From contig JAYJMM010000084.1 of NCBI GenBank assembly GCA_037349105.1, forward strand, positions 1,116,001 to 1,180,000: a stretch of DNA of 64,000 nt, in the 5' to 3' direction. The DNA comes from Limnomonas spitsbergensis (taxonomy: Eukaryota; Chlorophyta; Chlorophyceae; Chlamydomonadales). The first letter of the stretch is position 1. Every line of letters begins with the position of its first letter. The notes beneath the pieces were generated by a model. The model saw only the letters and a program-made list of their open reading frames with translations, searched no databases and was not told where the DNA came from. This document shows, in pieces, positions 1-64,000 of the stretch. Both the position numbers and the translations under genes were made by a program.

Positions 1-29
1 GGGCGTGATTACGCTGGCAAGGCTAGTAA

Positions 30-150
30 TTGGGGCGCATAAAGCGAGGTGTGCAAAAGGAGATTTGGGGGTTGGTATGCGTATGTGCAGATTGAGGTTT
101 GGGACGCATAATGCGTAGTTCTGAGGTGAGTGTTACGGGCGCATAATGCG
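30..150. repeat. short degenerate tandem repeat
   Basis: The motif GGGCGCATAATGCG or a close variant recurs three to four times, near 32, 100 and 136, separated by unrelated sequence. I see no gene in the first 700 bases. Confidence 0.5.
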
Positions 151-739
151 GAGGGAAATGGGGAGTGTCAGGGTAGGTAGGCCTGCCAATAAAGGACGCG
201 TCGTGGAGCATGGAGTCTTGGAGCCATGACAGAGAGGATCATCGCAGTGGATCATCGTAGATTGTCTCAAGACCTTACAAGGTTTCCCCACGAGGGTTTT
301 CATCCTGTAATTGGTCCACTCACGGCTTATCCGTGTAAGAATCCTTGAGGTGCTAGAGTGGAGGGCACAGAGGCATTTTGACGTGCATGATATGTCAAAA
401 CATCAGCCGTAATCTCGCATGGCTGTGCCCACCTCAAGGATTAAGAGGGTATTTTTACAGTCCTCTATTAATAATTGCTCCGCCTTCTGAATTTCGGACT
501 GGGGGGGGAGTGACTGCTGTGCGCAGTGATACTTCAAGGTCACTGGTACCTCGTGACAGCTGTCACGACGTATGGGTGCACCGCACGCAGGGGTGGCTTG
601 TACTTTCTTTTTGGTTTCGGATCCATTATGTTTTGTGGTACTTCGAGAATGCCTGGCTCGTTCCAGGCATTCTTCTCTTCTTACTCAAGTATACACGAAG
701 TTGAATCACCCCGTTTTAATCTGTTCTGGGACTAATTGT

Positions 740-1240
740 CTACCTGCGATATTTCGGCCCCTTATCAAGGCCAGGAAACTACACTGGAAGGAGATCTCTA
801 GTTAACTCTACACTGATCCTTTCGCTCTTAAGACCACATCACTAAGTATCGAAGCCTGGACACTACACTGTGCGAATAGCTCTAGTTACACACTACACTT
901 ATTCGCTATCTCTAGTTCCATCTCCTCTACTTCCACTCCTCATTCTTCTTGTTCTCTCGCTTGACACCTCTACACTGCGAGCTCTCAGCTCAATCTCTAG
1001 AACTCAAGTCGACACTGCAAGCTGCTTCCCCAGCCTTTCCTGGCTACCAAGTCGATCTTCTGATCTTTCAGTTGATCTTCTCCATCAAGAGTCGTTCAGT
1101 CAGCTCTACACTCTTCATCACTTCGGGCAGCTTCGTCCACAAGTCCGATCTAAGCCGCCCCAACCTGTCAACTGTCGACATCAGTGCATCAGTCTTCACC
1201 AGGGTCGACTTCACTTCGTAACTTCTGTCAACAGTAAGGG
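740..1240 (+). repeat. LTR-like dispersed repeat module
   Basis: The segment begins with a 'gatatttcggcc..ttatca' block (about 744), carries several GTCGAC-containing pieces, and ends with GGGTCGAC followed by CTGTCAACAGTA (1225-1236). The same ordered landmarks occur at 49,778-50,043. Two diverged copies with shared ends but different internal length fit solo LTRs or LTR relics of one retrotransposon family. No primer-binding site or pol gene was found, so the class is inferred. Confidence 0.4.
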
Positions 1241-1259
1241 AAGAATCATCAAAGGTTAG

Positions 1260-2206
1260 TGCAGTAACCTGAGGATTAAGTCGAGGATAATCTGCTCACC
1301 AGACAGATTATCGCTCCTGCACAGCAGGTTACCCTTGGTAAAGGGCTCCTAGCACTCCTCGTGACACCGGGCCCCCTAAAAATCGAGACCTACAGGGAGA
1401 GCGAGGCCCACGGGCCAGTTAAGGTGCAAGATAGGCAAGGGGGCGGCCTGGGAGGCACCTGGGATGTTGGGGCCGCCCTCCCCCCCCATGAAGGGGTTTT
1501 GTGGTGAGAGGACAGTCCCCCAAGCTGGGGGGAGGGTTTGGAGGTCTACAAGTCCTGGAGAAAGCACCAGAACCATGCTACGGCAGCCTGGGAGGCTGCA
1601 TGGCAGCCCGTGTTGCCTGGTAGGGCACGTGTACGCGGCTCCCAGAGCCGCCGGCGCCCAAGCTCCATAGCATGGAGGGCGACCATGCAGACCAAAGTCC
1701 AGACGCCTGGGTAGATGGGGTGGGCAGATGGGGGTCAGAGAACCCAAACATCCGCCATAGTGAGTGGAGGACCAGGCGGGAGGGCCCCCGCGAGCTGTGC
1801 CACCACAGCTTGGGCAACGGGGCAGAACCAGAAGCAATGTGCGCGGAGAAAATACGCTTGGTGGAAAGGGGGTGCTGCCGGGTCTTGGGGCGCAGGGAGA
1901 CAACCTCACTGGCATGGTTGATTGAAAGCGACATCATGGCCACCAGCTGCCTTCACGCCATTCAGGGTCAATCGCCAGAGGGTATCTTTGCAGCGGGGGT
2001 CGTAGCGGAGACCCCACAGGGATTTGAGCGTAGCAAGGAGGTAAGAACACCCTGTCGCAATGCGCTCAGGGGTAGGGGGGGAAGATGGGTTGGGGAGGGA
2101 GTTGTTGGGGGGGGGGCAGATTTAAAAATGGAGTGGGCGGAGGGTGATCCAAACTCAAAGTGGAATAAAGGGGGGGGGGGATTCAAAAACGAAGTGGATG
2201 GGGAGG
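1260..2206. other. no recognisable gene; G-rich spacer
   Basis: The region is G+C-rich with poly-G runs (for example around 2,100 and 2,170). Long open frames exist on both strands, but none shows a protein family motif or splice structure that I trust. Confidence 0.4.
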
Positions 2207-3088
2207 TATTGAGGTGGCCTGCCCTTGTCTCATCACACTTAAATCCGGGGGCCTGCCCTTGTCTCATCACACTTGGATCTGGGGGGCTGCCCTTGTCCCA
2301 TCACACTTGGATCTGGAGGCCTGCCAATGTCTCATTGCGCTTGGATCTGGGGGCCTGCCCTTGTCTCATTGCTCTGGGATCTGGGGGCCTGCCCTTGTCT
2401 CATCACACTTGGATCTGAGAGCCTGCCCTTGTCTCATCACACTTGGATCTGGGGGCCTGCCCTTGTCTCATCAGACTTGGATCTGGGGGCCTGCCCTTGT
2501 CACATTGCGCTGGGATCTGGGGGCCTGCCCTTGTCTCATCACACTTAAATCTGGTGGCCTGTCCTTGTCCCATCGCACTTTTGGACCAGGGAGCATGTCT
2601 GTATCTCATCACACTTGGATATGGTGGCCTACCTTGTCTCATCACACTTGGATCTGGGGGCCTGCTCTTGTCTCATCACACTTGGTCTGGGGCCTGTCCT
2701 TGTCTCATCACACTTGGATCAGGGGGCCTGCCCTTGTCCCGTCACACTTGGATCAGGGGGCCTGCCCTTGTCTCTTCACACTTGGATCTGGGGACCTGCC
2801 CTTATCTCATCACACTTGGATCTGGGGGCGTACCCTTGTGTCATCACGTTTGGATCTGGGGGCTTGCCCTTGTCTCACCACACTGCAATCTGGGGGCCTG
2901 CCCTTGTCCCATCACACTTTTGGATCAGGGGGCCTGCCCGTATCTCATCACACTTGGATCTGGTGGCATACCTTGTTTCATTACACTGCAATCTGGGGGC
3001 CTGCCCTTGTCTCATCACACTTGGATCAGGGGGCCTGCCCTTATCTCATCACACTTGGATCAGGGAGCCTGTCCTTGTCTCATCAAAG
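2207..3088. repeat. 34-bp minisatellite, about 26 copies
   Basis: The unit contains GGCCTGCCCTTGTCTCATCA and an adjacent CACACTTGGATCTGGG. Variants include GGATCAGG for GGATCTGG and a few inserted bases. Because 34 is not a multiple of 3, successive units read in all frames, which creates long meaningless open frames of up to about 300 codons. Confidence 0.95.
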
Positions 3089-3367
3089 CATCGCAGGCGT
3101 GCCAGATTGCGTGTGCCACGAAAGTACACTGTGAGGTCACTCGACAACTTTCAGCCTGTGAACCATGTGGTCATTACAGCAGCCAAGGCATCTGCCAAGG
3201 TAAGCTTTCATGCAAGGTTTATGTAGCCCACCACCATGGATTGGGATGGGTCAGATTTTGTCTGATGAGTAGGGTATGGGGTAGTAAATGTTGAGTGGAT
3301 CCACCCATGACCTGAACAATATATTGTTGCCTCGTTACCGGTTACACTACCGAAGATCCTGGAGCAG

Positions 3368-3529
3368 ATGGGTCTTGATGCAATCGACACAGAAGACACG
3401 GAGAAATTGCAAGAGATATATCCCCGCCTTTCAAAAGCGAGGAAGAGGACCCTACATGCTGCACAGGCAGAGCACGACAGGCAAAAGCTTATAGCCCAAG
3501 CCAAGGACCTGGCAAAGGCCCATGTCTAG
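3368..3529 (+). CDS. short coding-like ORF (53 aa), possibly a last exon
   Basis: From the ATG at 3368 an uninterrupted frame of 53 codons ends at TAG 3527-3529. It has a normal protein-like composition: charged, helical, with IDTEDTEKLQEIYPRL and a Q/K/A-rich C-terminus. An upstream open stretch at about 3,091-3,198 ends in GCCAAG followed by a GTAAGC donor, and it could be spliced in frame to ATCCTGGAGCAG just before the ATG. The family is unknown to me. It may be a host gene end or part of a mobile element, since it sits between repeats. Confidence 0.3.
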   Translation: MGLDAIDTEDTEKLQEIYPRLSKARKRTLHAAQAEHDRQKLIAQAKDLAKAHV

Positions 3530-3548
3530 GCCCAAGGTCAGGCAAGCA

Positions 3549-3920
3549 GATGAATTTGAGAAAATTTTCTTGCAGCCTAGCCCTACTTTGCCATGTGCGG
3601 CCGCGCTCTCGGCTAGCTATAAGGCCTGCCCCGCAGTCCAAAGGTTGTCAGAATTTCACTTGAGGAAAACCATTTTAAAATGCTTGGTGGTGCCACTGTC
3701 CATCATGCCAGTTTCAGATGAACTTGAGACATTCTTATTGTTTTCAACCTAGCCCCACTTTGCCTTGAGAGTCCGCGCTCTCGGCTAGCTTTGAGGCTAG
3801 TCCCCTAGGGGGCAGTCCAACAGTTGTTAGAATTCCACTTGAGAAGAACTGTTTTATAGAGCTTGGTGGTGCCACTGTCCATCATGCCAATTTCAGATGA
3901 ATTTGAGACATTTTGTTTTG
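3549..3920. repeat. imperfect tandem duplication with period about 165-180 bp
   Basis: GATGAA(T/C)TTGAGA recurs near 3549, 3716 and 3895. Between the copies, GCTCTCGGCTAGCT, the 'gttgtcagaatt' region and TGGTGCCACTGTCCATCATG are shared. The unit touches the end of the ORF at 3368-3529. Confidence 0.8.
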
Positions 3921-4527
3921 CAAACTAGGCCCAATTTGAGTCCGCATCCGCTACTTGCATCCTTCCCCGAGTATTGCGCAATAGCTGCCCTGATTCTTGT
4001 CGACTGCTGCGGGAACGCAGGAGATCTGCCGGCACCTAAACGCTGCGGCCACTCCATGCAACCCCGTCTTCCAGCGGTTGGCCCTCCTCCTCTTGTACAA
4101 TGACACAGGGGGGGACGGATGGGCCAACACCATGGGTTTAGGGTAGGGTGTAGGTATGGCCACACTCCCTCCCATGGCCAACCTGACCATGCCGGAACTC
4201 TATGTCCTCTTGGATAAAACTGCACCGTCCTCCGGGAGTTGCATGGTCCCCGACGGCCAGACAGGGGCGCTGATGCCCCTGCCCGACCATTGCTGCTGGA
4301 GTGCTGCACCCCACTGACATGCAAGGGTAACCGTCGCTGCCAATGCAAACTGGGGCCTCGTCACCGGGATTCACATGGTGGGTCATAAGGTCAGACTGCC
4401 TGCTTGGGGGGGAGCTGGTGCATGGGGCGGGCATGCATTGCATGGAGGAGGTATGAGGGGCAGGTGTCAGTGGATTCCTGCAGCATTTGACTGGAGACCT
4501 AGGGGAGGGGTTGCTAGACATATGCTC

Positions 4528-4815
4528 TTACTTCATTGCCCATGCCGATTTGGTGCCGTCGGGAAACCATACTAGCTTCCAAACCACCATGTAATGCTTG
4601 ACCTTAAGCTTCCTTAGGCAGATGGCACACTTAGCAATGAATGGCATCTGCTTGGCAATGGTTGCATCATGCCAGATGAGCCCGAGCTCGGTGGTGGGTG
4701 GAACTTGGCTTAATACTCAGTTGGGCCGACATCTGTAATTCGCAGGCATTCCGGATGGTAGCCATCGTCGTGAATCCGCTTGAGCTGAGTCCACCCGCCC
4801 CGGACAGCAGTTGCA
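4528..4815 (-). pseudogene. decayed mobile-element-like coding fragment
   Basis: Two coding-like stretches lie in tandem on the minus strand in different frames. The first (about 4,815-4,710) reads RGGWTQLKRIHDDGYHPE and onward, then meets a TAA. The second (4,704-4,528) is 58 codons with a CAICLRKLKVKH motif and ends in TAA. The frame change plus stop between them shows it is broken. The Cys pair could be half of a zinc finger. I infer a transposon-derived relic, but the family is not recognised. The rest of 3,950-5,390 holds no gene that I can support. Confidence 0.35.
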
Positions 4816-5395
4816 ACTAGCTAGTTGAACCGCATCCGCCCCTAGCAAGAGATGGAGCTCCTCTTCTACCATTTCCGCACCGAGCGCAGTCTTGACGCCT
4901 TTTTGTTAGGTGCGGAATTAATGCAAGTTGTTCAACGTCGCTAAGGGGCTTCCGATCCCAAGCGAGCTCAGCGTGGCAAGGACATCACACGACATAGTTG
5001 GTTAGTTGCCGTTGTGTGACGTACTGCCATCAGCTTCCTCATTTGTTAGGGTGCCGCGTGTGACGTGGGCCATGTGAAGCGATATCTGCGCCCTTCCAGA
5101 TATTGAACACATTATAACTTCGCCAATGCTTCATAAACGCACATAGTCAGGCCGTAGCCTGTACAGGGTCACAGGGACCCAGCCGAAGAGGTCACCAAAC
5201 AAAGGTACGGCAATACACCACTCTTTGACCTGGCTGCCACATGTCTCAGTAAGTTGCCTCATAACCTAAGCCACTACTGCCAACATTCAGCGCTCCACCC
5301 CTGCCATACTTCCTGACAAGCCATGCTTTTGGCGTCTTTCCTACCTTGCCCCACACACCTTCACCAGCCTCAACCCCATAGTCGAACCCTCCACA

Positions 5396-5400
5396 TTACA
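5396..5400 (-). terminator. TGTAA polyadenylation-type signal of RBFA
   Basis: TGTAA on the minus strand lies about 103 nt after the RBFA stop codon. TGTAA is the usual poly(A) signal of volvocine green algae. Its use here is inferred. Confidence 0.45.
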
Positions 5401-5502
5401 CTTTCAGCTCCCTTCTCGCAACCAATTGCAAAAACATAACACAAAAGCACCCTCCACCGAGGCTCTCGACCACTGCCAAAAGCCCTTAGAGAGGCAGCAA
5501 CT

Positions 5503-8500
5503 TCAAACGGGCGATTTTGCTTTCCCGCCCCGGCCCCCGCCTCGGCCCGCTCCACCCTTCCGACCGCTGCCGCGTCCGCCACCCGCGCCCTTAGGTCCCT
5601 TCTTCACTGCCGGCAGCGGCTGGCGAGACACCAACAACAGGTCGTCCCCCTCCCCAATAAACAAGTCATCGAACGGGCCTGGCCGATTGAATATGTCTGC
5701 GCTCGAGAACTCCGCATACTCTTGCTCGCCCACGTCGTCGGCCCCGAAGAAGCCGTCGTCGTCCTCTTCCTCGCCACCCTGCATCGCCTCGGGGCTTGCG
5801 CCGGCCTCTCTGTCTTGATTCGCTGACGAGCCAGGCTCTGCATGCATTCACAAAGGAATTGTAATCCAGTGATTGGGGTTCAGGATTGGGGTTCAGAGTC
5901 AACGTTTGAGTGCTTCATGGGGTCAATGTTTGGGCGGATGAACCAGTCGGATCTCGTTTTCGGGGATGCCCGCAAGCACCATCTCACTAGACCGGCCTGG
6001 TAATGCACGACATATCAGCGCCTTTGACAGGTTTAGCACGCTACCGGATTGACTCGCGCGCCGTGAGTTTGACAGCTGTTTTTAAAGGTACAATGCTCCG
6101 GAACTCCTGCGTCCTTTATCAAATACTGATTTCTGGAACTGTATCAAATTCTGAAAGCAACGCTGACTCACCCGTTTTGAGTACCCCTTGCCTGCTTATT
6201 TATGGTTCTATATTTCAGGTTGCATCAGCTGCAATTCAGAAGTGTCGTGGCCCACGCCCATGGAGATATGGTGCTAGAAGCTCTGCTGCTTTGGCCACCA
6301 AAGGTGGGCCAGGTTTGGTCCTCGCTAGCCCTATGGTGGCTGCTCAGCGGCTTGCCAAACGTTCCTGGTTCATACTTAAATAGACACTCACCTGCTTCCT
6401 CTCCCTCGCCGGACTCCTCTCCCTCGCCAGGCGCTTCTTCGCCATTCTCCTGGTCGAGCTCCCGCCTGAACCGAGCAACGTCCTCCTCCCCGATCACCAT
6501 TTGGACCTGCGCGGGGGGGGGGGGCGCTCCTTGTTTTCGATTTGTCTTTGAATTTAAATGCATTGCCACGCAGGCCGTCAATTTGAATTACCAGGTGAAG
6601 TACCAGCTCGCAGCTCGTGCCTTCGACTTCAATATCAAAAACGTGAAGGGGGTCCTTGATTCAAATTCGAAATGGTAACGAACCAGCGGACGATTTCTTG
6701 CCGTTAAAAGCAGGTCATCGAACAGAGTGATCCACGCACACCCGTCCAAAGCAGCTGACCGCAGTCCCTCACGCACGAGCACCCTCCTTCGGTCCTTAGG
6801 AAGTGGGACAGCACAAAACAGGACCGACGAAATCTTTGATACCCCCTCCCCCTCACCCTCCCCCCTCCCCCCCTCCCCTCCCCCCTCTCACCAGCTCCAT
6901 CTCGTCCACAGTGTCGTCGTATTCAAAGCGGTACTCGGGCGTCAGTCGCAGCGGGACCCTTTGCCCCATCTCACGGCGCACGTATCTGGGCAGCAGGCCA
7001 AAGCAAAGCATTCCGTCGGTCCGTTAGGCCTGCAGCTGTTACTGTGCTTCAATTTTAGGCAGACCCTAGGGTTCAAGGTTTAGGAATATGCATTCGTGGG
7101 TGTTACATTGCACCCAGCCTTGTTCTGCTCTAAACGTCTCATTCAGTTTTTTGAACCAAACATAATCTTCGACTGTAGATTTGATAACCCTTCCCTCGGG
7201 TATGAAAATAACCATATATTTTAATGCCCTGCCCTCGGGGCAAATTATTTACCAAAATTAAATTAATTTCAGGCTGGACACTGGCGTTGACAATCGATAA
7301 TTAGTATATTCATAATTCATATATACCTCAACAACCCCAAACAACGTTAATTATGAGGGAAGGCGAAGCAAATATACGGTAATTCAAGTTGAGATTACAA
7401 TAAGCTGGACATCTCACAGGGAGGCCGTTGTGAGGTGTCGCATGAGCACGACAGCACCTTATGTTTCGGATGGTGCACACCCTGCTGAATGCATTGTGCT
7501 CGCTGATTGCAGGCGCCAGCGTGGTGACCCTAGGAGTCCGCAAAGGCTTTCAGCCAAACCCTAGGAGTCCACACAGGCTCTCAGCCAAACTGACACGGAG
7601 TGAAAATGGAGCCTGGACAAAAAGTCATATACGGGTACCGGGTTTTACCTTATCAAACCACCGGTATATAAGCATTAGTTATTTCACTGGGTCCAATCAT
7701 TAGCTTAAATTGTTATGTTATATCATTAAAGCATTATCGGTAGGTTAAGGGTAAATATCATAAATACGTAACTTAACTACGGTGCTTATAATTTGTTTCG
7801 TAAATCCGCCCTCCTGCATCACCCCTGCCCAAGCCAGTACCCAAGCCAGTACCCAAGCCAGTACCCAAGCCAGTACCCAAGCCAGTACCCAAGTTAGTAC
7901 CCAAGCCAGTACCCAAGCCAGCACCCAAGCCAGTACCCAAGCCAGTACCCAAGCCAGTACCCAAGCCAGTACCCAAGCCAGTACCCAAGCCAGTACCCAA
8001 GCCAGTACCCAAGCCAGTACCCAAGTAAGTACCCAAGCCAGTACCCAAGCCAGTGCCCAAGTTAGTACCCAAGCCAACACCCAAGCCAGTACCCAAGCCA
8101 GTGACTTCGGCATGATGCAGGATTATCCCATTATAATAGAAATGAAACAGCCAACATCTACGCAGCCTAGGGACTCACGGCTCCAGCTTTTTCAGGTTTA
8201 GGGTTAAGGGCTTGGGGGATCAAGGCTCTAGCTTCTTCAGGTTTAGGGTTTAGGGCTTTGGGACTCACAGCTCTAGCTTCTTCATGTTTAAGGTTGAGGG
8301 TTTAGAGGTTAGGGACTCACGGCTCTAGCTTCTTCAAGTTGGTCATCGCTCGCTTCTTTCCAAAATCGTCGGAGTAGATGGAGAGGTATACTTTCACCAC
8401 CTGCAATAGAAATATAGCACGGGGCGGTGAAATCCAGGGGGGGGGCAACCAGCGGTTCCGGGGCGGGAAATTTTGTCAAAGCGTGTAATTTGCAAACTGG

Positions 8501-11500
8501 AAGCTAGGAAATGAAAGATCTTCTTATTTGAAGCTTGTATGAGCCAGGCCTGAGCCAGGCGAAGGCCGATTTGGCGCCCTCGATGTGGCACGTCCGAACT
8601 GGGCTGTCATACGACCTCGAGGCAACGTTTAACAGTTGTTAGCCTTACATTATACCATAATAATTTGCTCTATCAACTTAGTTAAGCAAGTGATCGCTGA
8701 TTCATGGACAGCTGGCCTGTGCCAGGAACGTCAGGTCGCATAACTTTTTTATCCGCTACTTTCTATACTCGGAATTCAAAACATTAGAAACGTGTTTCAT
8801 AGTCGATCGAAATGTAAGAGTGCGATAGGTGACGGCAGATCTGGGGTCTTCAAGCGGCCCTACCAGTTGACCCAGCACAGCCAGAGGGAGTAGCTGGCCA
8901 AGGGAGCAGCCCTCTAGGTTAATGAGCCCCATGGCAAATATATGGAGGGCCCGAGGTACTTATATAACAAGGGAGATAATCTGCTAGATCCAGTGGACTG
9001 CAATTCTCGCCCTGCCATTTCCTCTAGCACCTGCCTGAAGATACCGGTATCATGGCGCAGAATGACGCATGGCCGGCTTAACCCCAGCTCGCACAGCAGA
9101 TGCAACAGTTCACTCATACGTATGACCGGCTTGCCCAGCATGGGAAGCCAGTTCAGCTGCATGGCAACTGTCATGTGTTGTTATTGCTCCAGCTTCTGCT
9201 TTTGTTGCTGATGCTGCAGCTAGTGCAGTAGCCGGTGAAACAACAGCCGCATGTCCGGATGCTTTTGCTGCTGCTGCTCCGGCTCATTCAGCTAAAACAG
9301 CAGCTGCCTCTCCGGACACAGTCCCCCATGCAGTTGCTGCTGCATCACCTCAATTTTCTGTGTGTGCTCTGGCTGCTGCTTTGCCTCCGTATGTTTTGCT
9401 GCTACTGTTGTTGCTGCTGCTGCTCCGGCTCGTCCAGCTGACCAGGCTCATCAGGTTCATCCGTTTTAGCTAATTCGTTTGCATCCATTGCAGTGCAGAT
9501 GTGTAGATAAGGGAGGGTTTGATGTCAAATGAGTTGAATCTGTTGAATTTAGGCTTGCTGAGGGCCAGGTTTTCAAATTCGTAGGGGTGTAGGGTTTCAA
9601 ACTCAGCTTTCCCTCAATGGGCCTTGCAACATGTCTTTAATTCTGCATAGGGCCCCTGATGTTGGCTATCGATTGCACAAATGAAATATTGGATGCCCTT
9701 CCCAAATAAAAGTTAGGGTCCAAGACATGATCGGTACATTTCAAATGTACAGCATGAGGTTTTGCTGGACTTCCTGCCATTGGATTATATATATTTTGTG
9801 TGCAATCATCAGGTGACAGCACAGGCCGCTTATATATTTCGTGCCTTGTAAATGGTCCACTTGGCATCGAGATCCGGGACCGCCCCTACCACCCCAAAAG
9901 CATTGCCACCCAGGTGCCACCCATGTTGCCCCCAGCCTGGCAAAGTTTGAATTTCCGAAACGATCTCGACGAGCAACCATTTCAGTCGCTCTTCTGGGTT
10001 GGATTTCGCACATGCCATTCAAGCACGTCGGAAATCTCTCGCACAAACGAAAGCAAGGCGCATCGGTACCCTGGACCTGTCAGGCCTTACTTTCGCTACA
10101 GGGCACCGAATCGATCGCCGACTGGCCCTGGTCAGCTAAAAACAATCCGAGTATCTGTTTTATAGCCACGCATGTTCTCTAGGATGCAAATTACACGCTT
10201 CGACAAAATGTCCCGCCCCGGAACCGCTGGTTGCCACTTGCCACCCCCCCCGGTGAAATCAACACTCCACCTGCGTTATGCGATAAGTACAGGGTATGGG
10301 GCGGTGGAATCAACACTCCACCTGCGTTATGCGATATGTACAGGGCATGGGGCGGTGGAATCAACACTCCACCTGCGTTATGGTCAAAGAACAGAGCATG
10401 GGGCGATGGCATCAACACTCCACCTGCTTTATGCTCAAAGAACAGAGCATGGGGCGGCGGAATCAATCCTGCAATTTCGTTTCTACCTGTTCAACGTCCT
10501 AGGGCTGGTCACCTGCTGCGCTATTTCAGTGTTTATTTTTTCGTGATTCGGCTAGATGTCAGCTACACTCCGGTCCCTGGCTGGAGGCCCCAGCTGTGCT
10601 GCTTCGGCCACCAGCCATAGGCCGGTCCAGGTCAGGTCCCAATCGGTCCTTTGGAGGCCGCAGTGAATTTGTAGCCGAAAGAATAAACACCGCTATACGT
10701 GACGTGACACTGGACCAGAATCTGGTCATATAAACAGAACGGTTACCAGAGACACCGGGGGAAAACTGGGGGTCCTTGCTGATCAACATATATCCATTCT
10801 GCTGTGTCCAACATGCCAGGGCAGGTGCCCTACTGCCTTCTCCAGCTTGATAAAGCAGATGCCCTTTTCACTCTGCACAACATGCTAGGATTGGTGCCCT
10901 ACTGTCCTATCCAGCTTGATAAAGCAGATGCGCTTTTCACAATAGGGCATCTGCTTTATCATGCCCTAGACCAACGTGCTAGGACTGATGCCCTACTACC
11001 TTGATACTTACCCTGCCCTGCCCTTTGCCCCACTGCCCTGACATTTGCCCCACTGCCCTGCCCTGCCCTTTGCCCTGCCCTGCCCTTTGCCCTGCCCTTT
11101 ACCCTACTCAACTTCCCATTGCCCCGCCCTTTGCCCTGCCCAACGTGCAAGGACTGACACACTCACACCCTCAGTATCTCACCTGCAAGTCGTTTGACAC
11201 ATATACATTGGTAACACTGGGCACCACGGAGAGCTGCAGGTTTTGACCCACTGCCCGCTCGGGGGATAGAGCATTCTGGAGCACCTGGGGATTGGTAGGA
11301 GGCAACTGCTCTGGGCGCTTGGACAGCCGGAAAAGGGGGATAGGGCTGATTTGGAAGGCTAAAATACCCTGAAAAGGATGAGCTGCTTTTGAGGCATAAA
11401 AAGGACGTACATAATTCCTGTGGGGGCTTGAAAAGTGTGAACAGGGGGACGGAGCCGCACTAGAAGGTCTGGTCAGTGTGGAAATCAGGAAATAGCTGCT

Positions 11501-14156
11501 TTGAGGCTCTTAATGAGAGTGAAAAGGAGGGAAACGCTGTTTAAGGCGTGATGAAAAGCATAGAGAGCCTATCACAGCCCATGCCTGGCCCTGTGGGATG
11601 GTGTGGAAAACATGCAAATCTTGTTCCAGCCTGTCCCCAGCTAAGTTGAGGGGCTTGAATAACACAAAACCTTGCCAGCCTGTACCCGCCACTTCAAGAC
11701 GCCACATACTGGTTAGCTGAACAACAAGGTTTGCTAGAAAACAAGGTTTGAGATCTGAATCTGGATCTGAGAGGTGATCTTGGCGACGCGTGGATCCACT
11801 CCGAAACCCTGACCCCTTCACCATTGAGCTTACCGAGTCATACACAAGCATATCTGAGATCTCTCTCTGGATCTGAGAGGTGACCTTGGCGACTCGTCGG
11901 GGATGCGCCTGAAGCAAGAATGCAGCATCCGAGTGACAAGAGTAATAAGAGGAACACCAGCCAGGTGGACAAGAGTGAAAGAGAGAGGAGGAGTGTCATG
12001 GACACAAAAACAGTTCAAGCTAAGAGCAATACAGGCCAGGGGCACAGGCCAAGAGCGAAGGGTCATTGCTCCGTTTTCGGTGGCATGGAAGATGGAAGCC
12101 CATACCAGCCCTGCACTGTATGTTTTAGGTTTCTTAAGCAAAATTTACCCAAACAAGGCCTACGACCGCATTGCTTATGGCCGGGCGGGCTTGGTGCATC
12201 AAGCCCTGCTGCCTAGACTACAGGCTGCCAGCCGGCCAAGGTTTGGTCCCTATCGGCCCAGTAGCGGCCCCTGCAACCTGCCAAAGGCGGTCAGGTATAC
12301 ACTAAAACAACTCACTGCCATCCTGATCCTGAGGAGCCATCTAGCAGGATGGTAGGAAGTTCACTCCAGCTGAATTCACTTCCATTTTTGCATGATAATA
12401 GATACCAGGTCCATGCACGCTACGCCCATAAGCATGGGAATGTGGACGCTCCGTCTAATCAGCCCATACATGCTAGGCCAATGCATGACAATGGATGTCC
12501 GGCCCATGCAGGCTATGCACATACGCATGGCAATGTCGATGCCCGGTCCTATCAGCCAATGCATGCTAGGCCAATGCATGAAAAAAAAGGCCGTCCCATG
12601 CACTCCATGCCAATGTGCATGGGAATGTGGACGCCCCGTCCAATGGCCCATGCATGCTAGGCCAATGCAATGGGTATGCGGATGCCCAGCCAGAGCATGC
12701 TACGCACATATGCATCTGTCCTGTCCGTTCGTTAGATCCAAGAACAGGATCTCCGCAGTATGATCTCTTGAGATGTTTTGCCAATTACACTTATGCCTTG
12801 TCATAGTAACCCTATATGCCACATGCACCTTCTCTGTATACCGGTACATGCCATTTGCTGCATGCATGTTTGCATGCTCTTTGCGTCGTCTTTGCATGCT
12901 CTGTGTCTCATGCTATGTGCCACATACATCCCATATCCCTTTGACTCATGCACCATCTCTGAATGCATCCCAAGCTAGGGCATATGTGCATGTTCGAACC
13001 ATGCAAAAGCAAACATGACCAATTGACCATCTCCATGCGAAACTTCAAGCAGTGAGGGCCCAGGGTCCATACAGCTTTGCATGCATGCCATGCGTATGTT
13101 GCATCGTATCGGCATGCATGCCATGTCTCATGCAGCTGTGCATGTCTGACCCATGCAAAAGCAAACATGACGATCTCCATGCAAAACTTCAAGCAGTGAA
13201 GGCCCAAGGTCCATACAGGTTTGCATGCATGCCATGCGTATGGTGCATCGTATCGGCATGCATGCCATGTCTCATGCAGCTGTGCATGTCTGACATTGTT
13301 GTGCTCACATGATGGCCCTCATGGGCCACTTGCAATGGTCGTTGCAGAAGTCGTTACCCATGCACCTTTGCATCATTATATTGCTTTAGTGCTCTTCAGA
13401 CGACCTCTGGGCAGCTACTAATGGGTTGAGCAAGATCAAATATGGACCAGCCTACGGTCAGGGACCCCAGCATCGGGGCTTCCAGTACCAGCCCCTACGA
13501 CCACATGCCGAGACGTAGCTGAATTTAAGGTGAATTAACTGACACTAAGTAATGTTGTCCATGCCTGACCCATGCGGATGCTGGCGTGACGGTCCCCATG
13601 GGCCACTCGCAGCAAGCCTTGCCTATGCGTTTGTGTACGCGTTTCTAATTTTCAGTGCAGCAGGCCACCGCTGGGCAGCCATTGTTGGGCCGATGGGGGG
13701 GGACCTAATCCTGGACCTGTCTACGGTCAGTAAACCACACAGCAGGACTTGCTACATCAGTCCCCGCGATCATACTTACCGTAGGCCGTGATGCAGCTGA
13801 ACTGTAGCTGGGGAAACTCGGTAAATAGTGAGGTGAATGCCAGACCCATGCGTACGCTTAGAGACAGAACCCATGGGTCATTATAAGCAACCTTTGCTCA
13901 TGCGCCTGTGCGCGCTATTTTTAGTTTACTGGGCACCAGGCCCTGGGTGGGCAGCCACTATGCTCATGGGCCGCTTGGGACAACCATTACCCATGCACCC
14001 GTCATCAAGCGCCTGTCTCACCATGCAAACCACATGCATTCGCGATGCCCTGGAGATGGAGGTTGGTAGCGCTGAGCGTCCGGATGTGGCGCAAGCGGGA
14101 GCTAGAGGCCTCATGCGCGAAGACGTCGGCGGTGCAAGGCAATGTGAACCTAACAT
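5503..14156 (-). CDS. RBFA: chloroplast ribosome-binding factor A with acidic/Gly-Arg tail
   Basis: RbfA binds the small ribosomal subunit and is needed for 16S rRNA maturation; plant forms act in the chloroplast. My model has seven exons: 14156-14022, 11908-11834, 11284-11183, 8400-8321, 6985-6892, 6506-6392 and 5837-5503 (936 nt, 311 aa). All junctions are GT/AG and phase-compatible. Residues 1-45 are Ser/Ala/Arg-rich, as in a transit peptide. The family signatures are [17 protein letters not shown] at 47-66, [14 protein letters not shown] at 100-113 and [22 protein letters not shown] at about 127-148, all in RbfA order. Residues about 165-250 are acidic. The last about 35 residues are Gly/Arg/Lys-rich, which is absent from typical RbfA. 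Introns contain repeats and exon copies (listed separately). The gene is head-to-head with ISPE. Confidence 0.88.
7822..8102. repeat. 12-bp minisatellite (CAAGCCAGTACC)n in an RBFA intron
   Basis: About 23 copies, with rare variants (AAGTTAGTACC, AAGTAAGTACC, CAACACC). The array lies in the intron between RBFA exons 4 and 5. A 12-bp unit keeps all frames open, giving spurious Ala-Ser-Thr-Gln and Val-Leu-Ala-Trp repeats. Confidence 0.95.
8171..8340 (-). repeat. three echoes of the RBFA exon 4 donor junction
   Basis: The true junction (minus strand, around 8321) reads GAAGCTAGAGCC then GTGAGTCC. Copies of the same segment lie downstream in the intron near 8260-8293, 8215-8248 and 8171-8203, each followed by telomere-like CCTAAACC sequence. 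At least two retain the GTGAGTCC donor. Confidence 0.85.
8444..10235. repeat. 51-bp inverted repeat pair about 1.7 kb apart
   Basis: The sequence 8444-8494 (starting GGCAACCAGCGG) is the near-perfect reverse complement of 10185-10235 (ending CCGGAACCGCTGGTTGCC). It spans 51 bp with only a few mismatches. The pair lies inside RBFA intron 3 and encloses a CTG/CAG-rich stretch (about 9,180-9,440). The repeats could be the termini of a decayed element, but I find no target-site duplication. Confidence 0.7.
10250..10470. repeat. 51-bp tandem repeat, about 4.5 copies
   Basis: AATCAACACTCCACCTGC recurs at intervals of exactly 51 bp (AACACTCC at 10261, 10312, 10363, 10414). Each copy is followed by GGGGCGGTGG-type sequence. 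The array directly abuts the right arm of the 51-bp inverted repeat. Confidence 0.9.
10918..10960. other. perfect 14-bp hairpin inside a tandem repeat
   Basis: GATAAAGCAGATGC (10918-10931) is followed 15 nt later by its exact reverse complement (10947-10960). The left arm belongs to a tandem duplication (GCTTGATAAAGCAGATG also at about 10,846). It lies in RBFA intron 3. Confidence 0.8.
10985..11160. repeat. CCCTGCC/CTTTGCC low-complexity tract
   Basis: Degenerate repeats of TGCCCTGCCCTTTGCCC lie immediately downstream (minus-strand sense) of RBFA exon 3. The tract contains no gene. Confidence 0.85.
11749..11798 (-). repeat. relic copy of RBFA exon 2
   Basis: About 50 bp on the minus strand nearly repeats true exon 2 (11,860-11,908): it keeps the CGTCGCCAAG.TCACCTCTCAG and ATCCAGA.. 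segments. It lies in the intron just after exon 2 and is degraded at its ends, so it is unlikely to be spliced. Confidence 0.8.
12400..12690. repeat. about 120-bp tandem repeat rich in ATGCATG
   Basis: Blocks containing CATGCTAGGCCAATGCATG occur near 12,467, 12,565 and 12,650, with shared GGAATGTGGACGC segments. It lies in RBFA intron 1. No gene is seen. Confidence 0.8.
13020..13310. repeat. 145-bp tandem duplication
   Basis: The block beginning ATCTCCATGC(G/A)AAACTTC at about 13,028 is repeated at about 13,173 with very few changes, including GCATGCATGCCATGCGTATG. It lies in RBFA intron 1. Confidence 0.9.
13300..14000. repeat. three diverged tandem copies with period about 270 bp
   Basis: Blocks with CCCATGGG(C/T)CA, a downstream CATGCGCCTGTG-type piece and GGGCAGCCA(C/T)T occur near 13,310, 13,590 and 13,870. 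The last one adjoins RBFA exon 1, so the array looks like duplicated exon 1/intron 1 edge sequence. Confidence 0.65.
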
Positions 14157-14427
14157 GGCAGCAGAAGATGTAATAGAAATGGGCTAGGGTCGCGCAGCGA
14201 AGGCACCTACTTAGAATTTCGCTGCGGGATCTCGCAGTGGAGTGGCAGCCGTCGGTATGGAAACGTCCACACCTTGAACATTGCCTCAGTTATCCGCGTC
14301 ATCTTCACCAGTGCCGTATTCATGTGGCCTTGCAACGGTGTTTACTTCCTTTCATCATCGCACACCACCGTTGTTTCTAACTAATAAGCCACACATACCT
14401 TTAGCTTAGCCTGTTACTCTAGACCTC
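14157..14427. promoter_or_regulatory. shared divergent promoter region RBFA/ISPE
   Basis: The two start codons (RBFA at 14156 on minus, ISPE at 14428 on plus) are 271 bp apart. This is unusually free of repeats for the window. No TATA box was identified with confidence. Both products are plastid proteins, so co-regulation is plausible but inferred. Confidence 0.55.
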
Positions 14428-17400
14428 ATGCTGGGTTCGATTCAAATGCGAAGCGGGGTGGGATCTCGATACTCAGCCCCAAGATGTAGCACGGAGCGCA
14501 CCGTCCTGCCTCGCCTGGCCGCCCGTCTAAAGCGTCCGAGCACATGGATCCGAGCCACAGCGGCCAAAGACGCTTTATCAGCGACGATGCGACTTTTTTC
14601 TCCCTCCAAGGCAAGTTGCCCATGCGCCGCTTCACATCCTCCCCAACCCGTCCATACCCCATGAGCACACTTTTCCACAAACTCGAACCTCAGCTCCTCT
14701 TGACTGCTATTTATGATTGCCACAAGCATGTCAGTGGCCTGCATGCTGCCAGCATGCCAGCATGCCTCCCACACGTTCACCCCCCTAGAGCATATTTTGA
14801 AAAATAGCATAAAACTCGATTTTCTCATCACAGCCTTTCATGAACGGCCGCACCATGAGTTATCCGGTGGTATCTGGTAATTAAGTCTATCAATCAAAGG
14901 CTTTGATGAGAGGCCCGCATGCTGCCAGTATGCCAGCATGCCTCCCCCCTTTGGTTTATCCTCCATGGGCACGCTTGTCACAGCACTCGGACATCAGCTC
15001 TCTCGTCTAAGCCTTTGATTGCTTGCCACAAACATTAGCTATGTGAATATGTCTGATGCCTGAGGCAATCAGTCAGAGGCTGTGATGAGAGGCCCGCATG
15101 CTGCCCGTTTGTGCCAGTATCCCTCCCACCCTTCCGTCCATCCTCCATGGGAACGCTTTTCACAGTATTTGGACATCAGCTCTCTCATCTCAGCCTTCAA
15201 TTGCTTGCCACAAACATTAGCTATATGAACATATCTGATGCCTGAGGCAATCAGTCAGAGGCTTGGATGAGCATGCTGCACGTTTGTGCCGGCATCTCTC
15301 TCACCCTTCCGTCCATCCTCCAAGGGAACGCTTTTCACAGCACTCGGACATCAGCTCTCTCAGCTGCTGACTCATGGTCACTTCACGTATCGGTTGTGCT
15401 GAGAGGCCTACATGAATTTATGATTTCCTTATTTCTGTCCACCATCGTCACGCTTTCGACAGCACTTGAACGTCAGCGCGCTCAGCCCAGTCCTTGATTG
15501 CTTGCCGCATCTTGTACCTGATAGGTCGATCAATCCATCAACTGCTGTGATGAGAGGCCCGCATGCTGCCCGTGAGCCAGCATCCCTCCCACCCTTTCGT
15601 CCATCCTCCATGGGCACGCTTTGGAGACAGACTTCAAGCCTCGGCTCTCTCACACCAGCCTTTGATTGCTTGCCACAACCATGTCAGAGGCCCGCATGCT
15701 CTGCCAGTGGCCAGTACCAGTATAAGCGCAGGACCTCGATAGCTTTTCAGCTGCACTATGATAAAAGTGTGAGGCATCATGGACTCAAGTTTGAGGCAGC
15801 ATGAACGTCTCCACTGACGCATAACTTTTCAGAGTGCGTCAGCTACACCTCAGCTACATTTCAGGGTGTGTCAGCAACATCTTTCCTACATTCCAGGGTG
15901 TGCCAGCTACACCTCTGCTACTTTTCAGGGTGTGTCAGCTACAACTCTGCTACGTCACGGCCTACGGCCCTGGGAGGGCCTGGAGCAACAAGCCCTGAAG
16001 CCTGGGCCACCGGCTGTTGGCCGGTCCCGGTTTCGCACCCACTGACACTGGTGGCCGGCCAGCCGTCAGCGAAACATAATTCCGTGTGTTCCTAAATGCA
16101 TGCGCTGAGACAGGCGGGGCGCATGAGCTCGCTTCAAAGGAATTTGAAGCCCTCTGAAGGAATGTGAAGGTCGAGGTGTTGGGTGTTGGGTGGCCACTGG
16201 CCAGCATGTGAGGCGCATGAGCCCTCTGAAGAAATATGAAGGTTGAGATTTCACGGCTTGGTGGCCTGCCTCACACTTTGGAAAGGCCGAGGGAAACACG
16301 TCAGAAGCATTTAGGAAACCTGCCTCTTGCTTGCTTTCCTGCGCCTATGGCTGAACGCCTCCTTGCATGCTGACCACATGTGTCCTTACTACTTACTTCT
16401 CCACATGCATGCACTTGCCTCTGTATGCCTCCACCAATGCTGGCCACTTGCAGATCAACCCCCTCCTGTCAAAAAGTGAGACTTCTGGTCCGAATTCCGC
16501 CCTACGGGCAGCTCTAAATGAAATCATTGATTCATGCTCCAGGAAAGTTAATGCAAATCTACGGTTCTACACGTACCCCAAATCCTGAACTCTAAACCCT
16601 AGCCACACGCAGGTCAACCTCTTCCTGTGGATATTTTCAAAACTCTTCACCCTAAAACCTAAACTCTTCGCCCTAAACCCTACACTCTTCATCCTTAAAC
16701 CCTAAACTCCTCACCCTTAACCTGTTTTCTACACCCGAAATCCTGTACTTTAAAACCCTTGCCACGTGCAGATCAACCTCTTCCTGCGCGTGGTACGGAA
16801 AAGAGAGGATGGTTACCACGACCTGGCGTCCCTTTTCCACGTAAGGCTGACGGTTTAGGGTTTAGGGTGTCCCTGTTCCACGTAAGGCTGCCGGGCTGGT
16901 GTGCTTCGTGTCTGCGCTTCAGGGCTTAAGGGGCTGGGTGACAATCCTCAATAATGCAGTTTTGTTTTTAGTCTAAGGAAAAGGAACGTCAAAGCTAGTG
17001 TGGTTGCAGAAGTACATTTGCTAATGCCTCGTGTAAGGTTAGGGCTTAAGGTCAAGATTCGGGTTCAAGATTAGGGTTAAGGGTCAAGATTAGGGTTTAG
17101 AGTTGGGTTTTGGATCAGGTGTAGGGTACGGATTAGGGTGTAGGGTTTTGTTTAGGCAAGCTTGGTTGCAGAAGTGCATGCGCTCATGCCCTGCCCGCTG
17201 CTCGCATTCTATAATTTAAGCTTCTTTAAGAAAAAGAATCCAGTATTCCTTAGGGTGCAAGGCTATATCAGCACATGGGCGCGGAAAGAAACCCTAAACC
17301 CAGAACCCTTAACCCAAAATAAGGCATGGCTTGGGCCGGAAAGCACACACCCTCAGCGGTGTCTGGTTAAGTGCGCACCGGACCCCCTTCAGGTGGCAGC

Positions 17401-20400
17401 CGGGTGGCCACTACTGGGCACCGGACCCCCTACTGGGCACTACTGGCCCACCGGCCACTACTGGGCACCCGACCCCAGGTGGCTGCTGGGTGGTCACCAC
17501 TGGGCCGATGATGACGGAGAACTCCATCGGGCTAGGGCCACTGGCCGCTAACCCAAGATCTCCTATGGCCTACGGCCGCTGGCCTGACAGCTTGACCGAC
17601 CAATGGTTGCTGGCCCAAGCGTCTGGGCTTGATGCACTAGGTCTGCTTGCTGAAGGCGGTAATGTAGCTGAATTGTAGCTGAGGCGTGCTGGAATAAACA
17701 GTTCAATTGTAGCAGAAGTGTACTGGGCTAAACAGTGGTGCCTTGCTTTGACAGCGCATGTGTAAGACCGGTGATTCATGTTAGGGTGTCAATCCTTCTA
17801 CCGTAACTGGATATGGTACATGGGCAGCGCTCCACAAAACAGCAATGCCGTTTCAATTCACACGCCTCCTCATTCTGCTGGAGTCAGTGTTCAGGCGTGA
17901 GGTACCGGACCACCGGTATATAGCTTATGGAAGCATTTGGGGTGGCAATTTTTTTTGACTTGAAACTAGAGAGCTTGAAACCTTATTTCTGAAGGTTCCA
18001 GACCAGGGTTGTCGGATCTTGAGCTTCGCCATGTATCCATGTACATGGCAGTAAGAGCTAAAAGCCTGCGGGATTCCTGAAACCATATTCCTGCTTAACT
18101 CAACCCTCCAAATACCTGCAAGCTGAATTCCGGTAACTGAGAGCTCCGCCCGCTGACTTCCCGTAAGTAGATTACCTGCCCAACGCAACCCTACTAGATA
18201 CCAGTACGGCGGTACCTGAAAGCTGAAGTCCTGAAAGCTGAAATCCCCGCCACATTTCCCTGAAAGCTAAATTCCCAGCTTCATTCCTGACAGTGCAATC
18301 CCCCGCTGATTTCCAAAACGCCAAATTCCCCGCTAAATCCCTGTACGCTAATATCCCCACTGAATCTCTAAATGTCAAATTTCCCTCCAAGCTCCCACCA
18401 AATTTCCAGCAAAACTTGTGATCCCGTGCATTGTATAGCCATCGACACTAGCGCCCTTCCTAACCTCTCTCCCCTAGTCCCCTTCCCTGTTACCTCCATG
18501 CACTCATCTCATATAATATTGATCTATCCCTCCATGCATGCATCTCATATAACATTTAATTATTCCTCCATGCACTCATCACCCAGGTGATCGATCTCGG
18601 TGACGACATGGCTTTCAGTGCATTGCCTGAAGGCAGCAGTGAGGACCAGCTATCATGCAGCGACCCCACGATCCCCTCAGATGCCTCCAACCTCGTCATC
18701 AAGGTACTTCAACCCTAAATATGTAGCCGCAGACTTGCCTCCAGTCTGGTCATCAAGGTACATCAACCCTTAGCCCTAAACCCTAATAGGCATCAAGGTA
18801 CCCGCAGCGCGGCAGCGTCACATCAGGGTTTGTCGCCAAGATGAACGTGCACAAACAGGATTGCAAACTAAATGCTGGAACGAGACAGGATGTGCGTGCC
18901 ATCCCTGGGTAGACATGGACCGTGTGCTGAAAAGGCAGGTTGATGCGATGCGGCAAGGTTTGGTCGATCGGTCCCCACCGGCCCAGTGGTCGCTGACCAG
19001 CGGCCTGCCTAAGGCAGGGGTCATCCACTGCCGCACTTGCATCAGCACTGCTGAGGCCTAGTCACGTGCAGGCCCTGAACCTTATGTCAGAGCCATCTGG
19101 CATTAGCACCGCAAGTCAGTGATATCTTACATAAGCACTGACATAAACCACGTCAGGGTCTTCCACTTCACCCTTAACCCTTAACCCTAAACTGCGTCAG
19201 GGTCTTCGACTGCCAGACTTACATGAGCCCTGCTGCGGTGGTCTTACCCGCAGGCCCTGAACCTGTTCAGGAGCAAGACCGGCGTGAAGACACACTTTGC
19301 CATCAGCCTGGAAAAGAAAGTGCCGCATGGTGAGTGGGAGAGGGAGAGAAAGTGAGAGAGAGGGAGAACAAGGGAGAGAGGGAGGGAGAGAGAGTGGGAA
19401 GGAGAGAGAGAGAGAGGGAGGGAGGGGGGGAGAGAGGGAGAGGAGAAAAGGAAGAGGAGAGGGAGAGGGAGGGAGGGGGAGGGGGAGGGAAGGGAGGAAG
19501 AGGGAGGGAAGGAGAGGGAGGGAGAGGGAGGGAGGGAGAGAGGAAACTACTCCGTGTCTTACTTACTGACAGACAGATCCAACCTTCAACAACGGCTCTC
19601 TGTATTCACACTGTATTTTCACACTCCCCCGCTTCTGTTGCAGGTGCCGGGTTAGGAGGTGGCAGCGGCAACGCGGCCACGACACTCTGGGCTGCGAACG
19701 AAATGACGGGCCGCCCCGCCTCTAACGAGCAGCTACTGGAGTGGTCAGGCGACATCGGCTCCGACATCAGCGTCTTCTTTAGCCGGGGTAGGTTATCCCA
19801 AATGCGTACATAAGCATGCACACATGCATGCACATAAACATGCACACATGCATGCACATAAACATGCACACATGCATGCACATAAACATGCACACATGCA
19901 TGCACATAAACATGCACGCATGCATGCACATAAAGATGCACACATGCATGCACATAAACATGCACACATGCATGCACATAAACATGCACACATGCATGCA
20001 CATAAACATGCACACATGCATGCACATAAACATGCACACATGCATGCACATAAACATGCACACGCACCCACACACACATGCACATGCACACATGCATGCA
20101 CACATGCATGCACATAAACATGCACACATGCATGCACATAAACATGCACACATGCATGCACATAAACATGCACACATGCATGCACATAAACATGCACACA
20201 TGCATGCACATAAAGATGCACACATGCATGCACATAAACATGCACACATGCATGCACATAAACATGCACACATGCATGCACATAAACATGCACACATGCA
20301 TGTACATAAACATGCACACATGCATGCACATAAACATGCACACATGCATGCACATAAACATGCACACATGCATGCACATAAAGATGCACACATGCATGCA

Positions 20401-23400
20401 CATAAACATGCACACATGCATGCACATAAAGATGCACACATGCATGCACATAAACATGCACACATGCATGTACATAAACATGCACACATGCATGCACATA
20501 AACATGCACACATGCATGCACATAAACATGCACACATGCATGCACATAAACATGCACACATGCATGCACATAAACATGCACACATGCATGCACATAAAGA
20601 TGCACACATGCATGCACATAAACATGCACACATGCATGCACATAAACATGCACACATGCATGCACATAAACATGCACACATGCATGCACATAAAGATGCA
20701 CACATGCATGCACATAAACATGCACACATGCATGCACATAAACATGCACACATGCATGCACATAAACATGCACACATGCATGCACATAAACATGCACACA
20801 TGCATGCACATAAACATGCACACATGCATGCACATAAAGATGCACACATGCATGCACATAAACATGCACACATGCATGCACATAAACATGCACACATGCA
20901 TGCACATAAACATGCACACATGCATGCACATAAACATGCACACATGCATGCACATAAACATGCACACATGCATGCACATAAACATGCACACATGCATGCA
21001 CATAAACATGCACACATGCATGCACATAAACATGCACACATGCATGCACATAAACATGCACACATGCATGCACATAAACATGCACACATGCATGCACATA
21101 AAGATGCACACATGCATGCACATAAACATGCACACATGCATGCACATAAACATGCACACATGCATGCACATAAAGATGCACACATGCATGCACATAAACA
21201 TGCACACATGCATGTACATAAACATGCACACATGCATGCACATAAACATGCACACATGCATGCACATAAAGATGCACACATGCATGCACATAAAGATGCA
21301 CACATGCATGCACATAAACATGCACACATGCATGCACATAAAGATGCACACATGCATGCACATAAACATGCACACATGCATGCACATAAAGATGCACACA
21401 TGCATGCACATAAAGATGCACACATGCATGCACATAAACATGCACACATGCATGCACATAAACATGCACACATGCATGCACATAAACATGCACACATGCA
21501 TGCACATAAACATGCACACATGCATGTACATAAACATGCACACATGCATGCACATAAACATGCACACATGCATGCACATAAACATGCACGCATGCATGCA
21601 CATAAACATGCACACATGCACGCACATAAACATGCACACATGCATGCACATAAAGATGCACACATGCATGCACATAAAGATGCACACATGCATGCACATA
21701 AACATGCACACATGCATGCACATAAACATGCACACATGCATGCACATAAACATGCACACATGCATGCACATAAACATGCACACATGCATGCACATAAAGA
21801 TGCACACATGCATGCACATAAACATGCACACATGCATGCACATAAACATGCACACATGCATGCACATAAACATGCACACATGCATGCACATAAACATGCA
21901 CACATGCATGCACATAAACATGCACACATGCATGCACATAAACATGCACACATGCATGCACATAAACATGCACACATGCATGCACATAAAGATGCACACA
22001 TGCATGCACATAAACATGCACACATGCATGCACATAAACATGCACACATGCATGCACATAAACATGCACACATGCATGCACATAAAGATGCACACATGCA
22101 TGCACATAAACATGCACACATGCATGCACATAAAGATGCACACATGCATGCACATAAACATGCACACATGCATGCACATAAACATGCACACATGCATGCA
22201 CATAAACATGCACACATGCATGCACATAAACATGCACACATGCATGCACATAAACATGCACACATGCATGCACATAAACATGCACACATGCATGCACATA
22301 AACATGCACACATGCATGCACATAAACATGCACGCATGCATGCACATAAACATGCACACATGCATGCACATAAACATGCACACATGCATGCACATAAACA
22401 TGCACACATGCATGCACATAAACATGCACACATGCATGTACATAAACATGCACACATGCATGCACATAAACATGCACACATGCATGCACATAAACATGCA
22501 CACATGCATGCACATAAACATGCACACATGCATGCACATAAACATGCACACATGCATGCACATAAACATGCACACATGCATGCACATAAACATGCACACA
22601 TGCATGCACATAAACATGCACACATGCATGCACATAAACATGCACACATGCATGCACATAAACATGCACACATGCATGCACATAAACATGCACACATGCA
22701 TGCACATAAACATGCACACATGCATGTACATAAACATGCACACATGCATGCACATAAACATGCACACATGCATGCACATAAACATGCACACATGCATGCA
22801 CATAAACATGCACACATGCATGCACATAAACATGCACACATGCATGCACATAAACATGCACACATGCATGCACATAAACATGCACACATGCATGCACATA
22901 AACATGCACACATGCATGCACATAAACATGCACACATGCATGCACATAAACATGCACACATGCATGTACATAAACATGCACACATGCATGCACATAAACA
23001 TGCACACATGCATGCACATAAACATGCACACATGCATGCACATAAACATGCACACATGCATGCACATAAAGATGCACACATGCATGCACATAAACATGCA
23101 CACATGCATGCACATAAACATGCACACATGCATGTACATAAACATGCACACATGCATGCACATAAACATGCACACATGCATGCACATAAACATGCACACA
23201 TGCATGCACATAAACATGCACACATGCATGCACATAAACATGCACACATGCATGCACATAAACATGCACACATGCATGCACATAAACATGCACACATGCA
23301 TGCACATAAACATGCACACATGCATGCACATAAACATGCACACATGCATGTACATAAACATGCACACATGCATGCACATAAACATGCACACATGCATGCA

Positions 23401-26400
23401 CATAAACATGCACACATGCATGCACATAAACATGCACACATGCATGCACATAAAGATGCACACATGCATGCACATAAACATGCACACATGCATGTACATA
23501 AGCATGCACACATGCATGCACATAAACATGCACACATGCATGCACATAAACATGCACACATGCATGCACATAAACATGCACACATGCATGCACATAAACA
23601 TGCACACATGCATGCACATAAACATGCACACATGCATGCACATAAAGATGCACACATGCATGCACATAAACATGCACACATGCATGCACATAAACATGCA
23701 CACATGCATGCACATAAACATGCACACATGCATGCACATAAACATGCACACATGCATGCACATAAACATGCACACATGCATGCACATAAACATGCACACA
23801 TGCATGCACATAAACATGCACACATGCATGCACATAAACATGCACACATGCATGCACATAAACATGCACACATGCATGCACATAAACATGCACACATGCA
23901 TGCACATAAACATGCACACATGCATGCACATAAACATGCACACATGCATGCACATAAACATGCACACATGCATGCACATAAACATGCACACATGCATGCA
24001 CATAAACATGCACACATGCATGCACATAAACATGCACACATGCATGCACATAAACATGCACACATGCATGCACATAAACATGCACACATGCATGCACATA
24101 AACATGCACACATGCATGCACATAAACATGCACACATGCATGCACATAAACATGCACACATGCATGCACATAAACATGCACACATGCATGCACATAAACA
24201 TGCACACATGCATGCACATAAACATGCACACATGCATGCACATAAACATGCACACATGCATGCACATAAACATGCACACATGCATGCACATAAACATGCA
24301 CACATGCATGCACATAAACATGCACACATGCATGCACATAAACATGCACACATGCATGCACATAAACATGCACACATGCATGCACATAAACATGCACACA
24401 TGCATGCACATAAACATGCACACATGCATGCACATAAACATGCACACATGCATGCACATAAACATGCACACATGCATGCACATAAACATGCACACATGCA
24501 TGCACATAAACATGCACACATGCATGCACATAAACATGCACACATGCATGCACATAAACATGCACACATGCATGCAATAAACATGCACACATGCATGCAC
24601 ATAAACATGCAACATGCATGCACATAAACATGCACACATGCATGCACATAAACCATGCACACATGCACTGCACATAAAACATGCCACACATCGATCGCAC
24701 ATAAAACATGCACAACATGATGCCACATAAAACATGCACACTGCATGACATAAACATGCACACATGCTATGTACAGAAAACATGCACACATGCATGTACA
24801 TAAACATGCACACATGCATTTCACATAAAAGTATGCCACACGATGCATGCACTAAAAAAAAGATGCACACATGCATGTACATAAAACTATGCACACATTG
24901 CATTGTACATAAACATGCACACCATGCATGCTACATAAACATGCACACATGCATGCACATAAACATGCACACATGCATGCACATAAACATGCAAACATGC
25001 ATGCACATAAACATGCACGCCATGCATGCACATAAAACATGCACACATGCATGCACAAACCATGCACACATGCATGCACATAAACATGCACACATGACAT
25101 GCATCATAAACATGCACACATGCATGTACATAAACATGCACACATGCATGCACATAAACATGCACACATGCATGCACATAAACATGCACACATGCATGCA
25201 CATAAACATGCCACATGCATGCACATAAACATGCACACATGCATGCCACATAAACATGCACACATGCATGCACATAAACATGCACACATGCATGCACATA
25301 AACATGCACACATTGCATGCCATAAACATGCACACATGCATGCACATAAACATGCACACATGCATGCACATAAACATGCACACATGCATGCACATAAACA
25401 TGCACACATGCATGCACATAAACATGCACACATGCATGCACATAAACATGCACACATGCATGCACATAAACATGCACACATGCATGCACATAAACATGCA
25501 CACATGCATGCACATAAACATGCACACGCACCCACACACACATGCACATGCATGCCCCCCCCTCACACACACCCACACACACATGCACACGCATGCCCCC
25601 CCCTCACACACACCCACACACACATGCACACGCATATATATGCACGTGTCAATTAATGCGCACATGCATTCATGCATAGGCAAGCACCTGCACCTGCGTA
25701 TGCACTCCTTGGCCACTCACTTGCATGCACATGCACATGCTTTCGCACTTGGATGCACAAGCTCTGACACATGCCCTGCCTACACACACACACACACATA
25801 CTTAGGGTTTAGGTCAGGTTAGGATAGCTTAGGGTTTAGGTTCACACACAGATGTCCCCCTGCCTGCATGCCAGGCTGCCCACACACACATTCTACCTTG
25901 CTGCTAACTGCAACTCCGCCATTCATCCATTCGGTTCAAAATAGGTGCGGCCTATTGCACCGGGCGCGGAGAGATCGTGGAGGACGTGGAACCCCCTCTG
26001 CCGCTTTCTACACCGATCTTGCTGGTGCGGTACGGGCAGGGCTGGTGCAGTACAAGCAGGGGTGGTGTTGTTGGTGCGGTACGGGCAGGGCTGGTGCAGT
26101 TCAAGCAGGGCTGGTGTTGCTGGTGTGAAACAGGCAGGGCTGTTGCATGACAAGCAGGGCTGGTGTTGCTGGTGCAGTACGGGCAGGGCTATTGCAGTAC
26201 AAGGAGGGCTGTTGTTGCTGGTGCGGTACGGGCAGGGCTGGTGCAGTTCAAGCAGGGCTGGTGTTGCTGGTGCGGTACGGGCAGGGCTGGTGCAGTACAA
26301 GCAGGGCTGGTGTTGCTGGTGTGGAACAGACAGGGCTATTGCAGTACAAGCAGGGCTGGTGTTGCTGGTGCGGTACGGGCAGGGCTGGTGCAGTACGAGC

Positions 26401-28978
26401 AGGGCTGGTGTTGCTGATGCGGTACCAACAGGGCTGGTTTCGCTCGTGTGTATGGCTGGGTGGTTCCAGACTACCAGGGCACTCAAGGGGAGTTATGATG
26501 GCACGTGCACATGAGGACAGCAATACCTTGTACTTCGGTTGGTTGGTTGCTGGGTGATTGGGTGGGTGGGTGGGAGGGTGGTTTCCCCGGGGAAAACAGG
26601 CTGCCTCTTGCTGCCATGGTGCTCTTTGACCCTTTTCCCCCGTCAGCGTGGCCACGCTCCCTTACTTCAGGTCTTGGACATGCCTTTCACCCTTGCTCTA
26701 AACCTACAGTCTGGGCTGCCATTCTCGTTCCAACCTGGCTGCAGGCCAAGCCTTCCGTTGGCCCGGCCACATTTCGCGCCTTTCAGTCCTTAGGCTGCCC
26801 TAAACTCGTAAAGCTTAAATATTAAAATCTGCCCCTCCTTTATTTTCGCAACCAGGCTGTGCAGTTCGAGCCTCCCGTCGGTCTCGCCACACCTCGCATC
26901 TTCAAGTCCTTAGGCTGCCCTATAATCTTTAACCTTCAACCTTAGAACCTGGCTGTCATTCTTTTCGCAACCTGGCTATACAGGTCAAGCCTCCCATTGG
27001 TCTCGCCACACCTCGCATCTTCAAGTCCCTGGATCTTGGCCGCCGCAGCACGGCCGACCCCCTGGAGCTGCTCAAGGGCCTGTCCGGCTCCGCAACCATG
27101 ACTCAGGAGTTGGCAGTCAACGACTTGGAACAGCCCGCGTTTGACAAGTGAGGCTGCGATCTGAGATCAGGATCTTGAATCTTGAAAGCAGGTGATCATA
27201 ACCTAGGACCTGGCAGTCAGCGACCTTGAGCAGCCCGCGTTTAGAAAGTGATGTCAGGGTGCAGAGATAGGGGCAAGAGAGGCCCCTTTTCCATGGAGAA
27301 ACTTGGAATTCTCAGACTTCAATTGTTAAAATTTCGCCCTCCAGGCAGGTTGGCTCATTAAAACATAGTGTGGGGCCTAAAGAGGGGAAATCCAATATGA
27401 GGCGGACGCACTCACATCCCCAGCCCGTCCTTCCCTTCTTTCCAGTCAATCACTGAAGTAGTTGACACCTTGGGAAGGTCCGGCCAGACTTGTGAAGTGT
27501 CGACGCACTTGAAAAGTGACTCTCGGTAGACTGGAGATTGAGCCGTGTCAGACGCTGAAATCCACTATCGAACTCAAATGTCAATTCTGTCCCCCCTACC
27601 CTTCTATTCAGTCCTGTCAATCCTGCCACTTCAGCCATTTCTGTCTTGTCCACTGTTTGTGCTCATCATGAATATTATGATTTGTGTCATGAATGCTTAC
27701 TGGGTAGGGCTGCTTGTTGTTTAGTATGTACGCGAAGGTCTCTTCGAGGCACACACGAAGAACACCTGGTTTCCCTTGAACCCTCTGGAAGAATTCCACG
27801 TCCAGCTTAATGGACGTGACAGCGCGCCCTAACGGGGGGCCATGACACGAGCATAATATTCATGATGAGCATAAACAGTGGACAAGACAGAAATGGCTAT
27901 TATCGGTAAGAGGGCCTGCCAAAGGCGCTCCTTCGAGGTCATGCCCAAAGCAAAGGATTATGCGCTCGGCATCTGGGTTATGTGTTGGCACCTAGATGCT
28001 CCCGTTCACTCTTTATGAACATCATCGTTGCCGTCATATCATAATACTATATTCGTAACAGCCAAGTACGTCTGGATCCCTATTTGAATACCTCAAAGGT
28101 CAGTCGAATCTCTGGAGGCTTGACCTGACCACTCACTCACCCTCTCACCCGCCGGCCTCCTCTCACCGCCTGCCTCTCTCCCGCCGCAGCCTTCCAGAGC
28201 TGCTGGCGCTCAAGGAGCGGCTACGAGACGAGTCTGGCAGTGGCAACTTCAGCGCAGTGTTCATGACCGGGAGCGGGAGCACGCTGGTGTGCATGGGCGC
28301 GGATGCTACGCCTGCGTTCCTAGCAGAAGAGCAGTACAAGGTGCGTGATGGGCGGTACAAGGAGGGGTGGGGCACAGTGCAGCAACACAATGCCAGGTAT
28401 ACAATGGGGCTTTGCAGCAGGGGAACAAATTGGGGGGGAAGGAGGGGGGCACATGATACAGGGGAACAAATGGGGGGGGGGGGGGAGGGGGGCACATGAT
28501 ACAGGGGGAGGGGTACGGAGCAGCAGTACAAGGTACTTGGTGGGCGGTACAAGTGGGAAAGGGGTAAATATCAGCAGTTCAAGCCCGGTGGTGAGGCGGT
28601 ACGAGGTGGGAGGGATACGGAGGTACATGTGTGGACGTAATTGTGTGGGTGTGGGGAATCAATGTGCAAGCAGATCTTTCACCCAAGTTTTGAACTGTGT
28701 GTGTGTCTGTGTGCTGCTCGCCCGCATTATCTATTTATGTCGCTGGCTTCAATGTTGGGCTGTGTTTGCCTGTGTGCATGTTGAATGCATTACCTTACGG
28801 TATACATTCTTGTATCGATAACCTGTGTGTTTCTGTGTGCCTGTTATGTGCAAGATCGGTGACGTGTGTTCCTGTGGCCTCTTCCTTGCAGGATTTATTC
28901 ATTTCTCCGACCCGGCTGATTGTGAGGCAGCCTGGGGCCTGGTATGTACCTGGGCGGACAGGTGTCTGGAGCCCCTGA
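14428..28978 (+). CDS. ISPE: chloroplast 4-diphosphocytidyl-2-C-methyl-D-erythritol kinase
   Basis: IspE (CMK) is a GHMP kinase that phosphorylates CDP-methylerythritol in the plastid MEP isoprenoid pathway. My model has nine exons: 14428-14610, 16772-16840, 18587-18703, 19254-19329, 19644-19787, 25945-26024, 26984-27147, 28190-28340 and 28892-28978 (1,071 nt, 356 aa, all phases consistent). Residues 1 to about 50 are an Arg/Ser/Thr-rich transit peptide. Then LFSPSKINLFLRV (about 56-68), EDGYHDLASLFH (about 73-84), the ATP loop GAGLGGGSGNAA (149-160), EWSGDIGSDISVFF (about 180-193), AAYCTGRGEIVED (198-210) and the C-terminal GHMP motif MTGSGST (303-309). This is the plant IspE order throughout. 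Intron 1 has a GC donor (AAG then GCAAGT). Intron 5 is over 6 kb because of a 24-bp minisatellite. Length is normal for a plastid IspE. Confidence 0.93.
14640..15720. repeat. tandem repeat of about 177 bp in ISPE intron 1, 5-6 copies
   Basis: Copies share ATCCTCCATGGG.ACGCTTTTCACAGCACTCGGACATCAGCTCTCTC, TTGATTGCTTGCCACAA and GAGGCCCGCATGCTGCC (given here in pieces). CCTCCATGGG-type landmarks fall near 14,650, 14,959, 15,137, 15,313 and 15,604. The minus strand of the first copy is open for about 130 codons, but that frame decays in the other copies. Confidence 0.85.
16446..16895 (+). repeat. echoes of both edges of ISPE exon 2
   Basis: True exon 2 starts GTGCAG/ATCAACCTCTTCC at 16772. Two copies of this acceptor edge lie upstream: TTGCAGATCAACCCCCTCC near 16,447 and ACGCAGGTCAACCTCTTCC near 16,607. 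One copy of the donor edge lies downstream (CTGTTCCACGTAAGGCTG, about 16,876). Telomere-like CCTAAA heptads fill the gaps between copies (16,600-16,720). Confidence 0.85.
18727..18803 (+). repeat. echoes of the ISPE exon 3 donor
   Basis: The true junction ends GTCATCAAG/GTACTTCAACCC at 18703. TCTGGTCATCAAGGTACATC (about 18,745-18,764) and a shorter GCATCAAGGTACCC (about 18,790) repeat it inside the intron. Confidence 0.8.
19330..19545 (+). repeat. purine-rich (GGGAGA)n microsatellite
   Basis: Nearly pure G/A on the plus strand over about 210 bp in ISPE intron 4, between the exon ending at 19329 and the exon starting at 19644. Long homopurine tracts can form triplexes. The open frame across it (Glu/Arg/Gly only) is not a protein. 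Confidence 0.95.
19815..25530. repeat. 24-bp minisatellite of about 5.7 kb in ISPE intron 5
   Basis: The unit is CATGCATGCACATAAACATG plus CACA, about 235 copies. Frequent single-base variants are AAAGATG for AAACATG and CATGTACATA for CATGCACATA. Four of the six frames stay open for 1,500 to 1,765 codons because 24 is a multiple of 3; none is a gene. The array ends in (CA)n and CCCCCCC-containing repeats (25,525-25,640). The alternating purine-pyrimidine and palindromic GCATGC content favours Z-DNA or cruciform structure. It lies between ISPE exons at 19,787 and 25,945, so it is transcribed. Confidence 0.97.
26017..26445 (+). repeat. 49-bp minisatellite built from the ISPE exon 6 donor
   Basis: Exon 6 ends ATCTTGCTG at 26024, followed by the donor GTGCGGTACGGGCAGG. 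This junction (TTGCTGGTGCGGTACGGGCA) is then repeated about eight times at about 49-bp spacing (GTGTTGCTGG at 26114, 26163, 26261, 26310, 26359 and so on). Each copy still holds a potential GT donor. Confidence 0.92.
26731..26916 (+). repeat. two echoes of the ISPE exon 7 start
   Basis: True exon 7 begins ATACAG/GTCAAGCCTCCCATTGG at 26984 and continues CATCTTCAAGTCC. Upstream copies occur at about 26,731-26,795 (CTGCAGGCCAAGCCTTCCG) and 26,848-26,916 (GTGCAGTTCGAGCCTCCCG), each carrying the CAAGTCCTTAGG or CAGTCCTTAGG piece. They keep an AG acceptor. Confidence 0.9.
27204..27252 (+). repeat. echo of the ISPE exon 7 end
   Basis: CTGGCAGTCAGCGACCTTGA plus GCAGCCCGCGTTTAGAAAGTGA repeats the true exon end (TTGGCAGTCAACGACTTGGA ... 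GCGTTTGACAA/GTGA, ending 27147) 95 bp further on. A frame-breaking change makes the copy non-coding. Confidence 0.88.
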
Positions 28979-29350
28979 GGGATCGATCGAGGGGTACCAG
29001 CGCTGTGGCCTTGATGCATCCAGAGGTGGACGGTACGGAGGCCTTGATGCATACAGAGGTGGACAGGCGACTGGAGACCCCCTGGATGGATCCGGCAGTT
29101 GCCACATGTCTGGAGCCTTGGCTTGATTTGTCCATAGGTTGACGGGCGTCTGGACTCTGGAGACCTTGATTGATGTGTCCAGATAGAGGGGGCCGGCGCT
29201 GTAGCCTTGATTCATCCAGAGATGCGCGGTGCGGTGGCCTTGATTCATCCAGCAGTGGCTGTGTGTCTTGGTGAGCCCTTGTATCATTGGCCGGGTTTTG
29301 GGAGCCCTTGATGGATGCAGCAGGGGTCGGGCATCTTGATGAGCCCTTGA
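28341..29350 (+). repeat. echoes of ISPE exons 8 and 9 ends
   Basis: Exon 8 ends GAGCAGTACAAG/GTGCGTGATGG (28340). GGGCGGTACAAGGAGGGG (about 28,351), CAGCAGTACAAGGTAC (about 28,523) and further GCGGTACAAG/GCGGTACGAGGTGGG pieces follow in the intron. After the last exon, 3'-UTR copies of the GGGCGGACAGGTGTCTGGAG end appear as GGTGGACAGGCGACTGGAG (about 29,060) and GACGGGCGTCTGGACTCTGG (about 29,142), mixed with CCTTGATGCATCCAGAGG repeats. Confidence 0.75.
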
Positions 29351-30511
29351 AGCAGGTGGCCCCAGCGATCATCACTGGCCATGCAGGGTTTGCTTGACAG
29401 GTGCCTTTTGGCGTTTACGTGGGCTGTGCAGAAACAAAAACCTCTCATTCTGTGCATGGGTTATCTGAATCAGTGTCTGGGGTGTCAAGTTGTGTGGAGG
29501 GGGAGGGGCGCATAGGGGCCGCGCATCTTGGGGATGTTATCAGGACAATTGAGGGACGTTCTTCATATTTTCGAACAAACGGACATCATGCAGGTTTAAG
29601 ATTTTCTACCATATCCAGTGAGAGGACTAGCAGTGGGATGTGGCCACTGTGGATGGCATGAGTGCTGTGCGCTGCTCTCCTCTTCCTCTCGACCTCTTTC
29701 GATTCTCTGGGGCGTGGAAGGTATACTTTCCACGACTTGTCCCTCAACATTGGGCGCCCTTGTTCCTGCACTCCTCGCACAGGAGGATGGCATGGCAGCA
29801 TGGTCCTGGCTGTGCATGGCACCTGGAGTTGAGCTTAGTCATTTTCTCCCAGCCCCAGCGGGTATGCACCTTACTTAACCTCACATGGGCCGTGTATTCT
29901 ATAGGCTACGATGAATCACGACTGTCCTTTACACGGCGACCTAACAAGTACCATGCGGACACTTCTTCGTGATTAACATGCGGACAGCCAGACACAAGGG
30001 GCATGCGGACAGTCAGGCACATCAGCAAATCATCCTCTATCCTACGTCGAAAAGCTTGGCTGAAGTGGGCCATCAGGCTGCCAGACACTTCAAACCGGTT
30101 GAGGCCCTGCACCCCAGCACTTCGTTTGGGGCCTTCAAATCAGAGCCGATCAGTGGCCCAGGAGTTTGTCCATCGCCTCGGCCTCCGCCTGAAGCCGCAT
30201 CAAGTACTGCGCAAGAAAACACACATATTTAGGGTGGTGCATACCCGCTCCAACCCCAGTATTGAAGGTGGTGCAGGCCCGCTCCAAACAACAGGAACAC
30301 ACGGTTTGACCTAAATTCCATCTCCCGGCAAAATAACATGCTAGGGTATTTCATTTATTTCTCGAAGCCGCATCAAGTCCTGCACAAGAAAACAAAGGAA
30401 TGGACCACAAAATCACATTGTGGCACAGAGGCCTAGGTCGTTTCATTTACTTATTCAAGACGCTTGAAGCAAGCAGGATGCAGTGCAGTTTGCGGTCCTG
30501 TACACGAAAGG
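29351..30511. other. convergent intergenic region, no gene seen
   Basis: The region lies between the 3' ends of ISPE (+) and the gamma-CA-like gene (-). It holds short duplications (GACATGCGGACAG-type repeats near 29,970-30,010; GGTGGTGCA(T/G)(A/G)CCCGCTCCAA near 30,235 and 30,268; CGAAGCCGCATCAAGT.CTGC near 30,190 and 30,365). I see no supported coding sequence. Confidence 0.5.
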
Positions 30512-33500
30512 CTAGATGCTCAGACAGGCATAACACATCCACTTAGTGGTATCATGTGACTTCCCTCCAGGCTTGGCTTGGGAATTTCCCTTCCTTTCCA
30601 TTATTTCGGATACATCCTGCTTGAGGACACACTTCCCCCATACCTCCCCCACACAACTCTTTAAAGCGGAACACTTATCATTCCTTCCAAGCCCATATAC
30701 CCTCCATATATTTGTTGCCCCACGCCCCCTCTTCTTCTCCCTAACACGTATCCAGTCGTTCCCTTCCAAGCCCCCGTACCTTCCAATTCTCTCCCCACCC
30801 TTCCCACATTCTCCCTTGAATCGATCCAGTAATCCTCCTCCAAGCCCCCATACCTTCCCCTCCTCCCCCCACCCCTCCCACCTTCTGCTCCCTGAAGTTG
30901 ATCCAGTTGTACTCTTTGTTTGCCACCTGCTTCTCGCGGTACGCCTCCACCTGCCGCCAGGCAGTACCGTTGGGCAGCTCCTCACGCTGCAGCCGTGCCG
31001 CCACGTTCAAATAATGCTCCGCAGACTCAACGATGACGCGGTCACGCTGCGCACAACAGAGCATATGACAGGAGTTCTGACATGGGTAACGACAGGTTAC
31101 AACGGGTTTCAACAATGGGGGCTTCGACAGAACGACAGAGGTCACGAAAGCAATGAAACCGCACACAATGAAGCCGCGCCGCCATGTTCAAATTATGCTC
31201 TAGGGCATCAACGATGGAGCAATCACGCTGCACACAACGGGAGTCATGACAGGGTTGCGGCAGCACAGCATGGGTCGCACTGCAGCTGCTCCTCAATATG
31301 GAAGTAATGCTCCGCAGCCTCAACGAGGACACCGTCACACAGCACACCATAGGGGTGAAGAAAATGTGGAAGACGAAGCGGTATGGGTCACGCTGCAGCA
31401 GCTCCGAAACATGGAAGCAATGCTCCAAAGCCTCAACAATGAAACGGTCACAATGCGCACGATTCGAGGTTCAGAAAACGTGGAAGACGTAGCGGTATGG
31501 GCCATGCTGCAGCAGCCCTGCAATATTTAAGCAATGCTCCGCATCCTGAACCATGACCTGATCATGCCATGCAGGACAAAGATATGAAGACAAAGATGGA
31601 TAACGAGAAGCAAGCATAGCCGCAGGCTGTGCACCAGGCGTACCCCAGCTCGATGATTGACCCTTTTCCCCTGCTCCGACATGGGCAAAAGCTCAGACGC
31701 GAAACCCTTTTCTTTACCTCCTGGGCCCATGCAACCTAATCCCGATCTGAATCGACAACAAGAGTGCGGGAGCTCACACAATGAACCCCCCTCTGCTCTG
31801 ATATGACATGGATGTCATTTGTCATACCCTGAACTACACCACATGCGAAATTGGCCCTCCAGTAGGTCACAAACAGTCACCAAACTGTCACGATTCCAGA
31901 CTCGAGCCCAATATTTGGAATCGACACACACGCCCCCCCATATCAACTCCCCCCCCCAGAGCGGCTTTACCCCAACTCTCCCTCCCACACAAACTTCCAA
32001 CGCCCTCTCCTTTTTCCTCCCTAGGCGTTTTCTCATCCACCTCCGCGTCCCTCATCTACCCCTCTGGTGCTGCATACCTCGTTTGCCGTTAGCTTGCGGA
32101 TGAATCGGGCCGGGTTCCCGCCCCACAGCTCCCCGGACGGGATGCGCCGGGCGGGCGGTACAACAGAGCCTGGTGCCAGGATGGACTCAGTCTCGATGAT
32201 GGCACCCTCACAGACCACGGAGCGTGCGCCAATCAGAACCTGTTACAGAGTTCAAATATGGGAGGGACGGATCAGCGTGCACCAATCTGCGGTTTGGTGG
32301 AAATGTTCAAAGGCATGTTTCAGGCGCCGGATGGACTCCACAAAGGCGCCCTGGCGGACCACTGATCGCGCACGCCAATCGAGTTGCAGCCTGAACCCTG
32401 AACCCTGAGCAGGCTGACCAAGGCATGCACCTTGGATAAACGTCTAAATACAACTTGCTAGGGCATCCCAGTTCAGACATTGCTGCAAACCTCGAAACCC
32501 TTCATAGGCTGGCGATGGCATGCACCTTGGACTATGTGGGGCTATTCAAGGGTTGAGAGATAACAGATTCCCATCGCTCTCAACGAGCTGGCCGTTGCCC
32601 GCACCTTGGACTCAATGCGACAGGCTCGCAGCACGCTGAAGGGCTCAATGGTCACAAAGTCGGCAATCAGGGTTGCGGGGTTGAGGCCGGTGGGGACGGC
32701 CCTGCAGTCAGAGTTGAGGGTTTAGATTTAAGGTATCAGGGTCAAGGGCTCAACGATCACGTAATCTGCAGTCAGTGTTACAGGGCTGAAGACAGTGGGG
32801 ACGGCCTTGCAAGCAGAGTGAGCGTAGGGGATGTTAGCAGGCGGATACGTGAAGTGCTCATTATGTCAGGACTTGGCTGCAAGTCGGCTACACTCTAGCC
32901 TTCGGCTGGAGGCCCCTGGTGAAGCGTCCACACTGCTGGGGGCCACGCTGCTGCAAGGGCCGCTCCTGGCTTGGTCAAAGTCGGGCCTTTTGAGAGCTGG
33001 CCTTTCGGGAGCTGGCCTTTCGATACCTGGCCTTTTGAAAGCTGACCTTATGGGAGCTGGCCTTTCGGAAGCTGGCCTTTCGAGAGCTGACCTTTTGGGA
33101 GCTGGCCTTTCCAGACCTGGCCTTTTGAGAGCTGACCTTATGGGAGCTGGCCTTTTGAGAGCTGGCCTTTTGAAAGCTGGCCTTTTGAGAGCTGGCCTTT
33201 TGAGAGCTGACCTTATGGGAGCTGGCCTTTTGAGAGCTGGCCTTTTGAAAGCTGGCCTTTTGAGAGCTGACCTTTTGGGAGCTGGCCTTTCCAGACCTGG
33301 CCTTTTGAGAGCTGACCTTATGGGAGCTGGCCTTTTGAGAGCTGGCCTTTTGAAAGCTGACCTTTTGGGAGCTGACCTTATGGGAGCCCGCCAAAGATGG
33401 ATCCATGACAAAGTGAGATATATATAGGAAAGGTGTGATAAAAGATGTATGCAGCCACCTAGGTGGACCTGTTCTGTCTGGACCCGGCATGCACATCCCC

Positions 33501-35386
33501 AAGGAGAAACACACAGCCTTGGGAGAGCTGCGATGAACACCTGCAGTTGAGCAGCTAACCTATCGACGGCAGTATACTATAATTTAGCTCAAAAGGGGTG
33601 ATGAGCCTTGGGCCCCTGTTGACCCAGTAGCATCAGCCTCTGAAAGGTGCCAGTGCGCAGGATAAAGAAGGTGCTGGTCTGCTGCGATGCCTGCCAGGGA
33701 AACGACTGTAGAAAATAGAGGAGTGGCAGAGCGTTAGAGGGCCCAATAACTAAGGGTACATTGACTTGTAACAGTCCATTTAGAGGGCTTGGCATTGCTG
33801 TATTTTTTGTCCCATGAGAGCTGACGGGGTGGGCTTTGGTAATTGCCTTTGGGGATGTATAATGCCCGCCTGCTTGAATGAGCAGTGCCCATTGGGCACC
33901 TGCCCATTGTCAGCGTGGGCTGACTTACGCCAGTTGGCCACTTTTGGCAGTTAAAACTTACGTTTTGTTGTTTCTTCTTCAGTGTCAGGCGGGTTCAAGC
34001 TAGCTTCCAGTGCTCAAATCAGTAGAGCGTGGGGTGTCACAGCATGGGTGTCAGCCATGATTAGCACCTGTCTCGGGGCACCAATCTGGCCTGGATGTAG
34101 CTGCTGGATTTCAGGTGGCAAACGAGGCAAAATTCTGGGAAATCAACATGCAACCGACATTACACCCCCACGTGTTACAGACTGAAACATGATTTCTGCT
34201 ACACTCCAAAGGGACAGTTGTTATCAAATATGTACACCCCAAAAGATTGATGCTGCTTGTCAAGACATGATGTGGTGATTTCGTACACTTTTTTGTTCCA
34301 ATCTTGGGAACTGAAAAGTGGGAGGGGATCTCACCCATGCTTTCCTCCAGTGGGAAATCCCAAGTCTCGCTAAATATGGACAATATAGGACCTGAGCTTT
34401 CACGTTATTGCTTTGGAACCAGCGGAGGACAGGTTTGCTTGAGCAAGTATGCCTTAGAATTAAGGCTATTACTATAAAGGACCTCAAGCGTGCTGCATGG
34501 ATGACACACATTTCGCTCTTGCTGGACACATGGCTTCATGCGAGCACGCAGTTAATCCTGATTCGCAGGCAAACCTGTCATCTTGAATCGCAGTATGTTC
34601 CTACAAGATATCCTTGTATCTGCCATTCGTCAAACACATTGACCGAAGAGCGATCGCTATCGTACCATCTGATGGGGCAGGTACCGGTGGCCAGTTAGGA
34701 AGCATGCATAGTGTTCTTGGCCGTTTTTATTCATCCCTTTTCCTAACCCTGTTCAGCTCCCTCAGCAACCTGGCAACACGAATGACAGCCATGGGGCATT
34801 TCCAGCATGCAAGCATACACAATTTTGAGTTGTCCTCCCACTCCTTTCTCCAACCCTGTTCAGCTCTCTAGCGCACCTTGCAGTGTGGATCACAGCGCGG
34901 TCGAGCACGACAGAGGAGCCACCGATTCGAATCTTGTTCAAGTCACCTCGTAGGACTGCCCCGTAGAAAATGGCCACCTACAGAAAATCGGGTTTCATCA
35001 CACACGGCTATTCCTCATATGACGCGCTGGTTTTCTAAACTATCGCCACAAGACGAAATCAGAGGGAGCGGAGGTGGGGTCACCGAACATGATGTTCCTT
35101 ACACCCTCTCTGCGTTTCTACGCACCTGGTCATATATGTCCACATCTCCCGCCACCACCGCGTTGGGTGCGATCCAGGTATCGGGCTGCGTCCATGGCGA
35201 CTTGTCGAGCAGTGAAATTTTCGGTCGCTGCCGGTTGTACCATTCATCCTCGATGTTCTCGAGCTTCACAGCCGGGCCATTGGGGGCATTGAAGAAGTTC
35301 AAAGACCTAGTAGATTGCTGAGATGACGCCGCTGCAGCTAGAGAGGAACAGGGCCTGAAAAGCAGGCTCACTCCCCGCTTCAGCAT
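30512..35386 (-). CDS. CAL: gamma-carbonic anhydrase-like subunit of mitochondrial complex I
   Basis: Gamma-CA and CAL proteins form the trimeric left-handed beta-helix 'matrix-exposed domain' of plant and algal complex I. My model has six exons: 35386-35126, 34977-34877, 32701-32605, 32239-32078, 31046-30882 and 30616-30512 (296 aa). Phases fit at every junction; the last exon is the least certain. Residues 1 to about 35 look like a mitochondrial presequence. The hexapeptide-repeat core includes VAIFYGAVLRGDLNKIRIGG (about 88-107), RAVPTGLNPATLIADFVTIE (about 121-140) and RIPSGELWGGNPARFIRKL (about 184-202). One zinc-ligand position (VIHTA) keeps its His. The two others, G-H and L-H in active gamma-CA, read E-P and L-R, so it should not bind zinc catalytically, as in Arabidopsis CAL. 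Relic exon copies occupy its introns. It is head-to-head with the SAC3/THP3-like gene. Confidence 0.9.
30690..30880 (-). repeat. echoes of the CAL exon 5 end and donor
   Basis: Exon 5 ends CAACTGGATCAACTTCAGGG then GCAGAAG/GTGGGAGGG (30882). Downstream in minus sense, TTACTGGATCGATTCAAGGG..GTGGGAAGGG (about 30,837-30,800) and CGACTGGATACGTGTTAGGG (about 30,757) repeat it, each followed by the same GGAAGGTA(C/T)GGGGGC intron sequence. Confidence 0.85.
31170..31570 (-). repeat. four upstream echoes of the CAL exon 5 start
   Basis: True exon 5 (plus-strand view 30,990-31,060) contains CGTTCAAATAATGCTCCGCA, TCAACGATGACGCGGTCACG and the acceptor. Similar blocks recur near 31,175, 31,280, 31,393 and 31,507 with about 110-bp spacing (for example GTAATGCTCCGCAGCCTCAA and GCAATGCTCCAAAGCCTCAA). 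They decay with distance from the real exon, and their plus-strand open frames are by-products. Confidence 0.88.
32322..32385 (-). pseudogene. relic copy of CAL exon 4
   Basis: On the minus strand CTGCAACTCGATTGGCGTGC followed by GCGATCAGTGGTC..CAGGGCGCC.TT.GTGGAGTCCATCC parallels true exon 4 (CAG/GTTCTGATTGGCGCACG..TCCGTGGTCTGTGAGGGTGCC). It encodes a corrupted ARSVV-QGA-VESI version and sits 80-160 bp upstream of the true exon in the intron. Confidence 0.8.
32733..32812 (-). pseudogene. relic copy of CAL exon 3
   Basis: About 80 bp on the minus strand translate as AVPTVFSPVTLTADYVIVEP, against AVPTGLNPATLIADFVTIEP in the true exon (32701-32605). The copy still follows an AG, but one base is missing at the junction, so using it would shift the frame. 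It lies in intron 2 just upstream of the real exon. Confidence 0.88.
32987..33385. repeat. 15-bp minisatellite in CAL intron 2
   Basis: The unit is GAGAGCTGGCCTTTT with variants (CTTATGGGAGCTG, CTTTCGGGAGCTG, CCAGACCTGG), about 26 copies. Read on the plus strand, the 5-codon unit imitates a pentapeptide-repeat protein (A-D/G-L-x-x). It is antisense to an intron and is bounded by repeat edges. Confidence 0.93.
33430..34860. other. remainder of CAL intron 2; no gene seen
   Basis: About 1.4 kb of lower-repeat sequence. I see no splice-supported exon or RNA gene. A CATTTCCAGCATGCAAGC-type piece and CCCTGTTCAGCTC are duplicated near 34,748 and 34,855, next to CAL exon 2. Confidence 0.4.
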
Positions 35387-35815
35387 CTCTGTCAAACGAA
35401 CTATGAAACGCCTAGCAAATAGGCTAAGTGCCAAGCGCTGTGGGCCGTGGATGAAGGTGATACGGGTGCGATTGCTGTACAACTGCAGGCCGGACCCAGG
35501 CAACTGATCGGCAACCAGAAGGGCCGCGCTGCGGGATAAAACGGCCGAATAAGAAAAGCACCTGCCACCTAAGCCAACAAGGGTCTTCCACTCATTTTTC
35601 AGGAGCCTTGCTCTCCAATCGAAGCCTAAGGCATTGCACCAACTGAATCCAAGGCGCATGCGGGTGGAACTCTCACACGTAGAAAAACATCATCATCAGC
35701 AGCAGCAGCAGCAGCTATTTTATTTTGAACTCGCTGCGCACACAGAATCTGGTAGCCATCACTAGCTCATGCCTGCACGCCTGTGAGCTTACTAAGGCGG
35801 CTGTGCCCAGACAGC
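35387..35815. promoter_or_regulatory. shared divergent promoter region CAL/THP3-like
   Basis: Start codons at 35386 (minus) and 35816 (plus) are 429 bp apart. The interval contains a (CATCAT)(CAGCAG) trinucleotide run at about 35,687-35,715, close to the plus-strand start. No clear TATA box is visible. Confidence 0.5.
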
Positions 35816-38800
35816 ATGGGGAAGAAGAAGCAGCCCGGCGACCAGCAGAAGCTGGAGGATATGGACAAGAACGCTGATAAGAAGAAGAAGCAGAAGGTAA
35901 TAGCAGTGGGATGAGCTCCACAATCCATGCATGCCGCTGACAGCCCGATCGTCCATGCACGCCACTGATAGGCATGCACAGCCTCTTGGATAACGCGGTC
36001 CCCCATGCAAGCAAACATGCATGCAGACAACAAGCGGGGCCAGCCACCACCATTTAAAAGATATTTGACTCCCTCATGTGATCAATCACACAAACAGTGT
36101 GGTTTGAGCAGCAACACGCATGACCCATTCACAGTTTCACACCCATGAGGCCCTGACACTCTATTTTGTGTGCCACCCGTGCCGCCCCCCCCCCCAAACA
36201 CACACACTTAATTTCTCGAGGAGTATGGTACCAATTCCCTCTCTACTCCCCCTCTCTGCTCCCCCTCTCTACCCTCACTACCCCCTCCCCACACACTCCC
36301 TTTACCAAGGAGAATGGTACCAACGCACTCTCTACCCCCCCCTCTCTTACCCCACTGCCCCCCTCACATACTGTTTCTGACCATGCAGACGTGCTACACA
36401 ACATTTCCACAACACCACACTACAGCCCACTTCACCTCCCTTGCTCCGTCTCCCCTGCCTCCTCGGCCACTCCCGTTATTTCTGTACTGTCCCGTGGTCG
36501 TTCCACGGTCTCCCTCCGCCTCCTCTTTTCTATCCCAGCCTCCACAGTCCACACCACACCTGCCACTTCCACCTCCTCTCCTTTTTCTTTCTTCTGCCTA
36601 AATGTCTCCCGCTCTGGAGCAGCAGTACGGCTGACCCGCCCGTGACGACATGGGAGGCAATGTGTAAGGTGCCTGTTGATCCCGCCTAAAACATTTGGCC
36701 CCCCCCTCCTCCCCTCCCCCCCCCCCTTACCCCCCGCCTCCCTTCTCTTCCTCGTCCCAATCAGCAGCAGCAGAATTGGCATGGCCGGGACGACGTTGGT
36801 GGCAGCAATGTGCGAGGTGCCTGTTTATCCCGCCTGAAACATGTAGCCCTACCCCCCCCCCTGCCCCTGCTCTTCCTCATCCAGCTCAGCAGCAGTAGCG
36901 GCGCCGACGCGACTGTGGCCAGAAACGACGACGGTGACGATGCACAAGAGATGCTGCTGTTGAAGCTCATGAACAAGCTCGATAAAGCCAAGGACCCGGA
37001 CAAGAGGGCCTTGATAGAGGCCAAGCTAAGCAAGCTGCTTGAGGGCATGCGCAGGTCAGTGAATACTGTCTGTGACTCAGCTTAAGTTCAGCTACGTTTC
37101 AGCTACATCATGGAATTCATGGCCCACTATCAAAAAGGCCCTGATAGAGGCTAACCTGAGCAAGCTGTGTGAGGGCATGCACAGGTCAGTGAATACTGTC
37201 TGTGGCTCGCCTGCACGTCAGCTACATTTCAGCTACTTCCAAGCCTACAGCCAGGAGGATTTTAATGGGGGCCAGGTTTGGCAAACCTGCTTGTGGGATG
37301 CGCATGTCAGGGAATATGAAACCCTCAACCCCAACACTACTTACTCTGCAACCTAGAACCAACAAAAATCCTTCATCGGTAACCCTAACCCTAAACCCTT
37401 TTCCCAGTCAAAGCAAGATGTGCATCCCAACCCATGCTTCCCCATGCTTCCATGTCAGTGTTTATTTCAGTGCGCTTCTGCCACACTTCAGCTACAGCCC
37501 AGCCCATGGCTGCCAGGTCTGGGTGCAGCATGCCTTGTTTAGGGTTAAGGAATTGGGTGGACCAGCTGCCAGGTCTGTGTGCAGCATGCCTAGTTTAGGG
37601 TTTAGGGATTGGGTGGACCGGCTGCCAGGTCTGTGTGCAGCATGCCTAGTTTAGGGTTTAGGGATTGGGTGGACCAGCTGCCAGGTCTGTGTGCAGCATG
37701 CCTAGTTTAGGGTTTAGGGATTGGGTGGACCGGCTGCCAGGTCTGTGTGCAGCATGCCTAGTTTAGGGGTTAGGGATTGGGTGGACCAGCTGCCAGGTCT
37801 GTGTGCAGCATGCCTAGTTTAGGGTTTAGGGATTGGGTGGACCGGCTGCCAGGTCTGTGTGCAGCATGCCTAGTTTAGGGTTTAGGGATTGGGTGGACCA
37901 GCTGCCAGGTCTGGGTGCAGCCAGCCCTGCGCCTGCTGCTGTCGCCACCGGCTGAAGGCAGGTCAATGTCTGCAGCCTATCCGTCCAGTGCTGTCCCCAT
38001 GGATTTGTGGTGGTCACTGGTTATGAGTCGTAACCCAAGTGGTGACCAAATTATTAATTTGGCTGAAAGCCGAGGTTCAGTCGCACGGTCACAAGAACAA
38101 GTTCAAATAAATTTGGATTGGGAAAATTTCGGCGCAAGCGACAGCGCGCTTTCGCCCTGTATGGACCCTTCTGGTAGCCAAACAATTATCCCAAGAGCCA
38201 CTAGATTTAAAACTGGGTGCCTCAAGATGGCCTGGCGCACACTTATGTAGACTATGCTGCCTGCCTGCCTGCCTGCCTGCAGGAATGCAGGAATGCCTCA
38301 GCTAATGATACCTATTTCAGTTATTTAACAGTTGCATTATAGTTGGAGCATTATAGAACCGGTAAGAGCACCTAACTATGATGCTCTTAGTTCACGTGGA
38401 GCATTTCAAGGGAACGGAGCAACGCCGTTGGCAGCAGCCCTCCCCATCCTTGCCTCCCCGCTGCCCAACAGGGAGGCCTCAGCAGCCGCAGTCGCCGCGG
38501 CAGCAGCGGCGGCAGCTGCAGCGAAGAAGGCCAAGTCTACTTTCCATTTCAAGCCCTCGACGCCGGCTGCGGCGTCCTCGTCCTCGTCGGCGCTGGGGGT
38601 GCTCCCGCTCACGGCACAGGAGCGTGCCATGAGGCAGCAGCGGGCGCAGCGCTTTCAAGTGGACCCTGCCGCGGGCGATGGGGACGAGGTGCGGTGGGGT
38701 GTTTAAAAAAATGATAACCAGCAGTTAGAGAATTAAGAAGAGGGGACTGCATCCCCAGATGGTGCAGGAGCGTACCACGAGGCAGCAGCGTGTGCAGCGC

Positions 38801-41800
38801 TTCCAACCGGGACACGGGGGATCACGGGGGTGAGGTGCAGCGGGTGTGCTTCTTTTAAATCAGAGCAGTAAAAAGCCGGGGGGGGGAGAGCCTTGAGGCA
38901 GCATGCCGCGTGTGAAGCGCTTCCAAGCAGGCCCTAGCACGGAAGATGGGGACGAGTGCGACACATGACCCAAGAGCTTGACTGGCCGACATGGGATCCT
39001 TCCAGGCGGACCCTGAACCCCGACCCTAAACCTGTAATCCTGGGGCCCTTCCAGGCAGTCCCTAAACCCTGAACCATAACCCTAACTTTCACACTTACCC
39101 TTGACTCTAAGCTGATAACCCTTGACTCGTAAACCTAAACCCTGACGCCCTTCCAGGCGGACTCTAAACCCATAAGGCCATAACCCATGACCCGACACCC
39201 TAACCCCTGTGGCTCTTTCAGGCGGACCCTAAACCCTTAACCCTTTACTCTTAACCCTATCCCTAAGCCCTAGGGGGCTTCCAGACAGGATGTGCGGAAA
39301 GGCCTAATAAAATTAGGCCTACGGGGGCGTTAAGGAAATAGTGCAGCATGGGTGCAGGCTGTGTCCTCACCGTTACTGTTGGCTGAGTACAAGCATGCTG
39401 CGGGGCATCAGTGCCACTGATCCCGTGCCTCCACATACCGTAGATCCCAAAAACTTTTTTCCTAAAGCGTATTGTGGTGCGACTAAAAGGATGAGCAAAG
39501 TTAGCACCTACTACCGATTCCATTGCATGCCCACTGTTCCGTACCGCCCCCCCCCCTGCTGTACAGGGTGGAGCTGTACTGCTGCGTACCGCACGACGCG
39601 GAACGTGTGCCGAGATAGAAAAGGAATATCTGCGGCTGACCAGCTTGCCACGGGCGTCTGCTGTGAGGCCGCCTCCGGTGCTCAGGCTCGCCCTTGCGCT
39701 GGTCAAGGCAAGATGGGCACAGGCATCCGACTACAAATACGCATGCGAGCAGCTCAAGTCCATACGCCAGGTGAACGGAGCTAGATTTAGGCTGGAGTTC
39801 ATCAAGTTATAGGCCCCTTGCACTGGTCAAGGCGAGATGGGCACAGGCTTTGGAATCGGAACATGCATGCAAGCAGCTCAAGTCCATACGCCAGGTGAAC
39901 GGATCTAGATCTAGGCTGGTGTGGATCTAGATCTAGGCCTCTCGCAGAGGTAAGGGCGGGATGGGTGCAGGCATCGGACATGAGGTGCGCTTGCCAGCAG
40001 CTAGAGTTGATATGCCAGGCGGGCAGATCCATATATAAATCCAAGTATGTATATACATAGGTTTAACTGGATCTCAATGTAGGCCCCTTGTACTGCTGAG
40101 GGCAAGGTAGGTGCAGGCATTCGACTACAAGTACCGAAGTACGTGTGAGAGCAGCTCCAGTCGATTCAACAGAAAAGTGGATCTAGATCTGGGCATACCT
40201 GGATCTGGATCTAGGCATAATGGGCTGGTTTACGTGAGGTGGGTGAAGGCACTCGAAAAAACATACACGTGCAAGTACCTCCAGGTGTTACGCCAGATGG
40301 ATGGATCTAGATCTAGGTGCACATGGACCCTGATCTAGGCCCACTGCGCTGGTCTAGGTGAGGTGAATGCAGGTATCGGACAGAACGTATGCGTGCAAGC
40401 AGCTCCAGGTGATACGCCAGATGGGTGGATCTAGATCTAGAGGCATATGGATCTTCATCTAGGCCCAATGTTCTGTTGGAGGTGAGGTGGGCGCAGGCAT
40501 CCGCCCAGAATATGAGCGCGAGCAGCTCAAGTTGCGGTGTCAAATGGTCGAATGTAGATCTACGCTGACATGGATCTGGATCTAGGCCCAATGTGCTGGT
40601 CTAGGCGGGTGGGCGCAGGCATCCAACATAAGTACCCGCACCACACCGCTCAGCAATACAGCATGTTCTGTCACTTGTCCCAATCCAAACATTGACCCTA
40701 GACCTTTCCATCCACAAACCCTAAGCCCTAAACCTTGACACTAAACCTCTCCATCCTCAAACCCTAAACCCTGCCACCTGAAATCCCCACTCCGTTCTCC
40801 ACGCGGAACACCGTCGATCCTAGCACGCGAAGTCTCGTCACCTCCCAACACAATTTTTCGCGGGGGTTTGGATTCTAGGGGTCAGGCTTCCCTGCCGTCC
40901 CTCCTCAAAAGCCACGTCTTCCAGCGTCTTTCAATACATTTCTTTCTTCCTTGCGCCGCTCTGTCAGGACCTGATGGTGTCGCATGTACGTGTCGCCAGG
41001 GGTTTGGTTTCGCCTCTGGTTTGCCACACAAAAAACCTGAACGCCCCCCACACCTTGAGCCAGGACCTGGTGTTACAGATAACCGACCTCACCAGGGAAT
41101 CTGGTTTCGCCTCAAGTCCTCAGCGATTCAAAGCCTGCCCCCTCACCCCCCCCCCCCACACACACTCTCGCCGTCCATCGAGACCGGGCAGTGCACATTG
41201 TATCGGTGAAAGTGTCCCCAAACCTCTCTGCTGGTTTCACAAAGCTCTGGAGTAAATCCTGAAGGACCTCCAATTCCACACACCCCCAGAACCTGCCTGT
41301 GCAGCATGTCAGCTATCACGCCAGCGGTTCATCACAGACAAAGGTTAACTTTCTGATCAATTTTATTAGACAATGATTTTCAGATGTATTCCACAAGATA
41401 ATGACGGCCATAACACAATGATAAATGTGTTGTTAGATTATCATTTTTTCTTCTTCTATATCTTGATTGAGCCCCTTATTGATAATAACAACGTCCGGTG
41501 ATCAAAAAGTAAAGTGCGAGCGACATGCTAACATCGACGTTCCGCCAAGCCCTCAAACCCAAACCCTGAACACGTCCCCCTGTCATGACCTGACTGTATA
41601 GCACTCTCATGGTTTAAGGTTTAGGCACTGAACCCTAACTATGCCTGACTGTATAGCACTCTCATGGTTTAAGGTTTAGGCACTGAACCCTAACTATGCC
41701 TGGCTGTATAGCACTCTCATGGTTTAGGGTTTAGGCACTGAACCCTAACTATGCCTGACTGTATAGCACTCTCATGGTTTAAGGTTTAGGCACTGAACCC

Positions 41801-44800
41801 TAACTATGCCTGACTGTATAGCACTCTCATGGTTTAAGGTTTAGGCACTGAACCCTAACTATGCCTGACTGTATAGCACTCTCATGGTTTAAGGTTTAGG
41901 CACTGAACCCTAACTATGCCTGGCTGTATAGCACTCTCATGGTTTAGGGTTTAGGCACTGAACCCTAACTATGCCTGGCTGTATAGCACTCTCATGGGTT
42001 AGGGTTTAGGCACTGAACCCTAACTATGCCTGGCTGTATAGCACTCTCATGGGTTAGGGTTTAGGCACTGAACCCTAACTATGCCTGACTGTATAGCACT
42101 CTCATGGGTTAGGGTTTAGGCACTGAACCCTAACTATGCCTGACTGTATAGCACTCTCATGGGTTAGGGTTTAGGCACTGAACCCTAACTATGCCTGACT
42201 GTATAGCACTCTCATGGGTTAGGGTTTAGGCACTGAACCCTAACTATGCCTGACTGTATAGCACTCTCATGGGTTAGGGTTTAGGCACTGAACCCTAACT
42301 ATGCCTGACTGTATAGCACTCTCATGGGTTAGGGTTTAGGCACTGAACCCTAACTATGCCTGACTGTATAGGACTTGCATGGTTTGGGGCTTAGGCACTG
42401 AACCCTAACTATGCCTGGCTGTATAGCACTCTCATGGGTTAGGGTTTAGGCACTGAACCCTAACTATGCCTGACTGTATAGCACTCTCATGGTTTGGGGC
42501 TTAGGCACTGAACCCTAACTATGCCTGGCTGTATAGCACTCTCATGGGTTAGGGTTTAGGCACTGAACCCTAACTATGCCTGACTGTATAGGACTTGCAT
42601 GGTTTGGGGCTTAGGCACTGAACACTGACTTAGCCCGTTCGAGACAGATGCCCACATAACAATGTACTGAAACCCGCCAAACCTCAACCCCAGGACGGCA
42701 GTACGCCTGAGAAAAAATGCTAAAACCCCAAACCCACGATGCCCCCCCACACTATTTACTAAACCAGTGCTGTGCAGTGGCGCAATAATTCAGAAATCGT
42801 GAAGCCATTGCGGTCCCTTGCGTGTAAAAGTAGCTCGTTTGCCTCAGAATCACGGTGGCTGCAACCAGCTATGGATTCAGCCGCCGAAAGGACCATCATC
42901 AGCACAGCAAGGTTTCAAACCCGAACCCTGAATGCCCCCCTCCCCCCCTTTTAGGACCTGACTGTGCAGCACATACGCGACGAGCTGACCGTCGATGCGT
43001 ACGAGACGCATGCCCGCATCGCCCTGGAGGAGTCCGATATGGCAGAGTTCCGGCAGTGTCAGGGCGTGCTCAAGCGCCTATACCTGGATGGGGTAAGTAG
43101 TCAGGATTGGGGTGCTGGATTCAACGTGGACCAAAAGCATGTTTGAGCGCCTGTACCTGGATGGAGTGAGCAGCTATACCTGGATAGGGTGAGCAGCTGT
43201 ACCTGGATGGAGTGAGCAGCTATACTTGGATGGCTGGATGGGGTGCTGATGCGCCTGTACTAGGATAGGGTGGGCCTGAGCCCATGCTCCCTGCAACACT
43301 TACTGAACCTGACCTGGATGGTGTGCTCAAGCGCCTGTACCTGGATGGGGTGAGTAGTTTGCACGGGGCGGGCCTGGGCCAATACTCCCTGCCCTACCTC
43401 CTTTACCTGACCCCTGGATTGCGTGCTACAGCGCCTGTGACTGGATAGGGTGAATTGTTTCTATGAGATGTTTATGGGCCCATACTCCCTGCCCCGCACT
43501 TATCTTTCACCGTATTTCCGTACAGTACCGTTTGGCTGTATATCCGCACCGGGTAATTCTGGCAGGTACCCGGCAACAAGAAGGAGTTTGCAGCCTGTGA
43601 CCTGTTTTCGCCCAATCAACCAGCAAGGGCATGGTGCAGGCCCTGAACACCTACACCCTTACCCCTCGTAGGTACCAGGGTTACCCAGTACGGTCGTTTG
43701 GGCCCAACTCCCGTACCGTTTGCCGTACTGTACCGCATCGTTTAACAAAACATACAAAACACTGTATCGTCCCTTTCTTACCAGTCCTTCATTTTGGCCG
43801 TACAGTACCGTTTGGCCGTACGGTATTTCTGTATCGGGTAACCCTGGCACGTGGCAACAACGAGGAGTTTGCAGCCTGCGGCCTGCTCTTTGCGAGGTCA
43901 ACTGGCAACGGCAGGGTGCTAGCCCTGCACACCTTAACCCTTACCCCTCGCAGGTACCCGGCAACAAGGAGGATTTTGCGTCCTACGGCCTGCTCTTTGC
44001 CAAGTCCACCGGAAAGGGCAGGATGCTGGCCCTGAACACCTTAACCCTTAACCCTGAACCCTAGCCCTGCAGGTACCTGGCAACAAGGAGGAGTTTGCAG
44101 CCTACGGTCTGCTCTTTGCCCAATCAACCGGCAAGGGTAGGATGCTGGCTGCGGAGCTGCCAATTGAGGACCTGAAGCACCCAAGCGTTGCGCACGCACT
44201 GGCAGTGTGCAGGTGAGTGTTTGTGTAAGGGTGTAAAGGTTAAGGGTTGACAGTTATAGCCATAAGGCCTAAATTTTTAACACTAGACCCTTCAACCTCC
44301 TTCACAGGGCATGCCGCCTCGGAGATTTCCACTCCTTTGCCTAGTTTAGTGGCCAGCTCTACCGTATAGACGTATCTCTTAAACCTTTAACCTTAGCCCT
44401 TATTGTCCACAGGGCATGCCGCCTTGGAGATTTCCACTCCTTTGCCTAGCTAAAGCGGGCACTTTTAGCCGGAAGCCCTAATTTCCCAACCCTATACCCT
44501 TCTCCTGCATAGGGCATGCCGCCTCGGAGATTTCCACTCTTTTGCCCGGCTCTACCGGTCAGCCCCTCGCATGTCACCTTATTTGATGGACCGCTTGCTG
44601 CCACGAATGAGAATTTGGGCTGTGCAGGTACGAGTGGGTGGGGGGGACAGCGACGTGCCGCTGACGGTCGTTACGATAGCTGAATAACGTAGCTGACTTT
44701 CAGTCACCTTAATTTCATGGCAAATTCAGCTACTATTACCTGTAAGGCTGTAAGGCACTGTTATTACTTACCCGATTTATGAATTACTGCACAGTGTAGG

Positions 44801-46325
44801 AGGAAGGGGACGTAGGAGGAAGGGGATATAGTTTACGACCCGTCACTTTGCTTAGACAAAGGGTGTTCAACGCCTATATTCGTTGTTCTGGCAGGAACGT
44901 CTGCTGCCTTAATAAACAGCTTTGGCTGTGCATGTGACAGGGGGGTGCTAGGGTTCAGGGTTCAGGACTTGTAATATAAACCCTAAACTAGGCAGTACAA
45001 AGGAGGGAGGAGGAGGTGCTCTACAGGTGTGCCGGAAGTGTGCAATACGCGTACTTCACATGAGCGTCCGCATGACATTGGTGGACGCGGGCAGGGAGGC
45101 GGGCTGAATGTTGCTATTCCCTTAGCATGGCGAGCATTGCCCTTTGTGCTTGTCCCACTCGAGTTATCTGTGCGTTTTGCGGTGTTTGTCCTCCAGCATC
45201 TCCCTAGGAATCCCACCCCCCCAACATGCCATGCAGCTCATTAAAATCGAGTTCATTTTAACGGAGGTAATATAACTTGAGGTATGGTGACGGTAATTAG
45301 AATCAAGTTAATTTCAATTTAAGTACCGGTAATGTGAGTTACTGTGGATGTCCTTTGCCTTCCCTCATGATGAACTTTGTTCAGGGTGTGTGAGGGATGC
45401 ATCCAAATTATAAATGTCAATCGTCGGCGCATGTCTTCAGTCGACAACTGCTTTGTTTTTCTTCCACTCAAAGCCGCCAAGTAACCCCACAGTATATCCC
45501 CTAGTGTGCCCCCCTAGTCATGTTCCCCCTATTCATTTCCCCCCTAGTCATATCCCCCCTGGTCATATCCCCCCTAGTCATATCTCCCCTGGTCATATCC
45601 CCCCTGGTCATATCCCCCCTGGTCATATCCCCCCTAGTCATATCCCCCCTGGTCATATCCCCCCTGGTCATATCCCCCCTGGTCATTTCCCCCCTGGTCA
45701 TATCCCCCCTGGTCATATCCCCCCTGGTCATATCCCCCCTGGTCATATCCCCCCTGGTCATATCCCCCCTGGTCATATCCCCCCTGGTCATATCCCCCCT
45801 GGTCATATCCCCCCTGGTCATATCCCCCCTGGTCATATCCCCCCTGGTCATATCCCCCCTGGTCATATCCCCCCTGGTCATATCCCCCCTAGTCATATCC
45901 CCCCTGGTCATATCCCCCCTGGTCATATCCCCCCTGGTCATATCCCCCCTGGTCATATCCCCCCTGGTCATATCCCCCCTGGTCATATCCCCCCTGGTCA
46001 TATCCCCCCTGGTCATATCCCCCCTGGTCATATCCCCCCTGGTCATATCCCCCCTGGTCATATCCCCCCTGGTCATATCCCCCCTGGTCATATCCCCCCT
46101 GGTCATATCCCCCCTGGTCATACCCACCCTGGTCATCCGCCCTACTCATTTGAATCCATGCATGCGCAGGCCATGGTCGCCGGGTACCGGCCTACGCCTG
46201 TGCCCTTGACCCATGTGGCCGCGGAGTTGTGCCTGGAGCAGGATGGCGCTGATGTGGTCTTCGTGTTGGAGGCAGCAGGCCTGAGCGTGAACCTGATAAC
46301 AGGGGTCCTAGAAACCAAGGCTTGA
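35816..46325 (+). CDS. THP3: SAC3/GANP-domain protein of the THP3/LENG8/SAC3A type
   Basis: Family members act in transcription-coupled mRNA processing and splicing in the nucleus. My model has eight exons: 35816-35896, 36885-37054, about 38391-38688, 39567-39770, 42955-43092, 44073-44212, 44513-44627 and 46170-46325 (1,302 nt, 433 aa). All phases agree; only the start of exon 3 is tentative. The N-terminus is lysine-rich (MGKKKQPGD). An alanine/serine-rich segment and RQQRAQRFQ follow. The SAC3 core contains [20 protein letters not shown] (about 199-218), [22 protein letters not shown] (about 241-262), [20 protein letters not shown] (about 264-283), [13 protein letters not shown] (299-311), [10 protein letters not shown] (about 333-342) and [20 protein letters not shown] (about 348-367). 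It ends with [15 protein letters not shown] and VLETKA. At 433 aa it is close to yeast Thp3 and much shorter than plant SAC3A. Introns are filled with echoes of its exons. Confidence 0.9.
36616..36870 (+). repeat. two upstream echoes of THP3 exon 2 start
   Basis: AGCAGCAGTACGGCTGACCC (about 36,617) and CAGCAGCAGAATTGGCATGG (about 36,766), each followed by a GACGAC..GTGCCTGTT.ATCCCGCCT segment and a C-rich tract, resemble the true exon 2 start (CTCAGCAGCAGTAGCGGCGC at 36885). Without splicing the second copy is in frame with exon 2, so an alternative longer exon cannot be excluded. Confidence 0.65.
37135..37200 (+). repeat. echo of THP3 exon 2 end and donor
   Basis: CTGATAGAGGCTAACCTGAG ... 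GAGGGCATGCACAGGTCAGTGAATACTGTCTGTG repeats the true end (GGGCATGCGCAG/GTCAGTGAATACTG, 37054) about 134 bp downstream, donor included. It remains open and nearly identical, so it could serve as an alternative exon. Confidence 0.88.
37505..37952. repeat. 56-bp minisatellite, 8 copies
   Basis: Copies start at 37505, 37561, 37617, 37673, 37729, 37785, 37841 and 37897, with a unit containing CCAGGTCTGTGTGCAGCATG and TAGTTTAGGGTTTAGGGATT. Each unit has embedded TTTAGGG telomere-type heptads. ACCAGCTGCC and ACCGGCTGCC alternate, a dimeric higher-order pattern. Confidence 0.95.
38760..39290 (+). repeat. decaying echoes of THP3 exon 3 end grading into telomere-like repeats
   Basis: The true exon end contains GAGGCAGCAGCGGGCGCAGC and TTTCAAGTGGACCCTGCC (to 38688). 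Copies at about 38,768-38,835 and 38,893-38,975 keep the ACGAGGCAGCAGCGTGTGCA or TTGAGGCAGCATGCCGCGTG forms. Then only the short core CTTCCAGGCGGACCCT persists (about 39,001, 39,048, 39,150, 39,217 and 39,279), each time joined to CCCTAAACCC-like sequence. Confidence 0.85.
39815..40640 (+). repeat. seven-copy tandem array of THP3 exon 4 end plus intron
   Basis: Exon 4 ends with CTGGTCAAGG ... GAGCAGCTCAAGTCCATACG CCAG/GTGAAC at 39770. Blocks with the same order (GGT..AAGGCGAGATGGGCACAGG, AAGCAGCTC.AG, ATACGCCAG followed by a GGATCTAGATCTAGG spacer) start near 39,826, 39,944, 40,087, 40,207, 40,343, 40,463 and 40,590. The spacing is 118-143 bp. The second is almost perfect; later ones carry stops and indels. 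Confidence 0.93.
40960..41330 (+). repeat. three degenerate upstream echoes of THP3 exon 5 start
   Basis: True exon 5 starts TTTTAG/GACCTGACTGTGCAGCAC at 42955. Copies read GTCAG/GACCTGATGGTGTCGCATGT (40,968), CCAG/GACCTGGTGTTACAGAT (about 41,064) and AACCTGCCTGTGCAGCATGT (about 41,291). The first two keep an AG acceptor and the Asp-Leu codons. Confidence 0.8.
41586..42630 (+). repeat. 55-bp minisatellite seeded by the THP3 exon 5 start
   Basis: There are 19 copies at exact 55-bp spacing (starts 41586, 41641, ... 42576). The unit has ATGCCTGACTGTATAGCACT, CTCATGGTTTAAGGTTTAGG and CACTGAACCCTAACT. The first copy still reads GACCTGACTGTATAGCAC, matching the exon start GACCTGACTGTGCAGCAC. The rest of the unit is telomere-like. 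Variants (GGTTTAAGG, GGGTTAGGG, GGACTTGCATGG) are grouped in blocks. Confidence 0.93.
43143..43450 (+). repeat. echoes of the THP3 exon 5 end
   Basis: The true end is CTCAAGCGCCTATACCTGGATGGG/GTAAGTAG (43092). GCGCCTGTACCTGGATGG(A/G)GTGAG recurs at least six times downstream (about 43,149, 43,173, 43,197, 43,250, 43,330 and 43,430) with GTGAG-type donors. Confidence 0.9.
43490..43560. mobile_element. truncated TACCGT-type element end
   Basis: CCGTACAGTACCGTTTGG, then CCGCACCGGGTAATTCTGG, matches the right-hand terminus of the element at 43,676-43,846. Its other end is missing. It lies just before an exon 6 copy. Confidence 0.6.
43562..44065 (+). repeat. three upstream copies of THP3 exon 6 start
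   Basis: The true acceptor edge is CAG/GTACCTGGCAACAAGGAGGAG at 44073. Copies start at about 43,565, about 43,850 and 43,952. The third encodes [20 protein letters not shown] almost like the true [20 protein letters not shown]. The second is split at its acceptor by a 171-bp inverted-terminus element (43,676-43,846). Each runs into ACCCTTAACCCT-like sequence instead of the rest of the exon. Confidence 0.93.
43676..43846. mobile_element. 171-bp MITE with CAGGGTTACCC termini
   Basis: It starts CAGGGTTACCCAGTACGG and ends CGGGTAACCCTG, near-perfect terminal inverted repeats with internal GTACCG repeats. The termini match those of the larger element at 48,250-49,416, so both belong to one hAT-like family. 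Flanking 8-mers (GTAGGTAC and GCACGTGG) are not a clean duplication. It interrupts a relic copy of THP3 exon 6 exactly at the acceptor. Confidence 0.8.
44305..44460 (+). repeat. two upstream copies of THP3 exon 7 start, each ending in a stop
   Basis: CAG/GGCATGCCGCCT(C/T)GGAGATTTCCACTCCTTTGCCTAG occurs at about 44,307 and 44,411. The true exon at 44513 reads the same but continues GCCCGGCTCTACCGG. Both copies keep an AG acceptor in the right phase and would encode [12 protein letters not shown] followed at once by TAG. Confidence 0.95.
45525..46130. repeat. 15-bp minisatellite (CATATCCCCCCTGGT)n, about 40 copies
   Basis: Very homogeneous array in the last THP3 intron, with rare CTAGT and CATTTCC variants. 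It is open in several frames, and one of them runs in frame into the last exon (His-Ile-Pro-Pro-Gly repeats). I treat it as intron because the exon has a good acceptor (TGCGCAG/GCC at 46170) and exon 7 joins to it in phase. Confidence 0.95.
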
Positions 46326-46329
46326 TGAG

Positions 46330-47400
46330 GGGGGATTTGAGAATTTGATCATCTAGGCTACCAACCAGGGCGACCGACTTCCCGTTTCGACTGAGGCTGA
46401 AGAATTTGAGAATTTAGGCGACCGAACACAGCTGCTGAGGTGTTCTGCCGAGAGCCAGCAGTGGTTGTGGGGTTTAAGGTTGAGGGTTTAGACGCTCGCA
46501 TTAGCCCCTGAACACATGTTCATCGTTTTTATTTCTACCTTGCATCAGAATCCTCAATTCACCAGCCAGCGTTATGTCAGCTTCGCCATTCGTGATTGCT
46601 GCGTCATGCATGCATGCCCACCTGACATTCTGACAAGCAAGACCAGCATGGGCACCGCATACATGCTTGACATGACCGCGGCCAGTTGATGTGACCTGAA
46701 AAGTTCCTTCGGCATGGATGTGACATTGTATTAGCCCCTACCGCGGCGTACTTTATGTGCACACCCAGCTTGGTGCTAAACTGCCATCTCGGTTCGCCAT
46801 ATCTTGTCACGGCTAAACGCTGCGCCAGCAGAATGACAGCGCAAGTACTGCAGACGCATTAAGTTCTAATAGGGACTTGATCCTTTCACAAAGAAATAGT
46901 GGCTGCATAGAACCATGCAGCCACTAAGAAGGAGGCAAAGATGTGAAAATACACACTTTTCTGACAATCAGAGTACTCAAAAGTGTAACTGCAACAGCAG
47001 TTTCCGTACACAGCGTTAAAACGGCAGGAGTCCTTAGCGAAGAACTGGTAATTCAGTAAAGCGCGTGGTGCGCTAAATCAGCATGACACTCTCGGTTCCA
47101 CCTCTCCCACATATTTGCCATCCACTCATTCCTACCAACCGCACTACAAGACTTCCCTCACTTTTTAAAGTATTTGCCTGCGATGTGTGCCTGCAGCCCA
47201 CTAGCCCAGTGAACGTATGATTCGCATCTCTCCCGCGTACCTGTATTTCCACCCATCCCTGCCTGCAGCCCGGCAAATGTGTGATTAAATCCTTAAGTCT
47301 CCCATGTGTTTCCTCCACATGCCTGCCCGCAGCCTGGCGATCTATCCTCTGTTTCTTTCAGGATTTGCCCCCCTAACAGTCACCTTTCGTTGTCCATGTT
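46330..47400. other. 3' flank of THP3 gene; tandem TGCAGCC repeats, no gene seen
   Basis: Unique-looking sequence with no supported gene. CCTGCAGCCC.GC, GTGTGATT or GTATGATT and TCTCCC(A/G)(T/C)G blocks recur about every 75-80 bp (about 47,190, 47,268 and 47,333). Confidence 0.45.
46984..46988 (+). terminator. TGTAA polyadenylation-type signal, candidate for THP3
   Basis: A TGTAA lies about 660 nt after the THP3 stop (AAAAGTGTAACTGC). The distance is long but the motif is the algal type. Weak evidence. Confidence 0.25.
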
Positions 47401-47528
47401 CATGTCATGCAAATTGCCAAGTATGATGATCAGGCCCACAGCAGCAAGGCCTCAAGGAAGGTTCAGCCCTCATCCTGAATGACAGGAAAGCAGAACCTTC
47501 GTAGCCTGACGCCTTCGGTTTTGTCACC

Positions 47529-47762
47529 TTGGTCCTCTCCGATGGTACAAAATACATGATATGGGCAGCACTGCAGCACCATGCAGCAGCTAGGTTCATC
47601 CCGGTTGAGCACACAGTGTTTGTTGGCAACACGATCAATGTTTCAGGCACTCTGCTTGATGAACTAGCTCCTGGACGTTGCGGCCTGAAGGATATTGAGA
47701 TGCTCGAGGAGCCCTACCAGCAGATTGAAAAGCGCAGACCAAGACAAAGTTGTGAACAATGA
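47529..47762 (+). CDS. unrecognised coding-like ORF (77 aa)
   Basis: The frame has normal amino-acid composition and an alternating hydrophobic pattern: VLSDGTKYMIWAALQHHAAA, then FIPVEHTVFVGNTINVSG, then DIEMLEEPYQQIEKRRP before TGA. L-S-D-G-T followed by beta-like segments recalls OB-fold proteins such as the RPA70 N-terminal domain, but this is a loose resemblance. The upstream in-phase frame contains GLKEGSALILNDRKAEPS before a TAG, suggesting a broken or spliced larger gene. A mobile-element origin is equally possible. Confidence 0.3.
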   Translation: MVLSDGTKYMIWAALQHHAAARFIPVEHTVFVGNTINVSGTLLDELAPGRCGLKDIEMLEEPYQQIEKRRPRQSCEQ

Positions 47763-48249
47763 CGGATAATAAGATAATATCACACTACCGTAGAACCACT
47801 TTGACTCCGCTCGTAATTAAAGAATTATTGGGGTCCGCGGACATGCTGCGCGCTAATAATTAATAAAAAACCCAGCGGTGCGCGGAGTTGGACGCAGGTT
47901 TCCACCCTAATGGGTGCGCGAAGAGTCGGTCAGGTGCCTGTTGGAACTCCCATGCGGCCACAAATAAAATTTAGTCCCAAAATTTCGTCGCTGCGCAACC
48001 GTTTTTAAATTCTTTTTAGCTGCGCGACGAAAAAACAAATTCTTGTTTTGGGGGGAGCACGGAGTCGAAGTGGTTATAGGGTAGACTTTTATCGCTGGCC
48101 AGTTATTTCGGTTCATCCCTGCATATGTGGTGCCCACCCGGCTTTTTATGGAACAAGAACAGTTTCTTAGAGAGTTAGAGGATTTGAGGGCCACTTGTCA
48201 TGCTGAACTAGTGCACCGTGCGTATTATTGGTTTATCTGTTCTTGAAAT

Positions 48250-49416
48250 CAGGGTTACCCAGTACGGGCCGTATTGGCCTAAAATCCCGTACCGTATCCG
48301 TACCTTACCGTACCGTTTGCAACACGGCCAAGTACGGTCGCCATTTCCTGCACTGCATGACTGCATGAGAGCGATGGAGGTAGCGCTGAGAACAGGAATG
48401 CAGCGTACACGGCTGATTCGCATTGGATTTTGCAGCCGTCATCGAAGGCTGGCCAGGCCAAGCGTGGGCGATGCAAATTTTGTAATTATATTATCGTCAA
48501 CACTACGCGATTTACCAATCACCTCGCGGGCATAACATGACAAGTTGCGGCGTGTAAGACGTTAGGACGGGTGATACAGGCATATTGCGGTGATGTCGTG
48601 TGATCGTCTCCCTCGTCTGGCAAATCCACACCGTCCACAGTCCACACATCCAGGGGATCAAAATCTGCGTAAGCTCGCTCGCTTCCAGTGGTAAAGAGGC
48701 ATTCGTTGCTCGTGAAAGTACAAGTCTACCCCAAAATCTAGTGGCAATAAGACAGAACTTGGCGCCAAGTCACAATCCAAAGCTGCATAGAGGGAGGAGG
48801 GCAGGAGGCCAGGAGGAGTAGGAGCCCATGAGTCCAGGACTCCCAAGAGGGAGGCAAGACACAGGAGCTCCGTGTCTCCTTACGAAGTGATTTCCATGCA
48901 TGCCATGCAGCTCAGCAACTATGCAAGGTGATTCTGAGGCCTCTTGTTTCCATTGCTACCGTATATTCAAGCATGTAAAATTTCATGTGCCATGCTGGTG
49001 GGTAGCGTTTATATGGACTAGCTGAATTACTGAAATGCTGAATGGCATGTTGGAACATTGTAATGGCGATCTGTGAGGTGTTTGGGATTGCATCAATGAT
49101 CATATTTCTCCTATCATGTCAGCCTGGTAAATCTGCATGCATGCATGGAGATCCTTGGTGGTTATTTGGGGGCCATGCAAAAATTGCATGGGGACTGTCA
49201 TGCAGCCATGCAGTATGTCAGGATGTGCATGGGGTCAAACAGTCATGTGAGTGTTGCATGCATGTGTTTCTCTGTGTGGATCCTGCTGTTCCGAGCCTTG
49301 AAAGTGGGGAAAATCTTGGACCGTATTGGCCTACCGTACCGTCCCTTTTGTCCGTACCGTATCCGTACCGTACCGCACCGTATTCCCGTACCGTGTTTCC
49401 GTACCGGGTTACCCTG
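48250..49416. mobile_element. hAT-like non-autonomous transposon, 1,167 bp, 8-bp TSD
   Basis: The left end is CAGGGTTACCCAGTACGG (48250) and the right end CCGTACCGGGTTACCCTG (to 49416): 16 of 18 terminal bases pair as inverted repeats. Both ends are followed inward by GTACCG-rich subterminal repeats. The element is flanked by a perfect direct repeat CTTGAAAT at 48242-48249 and 49417-49424. An 8-bp duplication and CAGGG/CCCTG ends are typical of the hAT superfamily. No transposase is visible inside, so it would depend on one elsewhere. Confidence 0.88.
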
Positions 49417-49633
49417 CTTGAAATAAGGATCTCTGCTGTTGAACTCTGTGTGCAAAACTGCTGTCACAGTCACACTTCTGTGCTTTCTCTGATTGTCTGT
49501 GAAGTGTGTTTTCACACTTCTATTGCCTTTTAAAGTGGCTGCTTTGTCTCTTGCAGCCACTATTTCTTTCTCACTTGAAGCCCTGATTTCGTAATCACCC
49601 TTTAATCTGAAGTTATATAGTCACTCCTCATCG

Positions 49634-50045
49634 AGCAAGCACAAACACTGCTCACTTTATTCCAGCAAGCACAAACACTGCTCGAATATCGATCCATCAA
49701 ACAGAACAAGTACCAAAACTGTTCGACCCTTTCAGTCTAAGCAAGCACAAACATTGCTTAGCCTTGAAGGTCTTCTCTTGATATTTCGGCCTTTATCAGG
49801 CATTCTCCAGCCTCCCAGCTGGTTTACCACCACCAACTCCATCAACTATTCATCAACAGCCAGTCCAGAGGCTCCAAGTCGACTTCCTGATAGATCATCA
49901 AGCGAGTCTCCCCATCTGAAGATCGTCTACAAGCGACTTCCCACTGAAGATCATTGTACCCTGTCACCAGTGTACTACATCTTCGACTGCTACTACAGTC
50001 ACCTTCGGAAGGGTCGACCCATCAGGCAATCCTGTCAACAGTAGA
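49634..50045 (+). repeat. LTR-like dispersed repeat module, second copy
   Basis: CAAGCACAAACACTGCTC is repeated three times (about 49,637, 49,667 and 49,743, the last with ATTGCT). Then come the 'gatatttcggcctttatcaggc' block (about 49,779), GTCGACTTCC pieces, GGGTCGAC and CTGTCAACAGTA (50032-50043). The second half parallels 744-1236 in order and spacing of landmarks. Probably a diverged LTR. Confidence 0.4.
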
Positions 50046-50219
50046 GAATAGTCAGGTAAGTAGTCCATGGGATACTTATCTTAAATACATCGACTGATTC
50101 CCAGGTTTACAGCTGGGAATTCGAGTCTCAATAGCAGTGATCAGGAATCTATCATATTCCTGAAGTCACAGCACTTTTCTAACTGAAAGGGCGGGGGTTA
50201 GTTACTCCTATTTTAGTTA

Positions 50220-51000
50220 TTTACACTGAAGCTGTTGCGCAGTCATTTGCTTGCGCAGCCTGCGTATTGGGCGCAAAGTCATCGGCATGTCTGTTAGCAA
50301 TGTCTATGTTAGCAATGTATATGCTCGTGGCGGGGCAGCCACGGCCTCGGCCACGTTGGTGTTGGACTTTCTTCACCGAAAGTTCATACTGCACAGTACG
50401 TGACGTGCACTTGCGTTGCGCTGCTTTAGGCGCAAACTCGTTGAACAACTTCGCCTAATGACAAGGCTGCTCGCGTTCATCCGTATCGCTGCAGCCAGCG
50501 GCTGACAAGTAGTTTCGAACTTGAAGGATGCCAGGATGAGTGGGTGACAGTTGACACTACTGCAGAACATGTGATAGACCATCATAGGGACTATCGCGCA
50601 GCTTTGCTTTGGGCGCAAACTCGTTTTGTATGTTCGACTTAGCAGTGGTCGCAAAATTGCTTGCCTGCTTCAGTTTCCCGTGAATATAGTGCGATGACCT
50701 TTCGACACAGCGTCCAGTGCCATGCAATTGTGTGTAATAAGACTGTTGCTGTGTGGCTTGTGTGCACAGTACTATCAAGTCTGGCAGCCAACTTGCACAT
50801 ACAGCAAATGAAGCTGTTGCGATGACAATTGTGACAAAGTGACAGGTGCCATGCACAGCTATGTTCGGTGTGCACTCACACTGTTGTTGTGTGCACAGTA
50901 TCACTTCTCATACCCAGCTTGCACATACAGCACATTAAGTTGGTGCAATGGCAAAATTTGAGAAAGCAACATGTGCCATGCTCAGCAGGACAGTTGGTGG
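50220..51000. repeat. nested tandem duplications
   Basis: TTTGGGCGCAAACTCGTT or close variants occur near 50,269, 50,430 and 50,607. A separate duplication of about 150 bp covers about 50,735-50,865 and 50,885-51,000 (GTGTGCACAGTA.., CTTGCACATACAGCA, GTGCCATGC.CAG). No gene is visible. Confidence 0.7.
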
Positions 51001-51159
51001 ACAAACCAGGAATCCTGGCAGAGGGACTGGGGCCTGGGGCAGGCACGGTGCCGCAGTGGCGCAGCATGCAATGTACCTTACAGAAAATATGCAGCAAGCG
51101 CACGCAACAGGTTCCAGCACAGACAACCAGACCACTTCATTTCGTGCTCTAGAGCTTGC

Positions 51160-51955
51160 CGATAAGAAGCAACTATGCACGCACGCAAACTCATTACAAC
51201 CCTACATACACAACACCTACAGCCCCGCCGCACAGGCGACACACGCAACACACACAGCACTTAACAACATTCCAACAACAAAGCAGCACCATCACCCAAC
51301 ATGTTCGGCACGTAAACAGAGGCAACAGGGAACAACTCGGCAAATACTGCTACAACACACTGCAGTCTAGGACACCACAGCAGTTTTCAGGGCACACGCG
51401 TCACTCGGGGGCTGCGCCAAAGGCACAGCTTTTACAAAAATCCCCTCTGGACCTTCACATAGCTGCTTATCAATCAAAGCGACGTCAAGGGGTTCCCTCT
51501 AACCACCACAACAAAATGGTGGATACGGAACCCTACATAAACCGTTATACACTTGTTCAAGCTCAATGCATAAACTGCTTCATCCCGAGTCAGAAAATAT
51601 GCATTTGCTACCTCAAGGTAATGCCATGCTTTGTCCATGAAATTAGACAGCTGACAGCCAAGCCAACAAGAAGCTGCATCCAAAGAGCAAGCCAGTGGTT
51701 TACTAGCAAGCCTACCTCCACGTCATTGTTTTAATGCCATGTCATGCCTGCTAGCATTGAGCCCACTCAGCATTTTGCCATTTTGCACCCCCACTATGCA
51801 GACGGAGTGTACTAATATTTATGTTCCCTGATTTTTGGCAACAGCGCTTATGACTTCTAGGTGACAGGCCCGAGCGCAAGGGCAGGGCACCGAATCTCAT
51901 ATGTTGGGCCGTCAACGACGTGCCCGGTGGAAAGCTCTCCAGTCAGGCAATGGAT
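51160..51955. other. no recognisable feature
   Basis: A/C-rich sequence with short open frames on both strands. None shows a family motif or splice support. Confidence 0.4.
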
Positions 51956-51958
51956 CTG

Positions 51959-52563
51959 CTATGCAAGCTTGTCCAGGTATTTCTGAACGGCCGCAGTTGA
52001 AAACTTGCTGGGAGCTACGGGGGCCGCGCAGTACTGAGCATGCACGACTGGAGGTAGCTCAAGACCTCTAACGCTCAGCCCATCAGTGTCGAAACCCGTC
52101 ATGAAACTTCCGAGGATTAAAACCACAACGGACTCGATGGTCACAGCTGACCTATCTTCGCAATACCGTACACCGTGAAATTGTACTGGCTGATATTAGA
52201 AATAGCCCACTGTAGGGTTTGCTTGATCATCGCCCTGTTGAATGTCGTGGCTTGGGTCATGCTGTTCATGCTGGCTATCAGAGTCTGGGATTGCCCATGG
52301 ATTAGCTTCAGCTCCGCCACCGCCTCCCTGGTAGCATTCAGCGCCAGTTCATTGCTCTTCTTTAGATCTGCCACCGCTGCAACTGCCTCTCTGGCCATGC
52401 TCAGCGATACATCCGTGCTATGGTTGCGGATGAAGCTCTGGGCGGCCTCAGCCAGGGCAGCGGCAGCGCCATCAGACCTGAATGACATGGCGATAGCTGA
52501 CACTGCCACCTGTAGTTCGGCAGTTAGTGAGATGCAGGAACTCAACCAGTGTTGCTGTCTCAT
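51959..52563 (-). CDS. unrecognised coding-like ORF pair with a frame change
   Basis: From 52,563 the minus strand is open for 140 codons. The composition is protein-like: an Ala/Glu/Leu-rich, probably helical or coiled-coil region including SLSMAREAVAAVADLKKSNE and TREAVAELKLIHGQSQTLIA. It meets TGA at 52,141. In another frame, open from about 52,144 to a stop at 51,959, there is IESVVVLILGSFMTGFDTDG and a Val/Pro/Ala-rich tail. The two overlap by a few bases, so it may be one protein interrupted by a frameshift, a small intron, or two element genes. Family unknown. Confidence 0.4.
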
Positions 52564-53204
52564 AGCAAATGGAAATGCACTGTTGGCTGGCTTGGCTCAT
52601 CACAAATGAAAATGCATGGGACACGGTTACTGTATTTCTGCAGCAACAAGACACTTGATGCTATACCATGCTAGCTGGCTGTCCAACAGTATGTTGTTCC
52701 TGACCACCAATGTCTATTTGTCTACAACATGTACATGCATGAACTGATCACAAATGGACAAACATGCATCCTTCAAAACCACGCCGTAACGGCATCCTCA
52801 TTCTTTCTTAAAGTGCCCATGTAGACACCGTCTTTTTGTTGCGGCTGAGGTAATGCAAACAACCAAACACCCTATAGGGTAGGCCTGGCTAGGCCTTCAA
52901 AAGCATGCAGAGTGAGCCGGTAAGCTCCACCGTGTATGCCGGTATGCATCGCAGCTGCCGACCAAGTGCAGCAGCTGATGTGGGACTATTGATCGGGACT
53001 TAGTGACTTACTTCTTGCATGTGTTCAAAGCGAAGTCACTCGTCGTGCTGGATCAGATTCCTTGTCGTCAACTCTTTGGACTAGTGATTGAGACGGAGGG
53101 ACGTACGGTAAGTGATTGCTACCTCCGTCAGTCAGTCGGAGAAAGTGTCAATCAACCCCTATTTCGTGCTTAAGAAACCCAAGACTGACGTGCAAATGTG
53201 CCAC

Positions 53205-53950
53205 TCTGCCCGTGCTATATAGCCGTGCTTGCCGTGCCGACCAAAAATTCCACGAGGGGAGTTACCGTACTCTGGCCGTGCTATAGCCGGTCTTGCCGTG
53301 AAGTTTGTGAAGTTTTAACAGTCCATCAGAGCATCACATTTGATGCAGGGGACACGTGCCCGTAAACCGGTACAGGCACTTAAAACGCTAGGACAGAAAC
53401 CAGTGACCCCCTGGGCAACTAGCACACAACCACAACAGTGGCGTGGAAATGAACCCCATACTGGTAGTGCAGAAGATAAGCCCCAGCCATAGAACATGAC
53501 GTGGGAGCAAAATATTTCCATCGAGCACCGCCTAGTAAATTAGGGGGGAGAAGGGAGATTAAGCAAAGTTTTGAGATGATTCTCTCTTTTCATCGTGCAC
53601 TGAAAGATTTAAGAACCCAATTTCTTCCAGAACATAGATGTAGAATCCTCTGCAATTAGCTTGCCCCACACTCCATTTGCGTACCGTTTAATGGCCTCAT
53701 CCTCGTCCGCTAGAAAATTACGAAAAGTTATGTTAAATTGAAAACGAAGGTCTTGCCGTGCTGGCCAAAATTTCCACAAGAGGAGTTACTCTTACGGTCT
53801 GACCGTGCTAGCCGGTCTTGACGTGCTTGCCGTGCTGGCCAAAATTCCACGAGGCGATGCTCTGACCATGCTAGCCGATCTTGCCGTGCTGACCGAAATT
53901 TCCACAAGAGCTGCCACTCAAACCGTGCTAGCCGATCTTGCCGTACTGTA
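53205..53950. repeat. dispersed/tandem GCCGTGCT-type repeats
   Basis: Blocks with CCGTGCTAGCCG(G/A)TCTTGCCGTG and GACCAAAA.TTCCACGAGG recur at 53,205-53,295 and several times in 53,753-53,950. They are separated by a 450-bp stretch without the motif. 53,960-54,700 holds no gene that I can support. Confidence 0.8.
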
Positions 53951-54716
53951 ACAAGAAGTCCGCAACAGCCGTAGCAAGAAGCTCCCCTAGATCAACCCCG
54001 CTGTGCCTGCTGAAGGTTCCAGCAGTGGCTTCAGATGGGAATGCCTTAGAGGACTAGCGGGTCTGGTGCACACTGACACAAGCAACGCAGTCGAATAGAC
54101 GAATAAGTACTGGTTGCTACGGTATGGTACCTAGTTAATAATAAAATAAAATTATTGTTGATCCCATCCTGTCCACAGGACCTTCTCTGTCCCAGTTCAT
54201 AGGAGGCAGCAGACTAAACTCAAACAACAGATGTGCATTTGAATAGCTGTTCCTACTGGTCTGCTAGGTAGGATATTAAAATACGGTGCGGGTGGTACCG
54301 TAAATTGTGTTTACTCATTTGCGTGGCTGGCTTGCATTCCATAGCTGGCCTGCTAGGGTCTATGGCTGTGATCTCTATTGCATCCGTAATATAAATGCAG
54401 AGGTATGCTCCCAGCGTGCGCGCACACTGGTATGCTGACGACCCTCATAATGATGTGTTCGATGTGGCTGTCTGATGTGGCTGTCACACGTGCAATCACC
54501 GTACACATTGTGTGCTTAGAACAAACCGAGTTCTGGGATACCGAACACGCCCACAATTCTCGAGCTAAGCAACGGAATCTTAATTCTTTCACCCAAGCGA
54601 CCAACCGGGTAGTGGAACCAAAACACACGACGTTGTGACAAAACTCACCGATGGACTGCTGCTCGGACCTTTCGGAAAGGATTTGAAAAGGTTGTGCTGA
54701 AGCCGTGGCAACAACG

Positions 54717-57700
54717 ATGGACGATTGGGATGACCTCGGGCTGGTGGGCAGCGTCTGCGACCTGGCATTAGCGGAGCTGGTAGTTGACGCGGCCAGTCTG
54801 GTGGACGCCCCGGAGGAAGTACGTGAGGCTTCAAAATTTCCTCCCGACCGCATCTCACAGGGCACAATCTGGGCAACCCTTCCAGCCCCGTTAGTGTCAC
54901 CCTGCCGCCCATGCGCAGTTGGGCGGTCATGCCCCGAGTCAAAAACCCGAATATATCTTCATCCATGCAGCGATGCACTTTAGGTTGCTGCATGTCTCCA
55001 CACAGGCCTGCATCCCCGATCCCGACTGGGCCTAGTCCCCCCCTGAAGCATGCTATGTCTCCCTCACGTGCGCCATCTGCAGGCGCCTTTCACACGCACC
55101 TCCCACACGCACCACTCACAAGTGCCACTCATGCCACTATTACACACCCCTCCCATGCATTCCTCTCGTGCATGTTTCCCAATCTCCCATGCACTTCTCC
55201 CGTGCGCACCTCTCATGCATCCCTTGGTCTGCAGGTTGTGGCCAGCTGGGACCCTATGGATGATGCGCAGAAGGAGCCGCCGGCCTACACGGTGGTCCAG
55301 GTCTCGCCCTTTGAGCTCGCCGTCGTGCAGGAGGCCGCGCCTGTTGCTCGGCCTCAGAAGAAGAAAAGGAAGGAGAAGCCAAACGGCAGCCGCCTGCCGA
55401 AATGGCAGCCGTTCGCCCGCGGGAAGAGCTTGGAGAGCTCCCGAGGGGCCTTTGTCGGGACGTTCCAGCGCCGCGCTCAGCAGGCCTCCAGCGCACATGA
55501 CAAGTTCAAGACCAGCAAGCTGCCGACAATGGGCCGCACCCTGACAGATATCCTCCACAAGCAACGTAAGCTAGGCTGGCAAACCCTGGACCATAAACCC
55601 TATTTCCTAAACCCTGAACCCTAAACGCTTCACCTTGAATGCTGACAGATATCCAGCACAAGCAATGTAAGCCAGGCAGGCATCCCTGAACCCGAAACCC
55701 TTCACTGAAAACCTTGGACGCTGACAGAAGTCCTGCGCAGGCAGCGCAAGTTTGGCCGGCGAGTGCGCGCCACGCTTCAACAACAACAGCTTCAAACATC
55801 ATACGAAACAGCATCAAATGTACTGCACGACGCCCCTGATGCTGTCCGTTATTGGCTTCGAAGGCATACCCTCACCCTCCCTCCCTCACACCTCACCCGC
55901 ACACTCCCTCCCTCCCTCTCCCCTCTTCCCACACTCCCTCACTCCTGACATTCCCTCTCTCATTCTTCTCCCTCACCCTCACTCTCCGCCCTCCCTACGG
56001 TCGCTCCCTCAACCGCAGCGTCCATTCGACCGCGGCCCCGGCGAAAGCCCAAGAGCCGTTACGGTCAGAGCTATGCCAAAAAAAGCGTTGCAGTCTCCCC
56101 CAAGAGGCAAGGTGGCAAAAGTACAAAAAAGTACGTTGCCGAGGAGCAGGATCAGAATGCTGCATGGCTGCAGTCTGTGATCAAGGGGCCTGCAGAGGGG
56201 CTCTCTGAAACAGATCGGGCAGCCGAAGCGGCGGTGGCGGCGGCCGCCGCCGCTGCAGCGATGCTGCCGATGGAGTGTGAGGGCATGCCTTTGATGGTGG
56301 GTCCGGACGGGGAGGATCTGATGCAGGTTCAAGCGGGTGTGACGGAGGCGATGCTCATTGCCGAGCTCAAGGAGCTGGATGCGATGCGGCTGGTGTTGGC
56401 CGAGGTCGGCGGCAGGCCCTCTGGCCTCGACAGCATCGCGGCTGCAGAGGCGCTGGCGGACGTGCAGCAGCGCGCGCTGGCCAGGCTGAACGCGGTGGCG
56501 GAGCTGGAGCGGCGGATGCAGTCGGCGCAAGATGCGGTGGAGGCGTCAGCCGAACAGATGCGTCGGGCGCTCGACGCGGGCGGCGGCGGCCCGCCGCTGA
56601 CGATGGCCGAGGCCATCGTGGCGCAGCCGCCGGCGAATATCATAGACATCGCGTTTGAGCACGGCGCGATCGATCGGGCGGGGGAGTTACCAGCCGGCGG
56701 CGGTTACAGCGATTACGATCCGGCGGACGCGCTGTTCGCCTCTGGCGGTTACATGAACAGCATAGAATACTCCGACGCACGCGAGCAGGCGGTGCAGACA
56801 TCAGCCCAACAATCAGCCTACGCCCCCGATTTTGCCGCCGGCGCCTCGCCGAGTAGCTACCGGCCTGTTGACGCGATCGGCGGCTTTCTTGAGGCGCGCC
56901 AGCAGCGCTCGCGGCACATCGGCCAGCAGCTGCAGCGGCTTCAGGAGGAGAGCCGGCGCCTGCAGGAGCAGAGCACGCTGCTGACGGATCGCGCCATGGA
57001 GATGCAGCGGGCGGCGGGAATCTGGGTGGCGCCAAAGCTGGTGTATGCGGTCCCAGCCCCGCCGGCTTATCCCGCAGCCGAGGCGGCAGGGCAGCAGGAG
57101 CAGCAGCAGCACCCCCAGGGCCGCCGCGACCAGCAGAGGAGCGACCCAGGCAAAGGGAAGGACGGCCGTGCGCCGGCCGCCGGGGACGGGGCCGCGGGCA
57201 TCAGCTATGATGAGGGCGTCTTCGTGGACGAGGGAGACTCGATGCCAGCGGTGGTTGTGGTTAGCAATGCGGCTCCCAAGGGGGCTGCGATTTCTTGGAG
57301 CATGCCAGCTAGGCATCAGCCTGCTCAGAAGCAGGGCCTGCCTCCTCCGCAGACAATTGCCAAGGTAGGTGGGTGATATATGATAAAAGGATGACAGTGG
57401 TGAGCATGCCAGCCAGGCACTAGCCCGCTCAGAAGCAGGGCCTGCCACCACCACAGTCAATTGCTAAGGTGGGTGGGTGACATCTTTTAGACCTGCCATA
57501 TCCTGGCCTGTGGCTAGAGGGGCCTGGTGCAGTCGGACCTGACGCATGGACCGCCGGCTTTAGGCCGGTCAAAGGTTGGTCCTCATTGGCCCAGTCATCG
57601 CTGCCCAGCGACCTGCCGATTGTGGTCTAGCTTGCAAACAAAAAATAATTACTTTTACTGAACGGTATCCTTCATCAGTATTTCTCCTAAACTGGTGCTG

Positions 57701-60700
57701 TACCGTACATTCTTATCTTCATCATGGTATTGTGGTCTACCCGGTAGGTGCACTACAATAATCACTGATGGGTGGGTGAATGCTGGGTGCCTGGGGCAAG
57801 ATTGTATTCCAGGCCGTCCTGAATTTCACATTAATGAGATACCTGTACCGGTAATGTACACGGAATATATCGGTAGGACAAAAATCAACATTTGTCTTTA
57901 AACCTACTGTACCTGTATTGATCAATATGACAGAAACTAATATACCGGTATATCGATACCGGTAAAACAGAAATCGGTATTTATCCTATATCGTACCGTA
58001 CTTGTTTTAACAGTACGGTATCCTAAATCACTATTTCTCCTACACCGATACTGTGCCGTACCGTTCATTATTATTATTTGTATTCTAGTATGCCTTCAGT
58101 CTGGCCCATGTGCAGTTGCTCCCACAGCCAGCAAATGAGAAAGCCTTATTCTCAACCATTATCCCTAAACCCTAATCCCTTAACCCTGCCGCTGCTCCTG
58201 TACTCTGCAAAGAAGGCAGGGTTTCCTGCTGCCGGCGACCCGTCACAGCAGCAAGCGGAGAGCGGACAAACGCCAGCATATGGCAACGAGCGGCAGCACA
58301 CCAGGACCGGTAGCGCCGACAGCTTTGTAGACAACGTACCGATGTTGCCGCGTTGGGCAGGTATGTTGTAGCTACAATCAAAGGTTCAAGGGTCGAGGGT
58401 TACCACCGGTTGTTAGTTATTAGTATTGAGGGCTTATGTCGGTCGTTAGGGTTGAGGGTTGAGATTGATCGTTTGGGATTGGGGTTTTAGGCGGTCATTA
58501 GGGGTACGCCGGTCATTAGGGTCGCGGGCGTAATGTTGAGTGTCGAGGTCGGACATTAGGGGTGAGGGTTTGCCTTTTTATCGGTCATAAGGGCTGAGGT
58601 TTGAGGATAGGGATGAGGGTTAACGGTGTAAGTCCGCCATTACCGTAACTCATCGTGCAGTATACTGTTGGACCTGCACCTGCCTGGACATTGGTCAAGC
58701 ATTCTTACCTCAGTCCGACACAAACACATGGGGTTTGTGGCCATGATCAAGCGCGTGTCCCACTGCTGTCCTTACGTTCAGTGCCATGCTGTCGTACGTA
58801 CTTCCGTGGTGTCAGGCTGCTGTATATACTTCAATTATATTAGGCTGTGGTACGTACTTCTATTATGTCTTGCTGTTGTACATACTTCCATCGTGCATTG
58901 CTGCCATGTGTGCTTCCTTAGTGGACTAGTGGAGTGATATGGTGCATGTTGATCAGCCAACCTGGCCATGCTAGAGTAAGAAGCCTACCTCGGCCATGGC
59001 GTGAGTGGTCATTCCCTGAGGTCCCCTGTATCCCTTCCCCCCAGCATGCAAGTCATAATGCAGAGCCTGCACATCCCAATGCGTGCGCCTTGAATCAACT
59101 GGTATTCGTCGTCAGAAACATCGAAGGGGAAGAATAAAGTGTTATCCTTTTCTTGGAGAAAAATTATTCTTCACCTTCAATAAATAAATGTTATACCATT
59201 GCGCCCTGATGCGTGGATTAAAGAAGCTACCTGTTAGGCTTTAGCACTGGGTGGGCTATTGGTGGCCTACCGATTCCATCCTTGAGAAGAACACCCCCCT
59301 CACCCCAATGTTGCTCTCCTTGCAGATCTCGTCTCGAGCCCGCTCATGAGCCCACTTAAACTTGTCAGGAAGCAGCCGGCAGCCTCGCACCATGTCGCAC
59401 ACAACGGAGACAGCGGCAGCGGCGGTGGCGGCGTCGGCACAGCTCCGAACGAGCCAATGCCTCAACCGCCTCATTCGATCCAGTGGCTACCGCAGGTTAG
59501 TCAGCAGCAGCACCAGAAGATGTTGCAGCAGATGCAGCAGTACGACGCCGCGCAAGCGGGCGGAGGGGCGGACAGAGCCGGTGGCGGCGGGAGTACTGGT
59601 ATCCCTTCAGGCTCTGAGGCCTGGGCCGCTGGCCTCGTACTGCAGCAGCAGCAGCAGCAACTACAAGGACCGCTGTCCCCGCGCCAGATCAAGCAACAGA
59701 ACCGGCTCCCGGAGGATGTGAGCGTCAAGTTCCCGCGCAGGTTTCTGCCGGCCATCAACTTCAGCGTGGCAAAGCACCTGGCGCAACCAGCACCCGTACC
59801 GCAGCAGTACGGGCAGCAGCAGTACGGGCAGCAGCAGTACGGGCAGCAGCAGTACGGGCAGCAGCAGTACTTCGGCTCGGTACCCTCGCAGAAGCAGGCA
59901 TCAGCGATGGAACACTATATGATGCAGCGGATGATGATGGCCGCACCGCCCACACAATACCAGCCATTCCAATGGCACCCCATGCCCATACCAGGGGTCG
60001 CGTATGAGGAGGCGCCGCCAGGCGGTCCGCCTGCCCATTCTGCGGCCCCAGGCCCAGGGAACGGCCCGGCGAAGCGAGGCACGGCCTCGGCAAGGCATCC
60101 TGGGAAGGCCGGCCCACCGCTAGGCAAGCTGCGTAAGGTGCCGAGCGCAAGGCGGCAGACAGATCAGCCAGAGGGAATGGCCATGGCGTCCGGCAGGCCA
60201 CCCATGGGTGAGGAGCATTACGAGCATGTGTCCATTGTGTTCAGTTCATCCAAGAACCTGCTAACCCTGTCCAAGGGGGAATAACTAACCTGGTGGTGAT
60301 CTTCGGGGGGATGGAGGGATGGAGATGTGCACAGCCGCACATGCACCATACCTCGACTGTGATCCCGGTAGCAAGCAGCACATACATTTTGCGTACCATG
60401 CCCATCATGGTCCATGTCTTGGCTGTGTTGTCCTCAAGGTTTCTCATTCAGTTTGGGCTCTGGCACACAAAAAAGGGATTCGGGTAAAACGCAAGACGGT
60501 GTGTTCTTTAGTAATCATAAATGTTCTGACTGAAGAGCCGTAAAACTAACCCCAAGCCCTAAACCCTGAACCCTGAACCTAAAATCATTCTGACTGACAA
60601 GCCGTAAATGGTCTGGTAACATCTTATTGAGGCTGACCATCCAGACCATAAATTGCCAAACCTCGTTCTTTTGTTTCATCCCGCCTCTCTTTTCTGTGGT

Positions 60701-61107
60701 GCCTGCCAGGTGGCATGATGCAATATGGGACATACCCCTCGGCTTCTGGTGCACACACGCAAGGGTACGGCCCAGGTGTCATGGGTGGGGCCATTCCAAT
60801 GTACGGTGGCGCCCACATGGGCATGCCGTACCAGGGAAATGGCATGCCACTTCCTTGGGGCATGCCCCCCATTCCACCTCCGGGCGCTGGCCTGGGGCAG
60901 GCGTTTGCTGAGCGCGCCGCAGAGGTGCAGCAGCAGCAGGCAGGGCACTACATGGATCTGCATGGGGCTGTGACAGGACGCATAGAGCAGAAGCAACAGG
61001 CTGGGCTGGCCGCCGCCTCGGGGTTGGGACGCGGGAGGCGGCTCAGTCATGGTGCAGAGGAGCCTGCCGAGGGGGGAGGAGGGCGTCCAGCCTTCAAGAA
61101 TTATTAA
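54717..61107 (+). CDS. unrecognised 1,068-aa low-complexity protein, Gln-rich
   Basis: I do not recognise the family. My model has six exons: 54717-54818, 55235-55565, 56019-57364, 58213-58360, 59326-60207 and 60710-61107, with phases consistent at all five junctions (3,207 nt). The start is chosen as the ATG giving MDDWDDLGLVGSV. Residues about 75-130 contain a basic KKKRKEK stretch that could be a nuclear localisation signal. An alanine run ([11 protein letters not shown]) and two heptad-like coiled-coil segments lie in exon 3, one around ELERRMQSAQDAVEASAEQM and one around RHIGQQLQRLQEESRRLQEQ. Exon 5 is Gln-rich with poly-Q and four or more tandem YGQQQ repeats. Exon 6 is Gly/Met/Pro-rich (GMPLPWGMPPIPPP). 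It is largely disordered; an RNA-binding or condensate-scaffold role would be a guess. The exon 4 acceptor is the weakest junction. Confidence 0.75.
55566..55765 (+). repeat. two echoes of the exon 2 end of the Gln-rich gene
   Basis: The true end reads CTGACAGATATCCTCCACAA, GCAAC/GTAAGC (55565). GCTGACAGATATCCAGCACA..AGCAATGTAAGCCAGGC (about 55,640-55,677) and GCTGACAGAAGTCCTGCGCA..GGCAGCGCAAG (about 55,719-55,750) repeat it, separated by CCTAAACCCTGAACCC-like sequence. Confidence 0.88.
57396..57478 (+). repeat. echo of the exon 3 end of the Gln-rich gene
   Basis: GAGCATGCCAGCCAGGCACT, then AGCCCGCTCAGAAGCAGGGC .. CAATTGCTAAG/GTGGGTGGGTGA, copies the true exon end (AGCATGCCAGCTAGGCATCA .. 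CAATTGCCAAG/GTAGGTGGG, ending 57364). One codon has become TAG. Confidence 0.93.
57640..58075. repeat. duplicated TACCGGTA-rich segment
   Basis: Two related blocks (about 57,655-57,725 and about 58,010-58,080) share ACGGTATCCT, TATTTCTCCTA and TGCCGTACCGT or TGTACCGTACAT. The stretch between is rich in TACCGGTA palindromes. It lies in intron 3 of the Gln-rich gene and is possibly a relic of the same GTACCG-type element family. Confidence 0.65.
58361..59325. other. intron 4 of the Gln-rich gene
   Basis: It contains a degenerate GGTCATTAGGG(T/G)..GAGGG repeat (58,400-58,620) and a run of related CTGTCGTACGTACTTC / CTGTATATACTTC / TTGTACATACTTCC pieces (58,790-58,890). No exon is seen. Confidence 0.6.
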
Positions 61108-61514
61108 CGCGAGTTTGCACCCGCTGGTATTTAAGTTCCGCCCTGGGTGGGCTACACAATGCTCATTTGATGCATCTAAATAATGTCAGGGTGTGGACTG
61201 ATGCAGCGTGCAGAATTTCGGTGTCCCTCGATGTTACACATCTTGAGTGGTGATTGTGTTATTGATTGTCGATGAAGCCGAGCTTTATTATAGCAGGGCC
61301 CGTATGCGTAACGTTATTAACCCCAAGGTCCTTTTGACTGGGACTGAGTATTACTACAAAACATTCATTTATCTCGTAGCTTTCCATGTGCTCTTCCTGG
61401 TTAGACGTCAGGGAGAGTCCAATGAGCCTCTCGCGGCCGTTCCTAATAAAGACTGGTTTTGTAGCTGCAACATGTCTAGGTGGGCCGGGCATCTGCTCTC
61501 TCATAACAATAATA

Positions 61515-61519
61515 TGTAA
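61515..61519 (+). terminator. TGTAA polyadenylation-type signal of the Gln-rich gene
   Basis: TGTAA occurs 408 nt after the stop codon in an A/T-rich context (AATAATATGTAATATT). This matches the algal poly(A) signal. Use is inferred. Confidence 0.5.
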
Positions 61520-62348
61520 TATTACAACGGCACACTTGAGTACTTCGACTGCACTTCAGTGCAACATTCAGGACAGCCGGGCCAACCAACGTCCTAGTAA
61601 ATAGGGCAACAAGACAAATAAGCATTTATTGAGGGTACGCGATATGCGGAAAACAGTGGAGTATACCACTGATACGAGTTTTGAAATCAGGGAATGTTCC
61701 AGCATAGCCTGGCCACGGACTGGGCTGCAACAGTTTTGTGCAGAGCCGCAGGGGGCATCAAGCACCACAACAACCAAGGAGATCAGGAGGGCCACAAAGG
61801 TGTCTCAGATATAAAGAAAAAATCACCACAAATGTATGGGCCTAAAGAAGCCTAGTAGAACTCAGGCGTCCTCATGCACTGACAAAAATCAACCCGGTGT
61901 AACACGAGGTTATCAATAAAAAAGGCGTGACAGCGCATGCCAGAAGGCAGCCCACCACAGCCAGCCAAAAAGTTGTGAGGAAAAAAGGGCCCCCAAAAAC
62001 CCGGGCAAAGAACGAGGACACCTCAAGGGCAGCAATCTTAACTGAGCAATATGGCACATCCTTTTGCACTGAAGAGATATGAGGTGCAGTGTGCAACCTC
62101 ATGTTAATTACCACCCATACCCCAGCCTTCTTAATAGACAAATTTTAATGGCCGTGTGCCATGACAAATACTGGAATCAAGATCCATGACTCGGCATTCG
62201 TGACTAGGTGTACCTTGCACATGGCTCATGCACTCAGGATCATGCATTAGTAATAGGCCTATCATGAATAACTAAAGAAGGGCATGGTGTCTCTCTTTGA
62301 ACATGTCACAAAGAAAGTCGTTTAGGGGTAACAGACCGTCGCTAAATT
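61520..62348. other. convergent intergenic region, no gene seen
   Basis: The region lies between the 3' ends of the Gln-rich gene and the DnaJ gene. A minus-strand open frame (62,141-61,872) has a hydrophobic middle (FWLAVVGCLLACAVTPFLL). It has no homology cue, lies in the expected 3' UTR of the DnaJ gene, and is left unassigned. Confidence 0.45.
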
Positions 62349-63055
62349 TCAGGCAGCTGCCGTCAGGCACCATCTCCCGCCTTTTAGAACTGGCGCCTCG
62401 TACAAAACATCTCCCATCAGAGCATCTTCTCCCTCATCGTCCGATGAAGATGATGAGGACATGCCCAAGCCACTCGCTGTCAAGATGAGGCCTTGGAACC
62501 GATGCAAATAGCTGCACACGCGGGAAACGCCGAGTGAGTCAGCCAGGGTCACTGGTCTGTGGGGGCAACATCACCCAAATGAACAGAGGCAAGCACACTA
62601 GCGTGAGATGACACTCTCAATCCTTGCAAATACTTACTCTTCTACGTCTAGCAGATCAATTAAACTGAGGTCATAGTGCTGTCTCTCTCGCACGTTGCTG
62701 AGGACCGCAAACGCAGCACTTATTTCCTGCAAGATATGAACATTCAAGCCAAGTCAAGTTAGGGTGGGTGGCTAGGACGCTCAGCGACCACAGACGTACT
62801 TGGAACTTTCTCTTGGCAAACAATTGGTCTGCTGAAGGGCCTTGATGCCTATCAGGGTGCCAAGTCCGGGCAAGCTTAAGATACTGGTGTCGGATAGACT
62901 CTTGGGTCGCCTGTAGACAGAAACGTGAAGCCATAACCATCTGGATTCTCCAAAACGGAAGGGGCCGCAGGTCGGGGTGCAAGAGCGATACGAACCTTGA
63001 TATCAACGCCCAAGATGACGTATAGGTTGGCAGAGCGGCGTGGTGCTTCTTCCAT
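62349..63055 (-). CDS. small DnaJ-domain (J-protein) co-chaperone
   Basis: J-domain proteins stimulate Hsp70 ATPase. My model has four exons: 63055-62996, 62910-62800, 62726-62638 and 62556-62349 (468 nt, 155 aa). It has canonical GT/AG introns of only 70-90 bp and perfect phase agreement. The J domain spans residues about 10-76: NLYVILGVDIKATQESIRHQ (helices I-II), YLKLARTWHPDRH with the catalytic HPD at 38-40, then FQEISAAFAVLSNVRERQHY (helices III-IV). The C-terminal half carries a MSSSSSSDDEGED acidic-serine segment and lacks Gly/Phe or zinc-finger regions, so it is a class III (type C) J-protein. No transit peptide is obvious. The subfamily is not recognised. It is the only complete gene here without exon echoes. 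Confidence 0.92.
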
Positions 63056-63360
63056 ACTTCAGAAGTCGGCCACGGAATCCCCTAGATAATGCTATAGCTA
63101 CCACTTATCCTACTACCACAGTATAAAACGGACTGAGTTGAAAGTCAGGATATTTGCAGAATTGTGTACGCAGTTTTACAATGCTCTCACGATTATTCGA
63201 TAAGTTAGAACCGCCCCGTGCGGTCATGCCGCGTACTTTGTACCTGCAGGTTCACACTTCACTGGCCCACACCTCCATAGCATGCGGCATGCGGTGTCCA
63301 CACACCGCAACTTTGGCGCCCGAATGAATAGCCCTTGCTCACGTCTCCTATGGTGCATAC
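63056..63360 (-). promoter_or_regulatory. 5' flank of the DnaJ gene
   Basis: About 300 bp between the DnaJ start codon and the tandem repeats at 63,364. There is no clear TATA box or other motif. It is the likely promoter by position only. Confidence 0.3.
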
Positions 63361-63363
63361 CTG

Positions 63364-63640
63364 GGCGCATCAGCATAATTAAGATTTCAGTCTAGAGACC
63401 TCCTCGGGTCTCCTAGAGCGGCATGTCTAGGGTGCATCAGCATAATTAAAATTTCAGTATTCAGCCTTGCTTGGGTCTCCTAGAGTGGCATACCTGGGGC
63501 AAATCAGCGTAATTGTGATGAAATAAATCTGAAGCCGTAATACCGTCACATGAATCCTGAACTATACAATTTCGAGGGGAAAACAGGAAACCAAAATTTC
63601 AGTCAGAAGCCCCGCTCAAAGCTACTTGAGAGGCATGTCT
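63364..63640. repeat. about 70-bp tandem repeat, 3-4 copies
   Basis: GCATCAGCATAATTAA(G/A)ATTTCAGT and GGGTCTCCTAGAG(C/T)GGCAT recur near 63,368, 63,436 and 63,505 (as AATCAGCGTAATTGTGAT). A weaker AAATTTCAGTCAGAAG..GAGAGGCATGTCT occurs near 63,594. Confidence 0.85.
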
Positions 63641-63831
63641 CGTGCGTATCAAGCAAAATGAAGGTGCCTTAAACATCATGAAACAAAGGGCATGGCTAGG
63701 CAATATAGTCTGCATAGTGAATCCGCTTAAAAATACAAAATAAAAGGTGGGAATGAGACCCGACTGAGCAGGTTGGTTGCGCATCATGACGCGCGCAATG
63801 ACACCCACTGCGAACTTGGTCGACTCCACTC

Positions 63832-63977
63832 CTAGGGGGTAGTCTGGTAGATGGCCCATGCCAAATTCCTTCCATCTAGGCCCAAGGGCTGCACAAAAGC
63901 TATCAAGATTTCTGGGCTAGTGCCAATGTAAAGAGCTGCCTCCTGGATTGATGCGGACATGCTCTCTTCAGATGAAC
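63832..63977 (-). CDS. last exon of an unrecognised gene, truncated by the window edge
   Basis: On the minus strand a good acceptor (CCCCCAG) at 63978 is followed by a 47-codon frame ending in TAG at 63832. The exon begins in phase 2. It includes SSEESMSASIQEAALYIGTS and EILIAFVQPLGLDGRNLAWA. Composition and the tract before the acceptor are gene-like. The rest of the gene lies beyond 64,000. I do not recognise the family. Confidence 0.6.
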
Positions 63978-64000
63978 CTGGGGGAGGAAGGCTGCTGGGG

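Follow-up and report, generated by a model that had tools for sequence, protein, structure and literature searches.

Copies of exon edges in the introns of the green alga Limnomonas spitsbergensis and their probable origin by recurrent short tandem duplication

The nuclear genome assembly of Limnomonas spitsbergensis, a green alga found as a snow alga, consists of 124 contigs and totals 260.2 Mb. In the window, i.e. the whole stretch of 64 000 nucleotides that was analysed, gene models were reconstructed from the DNA itself and four homology-checked genes were counted: IspE, THP3-like, RBFA and CAL. Their profile matches above the cut-offs are GHMP_kinases_N, SAC3_GANP, RBFA and Hexapep, respectively; the CAL model also matches the DCTN5 profile, under the cut-off of the latter. 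Over 100% of its length, the IspE protein as assembled shares 78% identity with a protein of Chlamydomonas eustigma. An earlier note on this DNA had spoken of five complete genes, but the RBFA model is partial within the window (three exons were found) and the fifth, a Gln-rich gene, was read by eye alone and enters no count. The introns of the four genes contain copies of the adjacent exon edges, hereafter echoes, as follows.

16440..16468, plus strand: IspE exon 1 acceptor echo (14 nt of intron, 15 nt of exon start), 25/29 identical, spacing 318, AG intact; real edge at 16772
AG at about 16611, plus strand: second copy of the IspE exon 1 acceptor, 52/63, spacing 162
16866..16894, plus strand: IspE exon 1 donor echo (exon end + GTAAGGCTG), 26/29, GT intact, spacing 41 from the real donor at 16841
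18727..18770, plus strand: IspE exon 2 donor echo, 37/44, spacing 52, GT intact; own score 23, control maximum 11
26019..26438, plus strand: array of 8.6 copies of 49 bp starting at the IspE exon 5 donor edge (TTGCTG, then GTGCGGTACGGGCAGG); the aligned unit includes only about 6 nt of exon
26728..26909, plus strand: IspE exon 6 acceptor echo, 144/185 identical, abutting 117-bp tandem unit, 45 nt of exon and 139 nt of intron; real edge at 26984
27197..27272 (ends from the alignment), plus strand: IspE exon 6 donor echo, 58/77, spacing 100, GT intact
37131..37239, plus strand: THP3-like exon 2 donor echo (54 nt of exon, 55 nt of intron), 91/109, spacing 130, GT intact
39815..40623, plus strand: THP3-like exon 4 donor echoes, 173/225, TRF unit of 124 bp, six copies scored
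41546..42630, plus strand: degenerate copy of the THP3-like exon 5 acceptor (48/65, AG lost), then an array of 18.9 copies of 55 bp
43137..43460, plus strand: THP3-like exon 5 donor echoes, seven copies scored
43566..44042, plus strand: THP3-like exon 6 start copies (up to about 77 nt), 107-bp unit, 158/197, three copies scored at distances 74, 181 and 476; real exon downstream at 44073
44251..44460, plus strand: start of THP3-like exon 7 copied twice, the top-scoring copy with an in-frame stop; real acceptor edge at 44513
8164..8320, minus strand: RBFA exon 3 donor echoes, TRF 3.6 copies of a 45-52 bp unit, 103/126, with telomere-like filler; real donor edge at 8320
32736..32825, minus strand: CAL exon 3 acceptor echo, 68/90, spacing 104, AG changed to AA
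31160..31570 (approximate range), minus strand: CAL exon 5 acceptor echoes, four copies scored at distances 136, 255, 372 and 479; real edge at 31046
30364..30394, minus strand: CAL exon 6 acceptor echo, 29/31, AG intact, spacing 173

Of the 42 internal exon edges of the four genes, 24 are copied in their own intron with a score above that of every control intron of other genes (8 to 36 controls per edge), while reverse-complement scores reach 11 at most; two more edges, the IspE acceptor at 16772 and the RBFA donor at 8320, also align with copies. The supposed 19 copies of one exon edge at 41589-42630 hold in part: the 18.9 copies of 55 bp are there, but the match to the exon start is only about 16-18 nt long and the AG is lost.

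The sample was extended to 140 edges of 23 genes by adding to the window genes 50 introns of chaperonin and kinesin loci elsewhere in the genome. Of the 53 introns modelled for this extension, three fell short in score or margin and were excluded, and a short one yielded no edges; pairs of exons lying far apart or separated by a large gap in the profile were passed over, and for two pairs splicing could not be solved. The kinesin part uses 8 of 40 stretches, picked for multiple exon matches and not for echoes. Loci L046 and L047 are in no count, and the close paralogue L038, excluded from most, is kept in the 140-edge count and in that of multi-copy edges and splice-site strength. Counting exon sequence only, an own-intron copy was found at 45 edges, spread over 15 of the 23 genes, against 0.39 expected when exons and introns are paired at random and against two edges with opposite-strand copies. 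In this sample the copies are specific to their own exon; in 8 of the 23 sampled genes there was no edge copy at score 14. An earlier genome test on raw exon-match ends, superseded by the splice-modelled introns, had 37 of 196 edges beating all controls and, at scores of at least 14, 42 copies versus 2 in reverse. Exon-edge copies in the introns of this alga are thus confirmed as real. For 48-mers of introns outside arrays, local copies (score of at least 17) stand at 16.7% in direct and 0.9% in inverted orientation, so that at the edges and in the introns alike the orientation is the direct, same-strand one of short tandem duplication. The stretch at 12.1-16.4 kb, outside the demonstrated introns, is equally rich in direct copies.

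Echoes lie mostly 50-400 bp from the exon edge, with a median spacing of 141 (tenth to ninetieth percentile 82-376), their alignments are mostly 29-225 columns long and they differ from the exon mostly by 2-30%. Some abut, as at IspE exon 6, THP3-like exons 4 and 6 and RBFA exon 3; among clusters of at least 0.85 identity, this is so for 5/18 at edges and 13/30 in intron interiors. Duplications from break or patch repair would be expected to abut when they arise, with units of about 50-200 bp. The decay with distance that had been claimed is only a tendency: among the 34 edges with several copies, the best-scoring copy is also the nearest at 21, where 12.9 would be expected. Polarity, on the other hand, is as described, exon starts being copied upstream and exon ends downstream: for 27 internal exons and scores of at least 15, the own side has 9 copies of exon starts and 8 of exon ends, and the wrong side 0 + 0 (10 + 9 versus 2 + 0 at scores of at least 13). 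That the functional copy is always the one joined to the exon body is true as well, but by construction. Both rules follow from tandem duplication combined with purifying selection on the exon, and polarity was therefore rejected as a sign of a special mechanism.

The proportion of edges with a copy varies with intron length, from 1/30 below 300 bp to 11/42 at 300-600 bp and 17/32 at 600-1000 bp, with 9/18 and 7/18 in two classes above 1000 bp. In the one pair of paralogues compared, four of four introns lie at identical places in both copies; in two chaperonin paralogues, the same intron holds different copies and is now 227 and 329 nt long. Arrays of at least five copies number 16 in 67 introns, and reducing each to two units takes about 12.5 kb out of 59.8 kb; besides the 49-bp array at 26019, an example is an 82-bp unit repeated six times in locus L049. 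These observations support the claim that tandem duplication across exon-intron junctions recurs and goes with longer introns, and the process can seed arrays. The spread over 15/23 genes and the length trend bear out that part of the earlier proposal; for the polarity and the rule of the functional copy no special process is needed.

Telomere-type sequence accompanies the copies. Five of the ten contig ends sampled are CCCTAAA/TTTAGGG arrays, and the modelled introns contain 10 CCCTAAACCC and 8 GGGTTTAGGG, plus one-base variants, i.e. the same repeat unit as the contig ends, as befits interstitial telomeric sequences. It makes up 3.9% of intron bases in a count leaving out most of the 6157-nt IspE intron, versus 0.4% after shuffling (about tenfold enrichment), and is absent from all 9,069 exon-end bases tested. 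The introns also look enriched over three intergenic stretches. In one intron (L037), the repeat sits between duplicated flanks. The idea that CCCTAAACCC-like sequence bridges the copies holds in so far as 28/67 introns contain it, but at 6.8% the spacers between copies barely exceed the remainder of those introns (5.3%), and a specific telomere-repeat bridge was rejected for this reason.

Exon and copy mismatch at frequencies of 0.121, 0.099 and 0.203 at codon positions 1, 2 and 3, a pattern that fits one free and one constrained copy, and 6 of 43 copies have stops and 5 of 43 frameshifts. The copies thus decay like neutral sequence. A coding role, as alternative or mutually exclusive exons, was rejected, since positions 1 and 2 change at 0.10-0.12. 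GT is kept in 24/34 donor copies and AG in 34/67 acceptor copies; 16/34 and 30/67, respectively, reach at least the weakest decile of functional splice sites. The identity of GT (0.88) lies between that of the exon flank (0.91) and the intron flank (0.75), as does that of AG (0.69, against 0.83 and 0.60). Strong purging of decoy sites was rejected, GT being kept in 14/16 and AG in 13/26; the difference between donors and acceptors is suggestive only.

Where do the duplications fall? A neutral simulation of tandem duplication took its units from the observed spacings and a rate tuned to the observed number of clusters (other rates were also run), with guessed indel, deletion and exon rates and without transposon turnover. 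Copies extend into the intron by a median of 26 nt (quartiles 13-55), as compared to 25 (11-55) when simulated, and a special truncation at the junction was therefore rejected. The ratio of edge to interior copies is 1.6-7.7 with arrays masked or collapsed, and 0.85-1.45 in the simulations. Clusters spanning an edge amount to 48/85 overall (simulated fraction 0.17-0.19), to 18/48 at identities of at least 0.85 (3.9 expected under uniform placement; simulated 0.13-0.19) and to 9/28 at identities of at least 0.90 (simulated 0.09-0.19). Hence duplication seems to strike exon edges beyond what a simple neutral model predicts. The size of this excess depends on the treatment of arrays: if every array position enters the count unchanged, the ratio is 0.67-0.89 and the excess vanishes, and a 24-mer profile gives roughly 1.5-1.8, as estimated from printed values.

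We consider it likely that these introns are lengthened by short tandem duplications that occur again and again, probably when staggered breaks are repaired by fill-in. The introns carry many short direct duplications, some of them plainly abutting tandem units. Where a unit spans a junction, purifying selection keeps the copy attached to the exon functional, and the other, with its splice site, lies in the intron and decays neutrally, sometimes as part of an array. The duplications may be born tandem when staggered breaks are filled in, by patch repair or repair of the Pol alpha/CST type, and telomere repeats could be inserted on the same occasions; the outcome would be tolerated in introns and not in exons, hence the lengthening. 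Birth in tandem and break repair are argued by analogy, as no breakpoint is seen in its ancestral state. Many pairs do not abut (13/18 edge and 17/30 interior clusters at identities of at least 0.85), which means that filler, deletion or distant copying also occurs.

Replication slippage and unequal exchange in existing minisatellites, without break repair, would fit the frequency of large arrays mentioned above, yet five or more copies are reached at just 6 of the 34 multi-copy edges, the aligned echoes mostly run to 29-225 columns, and slippage should be a poor starter from unique exon sequence; as a sufficient explanation it seems unlikely. Selection for alternative exons or spare splice sites could account for the strength of many echo sites, but the codon pattern, the stops and frameshifts, and the intermediate identity of GT and AG make functional echoes very improbable. 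Still less can be said for introner-like or other mobile elements: splice-site-bearing units are indeed repeated in many introns, but they match their own exon and not introns of other genes (45 versus 0.39), and this origin was rejected. Assembly or consensus artefact has next to no probability; the assembly is mainly of PacBio long reads (PMC11228838) and tandem repeats can be misassembled, but the copies mostly differ from the exon by 2-30%, occur in 15/23 genes on many contigs and are not the same in paralogous introns.

Our reading also extends to the excess at edges. Junctions or exon flanks would break, or be so repaired, at a higher rate than the interiors of introns, and this could explain the part of the excess that the neutral model leaves over. 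In a stronger, rival form, junctions would be true hotspots with several times the intron rate, through splicing- or transcription-linked breakage, R-loops or a nucleosome boundary. Edge and junction probes at 2.6-7.7 fold over interiors with arrays collapsed (gene-level bootstrap lower bounds of at least 1.9; simulation 0.85-1.1 there) and the 18/48 edge-spanning clusters favour it, as does, in the passages concerned, a survey reporting a significant excess of tandem repeats near junctions, above all in Chlamydomonas reinhardtii and Volvox carteri (PMC3887541). But the intron-side extents agree with uniform placement, intron 24-mers 12-108 nt from the junction show no enrichment over deeper ones at score 18 and just a slight one at score 14 (about 0.15-0.24 versus 0.08-0.18), the two weaker ratios above reduce the excess, and real interiors may be younger than modelled, transposon insertion being outside the model. 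We regard targeting as a tentative possibility. More doubtful still is the bolder reading in which the junctions of this lineage are hotspots where staggered breaks are mended by the machinery linked to telomeres (telomerase and CST-Pol alpha fill-in); this repair would copy exon edges into introns, insert telomere repeats and be a main engine of long chlamydomonadalean introns.

Recurrent short tandem duplication is a process of a known kind; new are its density, the possible junction excess and the telomere-repeat company. Exon-edge copies are a visible trace of intron growth: as one copy of each pair is held by selection, old duplications stay readable. They also fill introns with near-functional decoys, a load whose splicing-error cost and choice between twin sites could be tested with the IsoSeq data that exist. 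Gene architecture would be linked to break repair if the excess at junctions is true genome-wide. Short tandem duplications from repair of staggered breaks or nicks were reportedly described by Vaughn and Bennetzen in 2014 and by Schiml in 2016. Those in passages on rice (PMC7971508) and CST-Pol alpha (PMC8355091) resemble ours in direct orientation, apparent unit size range and the abutment of some copies; unlike them, many algal copies do not abut and exon edges appear to be in excess. Passages on potato RdRp (PMC4974935) and Drosophila (PMC2891723) describe new introns arising from short tandem duplications that carry splice sites, one copy turning intronic as here; in the alga, however, existing introns gain edge copies, often several and in many genes. 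The same part of the potato paper has an 83 bp duplication within an intron that leaves the gene structure unaltered.

Telomere repeats are inserted at staggered breaks, sometimes with flank duplication, and in humans their intronic share is compatible with random insertion, according to passages of PMC7215372; the algal introns likewise hold the contig-end repeat, sometimes between duplicated flanks, but it is not concentrated between copies and introns look enriched. For Chlamydomonas and relatives, a set without Limnomonas, part of another study (PMC8226300) gives the driver of intron length as probably ancient and the advantage of long introns as unknown. The survey with an excess of tandem repeats near junctions, especially marked in C. 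reinhardtii and V. carteri, shares green-algal introns and junction bias with our case; its repeats are not described, in the passages concerned, as exon-edge copies, which those of Limnomonas are.

Copies of exon edges were sought in the adjoining introns of four genes of the window, with models rebuilt from sequence as follows:

IspE, 8 exons
THP3-like gene (SAC3/GANP), 8 exons
CAL, minus strand, 6 exons
RBFA, minus strand, 3 exons, incomplete
19644-19787, IspE exon with the GLGGGSG motif, directly upstream of an array of 238 copies of a 24-bp unit

Splice sites, reading frame and Pfam matches are concordant in all four models and, for IspE, so are relatives: the protein encoded by the joined window exons shares 78% identity, along its full length, with a protein of Chlamydomonas eustigma, which has been grouped with Limnomonas and two Antarctic strains in one clade (PMC11228838). 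The 24-bp array (19814-25555, 96% matches) forms the bulk of the 6157-nt IspE intron that separates two coding exons. The earlier note had placed echoes in five complete genes; this stands for the four modelled genes, except that RBFA is incomplete, while the fifth, the Gln-rich one, was inspected only by eye and is excluded from all counts.

Each of the 42 internal edges was represented by a probe spanning 40 nt of exon and 8 nt of intron, which was aligned to the intron at that edge and, as controls, to introns from the three remaining genes (8 to 36 controls per edge). The own-intron copy outscored all controls at 24 edges, with mean scores of 16.1 for own introns, 8.4 for control introns and 8.7 for the reverse complement. 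The alignments bear out the polarity first described, i.e. copies of exon starts, mostly with AG, lie upstream, and copies of exon ends, with GT, lie downstream.

The genome holding the window comprises 260,226,709 bases in 124 contigs (the published assembly of the snow alga Limnomonas spitsbergensis is described as 260.248 Mb in 124 contigs, with a mean intron of 788 bp and existing IsoSeq data; PMC11228838). Profile searches of it gave 72 exon matches for chaperonin (PF00118) and 139 for kinesin (PF00225); 53 introns were modelled from 22 loci, and the 50 retained were added to 21 window introns. With exon-only probes of 45 nt and a score of at least 14, copies were found at 45 of 140 edges, where shuffled pairings (11,876 in all) predict 0.39 and the reverse complement gave 2; copies are far commoner beside their own exon. 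Beyond the window loci the count was 29 of 98 edges. At least one edge copy occurred in 15 of 23 genes, the extremes being two of the sampled loci, L052 (6/8 edges) and L036 (0/10).

The best copy lies at a median of 141 nt from the exon edge (quartiles 111-226, extreme 2336) and extends a median of 26 nt on the intron side. Some units are abutting:

IspE exon 6, 117 bp
THP3 exon 4, 124 bp
THP3 exon 6, 107 bp
RBFA exon 3, 52 bp

Among edge clusters with an identity of at least 0.85, 13 of 18 are non-abutting. Inverted copies are scarce, and longer introns hold more copies. What is seen is direct local duplication, partly plain tandem, in which the exon-joined copy is retained and the others, which also occur within arrays, decay neutrally. 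Decay with distance, proposed earlier, is a tendency and not a rule for every edge: where an edge has two or more copies (n = 34), the best is the nearest in 21 cases (12.9 expected). Exon-copy mismatches at codon positions 1, 2 and 3 (0.121, 0.099 and 0.203) are as expected for an exon changing mainly at third positions and a copy changing freely; stops are present in 6 of 43 copies and frameshifts in 5. Echo GT and AG lose identity much as flanking bases do. GT is retained in 14/16 donor copies and AG in 13/26 acceptor copies, as if upstream decoy acceptors were costlier, the numbers being small.

Are junctions special? Tandem duplications placed at random were simulated under neutrality, with exons kept conserved and the rate tuned to the data; the simulation matched the count of repeat clusters in each intron (1.25 simulated, 1.27 observed) and the extents of the copies. 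Clusters touching an edge, by comparison, amounted to 48/85 observed versus 17-19% simulated, and to 9/28 versus 9-19% at an identity of 0.90 (observed clusters: at least 0.90). Per position, the edge/interior ratio was 2.0-7.6 when edges were compared with intron-matched interiors after masking or collapsing of arrays, and 2.6-7.7 in a gene-level bootstrap (lower bounds at least 1.9); simulation gave 0.85-1.1 in the setting matching the bootstrap and at most 1.45 in others. The ratio was 0.67-0.89 when array positions were counted unaltered, and about 1.5-1.8, as estimated from printed values, in a 24-mer profile without collapsing, in which intron sequence immediately past the junction showed no enrichment at score 18 and a slight one at 14. 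The junction excess is likely real, its magnitude varying with the treatment of arrays, and it may stem from breakage biased towards exons, from intron interiors turning over faster, or from true targeting.

Telomere-type sequence (CCCTAAA/TTTAGGG) forms arrays at 5 of the 10 contig ends retrieved. Perfect units and those with one mismatch in every ten bases together make up 3.9% of intron bases versus 0.4% after one dinucleotide shuffle (about tenfold); such sequence is present in 28 of 67 modelled introns, accounts for 0.4-1.0% of three window stretches taken as intergenic, and is absent across 9,069 exon-end bases. The idea that it bridges the copies was not borne out, since the stretch between exon and copy is hardly richer in it than the rest of the same introns (6.8% versus 5.3%).

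As to the source of the duplications, fill-in of staggered breaks would be our first choice, because it yields direct duplications of this type (PMC8355091, PMC7971508) and shares its setting with telomere-repeat insertion, a described event being a staggered break that gains telomere repeats while its flank is duplicated (PMC7215372). Slippage accounts for array growth better than for the first birth of copies. Among the routes of intron gain cited in the literature is tandem duplication that carries splice sites (PMC4974935, PMC2891723), repeats near intron-exon junctions have been recorded in Chlamydomonas and Volvox (PMC3887541), and the group's long introns are recognised as a puzzle (PMC8226300). 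Since such parallels exist, yet searches of one open-access library turned up no paper in which copies of exon edges run through a large fraction of the introns of a genome, we regard the echoes as a variation on known processes.

Two close chaperonin paralogues, L037 and L038 (C39, C99), with 940 of 1060 exon bases identical, differ in the copies found at one and the same exon edge: the L038 intron (329 nt) has three copies by eye, two of them scored, and the L037 intron (227 nt) one short sub-threshold copy (21 nt) followed by telomere-type filler. These unlike copies suggest that the process continued after the gene duplication. Alignment of the two loci's introns is lost over much of their length, and the pair is a useful clock of intron turnover.

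Direct 48-mer copies occur at a frequency of 16.7% in introns outside arrays and of 5.7% and 4.2% in two stretches taken as intergenic (4.2% outside arrays in a third). The RBFA-IspE interval at 12.1-16.4 kb reaches 30%, so dense duplication is not limited to proven introns; this interval (12100-16400) is densely packed with 93-, 144- and 182-bp direct repeats. Reading by eye also revealed a foldback with two inverted arms of nearly 50 nt in an IspE intron (about 27630-27905), and dispersed GTACCGTACGG-rich elements with inverted CAGGGTTACCC-like ends at 43676-43850, 48251-48310 and 49320-49420, one of them within a THP3 intron, which look like small inverted-repeat transposons.
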